A DNA stretch of 49,563 bases from NCBI GenBank assembly GCA_030430205.1, contig JAUIGE010000044.1, positions 1 through 49,563 on the forward strand, given 5' to 3'. Below, in pieces: positions 1 through 49,563 of this stretch. The stretch's first letter is position 1. Every line of letters starts with the position of its first letter. The notes below the pieces were generated by a model, which worked only from the letters and a program-made list of their open reading frames with translations, was not told the DNA's origin and did no database searches. The translations under genes and the position numbers were made by a program. This stretch comes from Bacteroidia bacterium. GTDB taxonomy: Bacteria > Bacteroidota > Bacteroidia > J057.

Positions 1-103
1 GAGATTTCTCCTCGAAGACTCCCTTCGACAAGCTCAGGGCAGGCTCCTTCGACAAGCTCAGGGCAGGCTCCTTCGACAAGCTCAGGGCAGGCTGTCGAAA
101 TGA
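1..103. repeat. Dispersed MITE-like repeat, left part cut by window edge
   Basis: Begins at base 1 with GAGATTTCTC, carries three direct 24-bp units starting at 22, 46 and 70 (core CCTTCGACAAGCTCAGG), and ends with TCGAAATGA at 95-103. The same arrangement with the same internal spacing recurs in the same orientation at 49423-49525, where the left half is also present and forms a complete inverted-repeat element. The copy here is therefore truncated by the window start. There are no spacers between units, so it is not CRISPR. Confidence 0.85.
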
Positions 104-451
104 CACCTCCTGGCAAAAAATGAAACTGATAGTTTATTTCGTCACCATTCCTAAGGCCCGTTTATAGTGGGTGAAAGAGGGTTTTTGCACAGTCTGAGGG
201 CCGCCTTTATGCCATAGCCCATACCCCCAATATCCCGCCAAAAGACGCCATGCACTTCCGCAAGTATTTCTGGTCAAGATAAAAACAGGCTCTGGCATAA
301 GGCTAAAGTAGAAGCCCTAATATCCGAAAAAATGAGCAACTGGAAAAGTGTTTTCTGCTATCACCCTGGGAACCAAATTTTTCTGGACATGAGAAAAGGG
401 GTATTTTTGTTGGGTTCGCAAAACAGATCAAAATCACAAAACACATCTCCT
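104..451. other. Non-coding stretch with a possible gene remnant
   Basis: No convincing gene. A 35-codon open stretch at 175-282 (plus strand, preceded by TGA, ending in TAA) reads like the C-terminal end of a protein, with residues such as RLYAIAHTPNIPP and MHFRKYFW, but I cannot assign it to a family and it could be chance. The reading frame of the next gene is open upstream to 332, but that part does not resemble its family. Confidence 0.25.
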
Positions 452-1030
452 ATGTGGCAAGCAGATATCCAAATCCTGAGTCCCCAAATCCAACGATTTC
501 GACTGACTTACAAAAGCCGACAACTCTCCAATCGACAGTTTATAGATCAGGTAAAAGGAACAACTGACTTCGTTCTTTTCTTTAATCAACTTCTCCGGGA
601 AGTTCCCTTCAAAGCATTCTTTTGGGAAGTCAAAGCCATCACCGCAGCCCAATTGGATGAGCCTTTCGAATTTGTCATGGTGGAGAGTTCCATGCTATCC
701 GGCATCAGTGCAAATGCTTCTGCCTTTCAGAGGCATTTCTTCACAGAGGAGCCCGTCGTCAGTTTCCCCAACCTGGGGGGTGACGCCCACCTGATTGTGC
801 CCACGCCCATGGCAGACGACCTCTGTTATGCCCACTTGGCAAGTTTTGTTAGAAATGCACAAAAGGAACAGATCATTGCCTTTTGGCAATGTGTGGGGAT
901 GGAATGGGAGAAGCAGCTGGGCGATCAACCCAAATGGCTCAGCACTGCAGGCCTGGGCGTGGCGTGGTTGCATGTGCGGATTGATTCCAGACCCAAATAT
1001 TATCGATACAGCCCCTATAAATCTCTATAA
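452..1030 (+). CDS. Conserved hypothetical protein, DUF6940-type
   Basis: 192-residue cytoplasmic protein of unknown function. It has the features I associate with DUF6940: an N-terminal MWQADIQ start, the FFWE motif, then FEFVMVESSML, VVSFPNLGGDAHLIVPTP, and a C-terminal LSTAGLGVAWLHVRID followed by PKYYRY. The ATG at 452 is chosen because homologues start close to MW; the frame is open back to an ATG at 332, but those 40 residues look non-homologous. No signal peptide or membrane segment. It is followed after 15 bases by a truncated DUF1572 gene on the same strand. Family recognition is from memory and fairly firm; no biochemical role can be given. Confidence 0.75.
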   Translation: MWQADIQILSPQIQRFRLTYKSRQLSNRQFIDQVKGTTDFVLFFNQLLREVPFKAFFWEVKAITAAQLDEPFEFVMVESSMLSGISANASAFQRHFFTEEPVVSFPNLGGDAHLIVPTPMADDLCYAHLASFVRNAQKEQIIAFWQCVGMEWEKQLGDQPKWLSTAGLGVAWLHVRIDSRPKYYRYSPYKSL

Positions 1031-1045
1031 ACAATCCTCTGCCAC

Positions 1046-1318
1046 ATGAGCCCATCGACTTTTAGACGCCTTTTTGTCAAAATGTATGACTTGCTCCCGG
1101 GCGGTGTTTTACCAAAAAATATACCCCATGAATCAAAACTTCCTGACGAAGAGCTGGCGCATTATGCCTATCACATAGGCCAGATCGTCTATCTGGGGAA
1201 AATCGCCAAAGGCGAGCAGTGGGAAAGCCTTTCGATTCCGAAAGGAGGCTCAAAGCAATTCAACGAAAAGAAATTTTCGCAGGAGAAGAGCCGTAAACAT
1301 TTTACGGATGAGGCGTAG
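1046..1318 (+). pseudogene. Truncated DUF1572 (DinB-like) protein, C-terminal part only
   Basis: From about 1148 the translation matches the C-terminal end of the DUF1572 family: LAHYAYHIGQIVYLGKIAKG, then W-SLSIPKG and an FN-KKFS tail. Full-length members are roughly 150-180 residues and contain an N-terminal metal-binding helix; here the N-terminal about 100 residues are missing and replaced by unrelated sequence after the ATG at 1046. The 90-residue frame is intact, so a short protein could be made, but the DinB-like four-helix bundle cannot form. It converges with and overlaps the YoaK-family gene by 17 bases. Probably decayed. Confidence 0.6.
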
Positions 1319-2093
1319 AGAATAGGGTGAATGGTCTTTCATTTACTGATGGTTTGCCTCTTTTCCTTTGCCTATATTTCCTTTTCGTCCTGATCAACCT
1401 ATACCTCAAATCATCATAAAATAGGCTGATAAGCAAAATAAAAGCGCCAAAAATCAAGGTATTTAATTTCCAATCGAGTTGGGAATACAGAAATCCTCCG
1501 CTTAATCCACCGGCAAAAAAGAATGAAATGATGTAAATCCTCAGTTTAATATTGGCTTTCAGTTTGGCTTTGTTGGGATGTGAATGGGGAAAAAACAACT
1601 GTGAAATGTCGATTCCCAGATCGGTAAACAGACCTGTCAGGTGCGTTGTTCTTACCACAGCATTTGAGATTTTGGTTACAAATGAGTTTTGCAGCCCCAT
1701 GGCAAAGAGGAGTAAACAGACAAGTAAGTCAGGAGATTGCAGTTCGACGACATCACTTACAAGTCCGATGGATATGAAAATCAGGCACTCGATGAGGGTT
1801 GGCAGAAAGTAGACATTTAGCTTTTTATTTTCCCGGAATTTTTCAATCAGAAAACCGGAGAAAAAAGAACCCAGGAGAAACGAAAAAATATAGAGGAAAT
1901 AGATGGTGCCTTTCCAAAACTCAAAATTAGCAAGGTCATTGATAAAAAGGGCAAAATGACCGGTCACATTGGTCGTCAATTGCCTGAAAGCCAAAAATCC
2001 TGTGACATTGACAATTCCCGCGACGAAGGAAAGTACGATCGCAATTTGCAGGTTATGTTTTAACGTTCTGCTTTTGCCTTGATGTCTAAACAT
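1302..2093 (-). CDS. YoaK/DUF1275 family membrane protein
   Basis: 263-residue integral inner-membrane protein with about six hydrophobic segments. The DUF1275 hallmark is visible in the middle: MGLQNSFVTKISNAVVRT followed by THLTGLFTDLGIDI, and GIVNVTGFLAF near the N-terminus. Function in this family is not established; transport has been suggested. The tail after the last helix is unusually basic and extended (KRKYRQRKRGKPSVNERPF), possibly because the reading frame runs on into the convergent DUF1572 fragment. No operon partner on this strand. Confidence 0.85.
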   Translation of the reverse strand: MFRHQGKSRTLKHNLQIAIVLSFVAGIVNVTGFLAFRQLTTNVTGHFALFINDLANFEFWKGTIYFLYIFSFLLGSFFSGFLIEKFRENKKLNVYFLPTLIECLIFISIGLVSDVVELQSPDLLVCLLLFAMGLQNSFVTKISNAVVRTTHLTGLFTDLGIDISQLFFPHSHPNKAKLKANIKLRIYIISFFFAGGLSGGFLYSQLDWKLNTLIFGAFILLISLFYDDLRYRLIRTKRKYRQRKRGKPSVNERPFTLFSTPHP

Positions 2094-2158
2094 GCTGTTT
2101 CCATTGGTTTATTTCATACACTTAGGCCCATTTCCTGGATCACTCCTTCACCCGAAAC

Positions 2159-2386
2159 TCAAACATCAACGAATACATCTTCAGTGGCTTTGTCGCCCCA
2201 TTTGGCGATGTCGGGGCAGTAGTCTATTGCGGGGTAGCCGCTCAGCCAGCCTTCGGCGAAGGCGACGAGCTGCGCGCCCTGCGCTGCTGCCTGATCGATG
2301 AGATCGAGGGCTTTTTGCAGGCTTGCCTGGAGGTGGTTGTGGATGGGCGCTGCCTGGATGAGGGATACTTTTATGGAATTTGACAC
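2159..2386 (-). pseudogene. Nitrilase/carbon-nitrogen hydrolase, N-terminal fragment
   Basis: Only about 72 residues of a family normally near 300 residues long. The start matches nitrilases: IKVSLIQAAP, a helix with a Q/A-rich stretch, then LVAFAEGWLSGYP carrying the first catalytic residue (Glu of FAE). The catalytic Lys and Cys are absent because the frame ends shortly after DYCPDIAKWGDKA. In a neighbouring frame the last bases read MFEFRVKE then stop, which may be the tail of another lost gene joined here. The likely start is GTG at 2386; a copy of the GACGCAGATT dispersed element lies immediately upstream. Confidence 0.65.
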
Positions 2387-2393
2387 GGTGAAG

Positions 2394-2517
2394 AATTTTG
2401 ACGCTGATTGACGCTGATAATTATGGTTTTTTATGTTTAAGAGCCAGGGACAATACAAGTTAATTGATAACTGTGTAAATCATAAAAATCATAACGAATC
2501 TGCGTCCACTCTTCCTC
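2394..2517. repeat. Inverted pair of GACGCAGATT-type dispersed elements
   Basis: At about 2397-2444 the plus strand carries two GACGCTGATT-like units and an ATTATGGTTTTTTATG tail. At about 2475-2515 the minus strand carries GAAGAGTGGACGCAGATT followed by a TTATGATTTTTATGATT tail. The second copy begins directly after the uvrA stop codon. Related copies are at 11800-11850 (plus), 20560-20588 (minus) and 46706-46745 (plus). Confidence 0.6.
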
Positions 2518-5313
2518 CTAAACCACAAGCCCTTCCAATTCTTTCTTCAAAAATCTCCCCGTATGAGAAGCCTCTACCAGCGCTACCTCCTCAGGCGTAC
2601 CTGAAGCGATGATATTCCCGCCTCCGGCTCCGCCCTCCGGGCCCAGGTCAATCACATGATCGGCGACCTTGATCACATCGAGGTTGTGCTCGATGACGAG
2701 CACGCTATTGCCGCGATCAACGAGTTTTTGCAGGACTTTTAGCAGCAGTTCTATATCCTGAAAGTGCAGGCCTGTGGTAGGCTCATCGAGGATATAAAAG
2801 GTGTTGCCTGTGTCTTTTTTGCTGAGTTCGGTTGCGATCTTTACGCGCTGGGCTTCGCCTCCCGATAGGGTAGTGGCGGGCTGGCCAAGGGTGATGTAGC
2901 CGAGGCCTACATCGTTGAGGGTTTTGAGCTTGCGCTTGATGCGCGGCTGATTTTCGAAGAATTCGAGGGCGTCAGAGATGGTCATCTCCAGCACATCGCT
3001 GATGGACTTGCCTTTGAAGCGGACTTCAAGGGTCTCGCGGTTGTAGCGGCGACCCTGGCAGGTCTCGCAACTGACGTAGACGTCAGGGAGGAAATTCATC
3101 TCGATGGTGCGCACGCCTGCCCCCTGGCAGGTCTCACAGCGACCGCCTTTCACATTGAAAGAGAAACGGCCGATTTTATAGCCTCTGATTTTCGCTTCTG
3201 TCAGTTGGGCAAACAACTGGCGGATAAAAGTGAAAAGACCGGTATAGGTTGCCGGGTTGGAGCGCGGTGTGCGCCCGATGGCAGATTGGTCGATCCGCAC
3301 GATTTTGTTCACCTTTTCCAGGCCTTCGAAAACCTCATAATCCATGGGCTTTTTCTTGGAACGGTAGATCGCCTGGCTGAGGATGGGGAAAAGGGTTTCG
3401 TTGATCAGAGTAGATTTGCCGGAGCCGGAAACGCCTGTAACACAGATAAATACCCCTAGCGGTATTTGCACATCGACCGATTTGAGGTTGTTGCCGCTGG
3501 CACCTTTGAGCTCGATAAACTGCTCTTCCCGGGCTTTTCTCCTTTTTGCCGGTATAGCTATGGTCTTGCGTCCGGAGAGGTAATCTGCTGTAGAGCAGGG
3601 CGTTGCCAGCACTTCTGCCGGTGTGCCTTCCGCTACGATCTCGCCTCCATGGATGCCAGCACCCGGACCAAAATCAATGATATGGTCGGAGGCAAGCATG
3701 GTATCTTTGTCGTGCTCGACGACCAGGACGGAATTGCCGAGATCGCGGAGCTGAATGAGCGACTCAATCAGCCTTTCGTTGTCGCGCTGGTGCAAGCCGA
3801 TGCTCGGCTCATCGAGGATATAGAGGACATTCACAAGCTGTGAGCCGATCTGCGTTGCCAGGCGAATGCGTTGCGCTTCTCCGCCAGACAAGGTCTTGGC
3901 GGGACGATCCAGGGCCAGGTAGTTGAGACCTACCTGCTGGAGGAAACCGATGCGCTTGCGCAATTCCTTGAGTACCTCCTCGCCAATCAGCAATTGGCGT
4001 TCACTGAGTTTTTCGTCCAGATTATTGATCCAGTCGGTAAGGCTACCGATGTCCATCTGGGCGATCTCAGAGATGTTTTTATCCCCTATTCTAAAATACA
4101 GACTTTCCTTTTTCAGGCGTGTGCCCTGACAGGTCGGACAGGTATTGATACGCATAAATTCTTCCGCCCAGCTTTTGATTTTTTCGGAGGAAGAACTGTG
4201 GTAGGAATCAAAAACAAAAGCCTTGATGCCCATAAACTTCATGCGTGGCGCTTTGCCTTCGCTCTGGCCATCGAGGATAAAACGGAGGGCATCCCCGGGA
4301 ATTTTCTCGATGGGATCGGTCAATTTAAAGCCGTAGTGTTCGGCTATTTTTCGCAATTGGCGAAACATCCAGATGTCCCTGAATTCGCCCAATGGGCCGA
4401 TTCCACCCCGATGAATAGAAATCGAATGATCTTTGATCACCGTATCTTCATCCACTTCAAATACCTGGCCGAGGCCGTTGCAGGCTGGGCATGCGCCATA
4501 AGGCGAGTTGAAGGAAAAGGTATTGGGAGAGGGAACATCGTAGCTGATGCCGGATTCCGGGTCCATCAGGTTGCGGCTGTACCAGAAGGTTTCGGCTGTG
4601 TCATGATCCGCCAGAAGAACGGTACCGCTACCCATTTGCATGGCGCGTTCTACGCTTTCAAAAAGGCGTTTGTCCTCTTGCCCCACTTTGATCCGGTCTA
4701 CGACCAGTTCTATATCGTGAATCTGGTAACGATTCAGTTTCATGCCTTTGACGAGCTCCTGTACTTCGCCATCTACCCGGACTTTGCTATAGCCTTGCTT
4801 GGCAAGGTTTTCAAATAACTCGCGATAATGTCCTTTCCTGGATTTGATCAGGGGAGCGAGGATCAGCATTTTTTTGCCCCCAAACTGCTCGCCGATGGCG
4901 TCTACCACCTGCTCGTCTGTCATGCGCACCATGCGCTTGCCGGTTTCGTAGCTGAAGGCGTCAGCCGCCCGGGCAAAAAGCAGGCGGAAGAGATCGTAGA
5001 TCTCCGTGACAGTCCCCACTGTGGAGCGGGGATTGCGGGAAGTCGTTTTTTGCTCAATGGCAATAACGGGACTAAGCCCATCAATTTTATCGACATCTGG
5101 GCTCCGGAGATCGCCCAGAAACTGGCGGGCATAAGCCGAAAAGCTTTCCAGGTAGCGGCGTTGGCCTTCCGTATAGAGGGTGTCAAAAGCCAGAGAGCTT
5201 TTGCCTGAACCACTCACGCCTGTAATTACGACCAGTTTGTTGCGAGGTATGCGGAGGTCAATGTTTTTCAAATTGTGCTCCCGCGCACCATAAATCTCGA
5301 TGTATTCTTCCAA
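2518..5313 (-). CDS. uvrA: Excinuclease ABC subunit A
   Basis: UvrA, the ATPase that with UvrB scans DNA for bulky lesions in nucleotide excision repair. Both ABC ATPase modules are intact: Walker [14 protein letters not shown] near the N-terminus and [16 protein letters not shown] in the second half, each with an LSGGEAQR signature and a LDEP Walker B. Zinc-finger cysteines are seen as CPAC...CPTC in the first half and CETCQGAG...CETCQGRR in the second. Length about 931 residues, normal for the family. The frame is open to a GTG at 5355, but that codon lies in a terminator-like hairpin; starting at the TTG at 5313 gives [15 protein letters not shown], the usual N-terminus, with AGAGG about 8 bases upstream. 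Monocistronic. Confidence 0.97.
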
Positions 5314-5344
5314 GGGATTGCCTCTTTTTTTGTGGGAACAAACA

Positions 5345-5376
5345 GTAAAAAGCACCTTTTGTTTGAAGGTGTTTGT
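5345..5376 (-). terminator. Terminator-like hairpin in the uvrA leader
   Basis: On the minus strand CACCTT and AAGGTG (5371-5366 and 5358-5353) form a stem with a 7-base loop, followed by CTTTTTAC. It lies about 30 bases upstream of the preferred uvrA start, so it could attenuate uvrA transcription or end a short leader RNA. A second small hairpin (GGAGG/CCTCC, about 5396-5411) lies just upstream. Confidence 0.4.
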
Positions 5377-5529
5377 TCCGATTTTCCTTTGTCAGGGAGG
5401 CAAAGGCCTCCTAAAGCGCGAAATTACAAAACTTTCCCACGAATTCAGCGAAAAGCCCAACGATTTTATCCTGTATGCAGCTATCAGAAAAGCTTATTCG
5501 TCTATGGATAAAACTAATTAATTGAAGCC

Positions 5530-5874
5530 ATGAAAAACCTGTTTTTAATCCTAAGTACCCTCGCCCTTATTTGTCTCAGTGCCTGTAACAAAGAAGAGCT
5601 AAAAGCCCTTCCACAATGCGTACAGGACGAAATCAATAGTTCCAACAGAGTCTGTCCCGATGACAAAATGAGTGTTCATTCCTACACTTTTCAGGGAGAA
5701 AAGGTCTACATCCTTACCAAGGATCAGTGTATCGCTGATGGCGGAGTTTCTGTGGTTACCCAAAATTGCGATACGCTATGTTTCCTGGGTGGCATTGCCG
5801 GCCTGACCAGCTGCCAGGGAGAAGAATTTTACCAGGTGGCTACGGATGAGGAGTTGGAGTGGGAGGAGAAGTAA
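5530..5874 (+). CDS. Small lipoprotein, DUF6970-like
   Basis: 114-residue predicted lipoprotein: N-terminal signal peptide MKNLFLILSTLALICLSAC with the lipobox ending at Cys19, so it should be lipidated and sit in an outer or inner membrane leaflet. The mature part is a small cysteine-rich domain: CVQDEI, then SYTFQGEKVYILT, a cluster of cysteines (DQC, QNCDTLC), a GGIAGL turn and a final CQGEEFY. This order resembles DUF6970 (Cys-x-x-x-Ile, tyrosine-rich strands, C-x-x-GGI), recalled with moderate certainty. Function unknown. It converges on the FG-GAP gene; the 31-base gap between the two stop codons is an octamer repeat. Confidence 0.75.
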   Translation: MKNLFLILSTLALICLSACNKEELKALPQCVQDEINSSNRVCPDDKMSVHSYTFQGEKVYILTKDQCIADGGVSVVTQNCDTLCFLGGIAGLTSCQGEEFYQVATDEELEWEEK

Positions 5875-5905
5875 TTTGCAGATTTGCAGATGAGAGGATG
5901 GAAGA
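5875..5905. repeat. Octamer repeat filling the gap between convergent stops
   Basis: Immediately after the TAA of the lipoprotein gene come two TTGCAGAT units and two degenerate 8-mers (GAGAGGAT, GGAAGACT). The minus-strand TAG of the next gene follows at once. Related period-8 units occur at 46754-46788. Confidence 0.55.
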
Positions 5906-7198
5906 CTATTTATTTTTGCCGGAGTAGGCTTCTCCAGCCTCATAGGTAGAAAAAATGAGCCATAGTGCCCCTGTTGCGAACTGGTAATGGGGGCTTTCTC
6001 TTTCGCCTACGGCGCCGAAGGCAAAGTCGGGATAGTCATCCCCATCTATATCTCCCAAAGCAGCAAAGCTGCTTCCGAGGCAATGGCCACCTTTGAGCGG
6101 CAGACGAATGCTTTCGCTTGCCACGCTTAGATGATCGATGGCGAAAGGGCGTCTCGCCTGATTCAAATACAAAATGAAGATATCAGCATCCATGCTGTTG
6201 GCTTCCATCTTGTCATGCTGGCACAGCATGAGGTCGCGGCGACCGTCGCGGTTGAGGTCACCCACCAGCTGGATGGAGCAGCTGTTGAGGTCGATGCTAA
6301 AAGGGCGAAACTGCTCCCAACTCAGGGAAATCCTTTCCATTTCTTTGATTTTGCCGCCTTTTTCGAAGAAAAGGAAGCGAATGCTTTTTTCCGCCGGACA
6401 AATAATGCCCGCATCAGGCACGCCATTTTCATCCAGATCACCCAGCGGAAAAATATGTGAAAAAGGCGCTTCATTCAGTTTGAAGAAAAAAGGAGGAAAA
6501 AAATCCCTGTTTTGGTTGTCGATCGCCCGATAGGATTTGACCTTGCCTTCAGCGGTCAGCATGATCAGCCAGAGGGAGGCCGCGTAACTGAAATTTCGGT
6601 ATTTTTCGTGCTCCGGGGCCACATATTTTCCCTGGCACAGCAGGTCCGGGATATTGTCCCCGTCGATATCGCCGATTCCGCAGATATGGCTGCCAAAGCC
6701 CTCATAGGCAGATACCTGCTTGTCGAAGCCCTCCTCTCCGGGATTGTTTGGTTGTATGCTTTTGACGCTTCCGTTTTTTCGGAGAAAAATGATGTCAAAT
6801 GCGCCGCCGCCATAGCTTTTGCCTTCTCCATGGTTTTTTCTTCCCCCGGCCAGATCCACGACCCCATCTCCATCGACATCGCCGATTACGGTAATATTCG
6901 GGCCGTAACTCAGGCTGAGTTTTTGTTGATCCCGCACCTGCCCTTTTTTGTCTAAAAATAAAATCCAGTCAGGCCCCCATGTGGCGCTGCTGGCCACCAG
7001 CACCTCGGCGATGCCATCGCCATCGAGATCCCCGATATTGAGCACTTTGCCGCCCCAGAAGGCGGATTCGGGCATTTTTTCTTTGAAACCGTTTTCTCCT
7101 GCTGCTATCTTCAGGTAGTCTTTGATAAAGAAGTGGTCCTGGGCGGAGGAGCTGAGCATGAGCGAAAGGAAGAGGAGGAAAAGGAAAAAAGTTTTCAT
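5906..7198 (-). CDS. Secreted FG-GAP/VCBS beta-propeller protein
   Basis: 430 residues with a signal peptide (cleavage after SSSAQ, about residue 20). Six or seven FG-GAP-type repeats carry Ca2+-binding D-x-D-x-D loops: IGDLDGDGIAEVLV, IGDVDGDGVVDLAGG, IGDIDGDNIPDLL, LGDLDENGVPDAGI, VGDLNRDGRRDLML, LGDIDGDDYPDFAFG. This is the fold of integrin alpha-chain propellers; in bacteria such proteins are usually surface or periplasmic binding proteins. There is no T9SS C-terminal sorting domain, so it probably stays periplasmic or is exported another way. Ligand unknown. Stand-alone gene, 54 bases downstream of the second aminotransferase gene on the same strand, so it could be the last gene of that operon. 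Confidence 0.85.
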   Translation of the reverse strand: MKTFFLFLLFLSLMLSSSAQDHFFIKDYLKIAAGENGFKEKMPESAFWGGKVLNIGDLDGDGIAEVLVASSATWGPDWILFLDKKGQVRDQQKLSLSYGPNITVIGDVDGDGVVDLAGGRKNHGEGKSYGGGAFDIIFLRKNGSVKSIQPNNPGEEGFDKQVSAYEGFGSHICGIGDIDGDNIPDLLCQGKYVAPEHEKYRNFSYAASLWLIMLTAEGKVKSYRAIDNQNRDFFPPFFFKLNEAPFSHIFPLGDLDENGVPDAGIICPAEKSIRFLFFEKGGKIKEMERISLSWEQFRPFSIDLNSCSIQLVGDLNRDGRRDLMLCQHDKMEANSMDADIFILYLNQARRPFAIDHLSVASESIRLPLKGGHCLGSSFAALGDIDGDDYPDFAFGAVGERESPHYQFATGALWLIFSTYEAGEAYSGKNK

Positions 7199-7252
7199 GT
7201 CACAAAATTCACCCTCTTTTTCAAAAAAATAAAGCTCAAAATGTAGGAAGGA

Positions 7253-8404
7253 TTACACAGAAAAGGAGTCGATGGTATTCAAAACCTGTTGTATATCAGC
7301 GGCATCATTATAGACATGTGGAGCAAGGCGGATAGAAGATCCGCGCAGGGACAGGAAAATGTTATTTTCCTTAAATCTTTCCAAAAGCTGCTGTGAATCC
7401 ACGCCTTGCGGCAGGCGCAAGCCCACCAGATGTTTTGCCTGCCAGGCATCGTCCTCCATCTCGACTCCCTTATTTTGCAAATAAGTCAGCAAAGGAGTCA
7501 GGAGTTCCTGACCATGCTTTTGAATCTCTGATGGTTGCCATTCCCTGATTTGCCGGATGGCTTCGATCATCATCGGCACAGCGATGAAATTGCTGGTTTG
7601 GCCGACCTGATAGCGGCCCGCACCAGGGCGATAGACAGGATCATAATCTGTCAATTTGCTGAATTCTACCGCATTGCTGCGGTTCATCCAGGACTCTTCC
7701 AGCGGCTTGCCTTCGTTGAAGGCTTCGCTATAATAGGCCAGGCCCATGGAGTAGGGGCCCATCATCCATTTGTAAGTCACCGTGATGAGCGCGTCAATCT
7801 GGCAGGCTTTCACATCTATGGGCATCGCGCCCACAGACTGGCTTCCATCGACGATAAAGGTCGCGCCGACCTCCCTGCAGCGCTGCCCGATTCGGGCCAG
7901 GTCAAATTTCGTCCCATCCATCCAATGGATGGCGGAGATCAGCACCATGGCTGTGTCTTTGTTGATGGCTTCGAGCAGCATTTCACTCCACAATTTGCCT
8001 TTCTGGGCAAGCTGCTGATCCGGCTCGATCACCCGCAATGCTGCGCCATGCTCATCGCACCAGCGTTGCAGGCTGAAGTAGCCACTCGGAAATTCTTTCG
8101 AGATCGTGATGGCATGTTTGCCGGGGCTGTAGGGCACATTGTTGACAGCGGCCATGAGGCCGTAGGAGGCGGCGGGGATGAGAGCGCATTGCTGCGCTTC
8201 AGCGCCGATCAGCGAGCCGAAGCTCGCCCGCAGGACTTCTACTTCTGTGAAGAAGTCCTGTGGGACGATGCGGGAAGGATCCCGCTTGAAAGCCAGGCCC
8301 TGGGCGCCTTTTTCCTCCACCGACCGCAGCAAGGGAGACATATAGGCGCAATTGAGGTAGTGGATGTCGGGTGGGAGTTGGAAGAGGTGTTTTTGATTTT
8401 TCAT
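7253..8404 (-). CDS. Class V aminotransferase-fold PLP enzyme
   Basis: 383-residue PLP enzyme of the class V aminotransferase/cysteine desulfurase/isopenicillin N epimerase fold. Seen: the PLP-binding Asp in VDGSQSVG (about D186), and the Schiff-base lysine in TVTYKWMMGPYSMG (about K212). N-terminal YLNCAYMSPL replaces the typical YLN-A substrate loop. No signal peptide. Its ATG overlaps the stop of the upstream paralogue (TAATG at 8406-8402), so the two are almost certainly translationally coupled. Substrate unknown; the active site is complete and an epimerase, desulfurase or kynureninase-like role is equally possible. The two paralogues are clearly diverged. Confidence 0.88.
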   Translation of the reverse strand: MKNQKHLFQLPPDIHYLNCAYMSPLLRSVEEKGAQGLAFKRDPSRIVPQDFFTEVEVLRASFGSLIGAEAQQCALIPAASYGLMAAVNNVPYSPGKHAITISKEFPSGYFSLQRWCDEHGAALRVIEPDQQLAQKGKLWSEMLLEAINKDTAMVLISAIHWMDGTKFDLARIGQRCREVGATFIVDGSQSVGAMPIDVKACQIDALITVTYKWMMGPYSMGLAYYSEAFNEGKPLEESWMNRSNAVEFSKLTDYDPVYRPGAGRYQVGQTSNFIAVPMMIEAIRQIREWQPSEIQKHGQELLTPLLTYLQNKGVEMEDDAWQAKHLVGLRLPQGVDSQQLLERFKENNIFLSLRGSSIRLAPHVYNDAADIQQVLNTIDSFSV

Positions 8405-9663
8405 TAGCCCAGCGATTTAAGCGCTTCAACAAAGCTATCCAGCTCTTTTACACTCGTAAATATATTGGGTGTAATCCGACATCCCTGTACACCGGCTCCG
8501 TCAATGGCGACGGTCCAGATGCGGTAGTTGTTCAGCAGGGTCTTTGCCATGTCATGCGGTTTCATGCCTTTGACGCCGACATTGGCGATGCCGCAGGAGC
8601 GATGTCGCTCTTTGGGGGTGTTGAGGATGATGTGGTCGAGATCACGGACTTTGTCCGTCCAGTAGTTTTGCAGATAGCGCAGCCGCGCTTCTTTGCGGGC
8701 GGGGCCCAGCTGCTGGTAGTATTCGAGTGCATTGCCGATGGCAAGGTCGGTATGACAGGGATGTGTCCCTGTGTGGTTGAGTTTGAGGATGTCGTCATCC
8801 TCTCTGTTCCACTCCGCGAGGAGGGGCCAGATTTGGGGTATTTTGTCCTTTTTGACATATAACATCCCCGCTCCCAAAGGCACGCTCAGCCATTTGTGAA
8901 GGCTGGTGCCATAATAATCACAATTCAGGTCCTTGATCGAAAATTCGATCTGAGCAAAGGCATGCGCCCCATCGACCATCACCTCCACGCCCCGGGCGTG
9001 GGCCATATCACAAATTTTGCGAACGGGCAGGATATGCCCCGTGATATTGATCATGTGACAGACCATCAACAGCCTGGTTTTGGGCGTGATGGCGTCCTCA
9101 TATACCTTGACGATTTCTTCGTCATTGGCGGGGTGGAGCGGAACGGAAATCCGTTTGTTGACGACGCCATAGCGTCTTTCGACCAGCTTAAACTGGTTGA
9201 GCATCGCGCCATAATCCTGCTCGGCCATCACGGCCTCATCGCCTTTTTCCCACGGGAAACCGCTGATAATCAGGTCCAGTGACTCCGTCGTATTGCGGGT
9301 AATGATGAGTTCCTCTTTACTGACGCCTGCCAACTCAGCCAGCTTTGCCTGCATGGCGTGTTTATTGTCCCACTGCGCGGTGCGCATATAATAGGAAGCC
9401 TGGTAGTTCATCTCGCGGAGATGATGGATGTAATTCTCCAGGGTCTCCTGGGGCATCATGCAGTAATAGCCGTTTTCGAGATTGATGTAGTCAGGTTTGA
9501 GGCGGTAGCCGCTGCGGACACGCATCCAGAAGTCTTCGTCCTGAGCGACTTCTTCGGGCGTCAGGTGATCGACTTCCCGGACCCAATTGCCAAGATTCTT
9601 GAAAAAAGGGGCACTGCCCACTGCGAGCATGCCGACTTGCTTGAGGAAGGTTCTTTTGTCCAT
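8404..9663 (-). CDS. Class V aminotransferase-fold enzyme with Tat-like leader
   Basis: 419 residues. The N-terminus MDKRTFLKQVGMLAVG resembles a twin-arginine (Tat) leader with a KR in place of RR, followed by a short hydrophobic stretch, so folded export is likely. The PLP Asp is in MVDGAHAFAQ (about D231) and the Schiff-base lysine in TSLHKWLSVPLGAG (about K257). The sequence resembles isopenicillin N epimerase-like proteins. It starts 21 bases after the transglutaminase gene and ends overlapping the next aminotransferase gene. An exported PLP enzyme paired with a cytosolic paralogue is unusual; the substrate cannot be told from sequence. Confidence 0.88.
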   Translation of the reverse strand: MDKRTFLKQVGMLAVGSAPFFKNLGNWVREVDHLTPEEVAQDEDFWMRVRSGYRLKPDYINLENGYYCMMPQETLENYIHHLREMNYQASYYMRTAQWDNKHAMQAKLAELAGVSKEELIITRNTTESLDLIISGFPWEKGDEAVMAEQDYGAMLNQFKLVERRYGVVNKRISVPLHPANDEEIVKVYEDAITPKTRLLMVCHMINITGHILPVRKICDMAHARGVEVMVDGAHAFAQIEFSIKDLNCDYYGTSLHKWLSVPLGAGMLYVKKDKIPQIWPLLAEWNREDDDILKLNHTGTHPCHTDLAIGNALEYYQQLGPARKEARLRYLQNYWTDKVRDLDHIILNTPKERHRSCGIANVGVKGMKPHDMAKTLLNNYRIWTVAIDGAGVQGCRITPNIFTSVKELDSFVEALKSLG

Positions 9664-9684
9664 GTGGTGCTTTTGGGAGGGAAG

Positions 9685-11616
9685 TTAGGGAAAATAATAT
9701 CGAATTCGGCGGTCCTCTGCCTGTTGGATCAGCAAGCGGTGTCGCCGGTAGGTACGATGGCGCAATTTTTCTAAATGAATGTCCTGATACAGCCTTTGAG
9801 AGATTTTTTTGAGGGTGTGACGCGATGTGATCAGGTTTTTTCGAATGGCTCTTTGGGAAGCGTAGTAGTTGCTGATTTGGTCGAGGTATTGTTTAAAATT
9901 TTCATCATATTCCAATCGGATTTGTTCATATAAAGCATCCTCACCCAGGTCTTCCATGGACAGGCGTTTGGCACGCATGACATGCCTGATGCGCTTGTCC
10001 TGAAGCCGTTTGTAGCTGGCCATGAGTTTATAAGCTGCTTTGGGGTTGTCGTACATCTGTTGGAGGTAGGGCGAAGTGATGTGCCGGTTGAGGCTGTCAG
10101 CTTGTTGGAATTTCGAATGTAACCAAGGCTTGTAGAGGGAGGATTCATCTCTGTAAATGAGTCCGAAGCCTTTGCGTCTTTCAGTAAGGTGCCATTTCAT
10201 GTAGCTTAGGTTTTGCTCAAAAAGCAATTTTACTTTTTCTTCATTTTGCAAAGCCTGCAAGCGTTTTTCTGAATCAGGATGTGCCAAAAGCGAATCTTTT
10301 AGCGGGGTCAATGCCTGTGCTTCTTCGCCCAGATCGGCGGCTTTGGAAAGCTCTAAAAACCTTTTATCCTGTGTTTTGGGGTTTGCTCTTTGCGGGCGTC
10401 TTAATCTTCGCATCTCATATTTGCTCCAGTGATGGATGCCATCTGTAGCTAAACGCAGCTGCGCTTCCCGCTGTGCGCGAATCCTTTTGATCAGGTTGAT
10501 CTGCTGGATATTGGTTCTGCTCCTGATCCGGAGGCTGTCAATGAGAATGCGATTTTGCTTCTCCAGCAATTTGTACCAGGCCAGGCTCCTGGCCTCTTTG
10601 GTCCGAAATTCGGTTTGATTATCCTTGATGGATTGAGCAAAGCAAGAGTCCGCCGTCCATTTCCAACGCCTGACTTGTTCCAGTTCCGAGGGGCGGAGTT
10701 CTAACCCTTTTTCTTGCCTCTGAGCCAGTTGCCAGGTCCTTATTTCTACAGCTTGATTGTAGTTGATGGCTTTGATTCGATGATTGGCAGGGTTCGAATG
10801 ATGGCCTCTTTCTGCTTCTGAAAGCTTTTTACTCAGCTCATCCAGGCTTGTATATTGGTTGAGATAAGAAGGTTGAGCAGCATTGTTGGGAAAATTTTCC
10901 TGAAAAAACGAGATAGCCTTTTTGCCCTGAATAAAGCTATCAATGGGCATCGTTTTTCGCAGAAACTGAAAATCATCCAGCAGCGGAATATGCGTTTCGA
11001 TCATCTTTTCGGGATGGACAGATATCCATTTCGGATTCAATTGATGGACGTATTTGAATTTTTGGTGATAAGGAATCCGCATAAGGCGCCAACCTAGCCT
11101 CGCTCCCCACTGACTGCGCGGCTTGATATAGCCGCTTGCCCAGGTGATGTCCAACAAATGCCATTTCCCCTCAATTTTGACAGCCGACCAGGCATGCTCA
11201 TCCCGGTAAAGTTTGTCATCTGGAAACAAATCAAAATCGCGGGTATAGCCGTTGATGGTTTCGGCCCTGACGCCCACGGATTGACACATATCATAGAAAA
11301 GCTGAGCATATTCTCCACAAAGTGCTTTCCGCTTTTTGAGCACCATTTTGCTATCCCAACCCGTTATCTTCCTTTTTACAAAAGCTTTATAATTGTAGCG
11401 GATATTCGTTGCTATCCAGGAAGAAATGGCCAAGACTTTGCTTCCCGCATCGGTGTAATCTGCCGTGAGGTAATGCGCCAATATCTCAGGCGTTTGGCTG
11501 TATGCGTGGGGAGTGTGTTTTGCTTTTTTGCAAAATTTCAGCGTATCCAATTCCTGTGAGAAAAGGGTCGAGTGCATAAAAAAGCAGAGAAATATCAGAA
11601 GGATGATTCGGGACAT
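9685..11616 (-). CDS. Secreted transglutaminase-like cysteine protease-fold protein
   Basis: 643 residues. Signal peptide ends near LFSQ (about residue 21). Residues 60-165 are a transglutaminase-like core with the Cys-His-Asp triad: ALCGEYAQLF (C100), DEHAWSAVKI (H141) and WHLLDITWASG (D156). The remaining about 450 residues are helical, very rich in Arg, Lys, Gln and Leu, and probably coiled-coil or helical-repeat in nature; I do not recognise a domain there. Likely a periplasmic or surface peptidase or peptide-crosslink enzyme. First gene of a three-gene operon (21-base gap to the Tat-like aminotransferase). Confidence 0.85.
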   Translation of the reverse strand: MSRIILLIFLCFFMHSTLFSQELDTLKFCKKAKHTPHAYSQTPEILAHYLTADYTDAGSKVLAISSWIATNIRYNYKAFVKRKITGWDSKMVLKKRKALCGEYAQLFYDMCQSVGVRAETINGYTRDFDLFPDDKLYRDEHAWSAVKIEGKWHLLDITWASGYIKPRSQWGARLGWRLMRIPYHQKFKYVHQLNPKWISVHPEKMIETHIPLLDDFQFLRKTMPIDSFIQGKKAISFFQENFPNNAAQPSYLNQYTSLDELSKKLSEAERGHHSNPANHRIKAINYNQAVEIRTWQLAQRQEKGLELRPSELEQVRRWKWTADSCFAQSIKDNQTEFRTKEARSLAWYKLLEKQNRILIDSLRIRSRTNIQQINLIKRIRAQREAQLRLATDGIHHWSKYEMRRLRRPQRANPKTQDKRFLELSKAADLGEEAQALTPLKDSLLAHPDSEKRLQALQNEEKVKLLFEQNLSYMKWHLTERRKGFGLIYRDESSLYKPWLHSKFQQADSLNRHITSPYLQQMYDNPKAAYKLMASYKRLQDKRIRHVMRAKRLSMEDLGEDALYEQIRLEYDENFKQYLDQISNYYASQRAIRKNLITSRHTLKKISQRLYQDIHLEKLRHRTYRRHRLLIQQAEDRRIRYYFP

Positions 11617-11692
11617 AGGATCGAAAAATACGAAAATCCTATTTTAAATTTGTGGGTAAAAGGAGTCTCTTTTTAGCTTTGCATTAATCCTG

Positions 11693-11812
11693 TTAGGAGT
11701 TGAACTTGCTTTCATACTGATTTTCTGAGACTATAATTTTTCCTAATGTAGGATTGTCGGATGAGATTTTTTTGCCTATTTCTTCAACTGTACTTACAGG
11801 AAGAAGAGTGGA
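11693..11812 (-). pseudogene. Unidentified gene remnant (C-terminal end)
   Basis: A 35-codon open frame ending in TAA at 11695-11693 reads as a clean amphipathic C-terminus (STVEEIGKKISSDNPTLGK, then IIVSEN). Upstream it runs straight into a GACGCAGATT dispersed element at about 11800-11850, so the rest of the gene has been lost. I do not recognise the family. The rest of 11617-11898 shows nothing clear. Confidence 0.3.
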
Positions 11813-11850
11813 CGCAGATTTTTTATGTTAGCTATGATTTTCGCTGTTTT
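11800..11850 (+). repeat. GACGCAGATT dispersed element
   Basis: GAAGAGTGGACGCAGATT followed by a T-rich TTATG/TATGATTTT tail. The first 18 bases are identical to the minus-strand copy directly after the uvrA stop codon. Confidence 0.5.
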
Positions 11851-11898
11851 TTCAACAAAGTCCCGAACTAAATCATTTATGTTGAAACGAATAACAAT

Positions 11899-12375
11899 AT
11901 GCCCCAAATCATCCTCACAACCCATATCCACGTGCCCATCCAGCGCGTTTTCGATCTCGCCAGAAGCATCGAGCTTCATCAATATACCACCCGAAAAACG
12001 GGCGAAAAGGCCGTTGCAGGCCGGACTTCAGGCCTCGTAGAATTGGGCGATACCATCACCTGGCATGCCAGACATCTTGGCGTATGGCAGCATTTGACTT
12101 CAGAAATCAATGGATTTGATTCCCCCAATTATTTTGGTGACAAACAGCTCAAAGGAGCTTTTAAATCCTTTCAACATCATCATTATTTTGATGAGGAGGA
12201 AGGGGGTACCCTGATGCGGGATGTGTTTGTTTTTGAAGCGCCCTTTGGGATACTTGGCAAATTGGCCAATGTGCTTTTCCTCACGCGATATATGCAGGCT
12301 TTTTTAAAGGAACGGAATGCGGGACTCAAGGAAATAGCCGAAAGCGGCCCATGGGAAACCATTTTGAGGTCATAG
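11899..12375 (+). CDS. SRPBCC (START-like) family protein
   Basis: 158-residue cytoplasmic protein with the SRPBCC/polyketide cyclase-like helix-grip layout: N-terminal strand ILTTHIHVPIQRVFDLARS, a helix SIELHQ, strands ending in GDTITWHARHLGVWQHLTSEI, and a long C-terminal helix (ANVLFLTRYMQAFLKERNAGLKEIA). Such domains bind small hydrophobic ligands; members of this subgroup are usually annotated as cell-division-inhibitor-like or cyclase/dehydrase, without proof of activity. The ATG at 11899 gives a typical N-terminus. Alone on the plus strand, so monocistronic. The following 145 bases contain nothing I can support. Confidence 0.8.
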   Translation: MPQIILTTHIHVPIQRVFDLARSIELHQYTTRKTGEKAVAGRTSGLVELGDTITWHARHLGVWQHLTSEINGFDSPNYFGDKQLKGAFKSFQHHHYFDEEEGGTLMRDVFVFEAPFGILGKLANVLFLTRYMQAFLKERNAGLKEIAESGPWETILRS

Positions 12376-12520
12376 ATTATGTTGCTTCAACTTAAGATGA
12401 ATGCCTTCATTTTCTGCCCCCAAGCCACATCAACCCGATTGCCAGGGCGCCCGACGACAAAAAACCCACCACCTCCGCATCCACGGAAATGGCAGGCTTC
12501 ACAGGCGCTGAGTCAGCGCT

Positions 12521-13072
12521 TTACAAACCAACTCCCAGGGTCAACAAAGCACCGGTGTTGATATCTCCGTTTTTGTAGGGCTGAAGGAAAACTTTCGCGC
12601 CCAGCGAGAGCTTGTCAGTGAGGGCGTAGCTGTATGCGATGATGCCGTTGAGGCCCACTGAGCTGCGTTTTTCGAAGCTATATTCCAACACCACCACTTC
12701 GCCGTTCTCGATGACGACCAGGCTCTGCCAGGTATCGGAAACCTTGTAGACACTCAGGCCGGTGCCGATCCGCAGGTCGTGACGTTTAGTGTTGGTGAAA
12801 GGGGAAAAGAAGATGTTCACATTTCCCTGGGTGTAAGAAGTCGCTTCGTAAACGCCCCGATTGCTGGTGGCAAAGCCAATGCTGGCGCTGCTGCTGAAAT
12901 AGCGGTTGATGTTGTAGTTCAGCTCATTTTCGATCAGAAGCGTTTGCATGTCGCCGGTACCGAGGAAGGAGGTGCCCAGGCCGAGTTTCAGTTCGAAACG
13001 GGAAGCTGTCTGCTGAGCGAAGGTGATGCTCGTCATGGCGAGCAGGATGATGATGATGAATTGCTTTTTCAT
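12521..13072 (-). CDS. Outer-membrane beta-barrel protein
   Basis: 183 residues with signal peptide MKKQFIIIILLAMTSITFAQ. The mature part alternates hydrophobic and polar residues in about eight strands (FELKLGLGTSFLG, FSSSASIGFATSN, HDLRIGTGLSVYKV, SVGLNGIIAYSYAL, LSLGAKVFLQPY) and ends in LLTLGVGL, as expected for a small OmpA/OmpW-type eight-strand barrel. It probably sits in the outer membrane; no OmpA peptidoglycan domain. The gene to its right (DUF4386) is on the same strand with a 40-base gap, so they may be co-transcribed. Function unknown. Confidence 0.8.
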   Translation of the reverse strand: MKKQFIIIILLAMTSITFAQQTASRFELKLGLGTSFLGTGDMQTLLIENELNYNINRYFSSSASIGFATSNRGVYEATSYTQGNVNIFFSPFTNTKRHDLRIGTGLSVYKVSDTWQSLVVIENGEVVVLEYSFEKRSSVGLNGIIAYSYALTDKLSLGAKVFLQPYKNGDINTGALLTLGVGL

Positions 13073-13112
13073 AGTTTTTGGTTTTAAAGGTTATTTATTT
13101 TTCGTTTTTGTG

Positions 13113-13826
13113 TTAAAGGGTATTGGTTTTTGGCTTGATCCCCTTCACCACCAGCCAGATGGCAAAGCCCAGTTCGCCGACGATAACAACGGCAAGCAGG
13201 ATATCGGCTATCAGCCCTACAGTCTCATTGCCCGAGAAACATATCTCATTGATCGCTTCGAGTATGTAGCCCTTGCTACCGATCACCATCAACCTTCCCA
13301 GCAGGCTGGGGTGTTGAGGGGATTCCTGAACGAGCAGTCCCAGGAAAACCAGGTGGATACCGAAGAAGATGCCCCATACCAAAATTCCTTTTGCATGTAT
13401 GTTGAAAAAGAGCTCTACAAGACTGTTCAGTTGTTCGCTATTGAAAGCGCTGAGCATATCAGGGTTCTGCAGAATCAGAAGGGGAGTTATGTAGACAAGC
13501 AGGTTGATACCCATGATCACGATCATCGCGAATCTTGCATAAGTAGCGATGGTCGCCCAGGTGCCGTTTACCTTTTTAAACATCTGAAAGAGCATGGAAG
13601 TGAGGGCGATTTCAATCGCAAAGGTCAGGATGTCGGCGCCTACGCCCCAGTGAAAAAGCGAAGCTTTTTCCAGCAGATTCTGCGCTGTCTCAGCTGCCTG
13701 ATCACTGATGATCTCGCTGGGCACATACATGATGCTAAAGGGGCCAATGAAGGCGATGAGCAGGTAGAAGATGCCGGCCAGGCGGCCGTAGGGTTTGGAA
13801 TCGGGAGATATATTTGAAAAGTTCAT
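13113..13826 (-). CDS. DUF4386 family membrane protein
   Basis: 237-residue polytopic inner-membrane protein with about six transmembrane helices. The DUF4386 pattern is clear: the N-terminal GRLAGIFYLLIAFIGPFS, a conserved MLFQMFKKVN segment after the second helix, ARFAMIVIMGINLLVY, then FGIHLVFLGLLV. The family's function is unknown. It lies between a barrel gene and a medium-chain dehydrogenase on the same strand; a heptamer repeat element separates it from the dehydrogenase, so that one is probably a separate transcription unit. Confidence 0.85.
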   Translation of the reverse strand: MNFSNISPDSKPYGRLAGIFYLLIAFIGPFSIMYVPSEIISDQAAETAQNLLEKASLFHWGVGADILTFAIEIALTSMLFQMFKKVNGTWATIATYARFAMIVIMGINLLVYITPLLILQNPDMLSAFNSEQLNSLVELFFNIHAKGILVWGIFFGIHLVFLGLLVQESPQHPSLLGRLMVIGSKGYILEAINEICFSGNETVGLIADILLAVVIVGELGFAIWLVVKGIKPKTNTL

Positions 13827-13839
13827 GGTTTTGGATGGT

Positions 13840-14904
<1,065 letters not shown>

Positions 14905-15000
14905 AGTTGTTTGCATCTTTGTTTGTTGGGTTTGTTTGTGAATCTGATGCAAACATAGGGCAGCCCGACGGGCTCCGCGTTCGGGATTGTAATGGGGGCG

Positions 15001-15020
15001 TTCGGAATTGTAATTCCGAA
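15001..15020. repeat. Perfect 9-bp palindrome between two minus-strand genes
   Basis: TTCGGAATT, two-base loop GT, then AATTCCGAA. It lies 5 bases past the stop of the fusion regulator and about 100 bases before the dehydrogenase start. The GGATT/GGAATT-GT-AATCC/AATTCC design is like the palindromes at 21202 and 21294. No U-tract, so it is probably not an intrinsic terminator. Confidence 0.55.
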
Positions 15021-15024
15021 CTGA

Positions 15025-17313
15025 TTACTTCCTATCCATCCACGCCTTGGGCGTCATTCCCACCTCTTTTTTAAAATAGGTGTTGAAAACCGTCTTCGAG
15101 TTAAACCCGCTTTCGAAGGCGAGGCCCAGAATACTGAGGTGGGCATGTTGAGGATCAAGGGCTTTTTCCTGAAAAGCCTTTACGCGATAGGAGTTGACAA
15201 ACTGGTTGAAGTTTTGGCTGGTCTTTTCGTTGATCAGCCAGCTGAGCTGGTTGGGGTGGAGGCGGAGTTTCTCCGCCAGGGATTTGAGGGAGAGATTGAG
15301 ATCGAGGAAAAGTTCGTCTTTTTCCATGAGTTCATAGAGCTTGTTGAGCAAAGCATCTACCTCTTCGGAAGGAATCAATGCTTTTTTGGCGGTTTGGGAT
15401 TTAGCCTGTTCTGCGAGGGCAAAAATGCGGTTTTGGTATTGCAGGTAGTCGGGGTCTTTTCCGACTTCGCCTGTCAGGGGATCAGAATAATGCAGCAGGA
15501 GAAAGGAAGAACCTTTCTGCATTTCCTGCTCTACCCAGGCAAGGGCTTTTTCCTTTTCATTGCGAAGGCCATAGATAAACAACAAAAAAGAATTTGCCCG
15601 AAAACCTTCCGGCTTCCGCGCCCTTTTCTCCAAATCCCGGATCAACTCATCTGCTTTTTCGTTTTCCTGCAAAAAGTGGTAGGCCAGGGTCTGTATGCCC
15701 AACTTGTCTTCTTCTACCACGATCTCCTGCGGAATCTGATCAAAATAATGCAGCGCCTCTTCATATTGACCCAACTTCAACAGGCAGTAAGCCTTCACCG
15801 AGTGGGAAGGGACATTGTAAGGATTGTCGGCGAGGGATTGGTTCAATACCTCAAGGGCTTCCGGGAAGTGACCAGAGCGGTACAGGTAATAGGCTTTGAA
15901 AAACAAGGCTTCCTGCGAAAGGGGGTCTATCTCCGAGCTTCGCTCGATATAGGGCCGGGCCAGATCCGGCCTGCCGGCGCAGAGGTACAGGAAGGCCATC
16001 TGCTGATTGGCCTCAGGATAGTTTTGGTTGAGTTCAAAAGAGCGCTGTGCTGCTTTCAACGAATCGGCAAAGTTGCCATATATGAAATAGTGCAAATGAG
16101 ATAGCTGGTAATATCCCTCAGGCAAATGGGGGTTTATATCCAGGGCCTCCCGGATCAGGTTTTCATAATGGGGCATATATTCTTCCGCAGGAAGATTACC
16201 GGTGGTTGCCAGGAAGCTGAGCGCGTCAGCTTTGCCCAGTATCGACTCCGCATGCTGCGGGTCCTGCGCCAGCGCCTGATCGTAGCATTCGACCGCCTTG
16301 CGGGCGTCTTCGGGGTTCCATTTTCTAAAATGATAACGCCCTTTCAGGTACCAGGAGTAGGTATCCAGACTTGCTGTCTGTCTGCTGACCAGGTGGTCCT
16401 GAATCTCAAAGTGACCGAGAAATTCGCGGGATTTTTCTGCGATCAGCAGGCTGACTTCGTCCTGCACCTCGAAGATATTGTCGGTGCTGCGGTCCCAGGT
16501 ATCGGACCAGAAGTGGAAGTCTTCTGCGGCATGTATAAGCTGGGCGGTGATACGCATCATCCTGCCCGCCAGGCGCACGCTGCCTTCGAGCAGCAGGGAG
16601 ACATTGAGCTTTTCGCCGATCTCGCGGATGGGCAGGTTTTTGTTTTTGAAATAAAAGGAGGATGTACGTGACGTGACCCGCAGCTCCGGAATCCGGGTGA
16701 GGGCGTTGATGATCTCCTCAGTGATGCCATCACTGAAAAACTCATTTTCCTCATTTGTGCTCATATTCACAAATGGAAGCACTGCAATAGACTTTTGCGG
16801 TGAGGGAGAGCCAGGTTTTTTTTTCAACACCACCACCTCGATCGCCACCCCCTCATCGGCCAGCTCGATGCGCTCCAGAGGCTCAAATCCTAATTTTTCC
16901 AGAATCCGCCCCGAAGCCAGATGCTCCGTCTCGTAATAGCCATAGATGGCTTCCAGGCCCCATTCTTCAAAGCCATAAGCCACCGCCTTCGGCGCGATCT
17001 CCGAGGCAAAGCCCTGCCCCCAAAATTTCCGTCGGATCTGAAATCCGAGCTGTATGCGCTCCGAATCTCGAAAAGGTGTCAGATTGAGGCAGCCTAGCAG
17101 TTCCCCGCTTTCCTGGAGGCGTGCCACCCAATAGTAGCCTTGCTGTCTTGTAGCCCAATGCATGCGGGTACGGAGAAAATCTCTGTAGAAATCATCTGAT
17201 TGATGGGCCAGCGGACCTATGTATTTGAAGGTTTCCGGCTCGTGAAACATGGCCAGGATTTCGGGGAAATCACTTTCCCGGAGGAGTTGGAGAGTGGTTC
17301 TGGTAGTTTGCAT
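15025..17313 (-). CDS. Fusion protein: GNAT acetyltransferase, FlgO-like, TPR, AraC HTH
   Basis: 762 residues with four parts. Residues 1-163: RimJ/RimL-type GNAT, with RRKFWGQGFASEIAPKA (acetyl-CoA loop) and SGRILEKLGFE. Residues 174-300: a FlgO/TolB-N-like domain, KSIAVLPFVNMSTNEENEFF then DGITEEIINAL, often seen in TPR-containing regulators. Residues about 310-600: TPRs. Last about 100 residues: AraC-type helix-turn-helix with SLKSLAEKLRLHPNQLSWLI and GFNSKTVFNTYFKKEVGMTP. FlgO-TPR-AraC proteins are common in Bacteroidota; a GNAT at the front is not something I know. The GNAT part is about 85% identical to the separate gene at 20588-21085, so it arose by duplication and fusion. Probably cytosolic; no membrane segment seen. 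Confidence 0.88.
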   Translation of the reverse strand: MQTTRTTLQLLRESDFPEILAMFHEPETFKYIGPLAHQSDDFYRDFLRTRMHWATRQQGYYWVARLQESGELLGCLNLTPFRDSERIQLGFQIRRKFWGQGFASEIAPKAVAYGFEEWGLEAIYGYYETEHLASGRILEKLGFEPLERIELADEGVAIEVVVLKKKPGSPSPQKSIAVLPFVNMSTNEENEFFSDGITEEIINALTRIPELRVTSRTSSFYFKNKNLPIREIGEKLNVSLLLEGSVRLAGRMMRITAQLIHAAEDFHFWSDTWDRSTDNIFEVQDEVSLLIAEKSREFLGHFEIQDHLVSRQTASLDTYSWYLKGRYHFRKWNPEDARKAVECYDQALAQDPQHAESILGKADALSFLATTGNLPAEEYMPHYENLIREALDINPHLPEGYYQLSHLHYFIYGNFADSLKAAQRSFELNQNYPEANQQMAFLYLCAGRPDLARPYIERSSEIDPLSQEALFFKAYYLYRSGHFPEALEVLNQSLADNPYNVPSHSVKAYCLLKLGQYEEALHYFDQIPQEIVVEEDKLGIQTLAYHFLQENEKADELIRDLEKRARKPEGFRANSFLLFIYGLRNEKEKALAWVEQEMQKGSSFLLLHYSDPLTGEVGKDPDYLQYQNRIFALAEQAKSQTAKKALIPSEEVDALLNKLYELMEKDELFLDLNLSLKSLAEKLRLHPNQLSWLINEKTSQNFNQFVNSYRVKAFQEKALDPQHAHLSILGLAFESGFNSKTVFNTYFKKEVGMTPKAWMDRK

Positions 17314-17342
17314 GGGGTGAAAATAGGGAAAATATGGATACC

Positions 17343-17367
17343 CAAAATACCAAAAACACAGGGCGCG
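17343..17367 (-). pseudogene. Remnant of lactonase gene 3' end upstream of the fused GNAT
   Basis: 25 bases matching 24 of 25 positions of 21450-21474, the last codons and stop of the lactonase pseudogene. The minus strand here reads RPVFLVFW where the other copy reads RPVFLGF-stop. It sits just upstream of a GNAT start in both places, so the duplication that produced the fused GNAT carried the lactonase end along. Nothing else is evident in 17314-17458. Confidence 0.6.
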
Positions 17368-17458
17368 CCTTTGTTCCTCAGAAAAGGTTTTTCTATAGAA
17401 ATCGGTTGTGGCTGGTTGGAGGCTTGACGTAGTGAAAGGAGTTTGCTGGCAGCCTAAG

Positions 17459-18499
17459 CTACCTTTTTCTCCAAAAGTAAATGCCCCATCCGCCTAAAAA
17501 GATTCCCAAAAATATCCCTAAAAAGCGGAGAAACCCAAAATCGGAACCTTCGTCCATGGCGCCTGCTGCTCCGCGCTTTAGCTGCGGTTCTTCCACATCT
17601 ACGATGAGCTCTGCTTTGCCATTTTTCAACTGTAGAATCCGCGAACCTAAATTGCCTTTGCCCGGCTTGAAGCCCATTTCCATCACATAGGCCTTGCCAT
17701 TTCTCTCGCAATATGCGACAGGATAATAGGGCTTTTCGCTGTGGTAAATATGCGTTTGCTTGCCATCGGCAAGGATTTTGGTGATGCGGCGACTGCCGCT
17801 GTTGGCGACAAATATCTCGCCGCCGGAACCGACAAATGCTGCATACAGCATATTGAAGCGGGCCTTCCGAAAGGGAGGATCTGGAGGAGGAATCTCCTTG
17901 AGGTGATCTGCGATCAGCTTGATTTCTTTCTCGGGAGAGATGCGAAAAATGCAGCCTTCATGCAGCACATTTTCGACTACATAGAGATTGTCATTTTTAT
18001 CCATTTGAAGGGAAACGATCCGCTCAAAGGTGTCGGGCACAAATAGGGTAGGGGAACCATCGACTTCTCGTACAAAAATCTGATCCTCCCAATTGAAGTA
18101 AATCAAGCCCTTCGAATCGATAGTGAAATTATTTCCACTGAAATCCGGATTGATGGTCCTGTGAATGACGATTTCCTTTTTGCCCTCAGGCGTATATTTC
18201 CACAAGCTATTGAGGTTGCTTTTGGTTCGCTCGATATATTCGTGGTTGGTACCCCAGATATTGCCCTGCTGATCCTGGAAAATAAAATGGCAATGCTCAG
18301 CTGTTAGGAGCTTTTCCAAAGCGTTTTTTTTACTCCATTTCCATAAGGTGCCTGCATTATTGAGGACATCGCAAAAAATCAATTCTCCCGCTTCATTGAT
18401 AACGAGACCATAGGAAGGATGCGCTTGCAGGCTAAAAGCGGAAAGGATCGCAAACATGAATGCGGCAATCTGATTAGGCTTTAAGAAAAAAGATATCAT
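17459..18499 (-). CDS. Membrane-anchored NHL/SMP-30-like beta-propeller protein
   Basis: 346 residues. Signal peptide to about residue 26 (ending FSLQA). The body has repeated propeller blades of about 45-50 residues with typical turns (NNAGTLWKW, QDQQGNIWGTNHEY, DSKGLIYFNW, DKNDNLYVVEN, GSGGEIFVANSGSRRI), as in NHL/SMP-30/gluconolactonase proteins. A C-terminal transmembrane helix (FLGIFLGIFLGGWGIYF) and WRKR tail anchor it, most likely to the inner membrane with the propeller in the periplasm. No catalytic residues can be assigned from these turns. Stand-alone gene; ligand or activity unknown. Confidence 0.82.
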   Translation of the reverse strand: MISFFLKPNQIAAFMFAILSAFSLQAHPSYGLVINEAGELIFCDVLNNAGTLWKWSKKNALEKLLTAEHCHFIFQDQQGNIWGTNHEYIERTKSNLNSLWKYTPEGKKEIVIHRTINPDFSGNNFTIDSKGLIYFNWEDQIFVREVDGSPTLFVPDTFERIVSLQMDKNDNLYVVENVLHEGCIFRISPEKEIKLIADHLKEIPPPDPPFRKARFNMLYAAFVGSGGEIFVANSGSRRITKILADGKQTHIYHSEKPYYPVAYCERNGKAYVMEMGFKPGKGNLGSRILQLKNGKAELIVDVEEPQLKRGAAGAMDEGSDFGFLRFLGIFLGIFLGGWGIYFWRKR

Positions 18500-18570
18500 C
18501 TTGAAAATTTATGCTTAAAGTAGTCAATTTGCTTATGCTGTTCTTGCCAAAATGAGGGCCTTTCAAGCAC

Positions 18571-18774
18571 TTAGCGGGAAAGGTAGCCGGGGGATTTGCC
18601 CCAGCTCTCAGGCCGTTGGCGGTCGGCAGTGGCGGGCCAGTAATCCCATGCATTGAAAGTGTTGGTGAGGTAGCCCAGCTAGGCAAGGTGCAGATTCAGG
18701 CTGTCGTGCTTGTATAGCACTATTACTTCCCGGCTGCCGCCGAGGATGGAGATAGCAAGGGTGTCGCTATCAGC
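18571..18774 (-). pseudogene. Unidentified gene remnant with internal stop
   Basis: A 68-codon stretch on the minus strand reads like real protein (ADSDTLAISILGGSREVIV ... NAWDYWPATADRQRPESWG ... GYLSR-stop) but is broken by an in-frame TAG after LNLHLA and has no start: the frame is closed by a stop just upstream, in the tail of the hydrolase gene. It is rich in Trp, Tyr, Asp and Arg, like the C-terminus of a secreted enzyme, but I cannot name the family. The other reading frames of 18500-18770 show nothing. Confidence 0.4.
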
Positions 18775-19489
18775 CTATCTCCTCTTCAATAAACACATTC
18801 ACCAAATTACCGATTTTCTGGAATTGATTTACCGCCAGTTTATGCGTCCCCTTTTCGATCCTGAAATCAATTCTTGATTGAATATTTTTTAGGGGAATGA
18901 CCTTGTCATTTGACCCATGAATCCGCAGAATTTTAGCTGAGGACAACTCCTCTTTGCTTTCTTGCCAGTGAATGATTGCGTCCATCTGCCACTTCAAAAA
19001 GCGCCCACCTGTACCTTTTAACATTTCTTTGTACAGGTGCTTTTTCTCTTCCTTGTCAACATCCCTATAAAAACCCTTCCAATTGGCTACCAGGTTCAAT
19101 AATCCATCTGTCAGGAATCTGTATAGTGGGATTATTCGTCCCATTTTGTATCTGGCGGGTAGTTCACTGGGGTGTATCGCCGATGAGATAAGAATTAGGC
19201 CAGCGGTGGGATACTGTTTCCGTATTTCCAATGCGAGCATGCCGCCCATGGAAACTCCGAGCAGTACAAATGGCTGGCTTGTATCAATTTGATTTGCCAG
19301 AATGCCAGCGTACTCTTCCAGGCTTTTCGCATGCAAAAAATCAACCCATTTTATGCAAATTGGCTTCGCGAGAGACTTGTTAAATTGATAGTCATCAAAT
19401 ACCCTGTGATCTGTCCCCATCCCAGGAATCAAGTACAAATTTATGGGCCTGGCGTATTTTGAGGTGTGTTTTTCTGGCTGGATGTTCAT
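18770..19489 (-). CDS. Alpha/beta hydrolase
   Basis: 239-residue serine hydrolase without signal peptide. The catalytic triad is complete: nucleophile in LLGVSMGGMLAL (S80), acid in RIHGSNDKVIP (D195), and His in EKGTHKLAV (H216). The oxyanion-hole strand NLYLIPGMGTDHRVF precedes it. A small lid region lies at about 110-170. Substrate not inferable. It ends four bases into the remnant at 18571-18774 and is followed upstream by the LRR gene after 95 bases, so probably its own transcription unit. Confidence 0.85.
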   Translation of the reverse strand: MNIQPEKHTSKYARPINLYLIPGMGTDHRVFDDYQFNKSLAKPICIKWVDFLHAKSLEEYAGILANQIDTSQPFVLLGVSMGGMLALEIRKQYPTAGLILISSAIHPSELPARYKMGRIIPLYRFLTDGLLNLVANWKGFYRDVDKEEKKHLYKEMLKGTGGRFLKWQMDAIIHWQESKEELSSAKILRIHGSNDKVIPLKNIQSRIDFRIEKGTHKLAVNQFQKIGNLVNVFIEEEIG

Positions 19490-19584
19490 TTGGAATTTTG
19501 GGCGAATTGGTTATTGATTTTTGAGGATGGGGTGGCGTCTTTCCACCCAAACACCCGGCCTTGGCCTTGAGCTTTACACCTGGC

Positions 19585-20424
19585 CTATTTTTTAAAATTA
19601 CTGCAATTTATTACCTCTACTTTTACGTTTGATTTTTTTAACCAATCTAAGTCTGTGAGGTGCGGCTGACTATCGAATTTGATTTCATTGATATGCTGCA
19701 TATCGTTTATGGGTAAAAGATTTTCAATCTTTAGCATTCTTACCAGGGTAAAACTCAATTTCTGGATTTTTCCGATTTGGGGTAAGAATTGTAAATTATT
19801 AGTGCTCCCTAAAAAGAAATGTAACTCCTCCAATTCTTTCAGTTTTTCCAGGAAATCAAGGCTTTTTAAGGTCTTTTTCGAAATCGTTAGCTTGCTAAGA
19901 TTCTCCATTTCTCCTATCACTTGAACATCTTTTATATTACCAAAGACAAATAAATCCCTGATGGATTTGTGTTTTGCTATCTCCCGGATTTTTACCCTTT
20001 CTTCTCCGATGCTTAATCTTCTCAGGCTGCAATATTTATTAATGGGAGTCAAATCCAATTCCCTGTTTGTTTCGATTCTTAAGTCTCTGATATTGGGGAT
20101 TTTACTTAATAATTCAAGATCTGTAAATGTCCCATAGCGGTTGAGGTTTAGCCGCAAGCTACAATCCGGAAATGGTGTGAGTACCATCTCATTTAAAGAC
20201 CTCAGAAATGAATCATCCACTGAAAAAGACCTCGCAAATTGTATTAGATTTATTCCCCAGTCCGAGGCTTCACTTATAGCCTTTTTAATTTCACTTTCGG
20301 AGCAATTTCCATAAATATTGAATATCCCATTTCCAGATAAAATATAGTTCTCACTATAAGATGAGGTATTTGACTTAATAGCGGGGCTACTTTCAACCTG
20401 GTATTTTGTAGAGTTTTTATCCAT
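19585..20424 (-). CDS. Leucine-rich-repeat-like protein
   Basis: 279 residues, no signal peptide. Residues about 100-270 carry 20-24-residue leucine-rich units (FTDLELLSKIPNIRDLRIE, LKSLDFLEKLKELEELHF, LQFLPQIGKIQKLSF). The first 90 residues, Ser/Asn-rich, are unrelated to anything I recognise. The gene is visibly more A+T-rich than its neighbours and uses many AAA/AAT/TTT codons, suggesting recent acquisition. LRR proteins of this kind are sometimes immunity or effector proteins, but no partner gene is present, so no function is claimed. Confidence 0.7.
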   Translation of the reverse strand: MDKNSTKYQVESSPAIKSNTSSYSENYILSGNGIFNIYGNCSESEIKKAISEASDWGINLIQFARSFSVDDSFLRSLNEMVLTPFPDCSLRLNLNRYGTFTDLELLSKIPNIRDLRIETNRELDLTPINKYCSLRRLSIGEERVKIREIAKHKSIRDLFVFGNIKDVQVIGEMENLSKLTISKKTLKSLDFLEKLKELEELHFFLGSTNNLQFLPQIGKIQKLSFTLVRMLKIENLLPINDMQHINEIKFDSQPHLTDLDWLKKSNVKVEVINCSNFKK

Positions 20425-20559
20425 TTTGGTTTTTTCTGGCTGTTAATGTGAGTCTGCCTGATCGGCTTTGTGTTTTGCGGCTGCTTGGGGTGAAAGTGTT
20501 AGGAATCTTTCCTATACAGCCCATGCCGAACTGGCAAAATCTATGCAAGCCTACACTTT

Positions 20560-20588
20560 TTATCATAACAACCCGCGTTATCTGCGTC
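20560..20588 (-). repeat. GACGCAGATT-type element at the stop of the GNAT gene
   Basis: Minus strand TAGACGCAGATAACGCGGG then TTGTTATGA: the TAG stop of the stand-alone GNAT runs directly into GACGCAGAT. The paralogous fused GNAT lacks both the stop and this element. Confidence 0.5.
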
Positions 20589-21085
20589 TATCGCCCCAGC
20601 ACCACCACCTCAATCACCACCCCTTCATCGGCAAGCTCCATCTTCTCCAAAGCCTCAAATCCCAATTTCTCCAAAATCCGCCCCGAAGCCAGATGCTCCG
20701 TCTCATAATAGCCATACATGGCTTCCAGGCCCCATTCCTCAAAGCCATACGCCACCGCCTTCGGCGCGATCTCCGAGGCAAAGCCTTGCCCCCAAAATCT
20801 CCGTCGGATCTGAAATCCGACCTGTATGCGCCCGGAATCGCGGAAAGGTGTCAAATTGAGGCAGCCAACCAACTCTCCGCTTTCATGTAGGCGTGCTACC
20901 CAATAGAAGCCTTGCTGATCTGTTGCCCATTGCATGCTGGTGAGGAGAAAATCGTGGTAGAATTCATCTGAACGATTGTCCAGCGGACCAATGTATTTGA
21001 AGGTTTCCAGCTCGTGAAATATGGCAAGGATTTCTGGGAAATCGCTTTCCTGGAGGAGATGGAGGGTGGTTCTGGTGGTTTGCAT
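20588..21085 (-). CDS. RimJ/RimL-type GNAT N-acetyltransferase
   Basis: 165-residue acetyltransferase of the RimJ/RimL (GCN5-related) group. The acetyl-CoA-binding loop is RRRFWGQGFASEIAPKA, followed by YGYYETEHLASGRILEKLGFE, the usual second half of the fold. Substrate unknown (protein N-termini and small amines are both known for the group). It differs from the first 163 residues of the fusion regulator at 15025-17313 at about 24 positions without gaps, so one is a recent copy of the other. Its TAG abuts a GACGCAGAT element. Stand-alone; the intergenic sequence ahead of it is a cluster of palindromes. Confidence 0.88.
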   Translation of the reverse strand: MQTTRTTLHLLQESDFPEILAIFHELETFKYIGPLDNRSDEFYHDFLLTSMQWATDQQGFYWVARLHESGELVGCLNLTPFRDSGRIQVGFQIRRRFWGQGFASEIAPKAVAYGFEEWGLEAMYGYYETEHLASGRILEKLGFEALEKMELADEGVVIEVVVLGR

Positions 21086-21111
21086 GGGGTAGAAATATTG
21101 ATAGGAGCGAT

Positions 21112-21340
21112 GAGCAAGATAAAATAAATATTATTTTATCTTGCTCCTATTTCCGGCAACTTGCCGGATTTTTTTCGAACGGTTTTCGTTCGATGATTTG
21201 CGGGACGGATTGTAATCCGTCCCTACCGCCCGCAACGATTTTATCGTTGAAAACGGGTATTTCTCCCGAACGACCTTCATTCAACCAGCTGTAGGGACGG
21301 ATTATAATCCGTCCCACATCCCCCAACGATATCATCGTTG
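21112..21340. repeat. Cluster of seven perfect palindromes
   Basis: In order: 16-bp arms at 21112-21146 (GAGCAAGATAAAATAA, 3-base loop); CCGGCAA/TTGCCGG at 21153-21167; TCGAACG/CGTTCGA at 21175-21193; GGGACGGATT/AATCCGTCCC at 21202-21223 (loop GT); CAACGAT/ATCGTTG at 21233-21249; then the last two types again at 21294-21315 (loop AT) and 21324-21340. The second pair repeats the first with a 91-92-base period; arms are identical while loops differ. The cluster lies between the GNAT gene and the lactonase pseudogene and is absent from the paralogous site at 17314-17343. Confidence 0.75.
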
Positions 21341-21448
21341 ACAACACGCGAAATTCCATTTCACCCCATCAATGGACGCCGTCCATTCCCAGCAGACTTC
21401 CCCCTCTTTGGCGCTTTGGCCAGAGAGGGGGAAAAGAAGGGGGTGAGT

Positions 21449-21983
21449 TCAAAATCCCAAAAACACAGGGCGCGACATCCCCATCTCATGTCCGCTAAAC
21501 TGAAGCAGGCCCGTTGGTCCATCGACCTCAAATACCGTGATATTATCACTGTTCTGATTAGCCACCAGCAGCTTTTTTCCATCAGCTGAGAGCACAAAAT
21601 TGCGGGGCCAATCTCCCCGAACGGACTCGGTCGCCAGCAAGGCCAATTCCCCGGCATCGCCCACCGAAAAGACAGCAATGCTGTTATGGCCCCGGTTGGA
21701 GGCATACAAAAAGTTGCCATCAGGGCTGAGGTGAATATCTGCGCAGGCGTTTTTGCCTGTATAGGAAGCGGGTAGGGTAGAAGCCCTGTGGAGGGCTGTC
21801 AATTGGCCCATTTCGGGCTGGAGGGCCAGGGAAAGCACCGTGGAGGATAGCTCATTGATAACAAAGGCCATGTCTTTGGAAGGGTGAAAGATCAGGTGGC
21901 GGGGACCGTCGCCGGGGAGAAGTACATGCGAAGAAAGAAAGCAAAGATGCCAGGAGAAAAAGGAGTGCGGGGAAGGTTTTCAT
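21449..21983 (-). pseudogene. Lactonase (7-bladed propeller) pseudogene with internal deletion
   Basis: The ATG at 21983 starts a lipoprotein signal peptide (MKTFPALLFLLASLLSFFAC, then TSP). The next readable part, in another frame, is GDGPRHLIFHPSKDMAFVIN, exactly where a lactonase/6-phosphogluconolactonase propeller (PF10282 type) would be about two-fifths of the way along. It continues with HLSPDGNFLYASNRGHNSIA, GDWPRNFVLSADGKKLLVAN and ends RPVFLGF. About 150-180 residues between the signal peptide and this point are missing and the junction changes frame. The 140 C-terminal codons are open from ATG 21871 but would not fold as a full propeller. Confidence 0.75.
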
Positions 21984-22033
21984 TTTGAAATATCCGGTTT
22001 AGCTGGTGGTCTAAAAATTGCCATTACAAGTCC

Positions 22034-22801
22034 TTACTCAGCCTGGCCCAAATCCTCAAGGACTTTTTTGCTGGCATCCTGCTTATAGTGCCTGTCCTGC
22101 GCGGAAATGTGGCGAAAAGCCTGAATGGCCTCCTGGCTATTTCCTTGCTTTAACCAACTCAATGCCTCATACCATTCGGCTTGTTGTTGATGTTGATCGG
22201 CCCGATCAAAGAGGGTAAATGCCCGCGCATATTCGCCTAATTCAAGGGCCGTTATTCCTTCATAAAGGGCTATTTCGGAGCGATCTGAAGGCGTAAAAGT
22301 ATTTTTGTCCAGGGCTTCAAATTGCCTTTTTGCATCTTGGAAATCTTTTTTGTCAAAACTCAAATAAGCTTCCCGCAGCAAACTATCCTGATCGGTGGAT
22401 AAAAAGCCAGGAACCTCTGGCGCTTCATAATTTGCTGTAAACAATTCCTCTGGTGTAGCAGAAGGTGAGGAAGGGATAAGCAAAAAAACCGTGGCGACAA
22501 GAATCACAAAGACCGCCGCCATCATCATCAAACGCCTGCGGCGCATAAACCTCTGTTGCGCGACTTGCAGTTGGGCGTGACGGTGGGTCATTTCCTCCCT
22601 CTTGCTTTCAAAGTGCGCTTTCTCTTCCTGGTAACCGGCTTTGTAAATCAGCTCTTTACTTTTTAGAAAATGCCTGAAAGACTCCCTGAAAGTAGGGTCT
22701 TTCTGAAGTTGTTGTTCAAAATCCTTTATAGCTTTTGAGTCAAGTTGTTTGGATATATATTGTTCAAACAAAAGGAGCTGGTCTTGATTTTCTCCATTCA
22801 T
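22034..22801 (-). CDS. Putative anti-sigma factor: single-pass TPR protein (module A)
   Basis: 255 residues from ATG 22801, which overlaps the sigma gene's stop (ATGA), so it is translationally coupled to it. Residues 1-85 are helical and cytoplasmic (DQLLLFEQYISKQLDSKAI, resembling the first helices of Bacteroidota anti-sigma-like proteins); RRRR then LMMMAAVFVILVATVFLLIP at about 91-110 is a transmembrane helix, positive inside. The periplasmic part holds two or three TPRs (EAYLSFDKKDFQDAKRQFEAL, IALYEGITALELGEYARAFTLF, ALSWLKQGNSQEAIQAF). No zinc-binding anti-sigma HxxxCxxC motif is present. By position and topology it should bind the sigma factor, but this is inference. Confidence 0.75.
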   Translation of the reverse strand: MNGENQDQLLLFEQYISKQLDSKAIKDFEQQLQKDPTFRESFRHFLKSKELIYKAGYQEEKAHFESKREEMTHRHAQLQVAQQRFMRRRRLMMMAAVFVILVATVFLLIPSSPSATPEELFTANYEAPEVPGFLSTDQDSLLREAYLSFDKKDFQDAKRQFEALDKNTFTPSDRSEIALYEGITALELGEYARAFTLFDRADQHQQQAEWYEALSWLKQGNSQEAIQAFRHISAQDRHYKQDASKKVLEDLGQAE

Positions 22802-23376
22802 GATTTGCCTGTTTTTAGGTGTAGTATTTCTTTGAGCCGTTTGAGGCATCGATATTTCATATTTGCTACGGTGGAGGCTTTATTGTAGCCCATACGCTGG
22901 GCGACTTCCTCCTGGCTGTAGCCGTAATAGTCGATTTCCAGCAAAAGGCGCTTGCATTTTTCTCCCAACTCATCCATGGCTATTTGCAGCTTGTTCCATT
23001 TTTCTTGTTGTTCCATTTCTTCCAAAATACTTCTGACCGGGGAAGGCAGCTCATAATGATCGGCAATGTCTTCCTGCATAATAGAAGACGCATTTTTTCG
23101 AATATTATCTACACATCGGTTGCAAAAAGCCCGATATAGGTAGGCAGATAGCTTTGAATCGCCATCTAAGGCGCCTTTTTGAATCTGCCTACATACCTTG
23201 ATGATAGCGTCACTAAAGGCGTCATGCGCCTGGTCAAAGGAGAGCGAATAGCGTTTTACGCCTGCATAAATGAAGTCAAAATATTGTTCATAAAGCAGGC
23301 CTGAATAATGCTGTCTCAAGGCTCCTTCCTCTTTTATCCCCTGGATCAGCTCGGCTTCTGGAATATTTTTTTTCAA
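22798..23376 (-). CDS. ECF-type RNA polymerase sigma factor (module A)
   Basis: Sigma-70 family, ECF-like: region 2 around FDQAHDAFSDAIIKVCRQIQ, region 4 helix-turn-helix around DYYGYSQEEVAQRMGYNK then ASTVANMKYRCLKRLKE. No region 3. It directs RNA polymerase to a small regulon. The frame is open to ATG 23478, but its first 34 codons cover a terminator-like hairpin at 23441-23464 and do not look like sigma sequence, so a start near TTG 23376 (LKKNIPEAELIQ) is preferred; this is uncertain. It is followed by the TPR membrane protein with a 4-base overlap and is divergent to the T9SS-CTD/CHAT pair. Confidence 0.85.
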   Translation of the reverse strand: MKKNIPEAELIQGIKEEGALRQHYSGLLYEQYFDFIYAGVKRYSLSFDQAHDAFSDAIIKVCRQIQKGALDGDSKLSAYLYRAFCNRCVDNIRKNASSIMQEDIADHYELPSPVRSILEEMEQQEKWNKLQIAMDELGEKCKRLLLEIDYYGYSQEEVAQRMGYNKASTVANMKYRCLKRLKEILHLKTGKS

Positions 23377-23435
23377 TTTTTTGAGTTTTGCTGGTGATGT
23401 GTAACCGAAGTTAGGCGTCTTAATGATGAACACAA

Positions 23436-23467
23436 AAAGAAAAGCCTCCGTGCAGGGAGGCTTTAAA
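23436..23467 (-). terminator. Intrinsic terminator-like hairpin in the sigma gene leader
   Basis: Minus strand: AAAGCCTCC (23464-23456), 6-base loop, GGAGGCTTT (23449-23441), then TCTTTTTGTG. A 9-bp perfect stem with a U-rich tail in the sigma gene's own direction. The upstream neighbour is divergent, so the only transcript it can stop is the sigma leader: attenuation or a short RNA. Confidence 0.6.
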
Positions 23468-23548
23468 GTGTTCTTCATGTGAATGTTGGTCCACGATGAT
23501 TTGCACTAAGTGTAAAGTTATTGTTTAATTTGATAAAAATGGAATCAC

Positions 23549-24421
23549 ATGAAAAGTAAAATGAATGGTCATTTGGGATTAAGTATTCTCTTGTTGTTCT
23601 TGTTTTGCATGCCTCAAAGGTACTTTGGGCAACACGATGATCGAATAATCGTGATTGTGGGAGATGGAATGAGAGGACCAGGTCTGGGAGGTTATGCCAG
23701 CCTTGAAGGAGAGCCTCTCTGTTGGATGGCAAACGAAGGAAATGAAACGGTTTCATTTATTGATCGGCTTGAGGTAAGGTATTCTGAATTGGAGGGCGAA
23801 AGTTTCGATGTGCTTGAAATCCAGTACACGATCAAGGACAAATCAGGTAATTTTGTTGAAATCACTTCACCCGAAGGTACTTCTAATCCATTTGTCCTGT
23901 CGTATGATATTAGTAGTGATAACGAAGGGCAAGAGCCTCCGCCATTTACGGTTACTGAGCTTTGGAACGGGGATATATTTGAAACAGATATTTTCTATTC
24001 AACAGAATTGCCAGAAGATTTCCCCATAGAAGATGAGTTGGATTTTAGGGTGAAAGTAAGGGTGAAAGAGGATGGATCTGCCTGGGAGCTGGTTCATATT
24101 ATAGAATTTACCTCCAACATCTGCGCTCACAGCGAAGGTTCATTTAGGAAGGCTTCTATCCCATCAGATGCCATGGGATTGCATGTCAGCCCTAATCCTT
24201 TCGATTCCCAGCTTCAGTTGAAGTGGGAAAAAGAAGCTCCTTTGATTTCTGAAATCTCCATCCTGGATGCTCAGGGCAGAACTGTTCTGCAAGAATCATG
24301 GACCCCAGTCCAAGGGAATAGCCTAAACCTGGATACTGAAAAGCTGGCAAAAGGCATGTATGTGTTGCAAATCAAGTCAGGAAAGCAAACAGTCAACCAT
24401 AAGATCATTAAAGCGAATTAA
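23549..24421 (+). CDS. Secreted protein with T9SS C-terminal sorting domain (module A)
   Basis: 290 residues. Signal peptide ends near YFGQ (about residue 28). The middle, rich in acidic residues and beta strands, is unassigned. Residues about 213-290 form a type A T9SS CTD: LHVSPNPFDSQLQLKW, ISILDAQGRTVLQ, LAKGMYVLQIKSGKQTVNHK then IIKAN, so the protein should cross the outer membrane by the type IX system and be surface-attached or released. The stop TAA overlaps the ATG of the CHAT gene (TAATG at 24419-24423), a tight translational coupling repeated in module B. First gene divergent from the sigma gene. Confidence 0.85.
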   Translation: MKSKMNGHLGLSILLLFLFCMPQRYFGQHDDRIIVIVGDGMRGPGLGGYASLEGEPLCWMANEGNETVSFIDRLEVRYSELEGESFDVLEIQYTIKDKSGNFVEITSPEGTSNPFVLSYDISSDNEGQEPPPFTVTELWNGDIFETDIFYSTELPEDFPIEDELDFRVKVRVKEDGSAWELVHIIEFTSNICAHSEGSFRKASIPSDAMGLHVSPNPFDSQLQLKWEKEAPLISEISILDAQGRTVLQESWTPVQGNSLNLDTEKLAKGMYVLQIKSGKQTVNHKIIKAN

Positions 24422-27219
24422 TGATGAGATGTGCAGGCATCAAAAAGATGCGTTTGCTTAGTTTTATCTTCCTGCTGAGTCTGGCATTTTGCCAGGCTCA
24501 GCAAGGAGATTCCTTGGCATTAAACCGCTTATCGGCGAAATCACTAGAACTTTATCATTCAAGTAACCCTGATTCTGCCTGGCTGCTTTTTCCCGCATTG
24601 TTGGATGAAATTAAACACAACCAGTTTTGGCCATTATATCGAAAATCCTGTGCATGGGCCAGTACAGTTTTAGGTAAAAATTCGGATCTTTTTTCAATTG
24701 TTGATGATGCCGAAAGGCTAAGAGATAGCCTGCAAAAATATCGTGGGAGTGACCGAAGTCATTATTCCAGTTTGAATGGTAATCTTGGTTTACTTTTTCA
24801 GCGGGTGGGGGATTTCGGTAAGATGCAAAAAGCTTTTGAAGAGGTAATAGCCATTAATGAGGGTATTGTTCATCAATACTTATCCCTGGATTACCAAAAT
24901 TTAGCTTCCTCCTATCGCTTTCAGGGAGATTGGATTGCCTCGTTGACCTACAATCAAAAAGCACTAGCTATTTGGGAAATGGAAGGCAAGCCATCTACTT
25001 CCAGCTGGATCCCAATAACTTATGCTAATGCGGGAAGGGTTGCGGCATTTTTGAAAAGATGGCGTTTAGCTATTTCATATTATCTGGCGACCTTTAGTAT
25101 GAATAATACCAAGTGGCGGGTTCATGCTGCCCATGGCCTTTCAAATGCTTACCTTGAAATGGGCAAAATTGATAGCGCAACCTATTATTTGGAACAGGCA
25201 AAAACGATTGTCCATGAAGGGAAAGTACTTTATATACCTGTTTCCTATGAGCTTGAGTCTAAAATTTTGATGGCACAAGGGCGGTATCCTGAAGCTCTTG
25301 CTGCAGCTCAAAAATCACAGCAGTTACGTCTCTTGCCAGGCGAAAGCCCAAGACCTGACGACCTGGCTAGAGGAGAAGAACTTATTGCAAAAGCTTTTTT
25401 TGCGTTAGGAGAATGGGATAGTGTGCACCTAGCTCTTAATCGTGGGTTAACATATTTTGTGGATCGATTCAGCAAGGAAGCCTTCCCGTTTAATCTCATT
25501 TTTAAGCAAGATGCTTTGCCCCTCCTAAAACTTGAAATTGAAGTGTTAAGGGCACAAAAAAAATTAGGTGAAGCACTTCAATTATGTGAATCTGCTACAC
25601 AGATAGTTCAAGAGTTAAGGAGATCACGAATAGGCGAGTCTAATAAGCTTATCCTGAATGAATATGCCAGGTGGATCACAGAATTGGCTTTTATAACCAT
25701 TTGGGATTTGAATCAAAACGAGTCTGACGATAAAATCATATCTGGCCATTATCAAAGGGCCTGGGCAATCTCAGAATCCTATCATGGAGCTATATTGGTT
25801 GATGAGTTAACAGAAAATGAACAATTCTATAGAACCAATTTACCTGATAGCCTTCGTCAGGAAGAACAGAATAAAAGATGGAAAATCAGCTATTTTAAAA
25901 CGAAACTGAACAATGCGATTAGAAAAGGATCCAGGGAGGAAGCCTTGCAAAGTATTCGCAATGATTTGTTTAAAGAGGAAGAAGACTACAGGAAACTATA
26001 CAATTTTTTGGGAGAAAACTGGCCTGTGTTCCAATCGGATGCGAAGTATTATGATTTCGCGCTTCAAGCTGTTTCTTTTGATAAGGTTATACCAGGCCAG
26101 ATGGTTATCAGCTATTTTGAAGGCCATGAGGATCTGTTCATCCTAACATACATGGAGGGAAAAAGTCATTTGTACAAAAAAGATATTCCTTCCTCTTATA
26201 AATCCTGGAGTGAAAATCTTGAGAAAGAAATACAAGGAAAAGACTTAAGTCCCGAATCTTGCAAAAATTATAGCTTTTTGGCAGAAAAGCTATCTCAATT
26301 TTTGTTGAGTGGCATATTGGATTCTGATGAAATCGAGACACTTTTGATTATTGCAGATGGTTCTTTAAATAAAATTCCATTTGAGGCGCTGCTTTCAATA
26401 GAGGACCAGGATCAGGAAGCAATGGATAAATCGGACTTTCGAAGTCTTCCCTATTTGTTTACACAGTACAAAATTCGATATGTTCATGCGCTAAATTTAT
26501 TAGAATTTAGCTATCCGCTAAAACCAGCTAAGGAGGGATTAGCCATTTTTGCCCCAACTTACAGCGGTATCTTAAGCCTACCCCAAAATGCTCAGGTAGC
26601 AGATGGGTTAATGGCGAATGTAAAAGCTGAAAATTTTTCTGACGCCTTTTATTCTTCTAAAATTTCTTTTAGCAGCTTGGTAAGCCAATACGCCATGCTA
26701 CATCTCGCCCTCCACGGCGAGAGTGATACCTCCAACGCATCTCAGTCCTACCTCCAATTCCCATTGGAGTCTGGAGAAGACAATCGGTTGTACACCCACG
26801 AGATTTACAATCTCCGCCTGCCTGCCAACCTGATCAGCCTGGCTTCCTGCGAAGTAGGAGATGGCCGCCTGGAGGCAGGTGAGGGCCTGATGAGTCTGGG
26901 AAGAGCCTTTCGATATGCTGGCGCAGCTACGGTGCTTTCCAGCCGCTGGAAGGCGGATGCGCGCGTGACAGGGCGCATCTTCCCGCTATTTTATGGATAT
27001 CTCGCAGAAGGAAAAGCTTCTGATGAGGCCTTTGCGCTGGCGCGCAGGGATTTCCTGAAAGACGCTCCGCCCTCTTTAGCTCATCCTTTTTATTGGGCGA
27101 ATTTTGCGCATTGGGGCGAGGCTTATACTCACCGCTCATCCAGGAATTATTACTGGATCTTCGGATTAGTCATTATTGGCCTTGCTTTCTTTTCAATAAG
27201 GTATGGGGTTCAAAGATAA
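24421..27219 (+). CDS. CHAT-TPR protease-like protein, membrane anchored (module A)
   Basis: 932 residues. Signal peptide from MRLLSFIFLLSLAFCQAQ; TPRs over about 90-400 (e.g. YQNLASSYRFQGDWIASLTY, HGLSNAYLEMGKIDSATYYL); a helical linker; CHAT peptidase domain from about 600 to 890 with the catalytic dyad His765 (LHLALHGE) and Cys810 (LASCEVGDG), then EGLMSLGRAFRYAGAATVLS. A final transmembrane helix (YYWIFGLVIIGLAFFSI) with tail RYGVQR. CHAT domains are caspase/separase-clan cysteine peptidases. With a cleaved signal peptide and a C-terminal anchor, TPR and CHAT should be in the periplasm. Substrate unknown; the coupled CTD protein and the nearby TPR anti-sigma protein are candidates. Confidence 0.9.
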   Translation: MMRCAGIKKMRLLSFIFLLSLAFCQAQQGDSLALNRLSAKSLELYHSSNPDSAWLLFPALLDEIKHNQFWPLYRKSCAWASTVLGKNSDLFSIVDDAERLRDSLQKYRGSDRSHYSSLNGNLGLLFQRVGDFGKMQKAFEEVIAINEGIVHQYLSLDYQNLASSYRFQGDWIASLTYNQKALAIWEMEGKPSTSSWIPITYANAGRVAAFLKRWRLAISYYLATFSMNNTKWRVHAAHGLSNAYLEMGKIDSATYYLEQAKTIVHEGKVLYIPVSYELESKILMAQGRYPEALAAAQKSQQLRLLPGESPRPDDLARGEELIAKAFFALGEWDSVHLALNRGLTYFVDRFSKEAFPFNLIFKQDALPLLKLEIEVLRAQKKLGEALQLCESATQIVQELRRSRIGESNKLILNEYARWITELAFITIWDLNQNESDDKIISGHYQRAWAISESYHGAILVDELTENEQFYRTNLPDSLRQEEQNKRWKISYFKTKLNNAIRKGSREEALQSIRNDLFKEEEDYRKLYNFLGENWPVFQSDAKYYDFALQAVSFDKVIPGQMVISYFEGHEDLFILTYMEGKSHLYKKDIPSSYKSWSENLEKEIQGKDLSPESCKNYSFLAEKLSQFLLSGILDSDEIETLLIIADGSLNKIPFEALLSIEDQDQEAMDKSDFRSLPYLFTQYKIRYVHALNLLEFSYPLKPAKEGLAIFAPTYSGILSLPQNAQVADGLMANVKAENFSDAFYSSKISFSSLVSQYAMLHLALHGESDTSNASQSYLQFPLESGEDNRLYTHEIYNLRLPANLISLASCEVGDGRLEAGEGLMSLGRAFRYAGAATVLSSRWKADARVTGRIFPLFYGYLAEGKASDEAFALARRDFLKDAPPSLAHPFYWANFAHWGEAYTHRSSRNYYWIFGLVIIGLAFFSIRYGVQR

Positions 27220-27405
27220 TTTTGGTTTTTCTAAAAAAATCAATTTTGCTGGTGATGAGATTTTTTTTCATGCGTCTTATGTTTAGTTGTGATTCAATTT
27301 CATGCAAAACATTAAGATGCATGATCTTTTGATTCCATAACATCCTGAAGCGGAAGCCGAAAAGCTAGAATAGAGTAGGCATAGTTTAACCCATATCATT
27401 TCATC

Positions 27406-29193
27406 ATGATGTCTAAACCGAAAGGGCTCACCGCCCTCATAATATTGCTATGTCTTGTTTTTTCCGCCAACGGGCAAAACCTTGTCAAAAATCCTAGTTT
27501 TGAAACAGGAGGAGCACTGAGCTCACCAGGTCCTACACCGATTGAGCAAGCAGACTTTTGGGACCATGCATGTACAGACGCTCCGCCCTGGGATGGAGAA
27601 AATGCTCCTGCATTGCTAGAAAATGGAGCCGGAAATGGCAATGGGTTGCCAGCGGGTCTGCTACCTCATCATGGAGATAGAGTAGCAACGCTGGAGCATA
27701 ACTATTATAAAGAAGAATTTGAATGGGAACTCATCAAATTTGACAAAATGAGAGGGAAATTATGGTCACCTTTACAAGCAGGGAATTATAATTTAAATGT
27801 ATGGGCTGCCGGCGAAAATATTTCCTATCCTATGGTATTCGTGGATGTCAAAATTTCCTTGCAGAATAGTAACGACCCTTGTAATGATGAATTTATCGTT
27901 TCGGATCCTCCAGGTTTGGCTGATTTTGAAGAGTTTCCAGGAGATTTAACCTGGTACAAACTCAATTTCAACTTTACCATTGATGCACAGGATGCCAATA
28001 AATACGATAGGATTTTTTTCAGAAGAGGAAGTTTCCCTGTATTTACTTCTCACCAAAAAATTTATATTGATGACCTGGTGATGACAGAGAGTGTGCCTGA
28101 TATTTCTTCTGTCATTGGCTCTGTTTGTTCAAAACAGGCAAAGGTTTCCATTCCTGAAGGTATTCAGGAGTACAGAATCAAAATCAAAAACCTGGCAGGA
28201 AATGTTACCTATTGTACCATTGATGAAAATGATTATCCCAGCCCAGCCACATTTTACCCTTATACGTTTTGCAATATTATCTGTGGCGCTGGAAATTTTT
28301 ACCAGTTTGAGATTTTGTATAAGGACTATACAGGTGCTATGCATTCCGAGGCGGTATATACGGAATTGTTGTGTTCCCCCAATGTAGCTGCCTTAGCGAA
28401 TCCCTCTGTTGTATGTCCCGGGGATTTGGTTACTTATACCGCCTTTGACCCAGCGACCGGAAATCCAGAACCGGGCGTAACCTATACCTGGTATGATGAC
28501 AATGGTCCATTAGGAACTGGAGCAAGCTTAGGACCCCTGAGTTACACGCCAGGAAATGGGGTCATAGGCGTTGTGGCTAGTAATTCAAATGATTGTGAAG
28601 CAAAAGCTGTAGCCGATTTGGCCATGGATGATGATTGTGAAGGCGTAGGATTCTGCTTTGCAGATTTTAATTGGACTTCAAATGAGACTGCCCATGGGAA
28701 GTGTGAAGTAGCTTTTACAGATGCAAGCACCGCAGCTTCCAATATCATCAGTTGGATTTGGGATTTTGGAGATCAGACAGGCTGGAATGGCCAAAACCCT
28801 CCCGTTCATACTTATCCAGACCTGAATGGATATATCGTCTGCCTCACCATCACCACAGCAGATGGCTGTACAAGTCAAAGGTGCAGGCCTGCAGGCTGTA
28901 TTCGAAGTGGTGGAAGACAAGCTATGCCTGGGCAAAATGGAGAAGCTGTCTTTACATTTTATCCAAACCCGGTTAGCTCATTTTTACATATATCTCTTGC
29001 TCAAAATTTGGAAGAAAAAGGGACAGTCAATATCTATAATATGCACGGGCAGTTGCTACTATCTGGCCCGTTATCCCAAACTCATGGAGTAGAAAAAATA
29101 GATGTTTCGGCCTTGCCTTCAGGGATGTATACTGTCGAAATCAGATCAGAGCAAGGACGATTGGCGGTAGAAAAAATAGTGATTGCTCATTAA
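27406..29193 (+). CDS. Secreted surface protein: jelly-roll, PKD, T9SS CTD
   Basis: 595 residues, signal peptide ending SANGQ (about 24). The mature N-terminus NLVKNPSFETGG starts a carbohydrate-binding-like jelly-roll domain ending at KIYIDDLVM, common in Bacteroidota surface proteins. A middle region has CSPNVAALANPSVVCPGDLV with conserved cysteines, shared with the next gene. A PKD domain follows (ISWIWDFGDQTGWNGQNPPV then HTYPDLNG). The C-terminus FTFYPNPVSSFLHISL ... ALPSGMYTVEIRSEQGR is a type A T9SS sorting domain. Probably cell-surface or matrix adhesion. Second transcription unit of module A, about 190 bases after the CHAT gene. Confidence 0.88.
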   Translation: MMSKPKGLTALIILLCLVFSANGQNLVKNPSFETGGALSSPGPTPIEQADFWDHACTDAPPWDGENAPALLENGAGNGNGLPAGLLPHHGDRVATLEHNYYKEEFEWELIKFDKMRGKLWSPLQAGNYNLNVWAAGENISYPMVFVDVKISLQNSNDPCNDEFIVSDPPGLADFEEFPGDLTWYKLNFNFTIDAQDANKYDRIFFRRGSFPVFTSHQKIYIDDLVMTESVPDISSVIGSVCSKQAKVSIPEGIQEYRIKIKNLAGNVTYCTIDENDYPSPATFYPYTFCNIICGAGNFYQFEILYKDYTGAMHSEAVYTELLCSPNVAALANPSVVCPGDLVTYTAFDPATGNPEPGVTYTWYDDNGPLGTGASLGPLSYTPGNGVIGVVASNSNDCEAKAVADLAMDDDCEGVGFCFADFNWTSNETAHGKCEVAFTDASTAASNIISWIWDFGDQTGWNGQNPPVHTYPDLNGYIVCLTITTADGCTSQRCRPAGCIRSGGRQAMPGQNGEAVFTFYPNPVSSFLHISLAQNLEEKGTVNIYNMHGQLLLSGPLSQTHGVEKIDVSALPSGMYTVEIRSEQGRLAVEKIVIAH

Positions 29194-29257
29194 GCAATCA
29201 ACCTGAATCAATAAAAACTACCAGGCCCTTTCTTTTTTACTTTAACATTTTATTGTC

Positions 29258-31717
29258 ATGAAATTAACCTTTATCAAAAAGGCAATCGTACTCTTTGCCT
29301 TATGTAGCCTCGCCTGTTGGGCAAATGAAGCAATGGCCCAAAACACTGCTGCGAACCTGGTCCAAAATCCCTCCTTTGAGGACATTTCTCAGCCCGTGAC
29401 GGGAGGAGGGCAGATAGAAAATGCTCATTTTTGGGAAAGATCTTATTGTGGAAAGCCTATAAGTTTTCAAGATGTGCCGATCCACACACCTGATTTATTC
29501 GATGTTAATTTTGTTTATGATTATAATACTTCGGTCACCAATTATGTCGAAATTCCTGCCAACAAATGGACGTTTTCCTTACCTGAGCGTACTTCCCTGG
29601 AAAGGTATGCGGGGATAAGCTTGCAAATTCCACATAATATTAACCAGCCTATAACCTCGGATGAGAGGGCTACAAATATTTTGAAAAATCCACTTCCTGA
29701 AGGTGACAATTACTATGTTTCTGTTTATGTAGCTATTGGAGATACTCCTTTTCTCAATGCACATGAGAACAGGGTTCAGCTTGTTTTGAAGGAAGACAAC
29801 AACATATCCACTAATTGTTCGGAAGAAAAAATAATATTGACCACGCTTCATATCACACATAACGGTTGGATACAATATGGGGCCTTTTTTGATATCTCTG
29901 CTCAAGATCATAACCGTTTTAAGGTGCTGGAGATTCGTTTGAAAGAACCTGATACCTGGGTGGCGAATGAAAACCTACAAATTTTCATGGACGATTTTCA
30001 AATGTGCCCTCCTCCAGGGACGATCCAGCTCAAAGCAAATTCAGTTTGTGAAGGATCCAATGTGATTCTTGGAGCCAATGAGCTGTTTGTAGATGAAGGC
30101 ACTGTTTATAATTTGACGATTGAGGATGTGACTCCAGGTGTGAATAATCCCCAAATTATGCATTATCATGGCTGTGGAAGTCCTGATGTACTTAACCTTA
30201 CAGATCCCAATCAGACAGAATTATGTGATGGCTTTGGAAGTCTGTGTAATGGGGTAGAGTGTAATGGTAATTTCACTCCCTTTCCTTTTGTATGTCATGA
30301 TAATTGTGGTTTTTACAAAATAATATTTGAATACCAGTTATGTGGACATACCTATACTGAGGAGTTTACCCTCCACGTCTTATGCAGCCCCGAAGTATCA
30401 GCAATCACATCGCCAAATCTGCCTTGTCCAGGTGATGATATCCTCTACTGCGTAGATGACCCGCAGAGTGTTCTTGCCTACTATTGGTTTGACCAAAATG
30501 GCCAACTGTCTACCACAAGCAATGGCTGTACAGGACCGCATCCGCTGGATCTGAATAACCCCATTTATGTATTAGCCATTGATCAGAGTAATGGGTGCCG
30601 TGCCACCTTCGAACCAACGATAGAACTTTCTGATGACTGCCTGCTATGCCCCGATAATATCATCAATGATGGTATCTTTTCTCAGGTTACAGCTTCCTGT
30701 GTCAACAATAACCCATTAGAACCCTTTGCGAATAATTGTGTGACCTATTGGGAAAATAGCCATGGGAAACCTACGCTAGGGACGGGAGTGACCAATTATT
30801 TCGCACATTTGCGAGCCAAGAAAATCTTATTTGGAAATAATCATCGCGGAGATGGAATCATGACTGATGTCGCGGTGACAGCAGGCCAAAACCTTTCAGG
30901 AAGCATAGATGTGTATGTGGATGGCAATCCTGCCGAACTGATCATCAGGCTCGAAAACAATGTGACAGCCACTAATAATGCTGTAATCCCGAACTATACT
31001 GGGATAATCTTGTGGACCCTTGATTTGACAAACTTCCCAGTCGGATGGCATACATTTAACCTGCCCACCAAGGTATCAGATGCCAATTATTCCCAACTGC
31101 TTATTTATCCCAAAGAGATAGGATCTAATGGCGGTATTGAGGTTGATGTGGATAACATTTGTCTTGAGCGGCAGTCGATCGTTTGTGATATGGTTGTTGA
31201 TTTGGGGGCTGATTTTGATTTGTGTTTTACATACTCAGCGATACTTGAGGCAGAATTTAGCGGAGGGGTTGGACCCTTTGTTTATAGCTGGACCCCAGCC
31301 ACTTATCTGGCAGATCCGACTTCTTCGGTGACAGGCTTTTCGCCCCCTTTAAAAGGCGCTTACAGCTATACTTTTACGGTAACAGATGCTAATAACTGTA
31401 CTGCTTCGGACAATATTAATATCCAGGTCATTGATTGTGGGGAGGGTCATAGAGCGGCTTTTGAAACAGACTCAGAGGTATTTAAGATTTATCCTAATCC
31501 GTCTTCAGGTCATTTGACATTGACTTATGATTTGGAAGAAGATGGAAATGTCCAGGTTTTCGATCTCATGGGCAAAATGATTTTTGCCAGGAATCTACCT
31601 GTAGGTTCATCCCAAACCACGCTGGAATTAGAAGACCTTGCTCCTGGTATCTACCTGACCCGTGTCGGTGCAAATGGAAAAATCCTATTTCAGAAAAAAA
31701 TAGTCATACAGCGCTAG
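29258..31717 (+). CDS. Secreted surface protein paralogue with two jelly-roll regions and T9SS CTD
   Basis: 819 residues, signal peptide ending EAMAQ (about 28). Starts NLVQNPSFEDIS like its upstream neighbour; the CSPEVSAITSPNLPCPGDDI segment is also shared, so the two arose by duplication. A second CBM-like block runs over about 470-650 (NIINDGIFSQVTA ... IEVDVDNICLERQS), then a gliding-protein-like DLGADFDLCFTYSAILEAEF segment, and FKIYPNPSSGHLTLTYDL ... LAPGIYLTRVGANGK, a type A T9SS CTD. Probably surface-exposed. Last gene of module A, converging with the anti-sigma gene of module B. I see no strong terminator in the 97-base gap. Confidence 0.87.
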   Translation: MKLTFIKKAIVLFALCSLACWANEAMAQNTAANLVQNPSFEDISQPVTGGGQIENAHFWERSYCGKPISFQDVPIHTPDLFDVNFVYDYNTSVTNYVEIPANKWTFSLPERTSLERYAGISLQIPHNINQPITSDERATNILKNPLPEGDNYYVSVYVAIGDTPFLNAHENRVQLVLKEDNNISTNCSEEKIILTTLHITHNGWIQYGAFFDISAQDHNRFKVLEIRLKEPDTWVANENLQIFMDDFQMCPPPGTIQLKANSVCEGSNVILGANELFVDEGTVYNLTIEDVTPGVNNPQIMHYHGCGSPDVLNLTDPNQTELCDGFGSLCNGVECNGNFTPFPFVCHDNCGFYKIIFEYQLCGHTYTEEFTLHVLCSPEVSAITSPNLPCPGDDILYCVDDPQSVLAYYWFDQNGQLSTTSNGCTGPHPLDLNNPIYVLAIDQSNGCRATFEPTIELSDDCLLCPDNIINDGIFSQVTASCVNNNPLEPFANNCVTYWENSHGKPTLGTGVTNYFAHLRAKKILFGNNHRGDGIMTDVAVTAGQNLSGSIDVYVDGNPAELIIRLENNVTATNNAVIPNYTGIILWTLDLTNFPVGWHTFNLPTKVSDANYSQLLIYPKEIGSNGGIEVDVDNICLERQSIVCDMVVDLGADFDLCFTYSAILEAEFSGGVGPFVYSWTPATYLADPTSSVTGFSPPLKGAYSYTFTVTDANNCTASDNINIQVIDCGEGHRAAFETDSEVFKIYPNPSSGHLTLTYDLEEDGNVQVFDLMGKMIFARNLPVGSSQTTLELEDLAPGIYLTRVGANGKILFQKKIVIQR

Positions 31718-31814
31718 TGAAAACGCCCAAAGCCCATCTTCCCTTATAATTCATTACCCATCCAGTCTCAGTTGTCTGATTTTTTCAGGCGGCTGGGCTG
31801 GCTGGTTTTACCAC

Positions 31815-32513
31815 TTAATTAAGCTCCAGAAGTAGCCCCTCCGCCTCAGCCGCCATATACGCCTGCTCCTCTACAATCCTCCGCAGCTGCCCACGGGCCA
31901 GCTCCAACTCTCCGGCCTTCAGGTAGGCCAGGGCCATTACCCAGGAAATTTCTTCCTGAAGACCCTGAGAGGCACGCGCCTCTCCCAAAGAGGCTATCGC
32001 CAGCCGGGGCTCCGAAGGAGCCTTTTGCAACTGGCAGAGCGCCAGGTAAAAGTGGTCTTCCGGTCTGGCCTTCCCGGCCAGTATCACCTGCTCCCAGAGG
32101 CGAATGCTTGCCTCATATTTTTTGCCTACATAGGCCAGATTGGCTTCCTTGCGCAGGCTGTCTACTTCATGCTGGCCTTTGCGGAAAAAGGCGGGATCAC
32201 CCATGATGGACAGCCTGGAAATCTGCTGATCGGCAAGGGCGATATAGGCATCCGCCGGATCGGCCTGGGAAAGCGAAAAGAAGGCTACCACTATCGCCAG
32301 TGAGGCCGCCAGCAGCAGGCCAAAAAGTCCTGTTTTTCGATTCCATATAGATTTCCGGGAAGGTTTTTTCGCTACGCCATGCTCTGCCTCCAACAGCTGC
32401 GCCCAGCGCCGCTTTTTGTCGTGATCCAGCTTTGCCTGGATCAGTTGCTCGCTGAATTGCTCCAATTCTTCCTCCGAAAGCTTGCCGTCTATATATTTTT
32501 GTAAGGTTTTCAT
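31815..32513 (-). CDS. Putative anti-sigma factor: single-pass TPR protein (module B)
   Basis: 232 residues with the same plan as its module A counterpart: a cytoplasmic N-terminal helix region (MKTLQKYIDGKLSEEELEQF), one transmembrane helix at about 62-81 (TGLFGLLLAASLAIVVAFFS) preceded by basic residues, then a periplasmic helical domain with TPR-like pairs (KEANLAYVGKKYEASIRLWE, HFYLALCQLQKAPSEPRLAI, VMALAYLKAGELELARGQL). No zinc-ligand motif. The start is clear because residues 1-20 are typical of anti-sigma-like KYIDGKLSEEE headers. 41 bases downstream of the sigma gene. Binding to the sigma factor is inferred from position only. Confidence 0.75.
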   Translation of the reverse strand: MKTLQKYIDGKLSEEELEQFSEQLIQAKLDHDKKRRWAQLLEAEHGVAKKPSRKSIWNRKTGLFGLLLAASLAIVVAFFSLSQADPADAYIALADQQISRLSIMGDPAFFRKGQHEVDSLRKEANLAYVGKKYEASIRLWEQVILAGKARPEDHFYLALCQLQKAPSEPRLAIASLGEARASQGLQEEISWVMALAYLKAGELELARGQLRRIVEEQAYMAAEAEGLLLELN

Positions 32514-32554
32514 TATTTGGATTTACTGATAAGGTTGGATAAAATATTTTGATT

Positions 32555-33145
32555 TCAGGGTTGATAATAGGTTGAAAAAAGGGTCCTGAGTTTTTCCAGG
32601 CAGCGCTGCTTTTGCTTGCGCATGGCAGCTTCTGACTTTCCCCATTGCATACCGAGTTCTTTCAGAGAATTTTTTCGGTAATAAAAATGGTCAAGGATTT
32701 TGCTGCATGCATCACAGAGTTGGGCCCAGGCTTTGTCGAGCGCAAGCAATACTTCTTCATCTTCGAGTTCATCTATCTGCCACTCACCAGCTTCCTCTTC
32801 TTCCTGTAGGTTAGCCATCAGAGGGCTGTCTTTCAGCTGTTTAGACAAAAACTGGCTCGCCATGCGCGTAAACAAAAAGCGCATATTCCCATATTGAATT
32901 TTGCCTTCCATCAGGCGTTTCTGAAATTTGAGCAAGGCATCCATGCTCGCATCGTAGGCCAGAGAGCGGTCTATTTTAAAGCGATTCATCAGGTATTTCA
33001 TGCAATCTTCAAACTGTGCGAGAAATACGCGCTCGAAGAGGCTGTCGTCCCCTTGCTGCATATTGCGCAGCATTTGTTCAAACTCTTCGGCACTTAGTCC
33101 GAAATTTTGGAAACGCCCAGTCAAAGGTTTCGTTGCGATGGTCAT
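32555..33145 (-). CDS. ECF-type sigma factor (module B)
   Basis: Sigma-70 family. Region 2 is around DDSLFERVFLAQFEDCMKYL and RSLAYDASMDALLKFQKRLM; region 4 is around FYYRKNSLKELGMQWGKSEA, AAMRKQKQRCLEKLRTLF. The acidic loop EEEEAGEWQIDELEDEEV between them is distinctive. The frame is open to ATG 33292, with ATGs also at 33190 and 33145. The upstream ones would lie in a promoter-like motif (33238-33209), so 33145, which leaves about 33 residues before region 2, is preferred. Followed by the TPR anti-sigma gene; divergent from the large T9SS surface protein at 33400. Confidence 0.82.
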   Translation of the reverse strand: MTIATKPLTGRFQNFGLSAEEFEQMLRNMQQGDDSLFERVFLAQFEDCMKYLMNRFKIDRSLAYDASMDALLKFQKRLMEGKIQYGNMRFLFTRMASQFLSKQLKDSPLMANLQEEEEAGEWQIDELEDEEVLLALDKAWAQLCDACSKILDHFYYRKNSLKELGMQWGKSEAAMRKQKQRCLEKLRTLFSTYYQP

Positions 33146-33208
33146 CTCTTGCTTTTTTGCTGTAGAAAGTGTGTTCTTCTTTGGGGTCATAGATAGGTAT
33201 GCCTTATG

Positions 33209-33238
33209 TATAGAAAGCTTTTGAAAGGGAAACGTGAC
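33209..33238 (-). promoter_or_regulatory. Candidate ECF promoter of the module B sigma gene
   Basis: Minus strand TATGTCACGTTTCCC with GTCACGTTT at 33238-33230, then 17 bases, then TATA at 33212-33209. The same box and spacing occur at 37052-37081. Located 60-90 bases before the preferred sigma start, so it fits autoregulation. Confidence 0.4.
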
Positions 33239-33274
33239 ATAATTTAGCCAAAAAGATTTTTTTCTTTTTTTTCG

Positions 33275-33304
33275 GTCACGTTTGGGCCACATGAGAAGTT
33301 TTAA
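33275..33304 (+). promoter_or_regulatory. Candidate ECF promoter of the divergent surface protein gene
   Basis: GTCACGTTT at 33275-33283, an inverted match to the box at 33238-33230 with 36 bases between them. After 17 bases the sequence is TTAAGG rather than TATA, so this one is weaker. It would transcribe the gene at 33400. Confidence 0.3.
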
Positions 33305-33399
33305 GGATGAAGGAAAAAAGAGCGCTTCAAATTATCCTCCTTCTGGAATTTACCTTTTCTCTTAATTTTTTTTCTCAAATAACCATAACAAAAAGTGGC

Positions 33400-36300
33400 A
33401 TGAAAAATCTATGGACCTATAAAAGCATCTTTCTGCTTTTCTTATGTTTTGCCTTCCAGACCCATCTACGGGCAAGCCATATAGTGGGCGGAAATATTAC
33501 ATACCAATGTTTGGGCGGCAATCAGTATCAGGTTACTGCGAGACTCCTGAGAGATTGTAATGGCGCGAATTTATTTGCAAACATTAACCTCTCAGCCTTA
33601 AACCAGACCTCCGGTACAATTTCCAACCACAATTTAAACAGGATCAGTATCGATACCCTTCCTCTCAACAATGCTGCTAACTGCGCACAATCTGGTTTTT
33701 GTGTAGAGGAGCATGTTTACCAGGGGATCATCAACCTGCCTAACAACCTCGATGGGTATGATCTGCGGTTTTCGAGTTGTTGTAGAAATGGTGGGGTAAT
33801 AAATACAAATGCGGGCGGTTTTCGCATGCATACCAATATGCCTCCTCCCCAGCTTTGCAACAGTTCTCCCACTTTCAATCCACAGTTTACGACCATATTT
33901 TGCGTAAATCAATCAGGCTGTGTGGACTTGTCCGCTACGGATCCCGATGGTGACCAATTGAATTACCGCTTTGTTGCGCCACTGGACCAGGGTGGAAACC
34001 CGGTTGCTTATAATCCTCCTTTTACGCTGGCAAATTTCATGAATGGCAATCCCGCCATGACCATTGACCCGCTTACAGGCCAGGCCTGTGTGACACCCAC
34101 ACAATTGGGCCTATTTGTAGCGACGGTCGAGATAGATGAAGTAAGGGCCGGGCAGGTAATAGGTCAGACAAGGAGAGATATTCAGATTTTGGTGGTGAAT
34201 TGTCCCCCGCCGCCTGTGGCTTGTTTCTCCCTGCCGGATACGATTTGTATCAATTCAAGCATCGTTCCGAATTTGTCCTGCATGCCTGGCAATATCACCA
34301 GTTACCGCTGGGTAATCCATGAGATGAACCCTCCGGGGCCCTGGATTCCACTTTATTATTCGCCTTATTTGCCCGGTCCTGTTCCTGCCACAAACCTTAA
34401 AAATCTCTGGAATGGCTATCAGGCAGGCAAAAGTTATGGGATTTCGATTGATGTGTTTAACGCCTGTGGAAATCACTCTACCTACAGAGAGGTTTATATT
34501 GCACCCCGGCCGCCCCAATTTTCCTTTTCCGCAGGATATTTGGGTTGTGAAGATGACTGCCTGACGCTGGTATGCGACCCCAATTCAGATCCGGCATTGA
34601 CCGAAGGGGCTCCTTTTACCATGAGCTGGAACAATGGTTCGACCAATCCTACCCGTACCGTTTGCCCCGATGTGCCGACCACCTATTATGCTTTTGTCAC
34701 CAACAGATGGGGTTGCACGAGCACCTGGTCCTACTTTGTTGACAAAGATACCTGCTGTCTGGAGCCCTGTTTTGAGCTGCCGGATACCGCCTGTGTGAAC
34801 GGGCCTATTTTCCCAGACCTATCATGTATGCGTCAAAATATTGACTCCTATCGCTGGGCAATCCATGAGATGGATCCTCCCAACCCCTGGATTCCCAAAC
34901 ACTATACGCCTTACCTGTCCGGGCCTGTGGTTTCAGTGGATTTCACTAGCCTGTGGAGTGGCTTTGAGGCTGGAAAGACCTATGGCATTTCCATAGATGT
35001 ATTCAAAACCTGTGGCGTGAATGCGACCATTTACCGCGAAGTCTACATTGTCCCCCAGCCTACTCAGCAAATGATCGTTCAGTCATTTCCATTAAGTTGT
35101 GAGGACAATTGTCTCACCATAGGAGATGATATCCTCCTTAATTTTGGACTCGCCACCAATGACCCGGGCGCGCCCTATACGGTGGAATGGGATGATGCTT
35201 CGACCAGCTACCAGCGTGTGGTTTGTCCTACCGAGCCCACTCTCTATACAGCTATCATCCGTAACAGATGGGGCTGTGAAGCAAGTTGGTCTTATTTTGT
35301 TGACAAAGACACCTGCTGCCTCGATCCCTGCTTTTCGCTGCCTGATACCGTCTGTGAAGGTGATCCGATTTTCCCTGACCTTTCCTGCATGCAGCAGGAC
35401 ATAGACTCCTATCGCTGGGCGATCCATGAGATGGACCCTCCTAATCCCTGGATTCCCAAGCATTATACACCCTACCTGTCAGGGCCAGTAGCTTCTGTAG
35501 ATTTCACCACCTTATGGAATGGTTTTGAAGCGGGGAAAAGCTATGGCATTTCTATAGATGTTTTCAAAAACTGCGGTGCCAACGCCAGCACCTACCGTGA
35601 AGTCTATATCGCAGCACGACCTACTCAGCAGCTGGTCATCAATGCTTACCCATTGAGCTGTGAAGAAAATTGCTTTAACCTGGGGGATGATCTGCTGAAC
35701 AACTTCGGTCTGGCGACCCATGATCCTGGCGCACCTTTTACGGTGGAGTGGGATGATGCTTCGACCAGCTTCCAGCGCGTGGTTTGTCCTACCGAGCCGA
35801 CGCTTTATACAGCCATCATTCGCAACAGATGGGGCTGCGAGGCAAGCTGGTCTTATTATGTAGACAAAGACACTTGTTGCCTTGATCCCTGCTTCTCGCT
35901 GCCTGACACCGTCTGTGAAGGTGATCCGATCATCCCAGATCTCTCCTGCATGCAGCAGGACATAGACTCCTATCGCTGGGCGATCCATGAGATGGATCCT
36001 CCGGGCCCATGGATTCCCAAACACTATACACCCTACTTGCCTGGTCCCGTGGCAGCTGTAGATTTCACCACGCTGTGGAATGGTTTTGAGGCGGGAAAAA
36101 GCTATGGCATCTCAATAGATGTATTCAAAAACTGTGGAGCCAATGCGACCATTTACCACGAAGTCTATATCCAGCCGATCTTAACAGAAATAAGGGAAGT
36201 TTGTGTAAACATAGAAGGAAAAGTCTTGCTGGAGCCTTGCTCAGGAGCCAGTGGCCCCTTTGACTATGTCATCAACGGCAATGCCATTTCTTCAAGCAAT

Positions 36301-36993
36301 ACTTCTATGGAAGTGACTTATTCTCCGGGCGATAGCTATGAGGTAATCTCTTATGACGCGCATGGATGCCCCTGCACAGTCCAGTATGTCGTTATTCCCC
36401 CGCCGCCACCCGTATCTGTATTTGCTATTTGGTGTGCCGGACAAATGCAATTTGACTTTAGCAGCCTGATAGATCCTGCCTGCCTCGCAGCTGTCGACTC
36501 TTTCACCCTGATTAATACCTATAACAATAACCACATCCCCTTGTTTGTCAACGATCCTTCCGGAGGCTGGGATTTCGTAACGGCCGAAGGCCTGGGAGAT
36601 TTGATTTGCCTGCAATTTGTCAGCTATAAAGATGGCTGTATTGTCTGTATCGTCAATATTTCGATGGTATTTACCAATGGAAATTGCGAAAACCAGCCCG
36701 AAATCTGGTGTACACCATCCAAGCTTGCAAAGCCTTTTTCCGGCATCTTGGAACCCAAGATCGTACCGAATCCTACAGTCGCACGATTCCAGATTCATGC
36801 AGGGAAGGCGGAAGCTGAAATCAATTTTGACAAAGTTACCATTACAACTCCAAATGGTGCCACCATCCAAAGCTATACCCATGTATTGTCCAGCAGAGAT
36901 TATGATTTGTCTATGTTGGCAGATGGAATATACTTCGTTCATGTCTTTCATCAAGGAAAGCTGTATTCGATGAAATTAGTTCTTATGCATTGA
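33400..36993 (+). CDS. Very large secreted T9SS protein with four ~187-aa tandem repeats
   Basis: 1197 residues from ATG 33400, chosen because MKNLWTYKSIFLLFLCFAFQ is a signal peptide; the frame is open to 33307. The mature start SHIVGGNITYQCLGGNQYQV is a domain typical of Bacteroidota gliding/surface proteins. Then come four copies of a cysteine-rich module, starting at 34222, 34768, 35329 and 35890 (periods 546, 561, 561 bases), each with CF-LPDT-C, PDLSCM, SYRWAIHEMDPPNPWIP and YTPYLSGPV. The last is partial. The C-terminus IVPNPTVARFQIHAG ... LADGIYFVHVFHQGKLY is a T9SS CTD. Likely a surface adhesin. First gene divergent from the module B sigma gene; it ends in a strong terminator. Confidence 0.9.
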   Translation: MKNLWTYKSIFLLFLCFAFQTHLRASHIVGGNITYQCLGGNQYQVTARLLRDCNGANLFANINLSALNQTSGTISNHNLNRISIDTLPLNNAANCAQSGFCVEEHVYQGIINLPNNLDGYDLRFSSCCRNGGVINTNAGGFRMHTNMPPPQLCNSSPTFNPQFTTIFCVNQSGCVDLSATDPDGDQLNYRFVAPLDQGGNPVAYNPPFTLANFMNGNPAMTIDPLTGQACVTPTQLGLFVATVEIDEVRAGQVIGQTRRDIQILVVNCPPPPVACFSLPDTICINSSIVPNLSCMPGNITSYRWVIHEMNPPGPWIPLYYSPYLPGPVPATNLKNLWNGYQAGKSYGISIDVFNACGNHSTYREVYIAPRPPQFSFSAGYLGCEDDCLTLVCDPNSDPALTEGAPFTMSWNNGSTNPTRTVCPDVPTTYYAFVTNRWGCTSTWSYFVDKDTCCLEPCFELPDTACVNGPIFPDLSCMRQNIDSYRWAIHEMDPPNPWIPKHYTPYLSGPVVSVDFTSLWSGFEAGKTYGISIDVFKTCGVNATIYREVYIVPQPTQQMIVQSFPLSCEDNCLTIGDDILLNFGLATNDPGAPYTVEWDDASTSYQRVVCPTEPTLYTAIIRNRWGCEASWSYFVDKDTCCLDPCFSLPDTVCEGDPIFPDLSCMQQDIDSYRWAIHEMDPPNPWIPKHYTPYLSGPVASVDFTTLWNGFEAGKSYGISIDVFKNCGANASTYREVYIAARPTQQLVINAYPLSCEENCFNLGDDLLNNFGLATHDPGAPFTVEWDDASTSFQRVVCPTEPTLYTAIIRNRWGCEASWSYYVDKDTCCLDPCFSLPDTVCEGDPIIPDLSCMQQDIDSYRWAIHEMDPPGPWIPKHYTPYLPGPVAAVDFTTLWNGFEAGKSYGISIDVFKNCGANATIYHEVYIQPILTEIREVCVNIEGKVLLEPCSGASGPFDYVINGNAISSSNTSMEVTYSPGDSYEVISYDAHGCPCTVQYVVIPPPPPVSVFAIWCAGQMQFDFSSLIDPACLAAVDSFTLINTYNNNHIPLFVNDPSGGWDFVTAEGLGDLICLQFVSYKDGCIVCIVNISMVFTNGNCENQPEIWCTPSKLAKPFSGILEPKIVPNPTVARFQIHAGKAEAEINFDKVTITTPNGATIQSYTHVLSSRDYDLSMLADGIYFVHVFHQGKLYSMKLVLMH

Positions 36994-37016
36994 TAGGGCC
37001 CTTGCCTATCTTATTG

Positions 37017-37046
37017 AAGCAGCAGGGAAACCTGCTGCTTTTTTTA
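37017..37046 (+). terminator. Intrinsic terminator of the 33400 gene
   Basis: AAGCAGCAGG (37017-37026), GAAA tetraloop, CCTGCTGCTT (37031-37040), then a run of T. A perfect 10-bp stem 24 bases after the stop codon. Confidence 0.9.
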
Positions 37047-37051
37047 CTCAT

Positions 37052-37081
37052 GTCACGTTTGCCGGCCTTTTGCTTTATATA
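37052..37081 (+). promoter_or_regulatory. Candidate ECF promoter for the 37303-38793 operon
   Basis: CATGTCACGTTTGCC with GTCACGTTT at 37052-37060, then exactly 17 bases, then TATA at 37078-37081, the same box and spacing as the minus-strand site at the sigma gene. It directly follows the terminator at 37017-37046, as expected for a new transcription unit. Transcription from it would place the heptamer array 37107-37283 in the 5' leader. Confidence 0.4.
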
Positions 37082-37106
37082 GGGTAAGACCATACATTTA
37101 AGTAAT

Positions 37107-37283
37107 GCAGTGGGCAGTGGGCAGTGGGCAGTGGGAAGTTTGCAGTGGGCAGTGGGCAGTGTGGTTCTTGACTGCATACTGCAAACTGTAAACTGCAAAC
37201 TGTAAACTGCAAACTGTAAACTGCAAACTGCAAACTGTAAACTGCAAACTGCAAACTGCAAACTGTAAACTGCAAACTGATAA
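37107..37283 (+). repeat. Heptamer repeat element 2 (GCAGTGG arm / CTGCAAA arm)
   Basis: Left arm 37107-37162 in perfect 7-base register: four GCAGTGG, one GAAGTTT (the unit of element 1), two GCAGTGG, one GCAGTGT. Core GGTTCTTGACTGCATACTGC at 37163-37182. Right arm 37172-37283: sixteen units alternating CTGCAAA and CTGTAAA. GCAGT of each left unit can pair with ACTGC or ACTGT of a right unit, giving 5-bp helices separated by 2-by-2 internal loops. Long open frames across the array on the minus strand are repeat artefacts. Confidence 0.8.
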
Positions 37284-37302
37284 ACTATTAATGCATAAGG
37301 AC

Positions 37303-38796
37303 ATGGGAAAAAACAGACTATTTCTCCTGACGATTTTGTTATTCGGCTTGGGCTGGGACAGCGCCAGCGCCCAGGATACCCTGGAGGTGAGTAGCAATCA
37401 AAACGGATGGGTGCAGTACCATACCAAAACAGACAGCAATGCGCATGTTTTCACCCTGTATGGGGATGGAACCTTTGGCCAGCAGTATGATCCTGGCCAT
37501 AAATTCCCGCCACAGGCGGGGGGCTATATCACCGAAAGTTATTTCGTCAAAGCCTATGATACCAATTTGCCGCCGCCAAAGCGGGTCTTCACCGGAAGTG
37601 TAGGCTCTGGCAGCAGCCAAAGCAATCCCGTCATCAAGATGAGTGGACAGGCTGATCTCTACAGCAGCTGGGCCACAGCCTACGGCTATGAAAATTTCTT
37701 CATCATCGCTTTTAGCAATACAGACAGCAGCTCAGCTGTAAATGGCTGTATAGAATTGTATTACAATTCCAATGAAATCAGCCCCGATACCTCTGACATC
37801 CTGGTGTATAATAGCTGGGTGAAAAACAGGAACCTGATCCTGGATTCGGTGGGTAGTTTCAATCGAAAACTCAGCTGGGAGTTTACAGGACTTGACAAAG
37901 ACGAAGTTCGCTATGTATATGTGCCCGCTACCGTCCTTATCAGACCCGGAAAATCCCTCAGCCTGCGCACCACCTACAAGGTGAATTGTACGGGTAGCGG
38001 GAGCAGCCAAAACAGCTCCTTTCTCTCGCGGAGATTTCCGCATGACCCCAATTTTAAAATCGTCAACAGAAGTTGCCTCAAGCCCCATATGCCAGAGGAA
38101 AGCCTGGAATACACCATCGGTTTTTTCAATGATGGAAATGATTTTGCCCACCATGTATTCCTGATGGATACCCTCCCTCCTTTGCTGGATCCTAACAGTT
38201 TTGCCCTGCTGGACTATGAGTTCCAGCCCAACTGGAATCTTATCGGACACAAGCTCCAGCTCGATTTTATGGGGATTTTTCTCCCGGGAACCCATCAGAC
38301 CATTCCCGAAATGTATTCCTATGAAGATGCTTTTTCCTATGTCAAATTTAAGATTTGTACACAGCCTTTTCTCCCCAACCAAACGACAATTCTCAATACC
38401 GCAGCTATTACCTTTGATACACAGCCTGCTTTTATCACAGCGCCAGCGGTGGTCAGTACCTGGGATGAATGCACAGAATTTTTTCCCTGTAATACCGGCC
38501 TGCGCGGCAGCAGCCAGCCATTTTTCAGCCCTATGGAACCCGCCATCCTGATTTCTCCCAATCCTATAAGCGAAAAGCTCCTTTTGACCATTGATTTCCA
38601 TGCGGAGGTGGCTCCCGTTTTTGAATTGAATCTGCTGGATTTTTCGGGTAAAGTGCTGGAAAACTGGAAGCAAACGGCACCGCAGGGCGGCCTATACCAA
38701 AGGCATTTCTCCCTGCCAGAATTGCCCGCAGGCATGTACATCATGCAATTGAAATCAGCGCAGGGCTTGTACCATCAAAAATTTGTTAAGCTTTGA
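37303..38796 (+). CDS. Secreted protein with DUF7619-like domain and T9SS CTD (module B)
   Basis: 497 residues from ATG 37303 (MGKNRLFLLTILLFGLG, signal peptide ending SASAQ). The middle contains a bacterial Ig-like block with EYTIGFFNDGNDFAHHVFLM then DTLPPLLDPNSF, the DUF7619 (conserved repeat) signature of Bacteroidota surface proteins. The C-terminus ILISPNPISEKLLLTIDF ... LPAGMYIMQLKSAQGLY is a type A T9SS CTD. The TGA stop overlaps the TTG start of the following CHAT gene (TTGA at 38793-38796), matching the coupling in module A. It lies downstream of a candidate ECF promoter and the heptamer array. Confidence 0.87.
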   Translation: MGKNRLFLLTILLFGLGWDSASAQDTLEVSSNQNGWVQYHTKTDSNAHVFTLYGDGTFGQQYDPGHKFPPQAGGYITESYFVKAYDTNLPPPKRVFTGSVGSGSSQSNPVIKMSGQADLYSSWATAYGYENFFIIAFSNTDSSSAVNGCIELYYNSNEISPDTSDILVYNSWVKNRNLILDSVGSFNRKLSWEFTGLDKDEVRYVYVPATVLIRPGKSLSLRTTYKVNCTGSGSSQNSSFLSRRFPHDPNFKIVNRSCLKPHMPEESLEYTIGFFNDGNDFAHHVFLMDTLPPLLDPNSFALLDYEFQPNWNLIGHKLQLDFMGIFLPGTHQTIPEMYSYEDAFSYVKFKICTQPFLPNQTTILNTAAITFDTQPAFITAPAVVSTWDECTEFFPCNTGLRGSSQPFFSPMEPAILISPNPISEKLLLTIDFHAEVAPVFELNLLDFSGKVLENWKQTAPQGGLYQRHFSLPELPAGMYIMQLKSAQGLYHQKFVKL

Positions 38797-41585
38797 GGTG
38801 CGGTGGAAAAAAAGCTTTTGTAAACGGCCTTTTGGGGCTGTTGATGCTTTTTTTGCCATCAGGCAAACTCTTTTCCCAGCAGGCAGAGGACAGCCTGGAG
38901 GCTGCATTTTTGGAAAAATACAGAGGTATTTTTTACGAAGGCTATTATACAGAGGATTACGAATCCTCTATCAGCCAGCTACAGCAAGGCCTGGGCGAAG
39001 CGCCCAAAGACAAGCCTGCTATTCAGGCGAAGATCCGCTACTTCCTGGCTTTCAGCCAGGAGAAGACAGGCGATATCGTGGGCTCGCAGGCCCAGTATGA
39101 AGCTGCGGCGGCAGCCTTTGAAGCTGCCCATGACAGCAGCTGGCTGGGGCCTGTCTATGGCAACCTGGCCGCAGGCTATACCCAGCAGGGAGATTATGCA
39201 AAAGCCGTTTTGTACCTGAAAAAAGGCATTTCTCTCGCAAAAGAGCTGGCTGACAGCACCACCCTTTGGAAAAACCACAAGCTGCTGGGGCAGGCTTTTT
39301 TCTACCAGGGCGACTTGCAAAAGGCGCTCCAGCAGTTTGAGGAGGCGCGCCGCCTCTATGATCCGCAGGATGGCACCTTTGCCTTTTTTGAGGCAAAGCT
39401 TGCCCTGGCAAAAGACCTATTGCCGGAGGCAATAAGGGCTGCGGAGACTTCTCTCCGCCAGGCAGGGCAGGACAAAGCTGCGGCAGCAGAGGCAAAAAAA
39501 CTGCTCGGAGAAATTTACCTTCAGGCAGCTCAGCCGCTGAAAGCGCTCCAAAGCTTTGAATCCCTTTTGCCCTTTTACCAAAAAGCCCCCAACCAACGCG
39601 AACTCGGCAAATTGTACATCCTGATCGCCGCAGCTCAGCAGGAGCTTGCCCGATATGATGCAGCCCTGAAAAGCTACCAAAAGGCCTTAAAGACCTTTTT
39701 GCCATCCTTTCAGGAAAATGACCCTTCCCAAAACCCTGATCCCTCCTTTGTGAGCAGGGAGATCTGGCTGATGGAAATCATGCGGGGCAAAGGGCAGTGT
39801 TTTTTGAAAAAATTTGAAGAAAACCACCGCTTGTCAGATTTGCATCTGGCTGCATACCAGCTGGAAGATGCGGTGAGATGCATAGAAGAAATCAAATTGG
39901 CTTTTGACGAATCGGCCTCCATGATTTTGCTGGGGAGCTATACCCATGATTTTTATGAGGATCTCATCGAAGTGAAATACAGGCTCGCGGCCCTGGAAAA
40001 TAAGCCAGCCTTGCTGGAAGAGGCTTTCCTGATAGCTCAAAAGGCAAATGCCTTTGTGCTGCGCGAATATGTCAGTGAGCAGCAGGCGCTGCAGCTGGCA
40101 GGCGTATCTGCCGATACGATGGCTTTGCTCAGTCGCCATCGGGCGACGACCAACCGCCTCCTGCGTCAGCTGGAACAGGCTCCCTCTGGAAAGATTGATT
40201 CCCTGAATCAGCTTCTTTTCCAGGAAAAACAACAGCTTTTTTCCCTCAAAAAAAACCTGGAAAAAGCCTATCCGCTCTATGCTGCTTTGAGAAATGAGCT
40301 GGCCGTGGCTGGCCTAAACCAGCTTCAGCAGGTTCTGGATAGCAGCCAATTGCTGATCAAATATTTTGTAGGGAAAAAAAGGCTGTATATTTTTTCGATT
40401 GCTGAAGCGCATTTTCAGCTTGACACGCTTCCTATCTCCAGGGATTTTTTCCTGCAGCTCTATCGATATCGCCGGGCGATCAGCGAACTGGATTTTGTGC
40501 GGGATTCCGCGCAGGTGGCTGAGCAGCAGTATCTTCATGCTGCGCATGAATTGTATCGGCTTCTTTTGGAAAAGCCACTCACCTGGCCGGGTTCTCAGGG
40601 GATTCGAAGGCTGACCATCGTGGCAGATGATGTGCTGCACAGCATCCCTTTTCAGGCGCTCCAGCTCAGGCCGGGCACATCCTGGACGAAAGCCGAAAAT
40701 ATGCTGATTTCTCAGTATGCCGTCAGTTACAGCTATTTTTGCCATATGCTGTTGGATGAAACTTCAGCGGAAGAATCGCAGGGTTCTTTTGTCTCTTTTG
40801 GGCTGGAGTTTGACGATTTTACCCTGAAATACCTGCAGAGCCTCAGCAAAGATTCCATCAAAAACCAGCTTATCAAAGATAACCTCCGCTCAGGCAGTCT
40901 TTCCAAGCTGCCTTTTTCAGATGATGAAGCCCGGGCCCTTGCCCGGATGATGCGCGGCACCTCCTGGCTCAATGAGCAGGCCACCAAAGCCAATTTTGTT
41001 TCCCAAAGTCAAGAGGCCCGCCTGCTGCATCTGGCGACCCACTCTTTGCTCGACACCCAACATCCTTTACAGTCCGCCCTGATTTTTACCAAAACCCGGG
41101 ATAGCCTGGATAATCTCCTTCGACTCGATGAAGTTTACAGCATGAAACTGCAAGCTGATATGATCGTCCTCAGCGCCTGCAACACTGCCTGGGGGCAGCA
41201 GCAAAAAGGGGAAGGCATCAACAGCCTGGCGCGTGCTTTTCATTTCGCCGGTGTGCCCAGCGTGACGGCTACCCTCTGGAGCATCTCCGACCAGAGTTCC
41301 CAAAAACTGATGGAGCTGTATTACAGCTTTCTGAAAGCAGGAGACCCCAAAGACATTGCCCTGCAAAAAGCACAGCTGGAATACCTGAAAAATGACAAAT
41401 TGAGCAGCCCGGCTTTTCGCTTGCCGGTCTATTGGGCCGCCTGGGTGAGTATGGGGGAGAATGGGGCGGTATTTGAGGTGCCTCTTTCTTTTTGGGAAAA
41501 AAATAAGGTAGGCTTGATTTTAGGATTTTTGCTTATCCTAATTGCTTCCGGCCTACTTGCATGGAGGAGACACGCCACCCAATAA
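38793..41585 (+). CDS. CHAT-TPR protease-like protein, membrane anchored (module B)
   Basis: 930 residues from a TTG start overlapping the preceding stop; no ATG gives the signal peptide (FVNGLLGLLMLFLPSGKLFS, cleaved before QQAE). TPRs follow at about 60-300 (YGNLAAGYTQQGDYAKAVLY, HKLLGQAFFYQGDLQKALQQ). The CHAT domain runs over about 580-890 with the dyad His750 (LHLATHS) and Cys796 (LSACNTAWG), plus GEGINSLARAFHFAGVPSVT. A final transmembrane helix (VGLILGFLLILIASGLLAW) is followed by RRHATQ. Predicted periplasmic peptidase tethered to the inner membrane. The last 53 bases overlap the 3' end of the opposite CHAT gene. Confidence 0.9.
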   Translation: MRCGGKKAFVNGLLGLLMLFLPSGKLFSQQAEDSLEAAFLEKYRGIFYEGYYTEDYESSISQLQQGLGEAPKDKPAIQAKIRYFLAFSQEKTGDIVGSQAQYEAAAAAFEAAHDSSWLGPVYGNLAAGYTQQGDYAKAVLYLKKGISLAKELADSTTLWKNHKLLGQAFFYQGDLQKALQQFEEARRLYDPQDGTFAFFEAKLALAKDLLPEAIRAAETSLRQAGQDKAAAAEAKKLLGEIYLQAAQPLKALQSFESLLPFYQKAPNQRELGKLYILIAAAQQELARYDAALKSYQKALKTFLPSFQENDPSQNPDPSFVSREIWLMEIMRGKGQCFLKKFEENHRLSDLHLAAYQLEDAVRCIEEIKLAFDESASMILLGSYTHDFYEDLIEVKYRLAALENKPALLEEAFLIAQKANAFVLREYVSEQQALQLAGVSADTMALLSRHRATTNRLLRQLEQAPSGKIDSLNQLLFQEKQQLFSLKKNLEKAYPLYAALRNELAVAGLNQLQQVLDSSQLLIKYFVGKKRLYIFSIAEAHFQLDTLPISRDFFLQLYRYRRAISELDFVRDSAQVAEQQYLHAAHELYRLLLEKPLTWPGSQGIRRLTIVADDVLHSIPFQALQLRPGTSWTKAENMLISQYAVSYSYFCHMLLDETSAEESQGSFVSFGLEFDDFTLKYLQSLSKDSIKNQLIKDNLRSGSLSKLPFSDDEARALARMMRGTSWLNEQATKANFVSQSQEARLLHLATHSLLDTQHPLQSALIFTKTRDSLDNLLRLDEVYSMKLQADMIVLSACNTAWGQQQKGEGINSLARAFHFAGVPSVTATLWSISDQSSQKLMELYYSFLKAGDPKDIALQKAQLEYLKNDKLSSPAFRLPVYWAAWVSMGENGAVFEVPLSFWEKNKVGLILGFLLILIASGLLAWRRHATQ

Positions 41586-44577
41586 AACCCAAAATCACAA
41601 CCGCCAAAACGGCGATAGCCAGGAGGATACCATAATTATCCCCTCCCCAATCCACGGCCTCTCCATCGCCCATCAGCACAAATCCAGCCCAAAAATAGGG
41701 CATCGGGCGCTCACCATCAGCGATAAATGAAAGCTTGGCCTGCCGCAAGGCCTCGTCTTTTCCCATGCCGTCTTTGAGGTTTTTGTAGAAAAAATCCATC
41801 AATTTGGCTGTGCTCTGGTCGTCGGCCTGCCATAGGCTCATGACGATATTGGGGGAGCCCGCGTAGCGGAAGGCGCGGGCGAGGCTCATGATGCCTTCGC
41901 CTTGCTGGTATTTGCCGAAGCCTGTATGACAGGCGCTGAGGACGGTGAGCTCTGCCCGCAGGGGCAGGTTGTAGATTTCGTAGGTATAGAGAAAACGATC
42001 CTCGCCGGGCGAAAAAACCAGGCCTGACCGCAAGGGCATGCTGTCGTTGGTGAAGGCGTGCATCGCCAGGTGGAGGAAGCGATAGTTGCCCGCTTCTTTC
42101 AAAAAAGCCTGCTTGCTGGCTGCTGCTCCTGCCCATACCTCGCCTCCCAGCATTTTTTCTATCTGGCTTACCTCCTGTTCTGTTGCGGGCAATTTGCTGA
42201 ACTGAAAGTCACTTTCTCCGGAAAATCGCTGGAAAACTTCCCGCGAACTCGCCCAAACTTCTCCCTCATATTGAGGGGCAAAGGCAGCGAGCCTGCCCCT
42301 GGGCAGCTGTTGGACCAGGCTGTCAGATACCGGCAGCGAAGCAGAATAATTGTATTTGACGGCATAGGATTTCAAAACGAAAGCCATATCCTGGTAGCGG
42401 GAAGAGGTCTCGGAAAGAAGGGGAGCCGTCAATAAGGCCTCAAAAGGCAAATGCCCCAGGGCTTTATCAGGTATGATGGTGAGCTGCTTACTTTGGGGAA
42501 AAGCTGAAAGAGCAGGCTCCAGCAGTTTTTGGTAAAGGGGAAAAGCCAGGCTTTCGTATGCCTGGAGGTAGGCTGATTCGTAGCCTTCATTTTGCGCTCT
42601 TTGGCTATCGTGTAGAAAAGCGATAAACTGTCCCACCGATTGCTCATCGGCCTCACTCCAGCTAAGCTGGAATGCCTTGACTTCATTTGCCTCAATGGCA
42701 ATCAGATATAAAAAAGAGTCTACGAATGCATATTCGAGGATGAGGGCGTCTGTTGAACCGATTTCCGCCTGGACCCTGGCAAGGCTGGGTTTCTGCGCTT
42801 CAAAATTCAGCCATCGAAAAACAGGATAGTCTTTTTCAAGGGCAAATCGGAGAGAATCCCGTTGGTTGCGGATAGAAAAAGTCTTTTGCTTGAGTTTTTT
42901 CAGCTGGATTGTATCCCCTTCGTGCTCAAGGGTCAATTCATGCTGCAATTGCTGGTCATAAAAAGTGAAATCCAGGCTGAGGCTGCGCTCCAATTCCCGC
43001 AGGCTATCCGGTATACCTGCGAGTAATTCTGCCTGGCTTTTTTGCACAACCTCATGCAGCAGGCTGGCTTTGTTGTTTTCGATAAACCAAAAAACCTGTT
43101 CCAAATAAGCTTCTGTAGGGTTCGTTTCGTACAGAGAAAAAGCAAGAGAGAGTCCCAATTTTCCATATTCCTGCCCGTTTTGTGCTATTTTATTTTTGGA
43201 AGCATCATCATGCCGCTGGCGTTGTACATAATCGCTGAGTTCGCAAGCTTTGCGGTAGCATTGAAGCGCTTCTTTTTGCAGGGCAATGTTTTTAGGAGCA
43301 GCTGAGCTAGCTGCATATTTTTTAAGCAGTTTCGCCTTGCGGGTGAAGTAGAAAATCAACTTGGGCTTATTTTTAACTTTATCCCAGCCCTCTTCAGATT
43401 GTAGGATTAAAATCGCTTTATCCATTTCCCTGATTGCTTCCTCAAAATCCTCCCGCATTTCATATATCTCAGACATGCCTTCGTGGGGGAAAACCAATTC
43501 CATGGCTTGTGGGGCTACCTGCTCCCGGAAGGAAATCCCTTCTTTATAGGATTGCAGGGCAAGGTCGTATTGGTCGAGTGATTTATAACAGATTCCCAGA
43601 AAAGTATAGGTTTTAATGATGTCCTTGTGATGCATCGGCAGCAGCTCTTGCCGAATTTTGAGGGCCTTTTGGGTGTATTTTATAGCTTCTGAATGCTTCC
43701 CCTGGGCCTGCAGTATCCGTCCAATATTGTGATAACAATGTGCCACCCATGTATGCTTTTCTCCCCAGGTTTCCCGCTGCAATTTCAGGGACTTATTCAT
43801 GTAGTCCAGGCCGAGAGTATAGTTTTTTAGGTGATTGTGCATATTGCCAATATTCCCATATACATTGGCAATTGCCCCTTTATTGGGGATTTTTGCCTCG
43901 ACCAAAATATCCAGGGCCTGCTCAAAATAGCTCAGGGCGAGCTCGTATTCATCCTCATTAGAATAACAAAGACCTATATTCGTATAGGCATTGCTGACAA
44001 AGGAGTGATTTGCTTTTCCGAGACGTTTGAGGATCTCAATACCAATTTTACAGTGGGTGCGGCTTTCTTCAAATCTCCACAAATAAACATAAACGAGTCC
44101 GATGTTGATCTCTGCTCCCGCAACGCTTTCGCTGTTCTTATCAGGCTCAATTTTAATTTGTTTGCTAAACCAGTTGATCGCTTCGGGATAATTGGCTTGC
44201 CAGAGAGACAATAGCCCGAGGCCTGCATATAGATTTGTAAACAAGGGATCGGAACTGTTAAGTCGGCTCATGGCAACAAAAAGCGCTTTTTCATAGACCG
44301 CCTGTGCCTCCGACAACAGCCTTTTATCGCTAAGTGAGCTGCCTTTCTTCATCATTGTCTGAATGTAGCTATCCCAGTCTCCTACCTTTTCAAATGCTTT
44401 ACTAGCGGCATCCGAATAATAGATAATGCTGTCGTGTTGCATATACTTGAGATACGTACTGGTTTTACACAGGAAGTCATCAGCCTCATTGATCGTCATC
44501 TGTCCATGTACAAAAGCAAAGCAGCCCAGCAAAAAGCTAAGCAACAACATCGGTTTACTATGGAATATTCCCTTCAT
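41533..44577 (-). CDS. CHAT-TPR protease-like protein, membrane anchored (third copy)
   Basis: 1014 residues from ATG 44577 (MKGIFHSKPMLLLSFLLGCF, signal peptide ending VHGQ); the frame is open 27 bases further. At least six TPRs at about 95-380, several of the Tpr-12/NB-ARC-like style (AIANVYGNIGNMHNHLKNYT, WVAHCYHNIGRILQAQGKHS). CHAT domain with His840 (LHLAMHA) and Cys883 (LSACHTGFG), GEGIMSLARAFRYAGSPNIV. C-terminal transmembrane helix (ILLAIAVLAVVILGFIGW). Same topology as the other two but no coupled T9SS-CTD partner; the subtilase gene lies upstream on the same strand, separated by a heptamer array. Confidence 0.9.
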   Translation of the reverse strand: MKGIFHSKPMLLLSFLLGCFAFVHGQMTINEADDFLCKTSTYLKYMQHDSIIYYSDAASKAFEKVGDWDSYIQTMMKKGSSLSDKRLLSEAQAVYEKALFVAMSRLNSSDPLFTNLYAGLGLLSLWQANYPEAINWFSKQIKIEPDKNSESVAGAEINIGLVYVYLWRFEESRTHCKIGIEILKRLGKANHSFVSNAYTNIGLCYSNEDEYELALSYFEQALDILVEAKIPNKGAIANVYGNIGNMHNHLKNYTLGLDYMNKSLKLQRETWGEKHTWVAHCYHNIGRILQAQGKHSEAIKYTQKALKIRQELLPMHHKDIIKTYTFLGICYKSLDQYDLALQSYKEGISFREQVAPQAMELVFPHEGMSEIYEMREDFEEAIREMDKAILILQSEEGWDKVKNKPKLIFYFTRKAKLLKKYAASSAAPKNIALQKEALQCYRKACELSDYVQRQRHDDASKNKIAQNGQEYGKLGLSLAFSLYETNPTEAYLEQVFWFIENNKASLLHEVVQKSQAELLAGIPDSLRELERSLSLDFTFYDQQLQHELTLEHEGDTIQLKKLKQKTFSIRNQRDSLRFALEKDYPVFRWLNFEAQKPSLARVQAEIGSTDALILEYAFVDSFLYLIAIEANEVKAFQLSWSEADEQSVGQFIAFLHDSQRAQNEGYESAYLQAYESLAFPLYQKLLEPALSAFPQSKQLTIIPDKALGHLPFEALLTAPLLSETSSRYQDMAFVLKSYAVKYNYSASLPVSDSLVQQLPRGRLAAFAPQYEGEVWASSREVFQRFSGESDFQFSKLPATEQEVSQIEKMLGGEVWAGAAASKQAFLKEAGNYRFLHLAMHAFTNDSMPLRSGLVFSPGEDRFLYTYEIYNLPLRAELTVLSACHTGFGKYQQGEGIMSLARAFRYAGSPNIVMSLWQADDQSTAKLMDFFYKNLKDGMGKDEALRQAKLSFIADGERPMPYFWAGFVLMGDGEAVDWGGDNYGILLAIAVLAVVILGFIGWRVSSMQVGRKQLG

Positions 44578-44663
44578 TGTTATGCCGAAAAACGCAGGAG
44601 GCAAATTGCCCCCGGCGTTTTGTTCAATTTACCTTCAAATTACGGATTAATCAAAGATAATCC

Positions 44664-44776
44664 AGTATTCAGTATGCAGTATTCAGTATGCAGTATGCAG
44701 TATTCAGTATGCAGTCAGGAACCCCACTGCCCACTGCCCACTGCCCACTACCCACTGCCCACTACCCACTACTTAA
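44664..44776 (-). repeat. Heptamer repeat element 3 (inverted relative to element 2)
   Basis: Minus strand: arm of about six GTAGTGG/GCAGTGG units, core GGTTCCTGACTGCATACTG (44723-44705; one base different from element 2), then AATACTG/CATACTG units to 44664. The first array unit supplies the TAG stop of the subtilase gene. Confidence 0.75.
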
Positions 44777-46679
44777 CGGGACAGCCATTAGATACCAGCC
44801 TTGCGGTGAAAAGGGTGTTTTGTTTTGCATGAAAGCCTGCTTTCAAAATCACTTTCGTACCAGCCTGGAAAAAAGTAATGGGGGCAGGTGGTTCTATATT
44901 TACATTTCCCGGTGGGAGGGTGTTTGTGACATTTCTTCCCGCATACAGGGCGTATTCGCCATAGCGGATAGCCGCCAGGGGCGGCGCTTTGAAGTCTTCA
45001 TCCTGTACATAGAGGGTAATGCTTTTTAGCGCTTCCTTTACGGCATTCTCTGCATGTGGCACACCATATCCTACTTCCGGATTCCAGCTTCCAAAAGGGA
45101 AGAGGATGGGGATATTAAATTGAATGTAGGACGGAAGTTTACGGGCGGAAGTATTGAGAATTTCCCGTACTTCCAACCCACTGAGGTTGGGATTGGCGGA
45201 AAGCACCAGGCCCGCCACCCCAGCGGCGTTGGGACAGGCGGCAGAGGTGCCAAGAAACCAGGAATAGCCGTTGTTTTCAAAGGTGGTCCTCACCAATATG
45301 CCCGGAGCCAGCAATTCCATGGCGGTGCCATAGTTGCTGCCCCAGCAGCTGTCCATATCACAGGATACGCCCTGTGGGTCTGCGTTTGCCGTTTTTCTAC
45401 AGTTGAGGGTATCATCTATCCAGCTCTGCGAACTGTGGCTGCGCTTGCGCTCATCGCATTGATTGCCAGCACCTACGGCGATCACAAAAGGATTGCGGGC
45501 GGGATATCCCACCGTCGTATTGTTGCTGTTGCCTGAAGAAGAAAGGATTACACATCCTTTGCCATTGCGGCCCTGGCTTGCGGCCCAAAAGATTCCAAAG
45601 TCGATCGTATTGGATTGACCCCATCCCCAGGAGTTGGAGAGTACATCCGCGCCACTCAGCGCGGCGAAAAAAAATCCCCACATAAAAGATGCGCTTGACG
45701 CACCAAAGGTGTCTGAAAATACCCTTACAGGCATGATGCTGCAATCATAAGCGACGCCTGCGACGCCTATGCCGTTGTCGCCTTTGGCGGCGGCTGTGCC
45801 CGCACAGGCTGTGCCGTGCGTATCGCCAGGGAAGCGCATCCCCGCTCCGCCTACAAAGAGCGCATCAAAACCGGGCACCAGGTTGGCCATGAGGTCGGGA
45901 TGGTTCAGGTCGATGCCATCATCGAGGATGGCGATGGTGATGTCCGGGCAGCCTGTGGTGTATTCCCACGCATCCAGCACACGCATATCCGCGCCGGCGA
46001 TTCCGCCTACAGCGGGGATGCTGCCATTGTTGGCGATGGGATATTGATTGGCCAATTCAGGGTCATTGGGCGGGACGGCATGGCCGGGATGCTCTCCAAA
46101 GAAATTGGGCTCAGCAAAGCTGAATTCAGGGAGCAGGTGCAGGCGGTTGGCCATGGCGAGGGCGTCGTCCCCAGGGGAAAGGATGAGTTGATAGATGCCA
46201 TGCTCTTCCAGGGATTGGGGGCCGATACGCAGTTTGTGCTGTTCTGCAAGGGCTAAAAGGGATGATTTGCTTTGCCCTGGGGCAAGTTTTACCAGGATGT
46301 CATCCCGATAGCTCAGGGGCTTGTCCGTTCCTTCTATCCAATAGAAAGGGTGGGCAAAAGCGATGCTTTTGTTGGCAGAAAGCTCGCGCAGGCTCAGCAG
46401 CAAATCTGCTGCTTCCACGCCTCTGCGGACAGGCACGATGTCCACACCAATCATGGGTTTCATGTATTGGGGTTCCAAAAAGCTGTTTTGACCCAATAGC
46501 CTTTGCTTCTGCTCCCAGGAAATATCTTCTGCAAAACGCAGCAGAACCTTCTCCGTGCAAAGCTGCAAAGCTGTTTGCTGATTTTGATAGTAGTAGAAAG
46601 CTTCGGACTGCTGGGAAAAGCCTGTTGTCGTCAGCAAAAAGCTGATCAGGATGGCGGTGATGTATGGTATATTTTTCAT
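44769..46679 (-). CDS. Secreted subtilisin-like serine protease (S8)
   Basis: 636 residues, signal peptide ending TTGFSQ (about 22). An N-terminal inhibitor-like pro-region runs to about 225. The S8 catalytic triad is intact: Asp253 (AILDDGIDLNHPDL), His288 (DTHGTACAGT) and Ser479 (GTSAACPNAAG, in place of the usual GTSMAxPHVAG). The C-terminal region (VILKAGFHAKQNTLFTA) resembles the 3-coathanger-stack domain found on Bacteroidota secreted proteins, not a classical CTD. Probable extracellular or surface protease. Its stop codon is provided by a GTAGTGG array. Next to the third CHAT gene; the pairing of two unrelated proteases may be functional or chance. Confidence 0.9.
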   Translation of the reverse strand: MKNIPYITAILISFLLTTTGFSQQSEAFYYYQNQQTALQLCTEKVLLRFAEDISWEQKQRLLGQNSFLEPQYMKPMIGVDIVPVRRGVEAADLLLSLRELSANKSIAFAHPFYWIEGTDKPLSYRDDILVKLAPGQSKSSLLALAEQHKLRIGPQSLEEHGIYQLILSPGDDALAMANRLHLLPEFSFAEPNFFGEHPGHAVPPNDPELANQYPIANNGSIPAVGGIAGADMRVLDAWEYTTGCPDITIAILDDGIDLNHPDLMANLVPGFDALFVGGAGMRFPGDTHGTACAGTAAAKGDNGIGVAGVAYDCSIMPVRVFSDTFGASSASFMWGFFFAALSGADVLSNSWGWGQSNTIDFGIFWAASQGRNGKGCVILSSSGNSNNTTVGYPARNPFVIAVGAGNQCDERKRSHSSQSWIDDTLNCRKTANADPQGVSCDMDSCWGSNYGTAMELLAPGILVRTTFENNGYSWFLGTSAACPNAAGVAGLVLSANPNLSGLEVREILNTSARKLPSYIQFNIPILFPFGSWNPEVGYGVPHAENAVKEALKSITLYVQDEDFKAPPLAAIRYGEYALYAGRNVTNTLPPGNVNIEPPAPITFFQAGTKVILKAGFHAKQNTLFTARLVSNGCPVK

Positions 46680-46705
46680 GGTGAGTTGTTTTTTTGGGAG
46701 AAGAT

Positions 46706-46788
46706 TTTTGACGCAGATTTACGCTGATTTTTATGATTTAAGATGTTTTTCCTCATCTGCAAATCTTCTAATCTGCTAATCTTCCAAT
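46706..46788. repeat. GACGCAGATT element followed by an octamer array
   Basis: Plus strand GACGCAGATTTACGCTGATT at about 46709-46728 and a TTTATGATTTAAG tail, then at about 46754-46788 period-8 units (minus strand GAAGATTA, GCAGATTA, GAAGATTT, GCAGATGA). The first octamer contains the TAG stop of the gene at 46776. Confidence 0.55.
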
Positions 46789-48497
46789 TCCTTTATCCGC
46801 TCATTCAACTGAATGATATAAAGCGTGAGCTCTTCAATCTTCTCCATTTGCAGGCGCATCATAGCTGCCATATCCAGTCCGTTTTCTTCTACTGTCCTGG
46901 CATTGGGAATTCCAGGTAAGTGATGGTTTTGCTCAATGGAAGCTTTCAGCTCTTCCAGTGATTTCAGCTGGTACGCATCTGAAAAGACGTAGTCTGGCCA
47001 GTTTTGGGACATTTCTACATGCAGCTCTTCGCAGATGATCTTTCCGTCTACGGCGAGTCTGTAGCCGTCAGGCAGGGTTTGAGTGCCGATGCTGGCGCCT
47101 TTGGGATTTCCGTGGAGGGTGAGGGTACCTTCATAAGAATTGGCCGTGGTGCTGAAGACGAGCTTGTCGTCTCCTACCGGCCAATTGCTGGCGGATGCTC
47201 CGATCAGCCAGTCGGCTGCGCCGTTGGTGGGATTGTCGAGGCGCAATTGCCAGCTTTCATCGCGTACATTGAGGCGTGAATTGCTGTTTGCAGCACCGAT
47301 ACCTACTTTCCCACCGCTTTTTTGCAATAAGAGGTTAGAGGCCGCTTTATCATCTCTGGACTGGATCTCATTGTTGTCAATGACAAGATTTTGGTCATTT
47401 TCTTTCCCCAAAATCAAGTAGCCTGTTGCATCATTCAGGTTGGCATTGGTACCTACGGCTACATGCAGGGCGGTAGCCGGAAACAAAGTGCCTATTCCCA
47501 GGCGACCATTTCCCTTTTCTGCAATGGCAACATCACCCGCCAGACGGTTGAGGCGGAGCGTCGTTCCCGAGCCATTGAATCCATTGCGTGTCTGGATTTC
47601 GTTGGCATCCATTGTCAGGTAAGACTGTGTTGTTTTGCCTATGATAAATGAGCCATCGCGGCTATTGGTGATAGATCTGTTTTGATTGATATGCAAAAGC
47701 GCTTTAGGATTGGCCATATCTATCCCCATTTCGCCATCGCGATTCATGATCATGGCAGCGCTTGTGCCACCATCAGCAAGGCTGCGGAGGTACCATGCAA
47801 ACCCGCCTTCAGCGCGGCTGTACAGGATGCGTTCATTGGCGACCTGGCCATTTCCATTGGTGAAAGCTTTGCTTTCGAAACCCAGGCCCGTCATGCCTGT
47901 CAGGCCGATGCGGTTGGCGTAAAGCGAAATCAGGTCTGCCTGCTGGGTGGTCGGTCCGTGGCTGAAAGCCATGGCGCCTCCTCTGCCGACATGCAGCTGT
48001 GCTGTAGGATTTTGGGTGCCGACACCCACATTGCCATTTTTATAATAAATGTCATTTCCATTCTTTTCCCACATGCCCTCTACAGATCCTGCTTTATCGG
48101 CATAAAAGGCATAAGGCACAGTATAAAGTTTGTTGGTGCCCATGCTTACATAGCTGGTTCCCAGGGCCGTAAGGTCCACTTCCACTTTCAGGTCGTACAT
48201 ATCGCCGCTGCCCCAGCTGGCATTGGCAAAGGTATGGATCAGGGCGCTGCCCTGTCCGATTACCAAAGATATTTGTCCATAATCATCGGTGCTGACATTG
48301 TTATGTTCTTCCTGGTAAATGACTGTATTGGGCAAAATATCGCTCATGATGCTGAAGCGCACATCTATGGTCTGGTTGCTGACGGGCAGGTTGTTGTTGT
48401 CATAAATGACGGTCTGGAAGTTGATGCCCTGAGGGGCCTGCGCAGACAAAAAGGTAGCTGTCGCCAGGAAGGCGAGAAGGAGAGTTAACTTTTTCAT
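46776..48497 (-). CDS. Secreted tail-fibre-like protein
   Basis: 573 residues, signal peptide ending TATFLSAQ (about 20). The first 135 residues carry the module seen in Bacteroidota tail-fibre-domain proteins (PQGINFQTVIYDNNNLPVSN ... TVPYAFYADKAGS). Then come degenerate tail-fibre repeats of about 60 residues (GNVGVGTQNPTAQLHVGRG, GRLGIGTLFPATALHVAVG, GKVGIGAANSNSRLNV). The end is NHHLPGIPNARTVEENGLDM then a coiled coil (LQMEKIEELTLYIIQLNERI), as in S74-like tails without an obvious Ser/Lys dyad. Probably forms a trimeric surface fibre. 26 bases after the small T9SS-CTD gene, so the two form an operon. Confidence 0.88.
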   Translation of the reverse strand: MKKLTLLLAFLATATFLSAQAPQGINFQTVIYDNNNLPVSNQTIDVRFSIMSDILPNTVIYQEEHNNVSTDDYGQISLVIGQGSALIHTFANASWGSGDMYDLKVEVDLTALGTSYVSMGTNKLYTVPYAFYADKAGSVEGMWEKNGNDIYYKNGNVGVGTQNPTAQLHVGRGGAMAFSHGPTTQQADLISLYANRIGLTGMTGLGFESKAFTNGNGQVANERILYSRAEGGFAWYLRSLADGGTSAAMIMNRDGEMGIDMANPKALLHINQNRSITNSRDGSFIIGKTTQSYLTMDANEIQTRNGFNGSGTTLRLNRLAGDVAIAEKGNGRLGIGTLFPATALHVAVGTNANLNDATGYLILGKENDQNLVIDNNEIQSRDDKAASNLLLQKSGGKVGIGAANSNSRLNVRDESWQLRLDNPTNGAADWLIGASASNWPVGDDKLVFSTTANSYEGTLTLHGNPKGASIGTQTLPDGYRLAVDGKIICEELHVEMSQNWPDYVFSDAYQLKSLEELKASIEQNHHLPGIPNARTVEENGLDMAAMMRLQMEKIEELTLYIIQLNERIKELED

Positions 48498-48523
48498 GAT
48501 ATTATTTTTTGTTTTTGCGGTTT

Positions 48524-49018
48524 TTATCGGGTGATGATGAGTTTGTGGGTCTTTTGAGAGTCAAGGCTACCGAGGGTCACGAAATACATGCCTTCTGCCA
48601 GTTCGTGTATGGGAAGGCTCAGGATGCCTTCGACTTGTTCAGTTTGATGTATCCACAATACTTTTCCCTCAACATCGGTGATGCTGATGCGGGCATTTTC
48701 TGCCTGGTAGTGCAGGAAAGCGCGCTCAGAGGCGGGATTGGGGTAGAGTTCGCTGAGGAGAAAGCTTTGAGCGTTGGGGCTGGGCAGCAGGCCGAGGCGC
48801 TGGGGGATGAGCAGCTGTATAGGCCGCTGAAAGCCTTTGATGGCGGCCTGGCTGTTGGCCTGATGGGAGCCGACCACGGCTTCGCCGACAGTCATGCTGA
48901 GCGTAGTGCCACCGGCACTGTAGCTGCCCCCCATGCTTCCGACTACCTGTCGGATGCTTTGCTGAGCCGTTAGGCTCAGGCTGGAGAGCAAAATCAGAGA
49001 GAAGAGGAGAGATTTCAT
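48524..49018 (-). CDS. Small secreted T9SS-CTD protein
   Basis: 164 residues from ATG 49018 (MKSLLFSLILLSSLSLTAQ, signal peptide). A short mature part, SAGGTTLSMTVGEAVVG ... AAIKGFQRP, is a known Bacteroidota leader domain, then the CTD: LYPNPASERAFLHYQAE, ISITDVEGKVLW, LAEGMYFVTLGSLDSQKTHK. The frame is open further to 49195, but that part (with PERSRRV) is a translation of a dispersed repeat and is rejected. First gene of an operon with the tail-fibre-like protein; the two may form one surface assembly, as is common for such pairs. Confidence 0.88.
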   Translation of the reverse strand: MKSLLFSLILLSSLSLTAQQSIRQVVGSMGGSYSAGGTTLSMTVGEAVVGSHQANSQAAIKGFQRPIQLLIPQRLGLLPSPNAQSFLLSELYPNPASERAFLHYQAENARISITDVEGKVLWIHQTEQVEGILSLPIHELAEGMYFVTLGSLDSQKTHKLIITR

Positions 49019-49140
49019 AGTTTCAGCTTTTGTTTTGTCTGTAGTATTCGGAAGGACGCAACAAAACCTTAACAGGAAATGTGATTTTTTTTTGGTTCTC
49101 TGACAATTTTCGTGGAAGGAGCTAAAAGCGTTGTCTTGTG

Positions 49141-49288
49141 ACATCCCCTCCTCCTGGACCCTTCGGCTTCTCTCAGGGCAGGCTGCCCCCTTCAAAAGGG
49201 GGCTGATGACGGTATCAGATAGGGAATAAAATTCCTCTCAGGACTACGCCAGGCCCCTTTCGAAGGGGCCGTCTAGGGCGGGGGATGT
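49141..49288. repeat. MITE-like element bounded by ACATCCCC inverted repeats
   Basis: ACATCCCC (49141-49148) and GGGGATGT (49281-49288) as ends; inside, perfect hairpins at 49185-49203 (GCCCCCTT/AAGGGGGC) and 49252-49270 (GGCCCCTTT/AAGGGGCC type). No coding potential. The rest of 49019-49140 shows nothing clear. Confidence 0.6.
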
Positions 49289-49353
49289 TATAAGCCAAAA
49301 GCAAAAGCTTTTGGTTCATCGAGACATTTAGTGAAATCACTAAAAGGGGTTTG

Positions 49354-49525
49354 TCATTTCGATAAGGCTTTGCGAAGAGAAATCTCATGAGTTATTGATA
49401 ATAAGTCTTTTAATAAGTTCAGGAGATTTCTCCTCAAAGACTCCCTTCGACAAGCTCAGGGCAGGCTCCTTCGACAAGCTCAGGGCAGGCTCCTTCGACA
49501 AGCTCAGGGCAGGCTGTCGAAATGA
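49354..49525. repeat. MITE-like element with 3 x 24-bp core, full copy
   Basis: Outer 9-bp inverted repeats TCATTTCGA (49354-49362) and TCGAAATGA (49517-49525); inner 10-bp inverted repeats GAGAAATCTC (49377-49386) and GAGATTTCTC (49423-49432); three 24-bp direct units from 49444, 49468 and 49492. The right 103 bases match 1-103. Confidence 0.8.
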
Positions 49526-49563
49526 ACCGTGTTAAAAAGCAAGAAAAAAGGCAATATTTTTAG

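Follow-up and report, generated by a model that had tools for sequence, protein, structure and literature searches.

Repeated ECF sigma, membrane TPR and CHAT gene sets in Bacteroidota as candidate envelope-to-transcription signalling modules

Genes for an ECF sigma factor, a single-pass TPR membrane protein and a CHAT protein form a core that is kept across loci; 10 such sets were found in the genome that supplied the DNA analysed here, and the number in one genome reached 18. In our reading, which we give about an even chance of being right, they are parallel envelope-to-transcription signalling modules of Bacteroidota in which the CHAT protein would relieve the anti-sigma factor.

Gene content of the window

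The window (the whole 49,563-nt stretch of DNA that was analysed) had been described in a first-pass annotation as holding two modules, A and B. Each was said to combine a sigma gene of the ECF type with a single-pass TPR gene downstream of it, a T9SS-CTD gene and a TPR-CHAT gene, and all of these were located in both at the coordinates given. The annotation also made the T9SS-CTD gene and a divergent arrangement part of the design, which holds for the window; elsewhere, however, the T9SS-CTD gene proved to be an optional add-on to the core, and divergence just one among several layouts.

In module A, the TPR protein, a probable anti-sigma factor (22034..22849, minus strand; AlphaFold2 pLDDT 86.8), comprised an N-terminal domain (residues ~1–104), one TM helix after RRRR, and a TPR domain (~149–271) that probably lies in the periplasm. 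The ECF sigma factor (22798..23478, minus) passed NCBIfam sigma70-ECF (73.2 bits, cut-off 42.9) and Pfam Sigma70_r2, with region 4 below cut-off; its true start is probably internal, since the family alignment begins at residue 33. A promoter-like motif, TGGTGATG-N16-CGTCTTA (23392..23422, plus), aligned in three related modules, stands upstream of the CTD-CHAT operon, in which the stop codon of a 290-aa protein with a T9SS C-terminal domain (23549..24421, plus) overlaps the start of the CHAT gene (24421..27219, plus). The CHAT protein contained TPR, a CHAT domain with a His-Cys dyad (133 bits against the Pfam PF12770 cut-off of 24), and a C-terminal TM helix with a basic tail. A second copy of the motif, with N15 (27250..27279, plus), lies between the CHAT gene and the surface genes, followed by a DUF805b RNA (RF02914; 27347..27381, plus), a T9SS-CTD protein with a PKD domain that is a candidate sigma A target (27406..29193, plus), and another T9SS-CTD protein (29258..31717, plus) with a relative downstream of the matching module in genome G001 (L182 6495–8276, E 1e-92). 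The T9SS C-terminal domain of the 290-aa protein passed both Pfam and NCBIfam, and those of the two surface proteins passed Pfam.

In module B, the TPR protein, likewise a probable anti-sigma factor (31815..32513, minus), had a TM segment near residue 59 followed by TPR; one hydrophobic helix was found in each of the two modules' TPR proteins. The ECF sigma factor (32555..33292, minus) was divergent in sequence, reaching sigma70-ECF barely over cut-off (43.0 vs 42.9) with region 2 unmatched in Pfam. On the plus strand are a large protein that has a weak T9SS-CTD and whose gene contains internal repeats of 561 nt (33307..36993) and a DUF7619 protein with a T9SS-CTD (37291..38796), both T9SS-CTDs being above the NCBIfam and below the Pfam cut-off. 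The DUF7619 gene overlaps the start of the CHAT gene (38793..41585, plus; 192 bits against the Pfam cut-off of 24), whose product likewise has the His-Cys dyad and gave an AlphaFold2 model (pLDDT 81.4) that aligned with Csx29, separase and DdvA structures. A third TPR-CHAT gene, absent from the first-pass annotation, was found at 41533..44604 (minus; 202 bits, same cut-off), convergent with and overlapping the module B CHAT gene, and the window holds no sigma gene belonging to it. A GNAT/TPR/AraC protein (15025–17313) was taken in by the first TPR profile and then dropped.

The proposed non-CRISPR nature of the set was borne out within the window. The Pfam scan of the module genes returned other families and no Cas protein, PADLOC gave generic TPR matches and no Cas match among 7 window proteins, and the Rfam scan of the window found no CRISPR family. 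Sigma A matched the NCBIfam type III-E CRISPR sigma model with 28 bits (cut-off 100), and no CRISPR link was read into this match because general ECF models scored far higher.

Association of the three genes across genomes

CHAT genes were present in 54 of 118 sampled phylum genomes, the window's own included. The neighbourhood survey that the first-pass annotation had called for, under which an association no greater than abundance predicts would have spoken against the proposal, upheld the association of CHAT with sigma/TPR pairs. Both partners lay within 10 kb of CHAT at 47 of 80 named CHAT loci, and at 21 of the 27 with at least 9.5 kb of flank on each side. Among the 117 other genomes, CHAT and TPR-family genes co-occurred per genome (Fisher p 1.1e-5). 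Within the window's own genome, 10 of 14 sigma/TPR pairs lay near a CHAT gene and 4 had none nearby, a count that rests on a profile built mostly from CHAT neighbours. At L015, an ECF sigma gene on the CHAT strand accompanied a different membrane protein, and this locus was left out of the module count. For scanning the collection, a CHAT alignment of 5 rows worked where one of 13 rows proved too divergent; the CHAT profile match at L021 5580–8675 contained TPR only and was kept in one alignment and in no module count.

These neighbourhoods could also arise if the genes simply sat together, without joint function, in large, paralogue-rich, recombining islands of envelope genes. CHAT genes without the partners are indeed common: just 28 of 88 CHAT matches in the phylum sample had a TPR-family match within 10 kb, 32 of 53 CHAT genomes in that sample had no such match at all, and among 123 long CHAT proteins from the collected loci, 40 were not linked to both partners. 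Nor do the sigma and CHAT trees mirror each other within a genome, the distances being uncorrelated (rho 0.06, p 0.39, n = 10; rho 0.01, p 0.45, n = 18). However, 26 of 37 TPR-family genes in the 117 other genomes had CHAT no more than 10 kb away, where 0.53 would be expected, and the genes were regularly placed, with sigma on the strand opposite to CHAT at 46 of 53 named loci and TPR at 47 of 51, and distances piling up below 3 kb. In addition, when the 10 own modules were matched with counterparts in G001, all three genes agreed for 5, two genes for 3 and none for 2, module B and L024 having no consistent counterpart. We therefore regard mere neighbourhood as very improbable. Matching modules across the two closest genomes performed better than the mirror-tree test, whose weak or absent signal within genomes may perhaps reflect distances near saturation; TPR-CHAT distances were weakly correlated (rho 0.41, p 0.03 in the own genome; rho 0.22, p 0.10 in G001).

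The module sigma factors form a near-single clade in their own genome. Labels changed 3 times on the sigma tree, where shuffling gave a mean of 11.9 changes; the tree comprised 42 of the 44 sigma genes over cut-off, the missing two (in L039 and L062) having been lost at the ORF/profile step.

Predicted topology and fold of the TPR and CHAT proteins

The TPR protein is probably a single-pass anti-sigma factor, as had been proposed, on evidence weaker than that for the other supported claims: weak anti-sigma family matches and an H-x3-C-x2-C, borne by a homologue encoded between sigma and CHAT genes. The whole module A protein matched NCBIfam antisigma (E 2e-4), while its N-terminal segment alone matched no family in NCBIfam or Pfam. 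Among 34 N-terminal segments, 14 matched NCBIfam antisigma (best 3e-7), 10 the NCBIfam anti-sigmaE model and 7 Pfam zf-HC2 (best 1e-3). Such matches were weak throughout the TPR family. The nearest TPR proteins had one hydrophobic helix past residue 30 in 77 of 77 cases. Fold searches with the TPR-protein model were filled by TPR proteins and were uninformative on the N-terminal domain; the best PDB matches of the N-terminal profile (protein A, a Nif11 domain protein, fatty acid synthase and HigB) were short and set aside, and its match to DdvA (8rlz) reached E 2.3 only.

The CHAT protein is probably an inner-membrane-anchored TPR-CHAT cysteine peptidase with its body in the periplasm. Its His-Cys dyad was intact in 83 of 83 linked CHATs, with a C-terminal hydrophobic helix in 74 and a basic tail in 80. 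These features were equally frequent in unlinked CHATs (dyad 40/40, basic tail 38/40, helix 36/40) and thus do not single out an anti-sigma role. Hydropathy and basic flanks suggest that the TPR domain of the TPR protein and the CHAT protein share the periplasm.

Whole-protein PDB searches were filled by TPR proteins, so CHAT-only and N-terminal-only profiles were needed. By sequence, the CHAT profile matched DdvA best among PDB entries (E 2.3e-4), with the His and Cys of the dyad aligned, and similarity to Csx29 was marginal (E 0.02–0.03). Foldseek with the module B CHAT model ranked DdvA first, narrowly over Craspase (1.6e-12 vs 1.9e-12), with low TM-scores; in VIA alignments DdvA reached Z 20.7 (model residues 51–888) and Csx29 up to 30.8, Csx29 and separase both being ahead of DdvA.

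DdvA bears the title of a transmembrane anti-sigma factor and the name of a CHAT domain protein. The DdvS/DdvA system (8rot, 8rw5, 8rlz) likewise joins an ECF sigma factor, a transmembrane anti-sigma factor and a CHAT region; the anti-sigma part, TM and CHAT region of DdvA form one polypeptide, whereas in the window and the mapped sets they are divided between separate genes. DdvA, in which the CHAT domain shares a chain with the anti-sigma part, is a closer design precedent than Craspase. Reportedly, one study linked DdvS/DdvA to CRISPR expression. The single chain would also suit a CHAT protein that does not cut and instead corresponds to the outer half of DdvA, split off as a separate co-sensor that holds or releases the anti-sigma TPR domain by TPR-TPR contacts. 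In line with this, TPR and CHAT correlated more closely than any other pair in the own genome, though not in G001, and retention of the dyad in every linked CHAT argues for catalysis on some substrate; we consider a non-cutting role improbable.

T9SS genes, known systems and proposed mechanism

Across two genomes, the promoter-like motif precedes 7 T9SS-CTD genes, and it suggests that sigma A may drive the CHAT operon and the surface genes. It was defined post hoc, and a looser form showed no genome-wide enrichment; a consensus promoter scan came out near shuffle level and was unused. This arrangement would also suit a CHAT protein that is the output of the circuit, a sigma-controlled envelope peptidase maturing or turning over the T9SS proteins of its own operon, the sigma/TPR pair being switched otherwise. 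The module A CHAT gene overlaps its T9SS-CTD gene behind the motif, CHAT/CTD pairs without sigma exist in the own genome (L017, L021, L022), and 18 of 30 linked CHATs in stretches of the two closest genomes had a T9SS gene no more than 3 kb away. The same was true of 14 of 40 unlinked CHATs. Outside those stretches, however, only 12 of 53 linked CHATs had one detected, with a CTD model built from the own genome that may miss some T9SS genes elsewhere. Moreover, CHAT faces TPR-sigma convergently in many genomes and is not behind a common promoter, and DdvA fuses CHAT to the anti-sigma part. An output role is thus unlikely in our estimation, though the likeliest of the alternatives.

Several described systems resemble these sets in part. 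According to the accessible part of PMC4374960, DdvS/DdvA belongs to Myxococcus xanthus, and DdvS is active once DdvA is inactivated; that part describes no T9SS proteins, multiple copies or cleavage by DdvA's own CHAT. Craspase/CASP of type III-E CRISPR comprises Csx29 (TPR-CHAT), Csx30 and CASP-sigma (PMC10028731, in the text available). It likewise ties a TPR-CHAT peptidase to an ECF sigma factor and an inhibitor, and is the best fold match to the CHAT protein here; in contrast, no Cas protein was recognised among the scanned module proteins of the window, the CHAT protein is probably periplasmic and membrane-anchored, and the inhibitor would be a membrane TPR protein. In the available portion of PMC8195603, EACC2-caspase neighbourhoods with ECF sigma and TPR (DUF1822) genes are placed among conflict and immunity systems. 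As given there, a caspase domain gene again adjoins ECF sigma and TPR genes, but the constant part is EACC2-caspase, not CHAT, and the TPR family is another one. In PorA-PorXY-SigP of Porphyromonas gingivalis, an ECF sigma factor acts downstream of a small Ig-like protein with a T9SS-CTD; the signal, however, passes through a two-component system, and CHAT is unmentioned in the consulted sections of the paper (PMC7712824). Regulated proteolysis in the DegS/RseP-RseA-RpoE system of E. coli is cited in the accessible text of PMC10028731. As outlined there, an envelope signal leads to cutting of the membrane anti-sigma factor and release of sigma, as in the scheme proposed here. DegS is not known as a peptidase of the caspase clan, nor RseA as a carrier of a TPR domain. 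Open-licence PubMed Central, with subscription papers mostly and bioRxiv wholly outside it, offered no account of a CHAT-sigma-TPR set in Bacteroidota, and its papers gave no function for CHAT in Bacteroidota.

The sets may be read as DdvA split over two genes, non-CRISPR and acting in the manner of Craspase or DegS/RseA. We infer sigma–anti-sigma binding, sensing by CHAT, cleavage of the anti-sigma factor by CHAT, and the regulation that would follow. The ECF sigma factor would be held at the inner membrane by the single-pass anti-sigma factor with its periplasmic TPR half. CHAT would read an envelope signal via its TPR arm, dock on the anti-sigma TPR domain and cut that domain or the juxtamembrane stalk, and further proteolysis, as after the DegS cut of RseA, would free the sigma factor. 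Sigma A would then transcribe the T9SS-CTD/CHAT operon, as feedback, and the downstream surface-protein genes.

More broadly, and tentatively, at somewhat below an even chance, some Bacteroidota may run many separate envelope channels, each with a periplasmic, caspase-like CHAT peptidase that serves one ECF anti-sigma factor as its dedicated site-1 protease. Such regulated proteolysis by the caspase fold would stand outside CRISPR and be wired to T9SS surface proteins in Saprospiraceae-like genomes, with Craspase and DdvA as possible derived forms or sisters. If so, the repeated sets could give separate external signals their own gene programmes, the CHAT-sigma link of Craspase would gain a wider setting, and multi-channel genomes would suit the study of how sigma factors, anti-sigma factors and peptidases avoid cross-talk. 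Through its predicted target motif, GGTGATG-N15/16-CGTCTYA, the circuit is open to a direct test. If CHAT proteins control anti-sigma factors, many orphan caspase-like peptidases would gain a job, carrying an envelope signal to transcription.

Gene content of the modules and their sets in the own genome

All module genes placed here by the first-pass annotation were recovered, coordinates included, in an ORF check with domains assigned by Pfam and NCBIfam. In module A, the minus strand carries the TPR membrane protein gene (22034-22849) and the ECF sigma gene (22798-23478), and the plus strand carries genes for a T9SS-CTD protein (23549-24421) and the TPR-CHAT protein (24421-27219), with two further T9SS-CTD proteins encoded 3' of the CHAT gene, up to 31717. 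Module B comprises the TPR membrane protein (31815-32513) and ECF sigma (32555-33292) genes on the minus strand, and on the plus strand two T9SS-CTD protein genes (33307-36993 and 37291-38796), whose T9SS domains pass the NCBIfam cut-off only, and the TPR-CHAT gene (38793-41585). Sigma B is divergent in sequence, exceeding the NCBIfam ECF model by just 0.1 bit. A third TPR-CHAT gene (41533-44604, minus strand) is convergent with the module B CHAT gene, overlapping it by 53 bases; a sigma gene of its own was not found within the window, and an S8 peptidase gene (44769-46679, same strand) lies upstream of it. Gene 33307-36993 contains internal repeats (34303-36147; 3-4 copies, spacing 546-561 nt, 67-79% alike). 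A 7-nt unit (about ACTGNNA) is arrayed at 13891-13953 and at 37157-37296, the latter array directly 5' of module B's second T9SS gene. A 300-nt stretch occurs twice (16825-17124 and 20597-20896; 89% identity, 3772 bases apart), and the window ends (1-103 and 49423-49525) match at 99% identity over 103 bases; the contig ends may be repetitive.

The own genome (7.24 Mb) yielded 29 CHAT matches and 62 sigma70-ECF matches, 44 of these above cut-off. We examined the stretches around CHAT genes and around the other sigma genes above cut-off. Neighbourhood maps revealed 10 sets of sigma, TPR protein and CHAT, with CHAT opposite in strand to sigma/TPR in every one (8 divergent, 2 convergent). A TPR profile built from 14 own-genome proteins, 10 out of sets and four from beside other sigma genes, refound these at >168 bits, the next match in this genome scoring 73 bits. 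A CHAT gene lay within 10 kb of 10/14 TPR-family genes, a count that depends on the profile's making; at the other four (C32, C14, C16:73882 and C69) a sigma gene was present and CHAT absent. At three other loci (L017, L021, L022), a T9SS-CTD gene lies directly 5' of CHAT and the sigma/TPR pair is absent from the stretch. A midpoint-rooted tree of 42 of the 44 sigma factors above cut-off (two not recovered) placed 13 of the 14 TPR-linked sigmas in one clade with one other sigma (L059, 7917-8495), the sigma of module L012 falling outside. Label changes numbered 3; in 2000 shuffles they averaged 11.9 and never fell below 7. These results indicate that mainly one ECF lineage accompanies the TPR family.

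Association of CHAT with sigma and TPR genes across genomes

Named genomes were scanned with a five-CHAT alignment, and the best 80 of 548 loci were analysed using sigma and TPR profiles built from the own genome alone. Within 10 kb of CHAT, these 80 loci had an ECF sigma gene in 53, a TPR-family gene in 51 and both in 47; among the 27 loci whose flanks reached 9.5 kb or more on either side, 21 had both. As the loci were ranked by likeness to sigma-linked CHAT, the counts are biased towards linked loci. Four loci (L076, L077, L098, L135) appear to derive from G001, the compared genome of the same genus; omitting them left both partners in 46/76 loci and in 20/23 with full flanks. In the best 80, 53/62 sigma and 49/55 TPR matches clustered at no more than 3 kb from CHAT, and the nearest sigma and TPR genes were on the opposite strand in 46/53 and 47/51 loci, respectively. 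Loci with sets included Marinifilum, Labilibaculum, Ancylomarina, Gaoshiqia and many MAGs.

An even draw of 117 other genomes from the phylum (TPR E up to 1e-15, CHAT E up to 1e-25) avoided this ranking bias. At least 37 TPR-family matches were obtained, at least 26 of them within 10 kb of CHAT versus 0.53 expected from CHAT density; these are lower bounds because only the best candidates per genome were scored (at most 22; own genome 18). The survey thus bore out the first-pass expectation that CHAT genes accompany the sigma/TPR pair more often than their abundance predicts. TPR and CHAT co-occurred in 21 genomes, with TPR only in 4, CHAT only in 32 and neither in 60 (Fisher P = 1.1e-5), and profile scans found them together in further same-family genomes. 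Among best candidates per genome, a TPR match lay within 10 kb of 28/88 CHAT matches, so the module accounts for only some of the CHAT genes. G001 held 18 sets, chosen by TPR-CHAT proximity, each with a sigma gene.

Between G000 (the own genome) and G001, all three genes had the same nearest relative in 5/10 own modules (A, L010, L011, L012, L026), two agreed in three modules, and none in two (B, L024). Within-genome distances in G000 and G001 correlated at 0.22 (P = 0.19) and 0.34 (P = 0.015) for sigma-TPR and at 0.41 (P = 0.03) and 0.22 (P = 0.10) for TPR-CHAT; sigma-CHAT distances were uncorrelated (0.06 and 0.01). This argues against sigma and CHAT having co-evolved tightly, although the distances are long. 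Given the phylum-wide excess, a neighbourhood arisen by chance is nearly excluded.

Layouts varied. Of the 26 CHAT-near TPR genes in the phylum sample, 16 were opposite-strand and 10 same-strand, nine of the latter in genomes of one family outside the window's class (order CHAT> ... sigma> TPR> in two mapped members, L183 and L184). The window-type divergent layout was frequent in the own genome and G001, Marinifilum and relatives had CHAT> <TPR<sigma, and some Bacteroidales loci had <TPR CHAT> <sigma. At L080, L085, L110, L111 and L116, a second, distinct ECF sigma and a two-TM protein (138-144 aa) adjoin the CHAT and sigma genes. The two-module layout of the first-pass annotation, divergent with T9SS genes, held in the window; its T9SS-CTD gene is outside the conserved core of the set. 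Such a gene lay within 3 kb of 18/30 linked CHATs (sigma and TPR within 10 kb) in G000/G001 stretches versus 12/53 in other loci, where T9SS-CTD genes may escape a model made from the own genome. These counts bear on the main rival, in which CHAT serves as an output peptidase with T9SS products as its substrates: the CTD-CHAT neighbourhood of the window is as it would have it, the loci elsewhere fit it poorly, and we regard it as rather unlikely.

Predicted topology and structural relatives of the TPR and CHAT proteins

We regard the TPR protein as a probable anti-sigma factor. In each of the 77 TPR proteins nearest to linked CHATs, a single hydrophobic helix lay beyond residue 30, in many cases directly preceded by arginine or lysine; the N-terminal domain is therefore expected in the cytoplasm and the TPR domain in the periplasm. 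The AlphaFold2 model of the module A protein (pLDDT 86.8, pTM 0.53) showed N-terminal helices, the membrane helix and then a TPR domain, and it matched TPR proteins in the PDB (E 3e-3 at best in Foldseek; in VIA, Z about 12-13 over residues 149-271). The whole protein matched an NCBIfam 'anti-sigma factor' model at E 2e-4 (21 bits, cut-off 100), and its own N-terminal segment had no Pfam or NCBIfam match. Across 34 N-terminal segments, matches were weak: 14 to the NCBIfam anti-sigma factor model (best 3e-7), 10 to 'putative anti-sigmaE protein' and seven to Pfam zf-HC2 (best 1e-3), the families with most matching members per library. A TPR homologue in genome G136 (L185), encoded between sigma and CHAT genes, contained H-x3-C-x2-C, the zinc anti-sigma signature. 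In eight loci (L088, L104, L120, L124, L129, L140, L141, L142; three labelled Prolixibacteraceae), the probable TPR anti-sigma protein is 448-512 aa long: its N-terminus is extended by roughly 125-258 residues, and its membrane helix is placed around residue 283-339. The three extensions scanned had no match below E 0.01.

We compared 123 CHAT proteins of at least 750 residues, 83 of them linked; because L098 and L162 overlap, some entered the counts twice. An intact His-Cys dyad was present in 83/83 linked and 40/40 unlinked proteins, the C-terminal hydrophobic helix in 74/83 and 36/40, the basic tail in 80/83 and 38/40, and an N-terminal hydrophobic stretch in 48/83 and 24/40. By the positive-inside rule, helix and tail predict that the TPR and CHAT parts are periplasmic, facing the anti-sigma TPR domain. 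The closest structural alignments of the module B CHAT model (AlphaFold2; pLDDT 81.4, pTM 0.79) were with Csx29/Craspase (Z 24.5-30.8; rmsd 4-11 across about 440-570 residues), followed by separases (Z 26.5; 323 residues at rmsd 3.3) and DdvA (Z 20.7; 576 residues at rmsd 10.9); Foldseek placed DdvA first, virtually level with Craspase. In sequence searches of the PDB, the CHAT profile best matched 8rot/8rw5 (E 2.3e-4; protein name 'CHAT domain-containing protein', title 'transmembrane anti-sigma factor DdvA'), with Csx29 next (E 0.02-0.03). DdvA, whose middle part appears TPR-like from the alignment range, holds in one chain the parts that the window set splits over two adjacent genes. No other single hint speaks as strongly as this fusion for joint action by the CHAT and TPR gene products. 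The ECF sigma DdvS is reported to become active once DdvA is inactivated, the signal being described as unknown (PMC4374960). Non-proteolytic control of the anti-sigma factor by CHAT would suit a DdvA-like partnership; the dyad is intact in every linked protein, and we hold this reading less probable than that of an output peptidase.

Candidate promoter motif and proposed mechanism

In the sigma-CTD intergenic region, module A aligned with three related modules over TGGTGATG-N15/16-CGT[CG]TYA; CGTC is a usual -10 core of ECF promoters. TGGTGATG-N14/17-CGTC occurs twice in the window versus 0.01 expected, at 23392, preceding the CTD-CHAT operon, and at 27250, preceding the surface genes. Site 23392 falls inside sigma A as annotated, at the 5' end of the gene, but the family alignment of this protein begins at residue 33. 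The strict motif had four sites genome-wide, three in modules A and L026, and none in the reversed control. A looser motif gave 6 sites versus 4 controls in G000 and 7 versus 5 in G001, so the pattern is not enriched as such. Of the 13 looser sites, however, 7 preceded T9SS-CTD genes and belonged to modules A and L026, to the G001 counterparts of these or to their surroundings; one of the seven, C59:68412, was some 9 kb past the CHAT gene. Of the remaining six sites, five fell inside called ORFs. The post-CHAT site recurred at the equivalent position in G001, and reading the module B sequence revealed no motif. Since the motif was defined after the fact, its promoter role is a prediction, under which sigma A would drive its own CHAT operon and nearby surface-protein genes.

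DUF805b RNA (RF02914; matches at window 27347-27381, L026 9304-9339, and L181 311-345 and 5025-5059) has four copies in the own genome. Two of these four, in modules A and L026, lie 3' of the CHAT gene at a T9SS-CTD gene start, and one copy in G001 is flanked by a sigma A-type motif on one side and a T9SS-CTD gene on the other; the element is perhaps a leader of surface-protein genes. The sigma A-CTD intergenic region has a GC-rich hairpin (23441-23464), with similar stretches in three related intergenic regions, and in L026 (18164-18726) a group I intron match overlaps the end of a tmRNA match.

As the first-pass annotation proposed, the window set is not a member of a CRISPR system. No description of a Bacteroidota CHAT-sigma-TPR set was found in the open-licence literature. 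EACC2-caspase genes are reported beside genes for an ECF sigma and a TPR protein (DUF1822), which is a parallel involving other families (PMC8195603), and PorA of P. gingivalis is a T9SS-CTD protein acting upstream of an ECF sigma (PMC7712824). Another parallel is the Calp system, in which the protease is of a different kind. The mechanism that we favour is regulated proteolysis, in which CHAT would sense at the envelope and cut the anti-sigma factor, and sigma would be freed; we give this statement as a whole an even chance. The set would then operate as DegS/RseA does, and as Craspase does, where Csx29 cuts Csx30, an inhibitor of CASP-sigma (PMC10028731). We rate the window set as a putative split, multi-copy CHAT/anti-sigma system.
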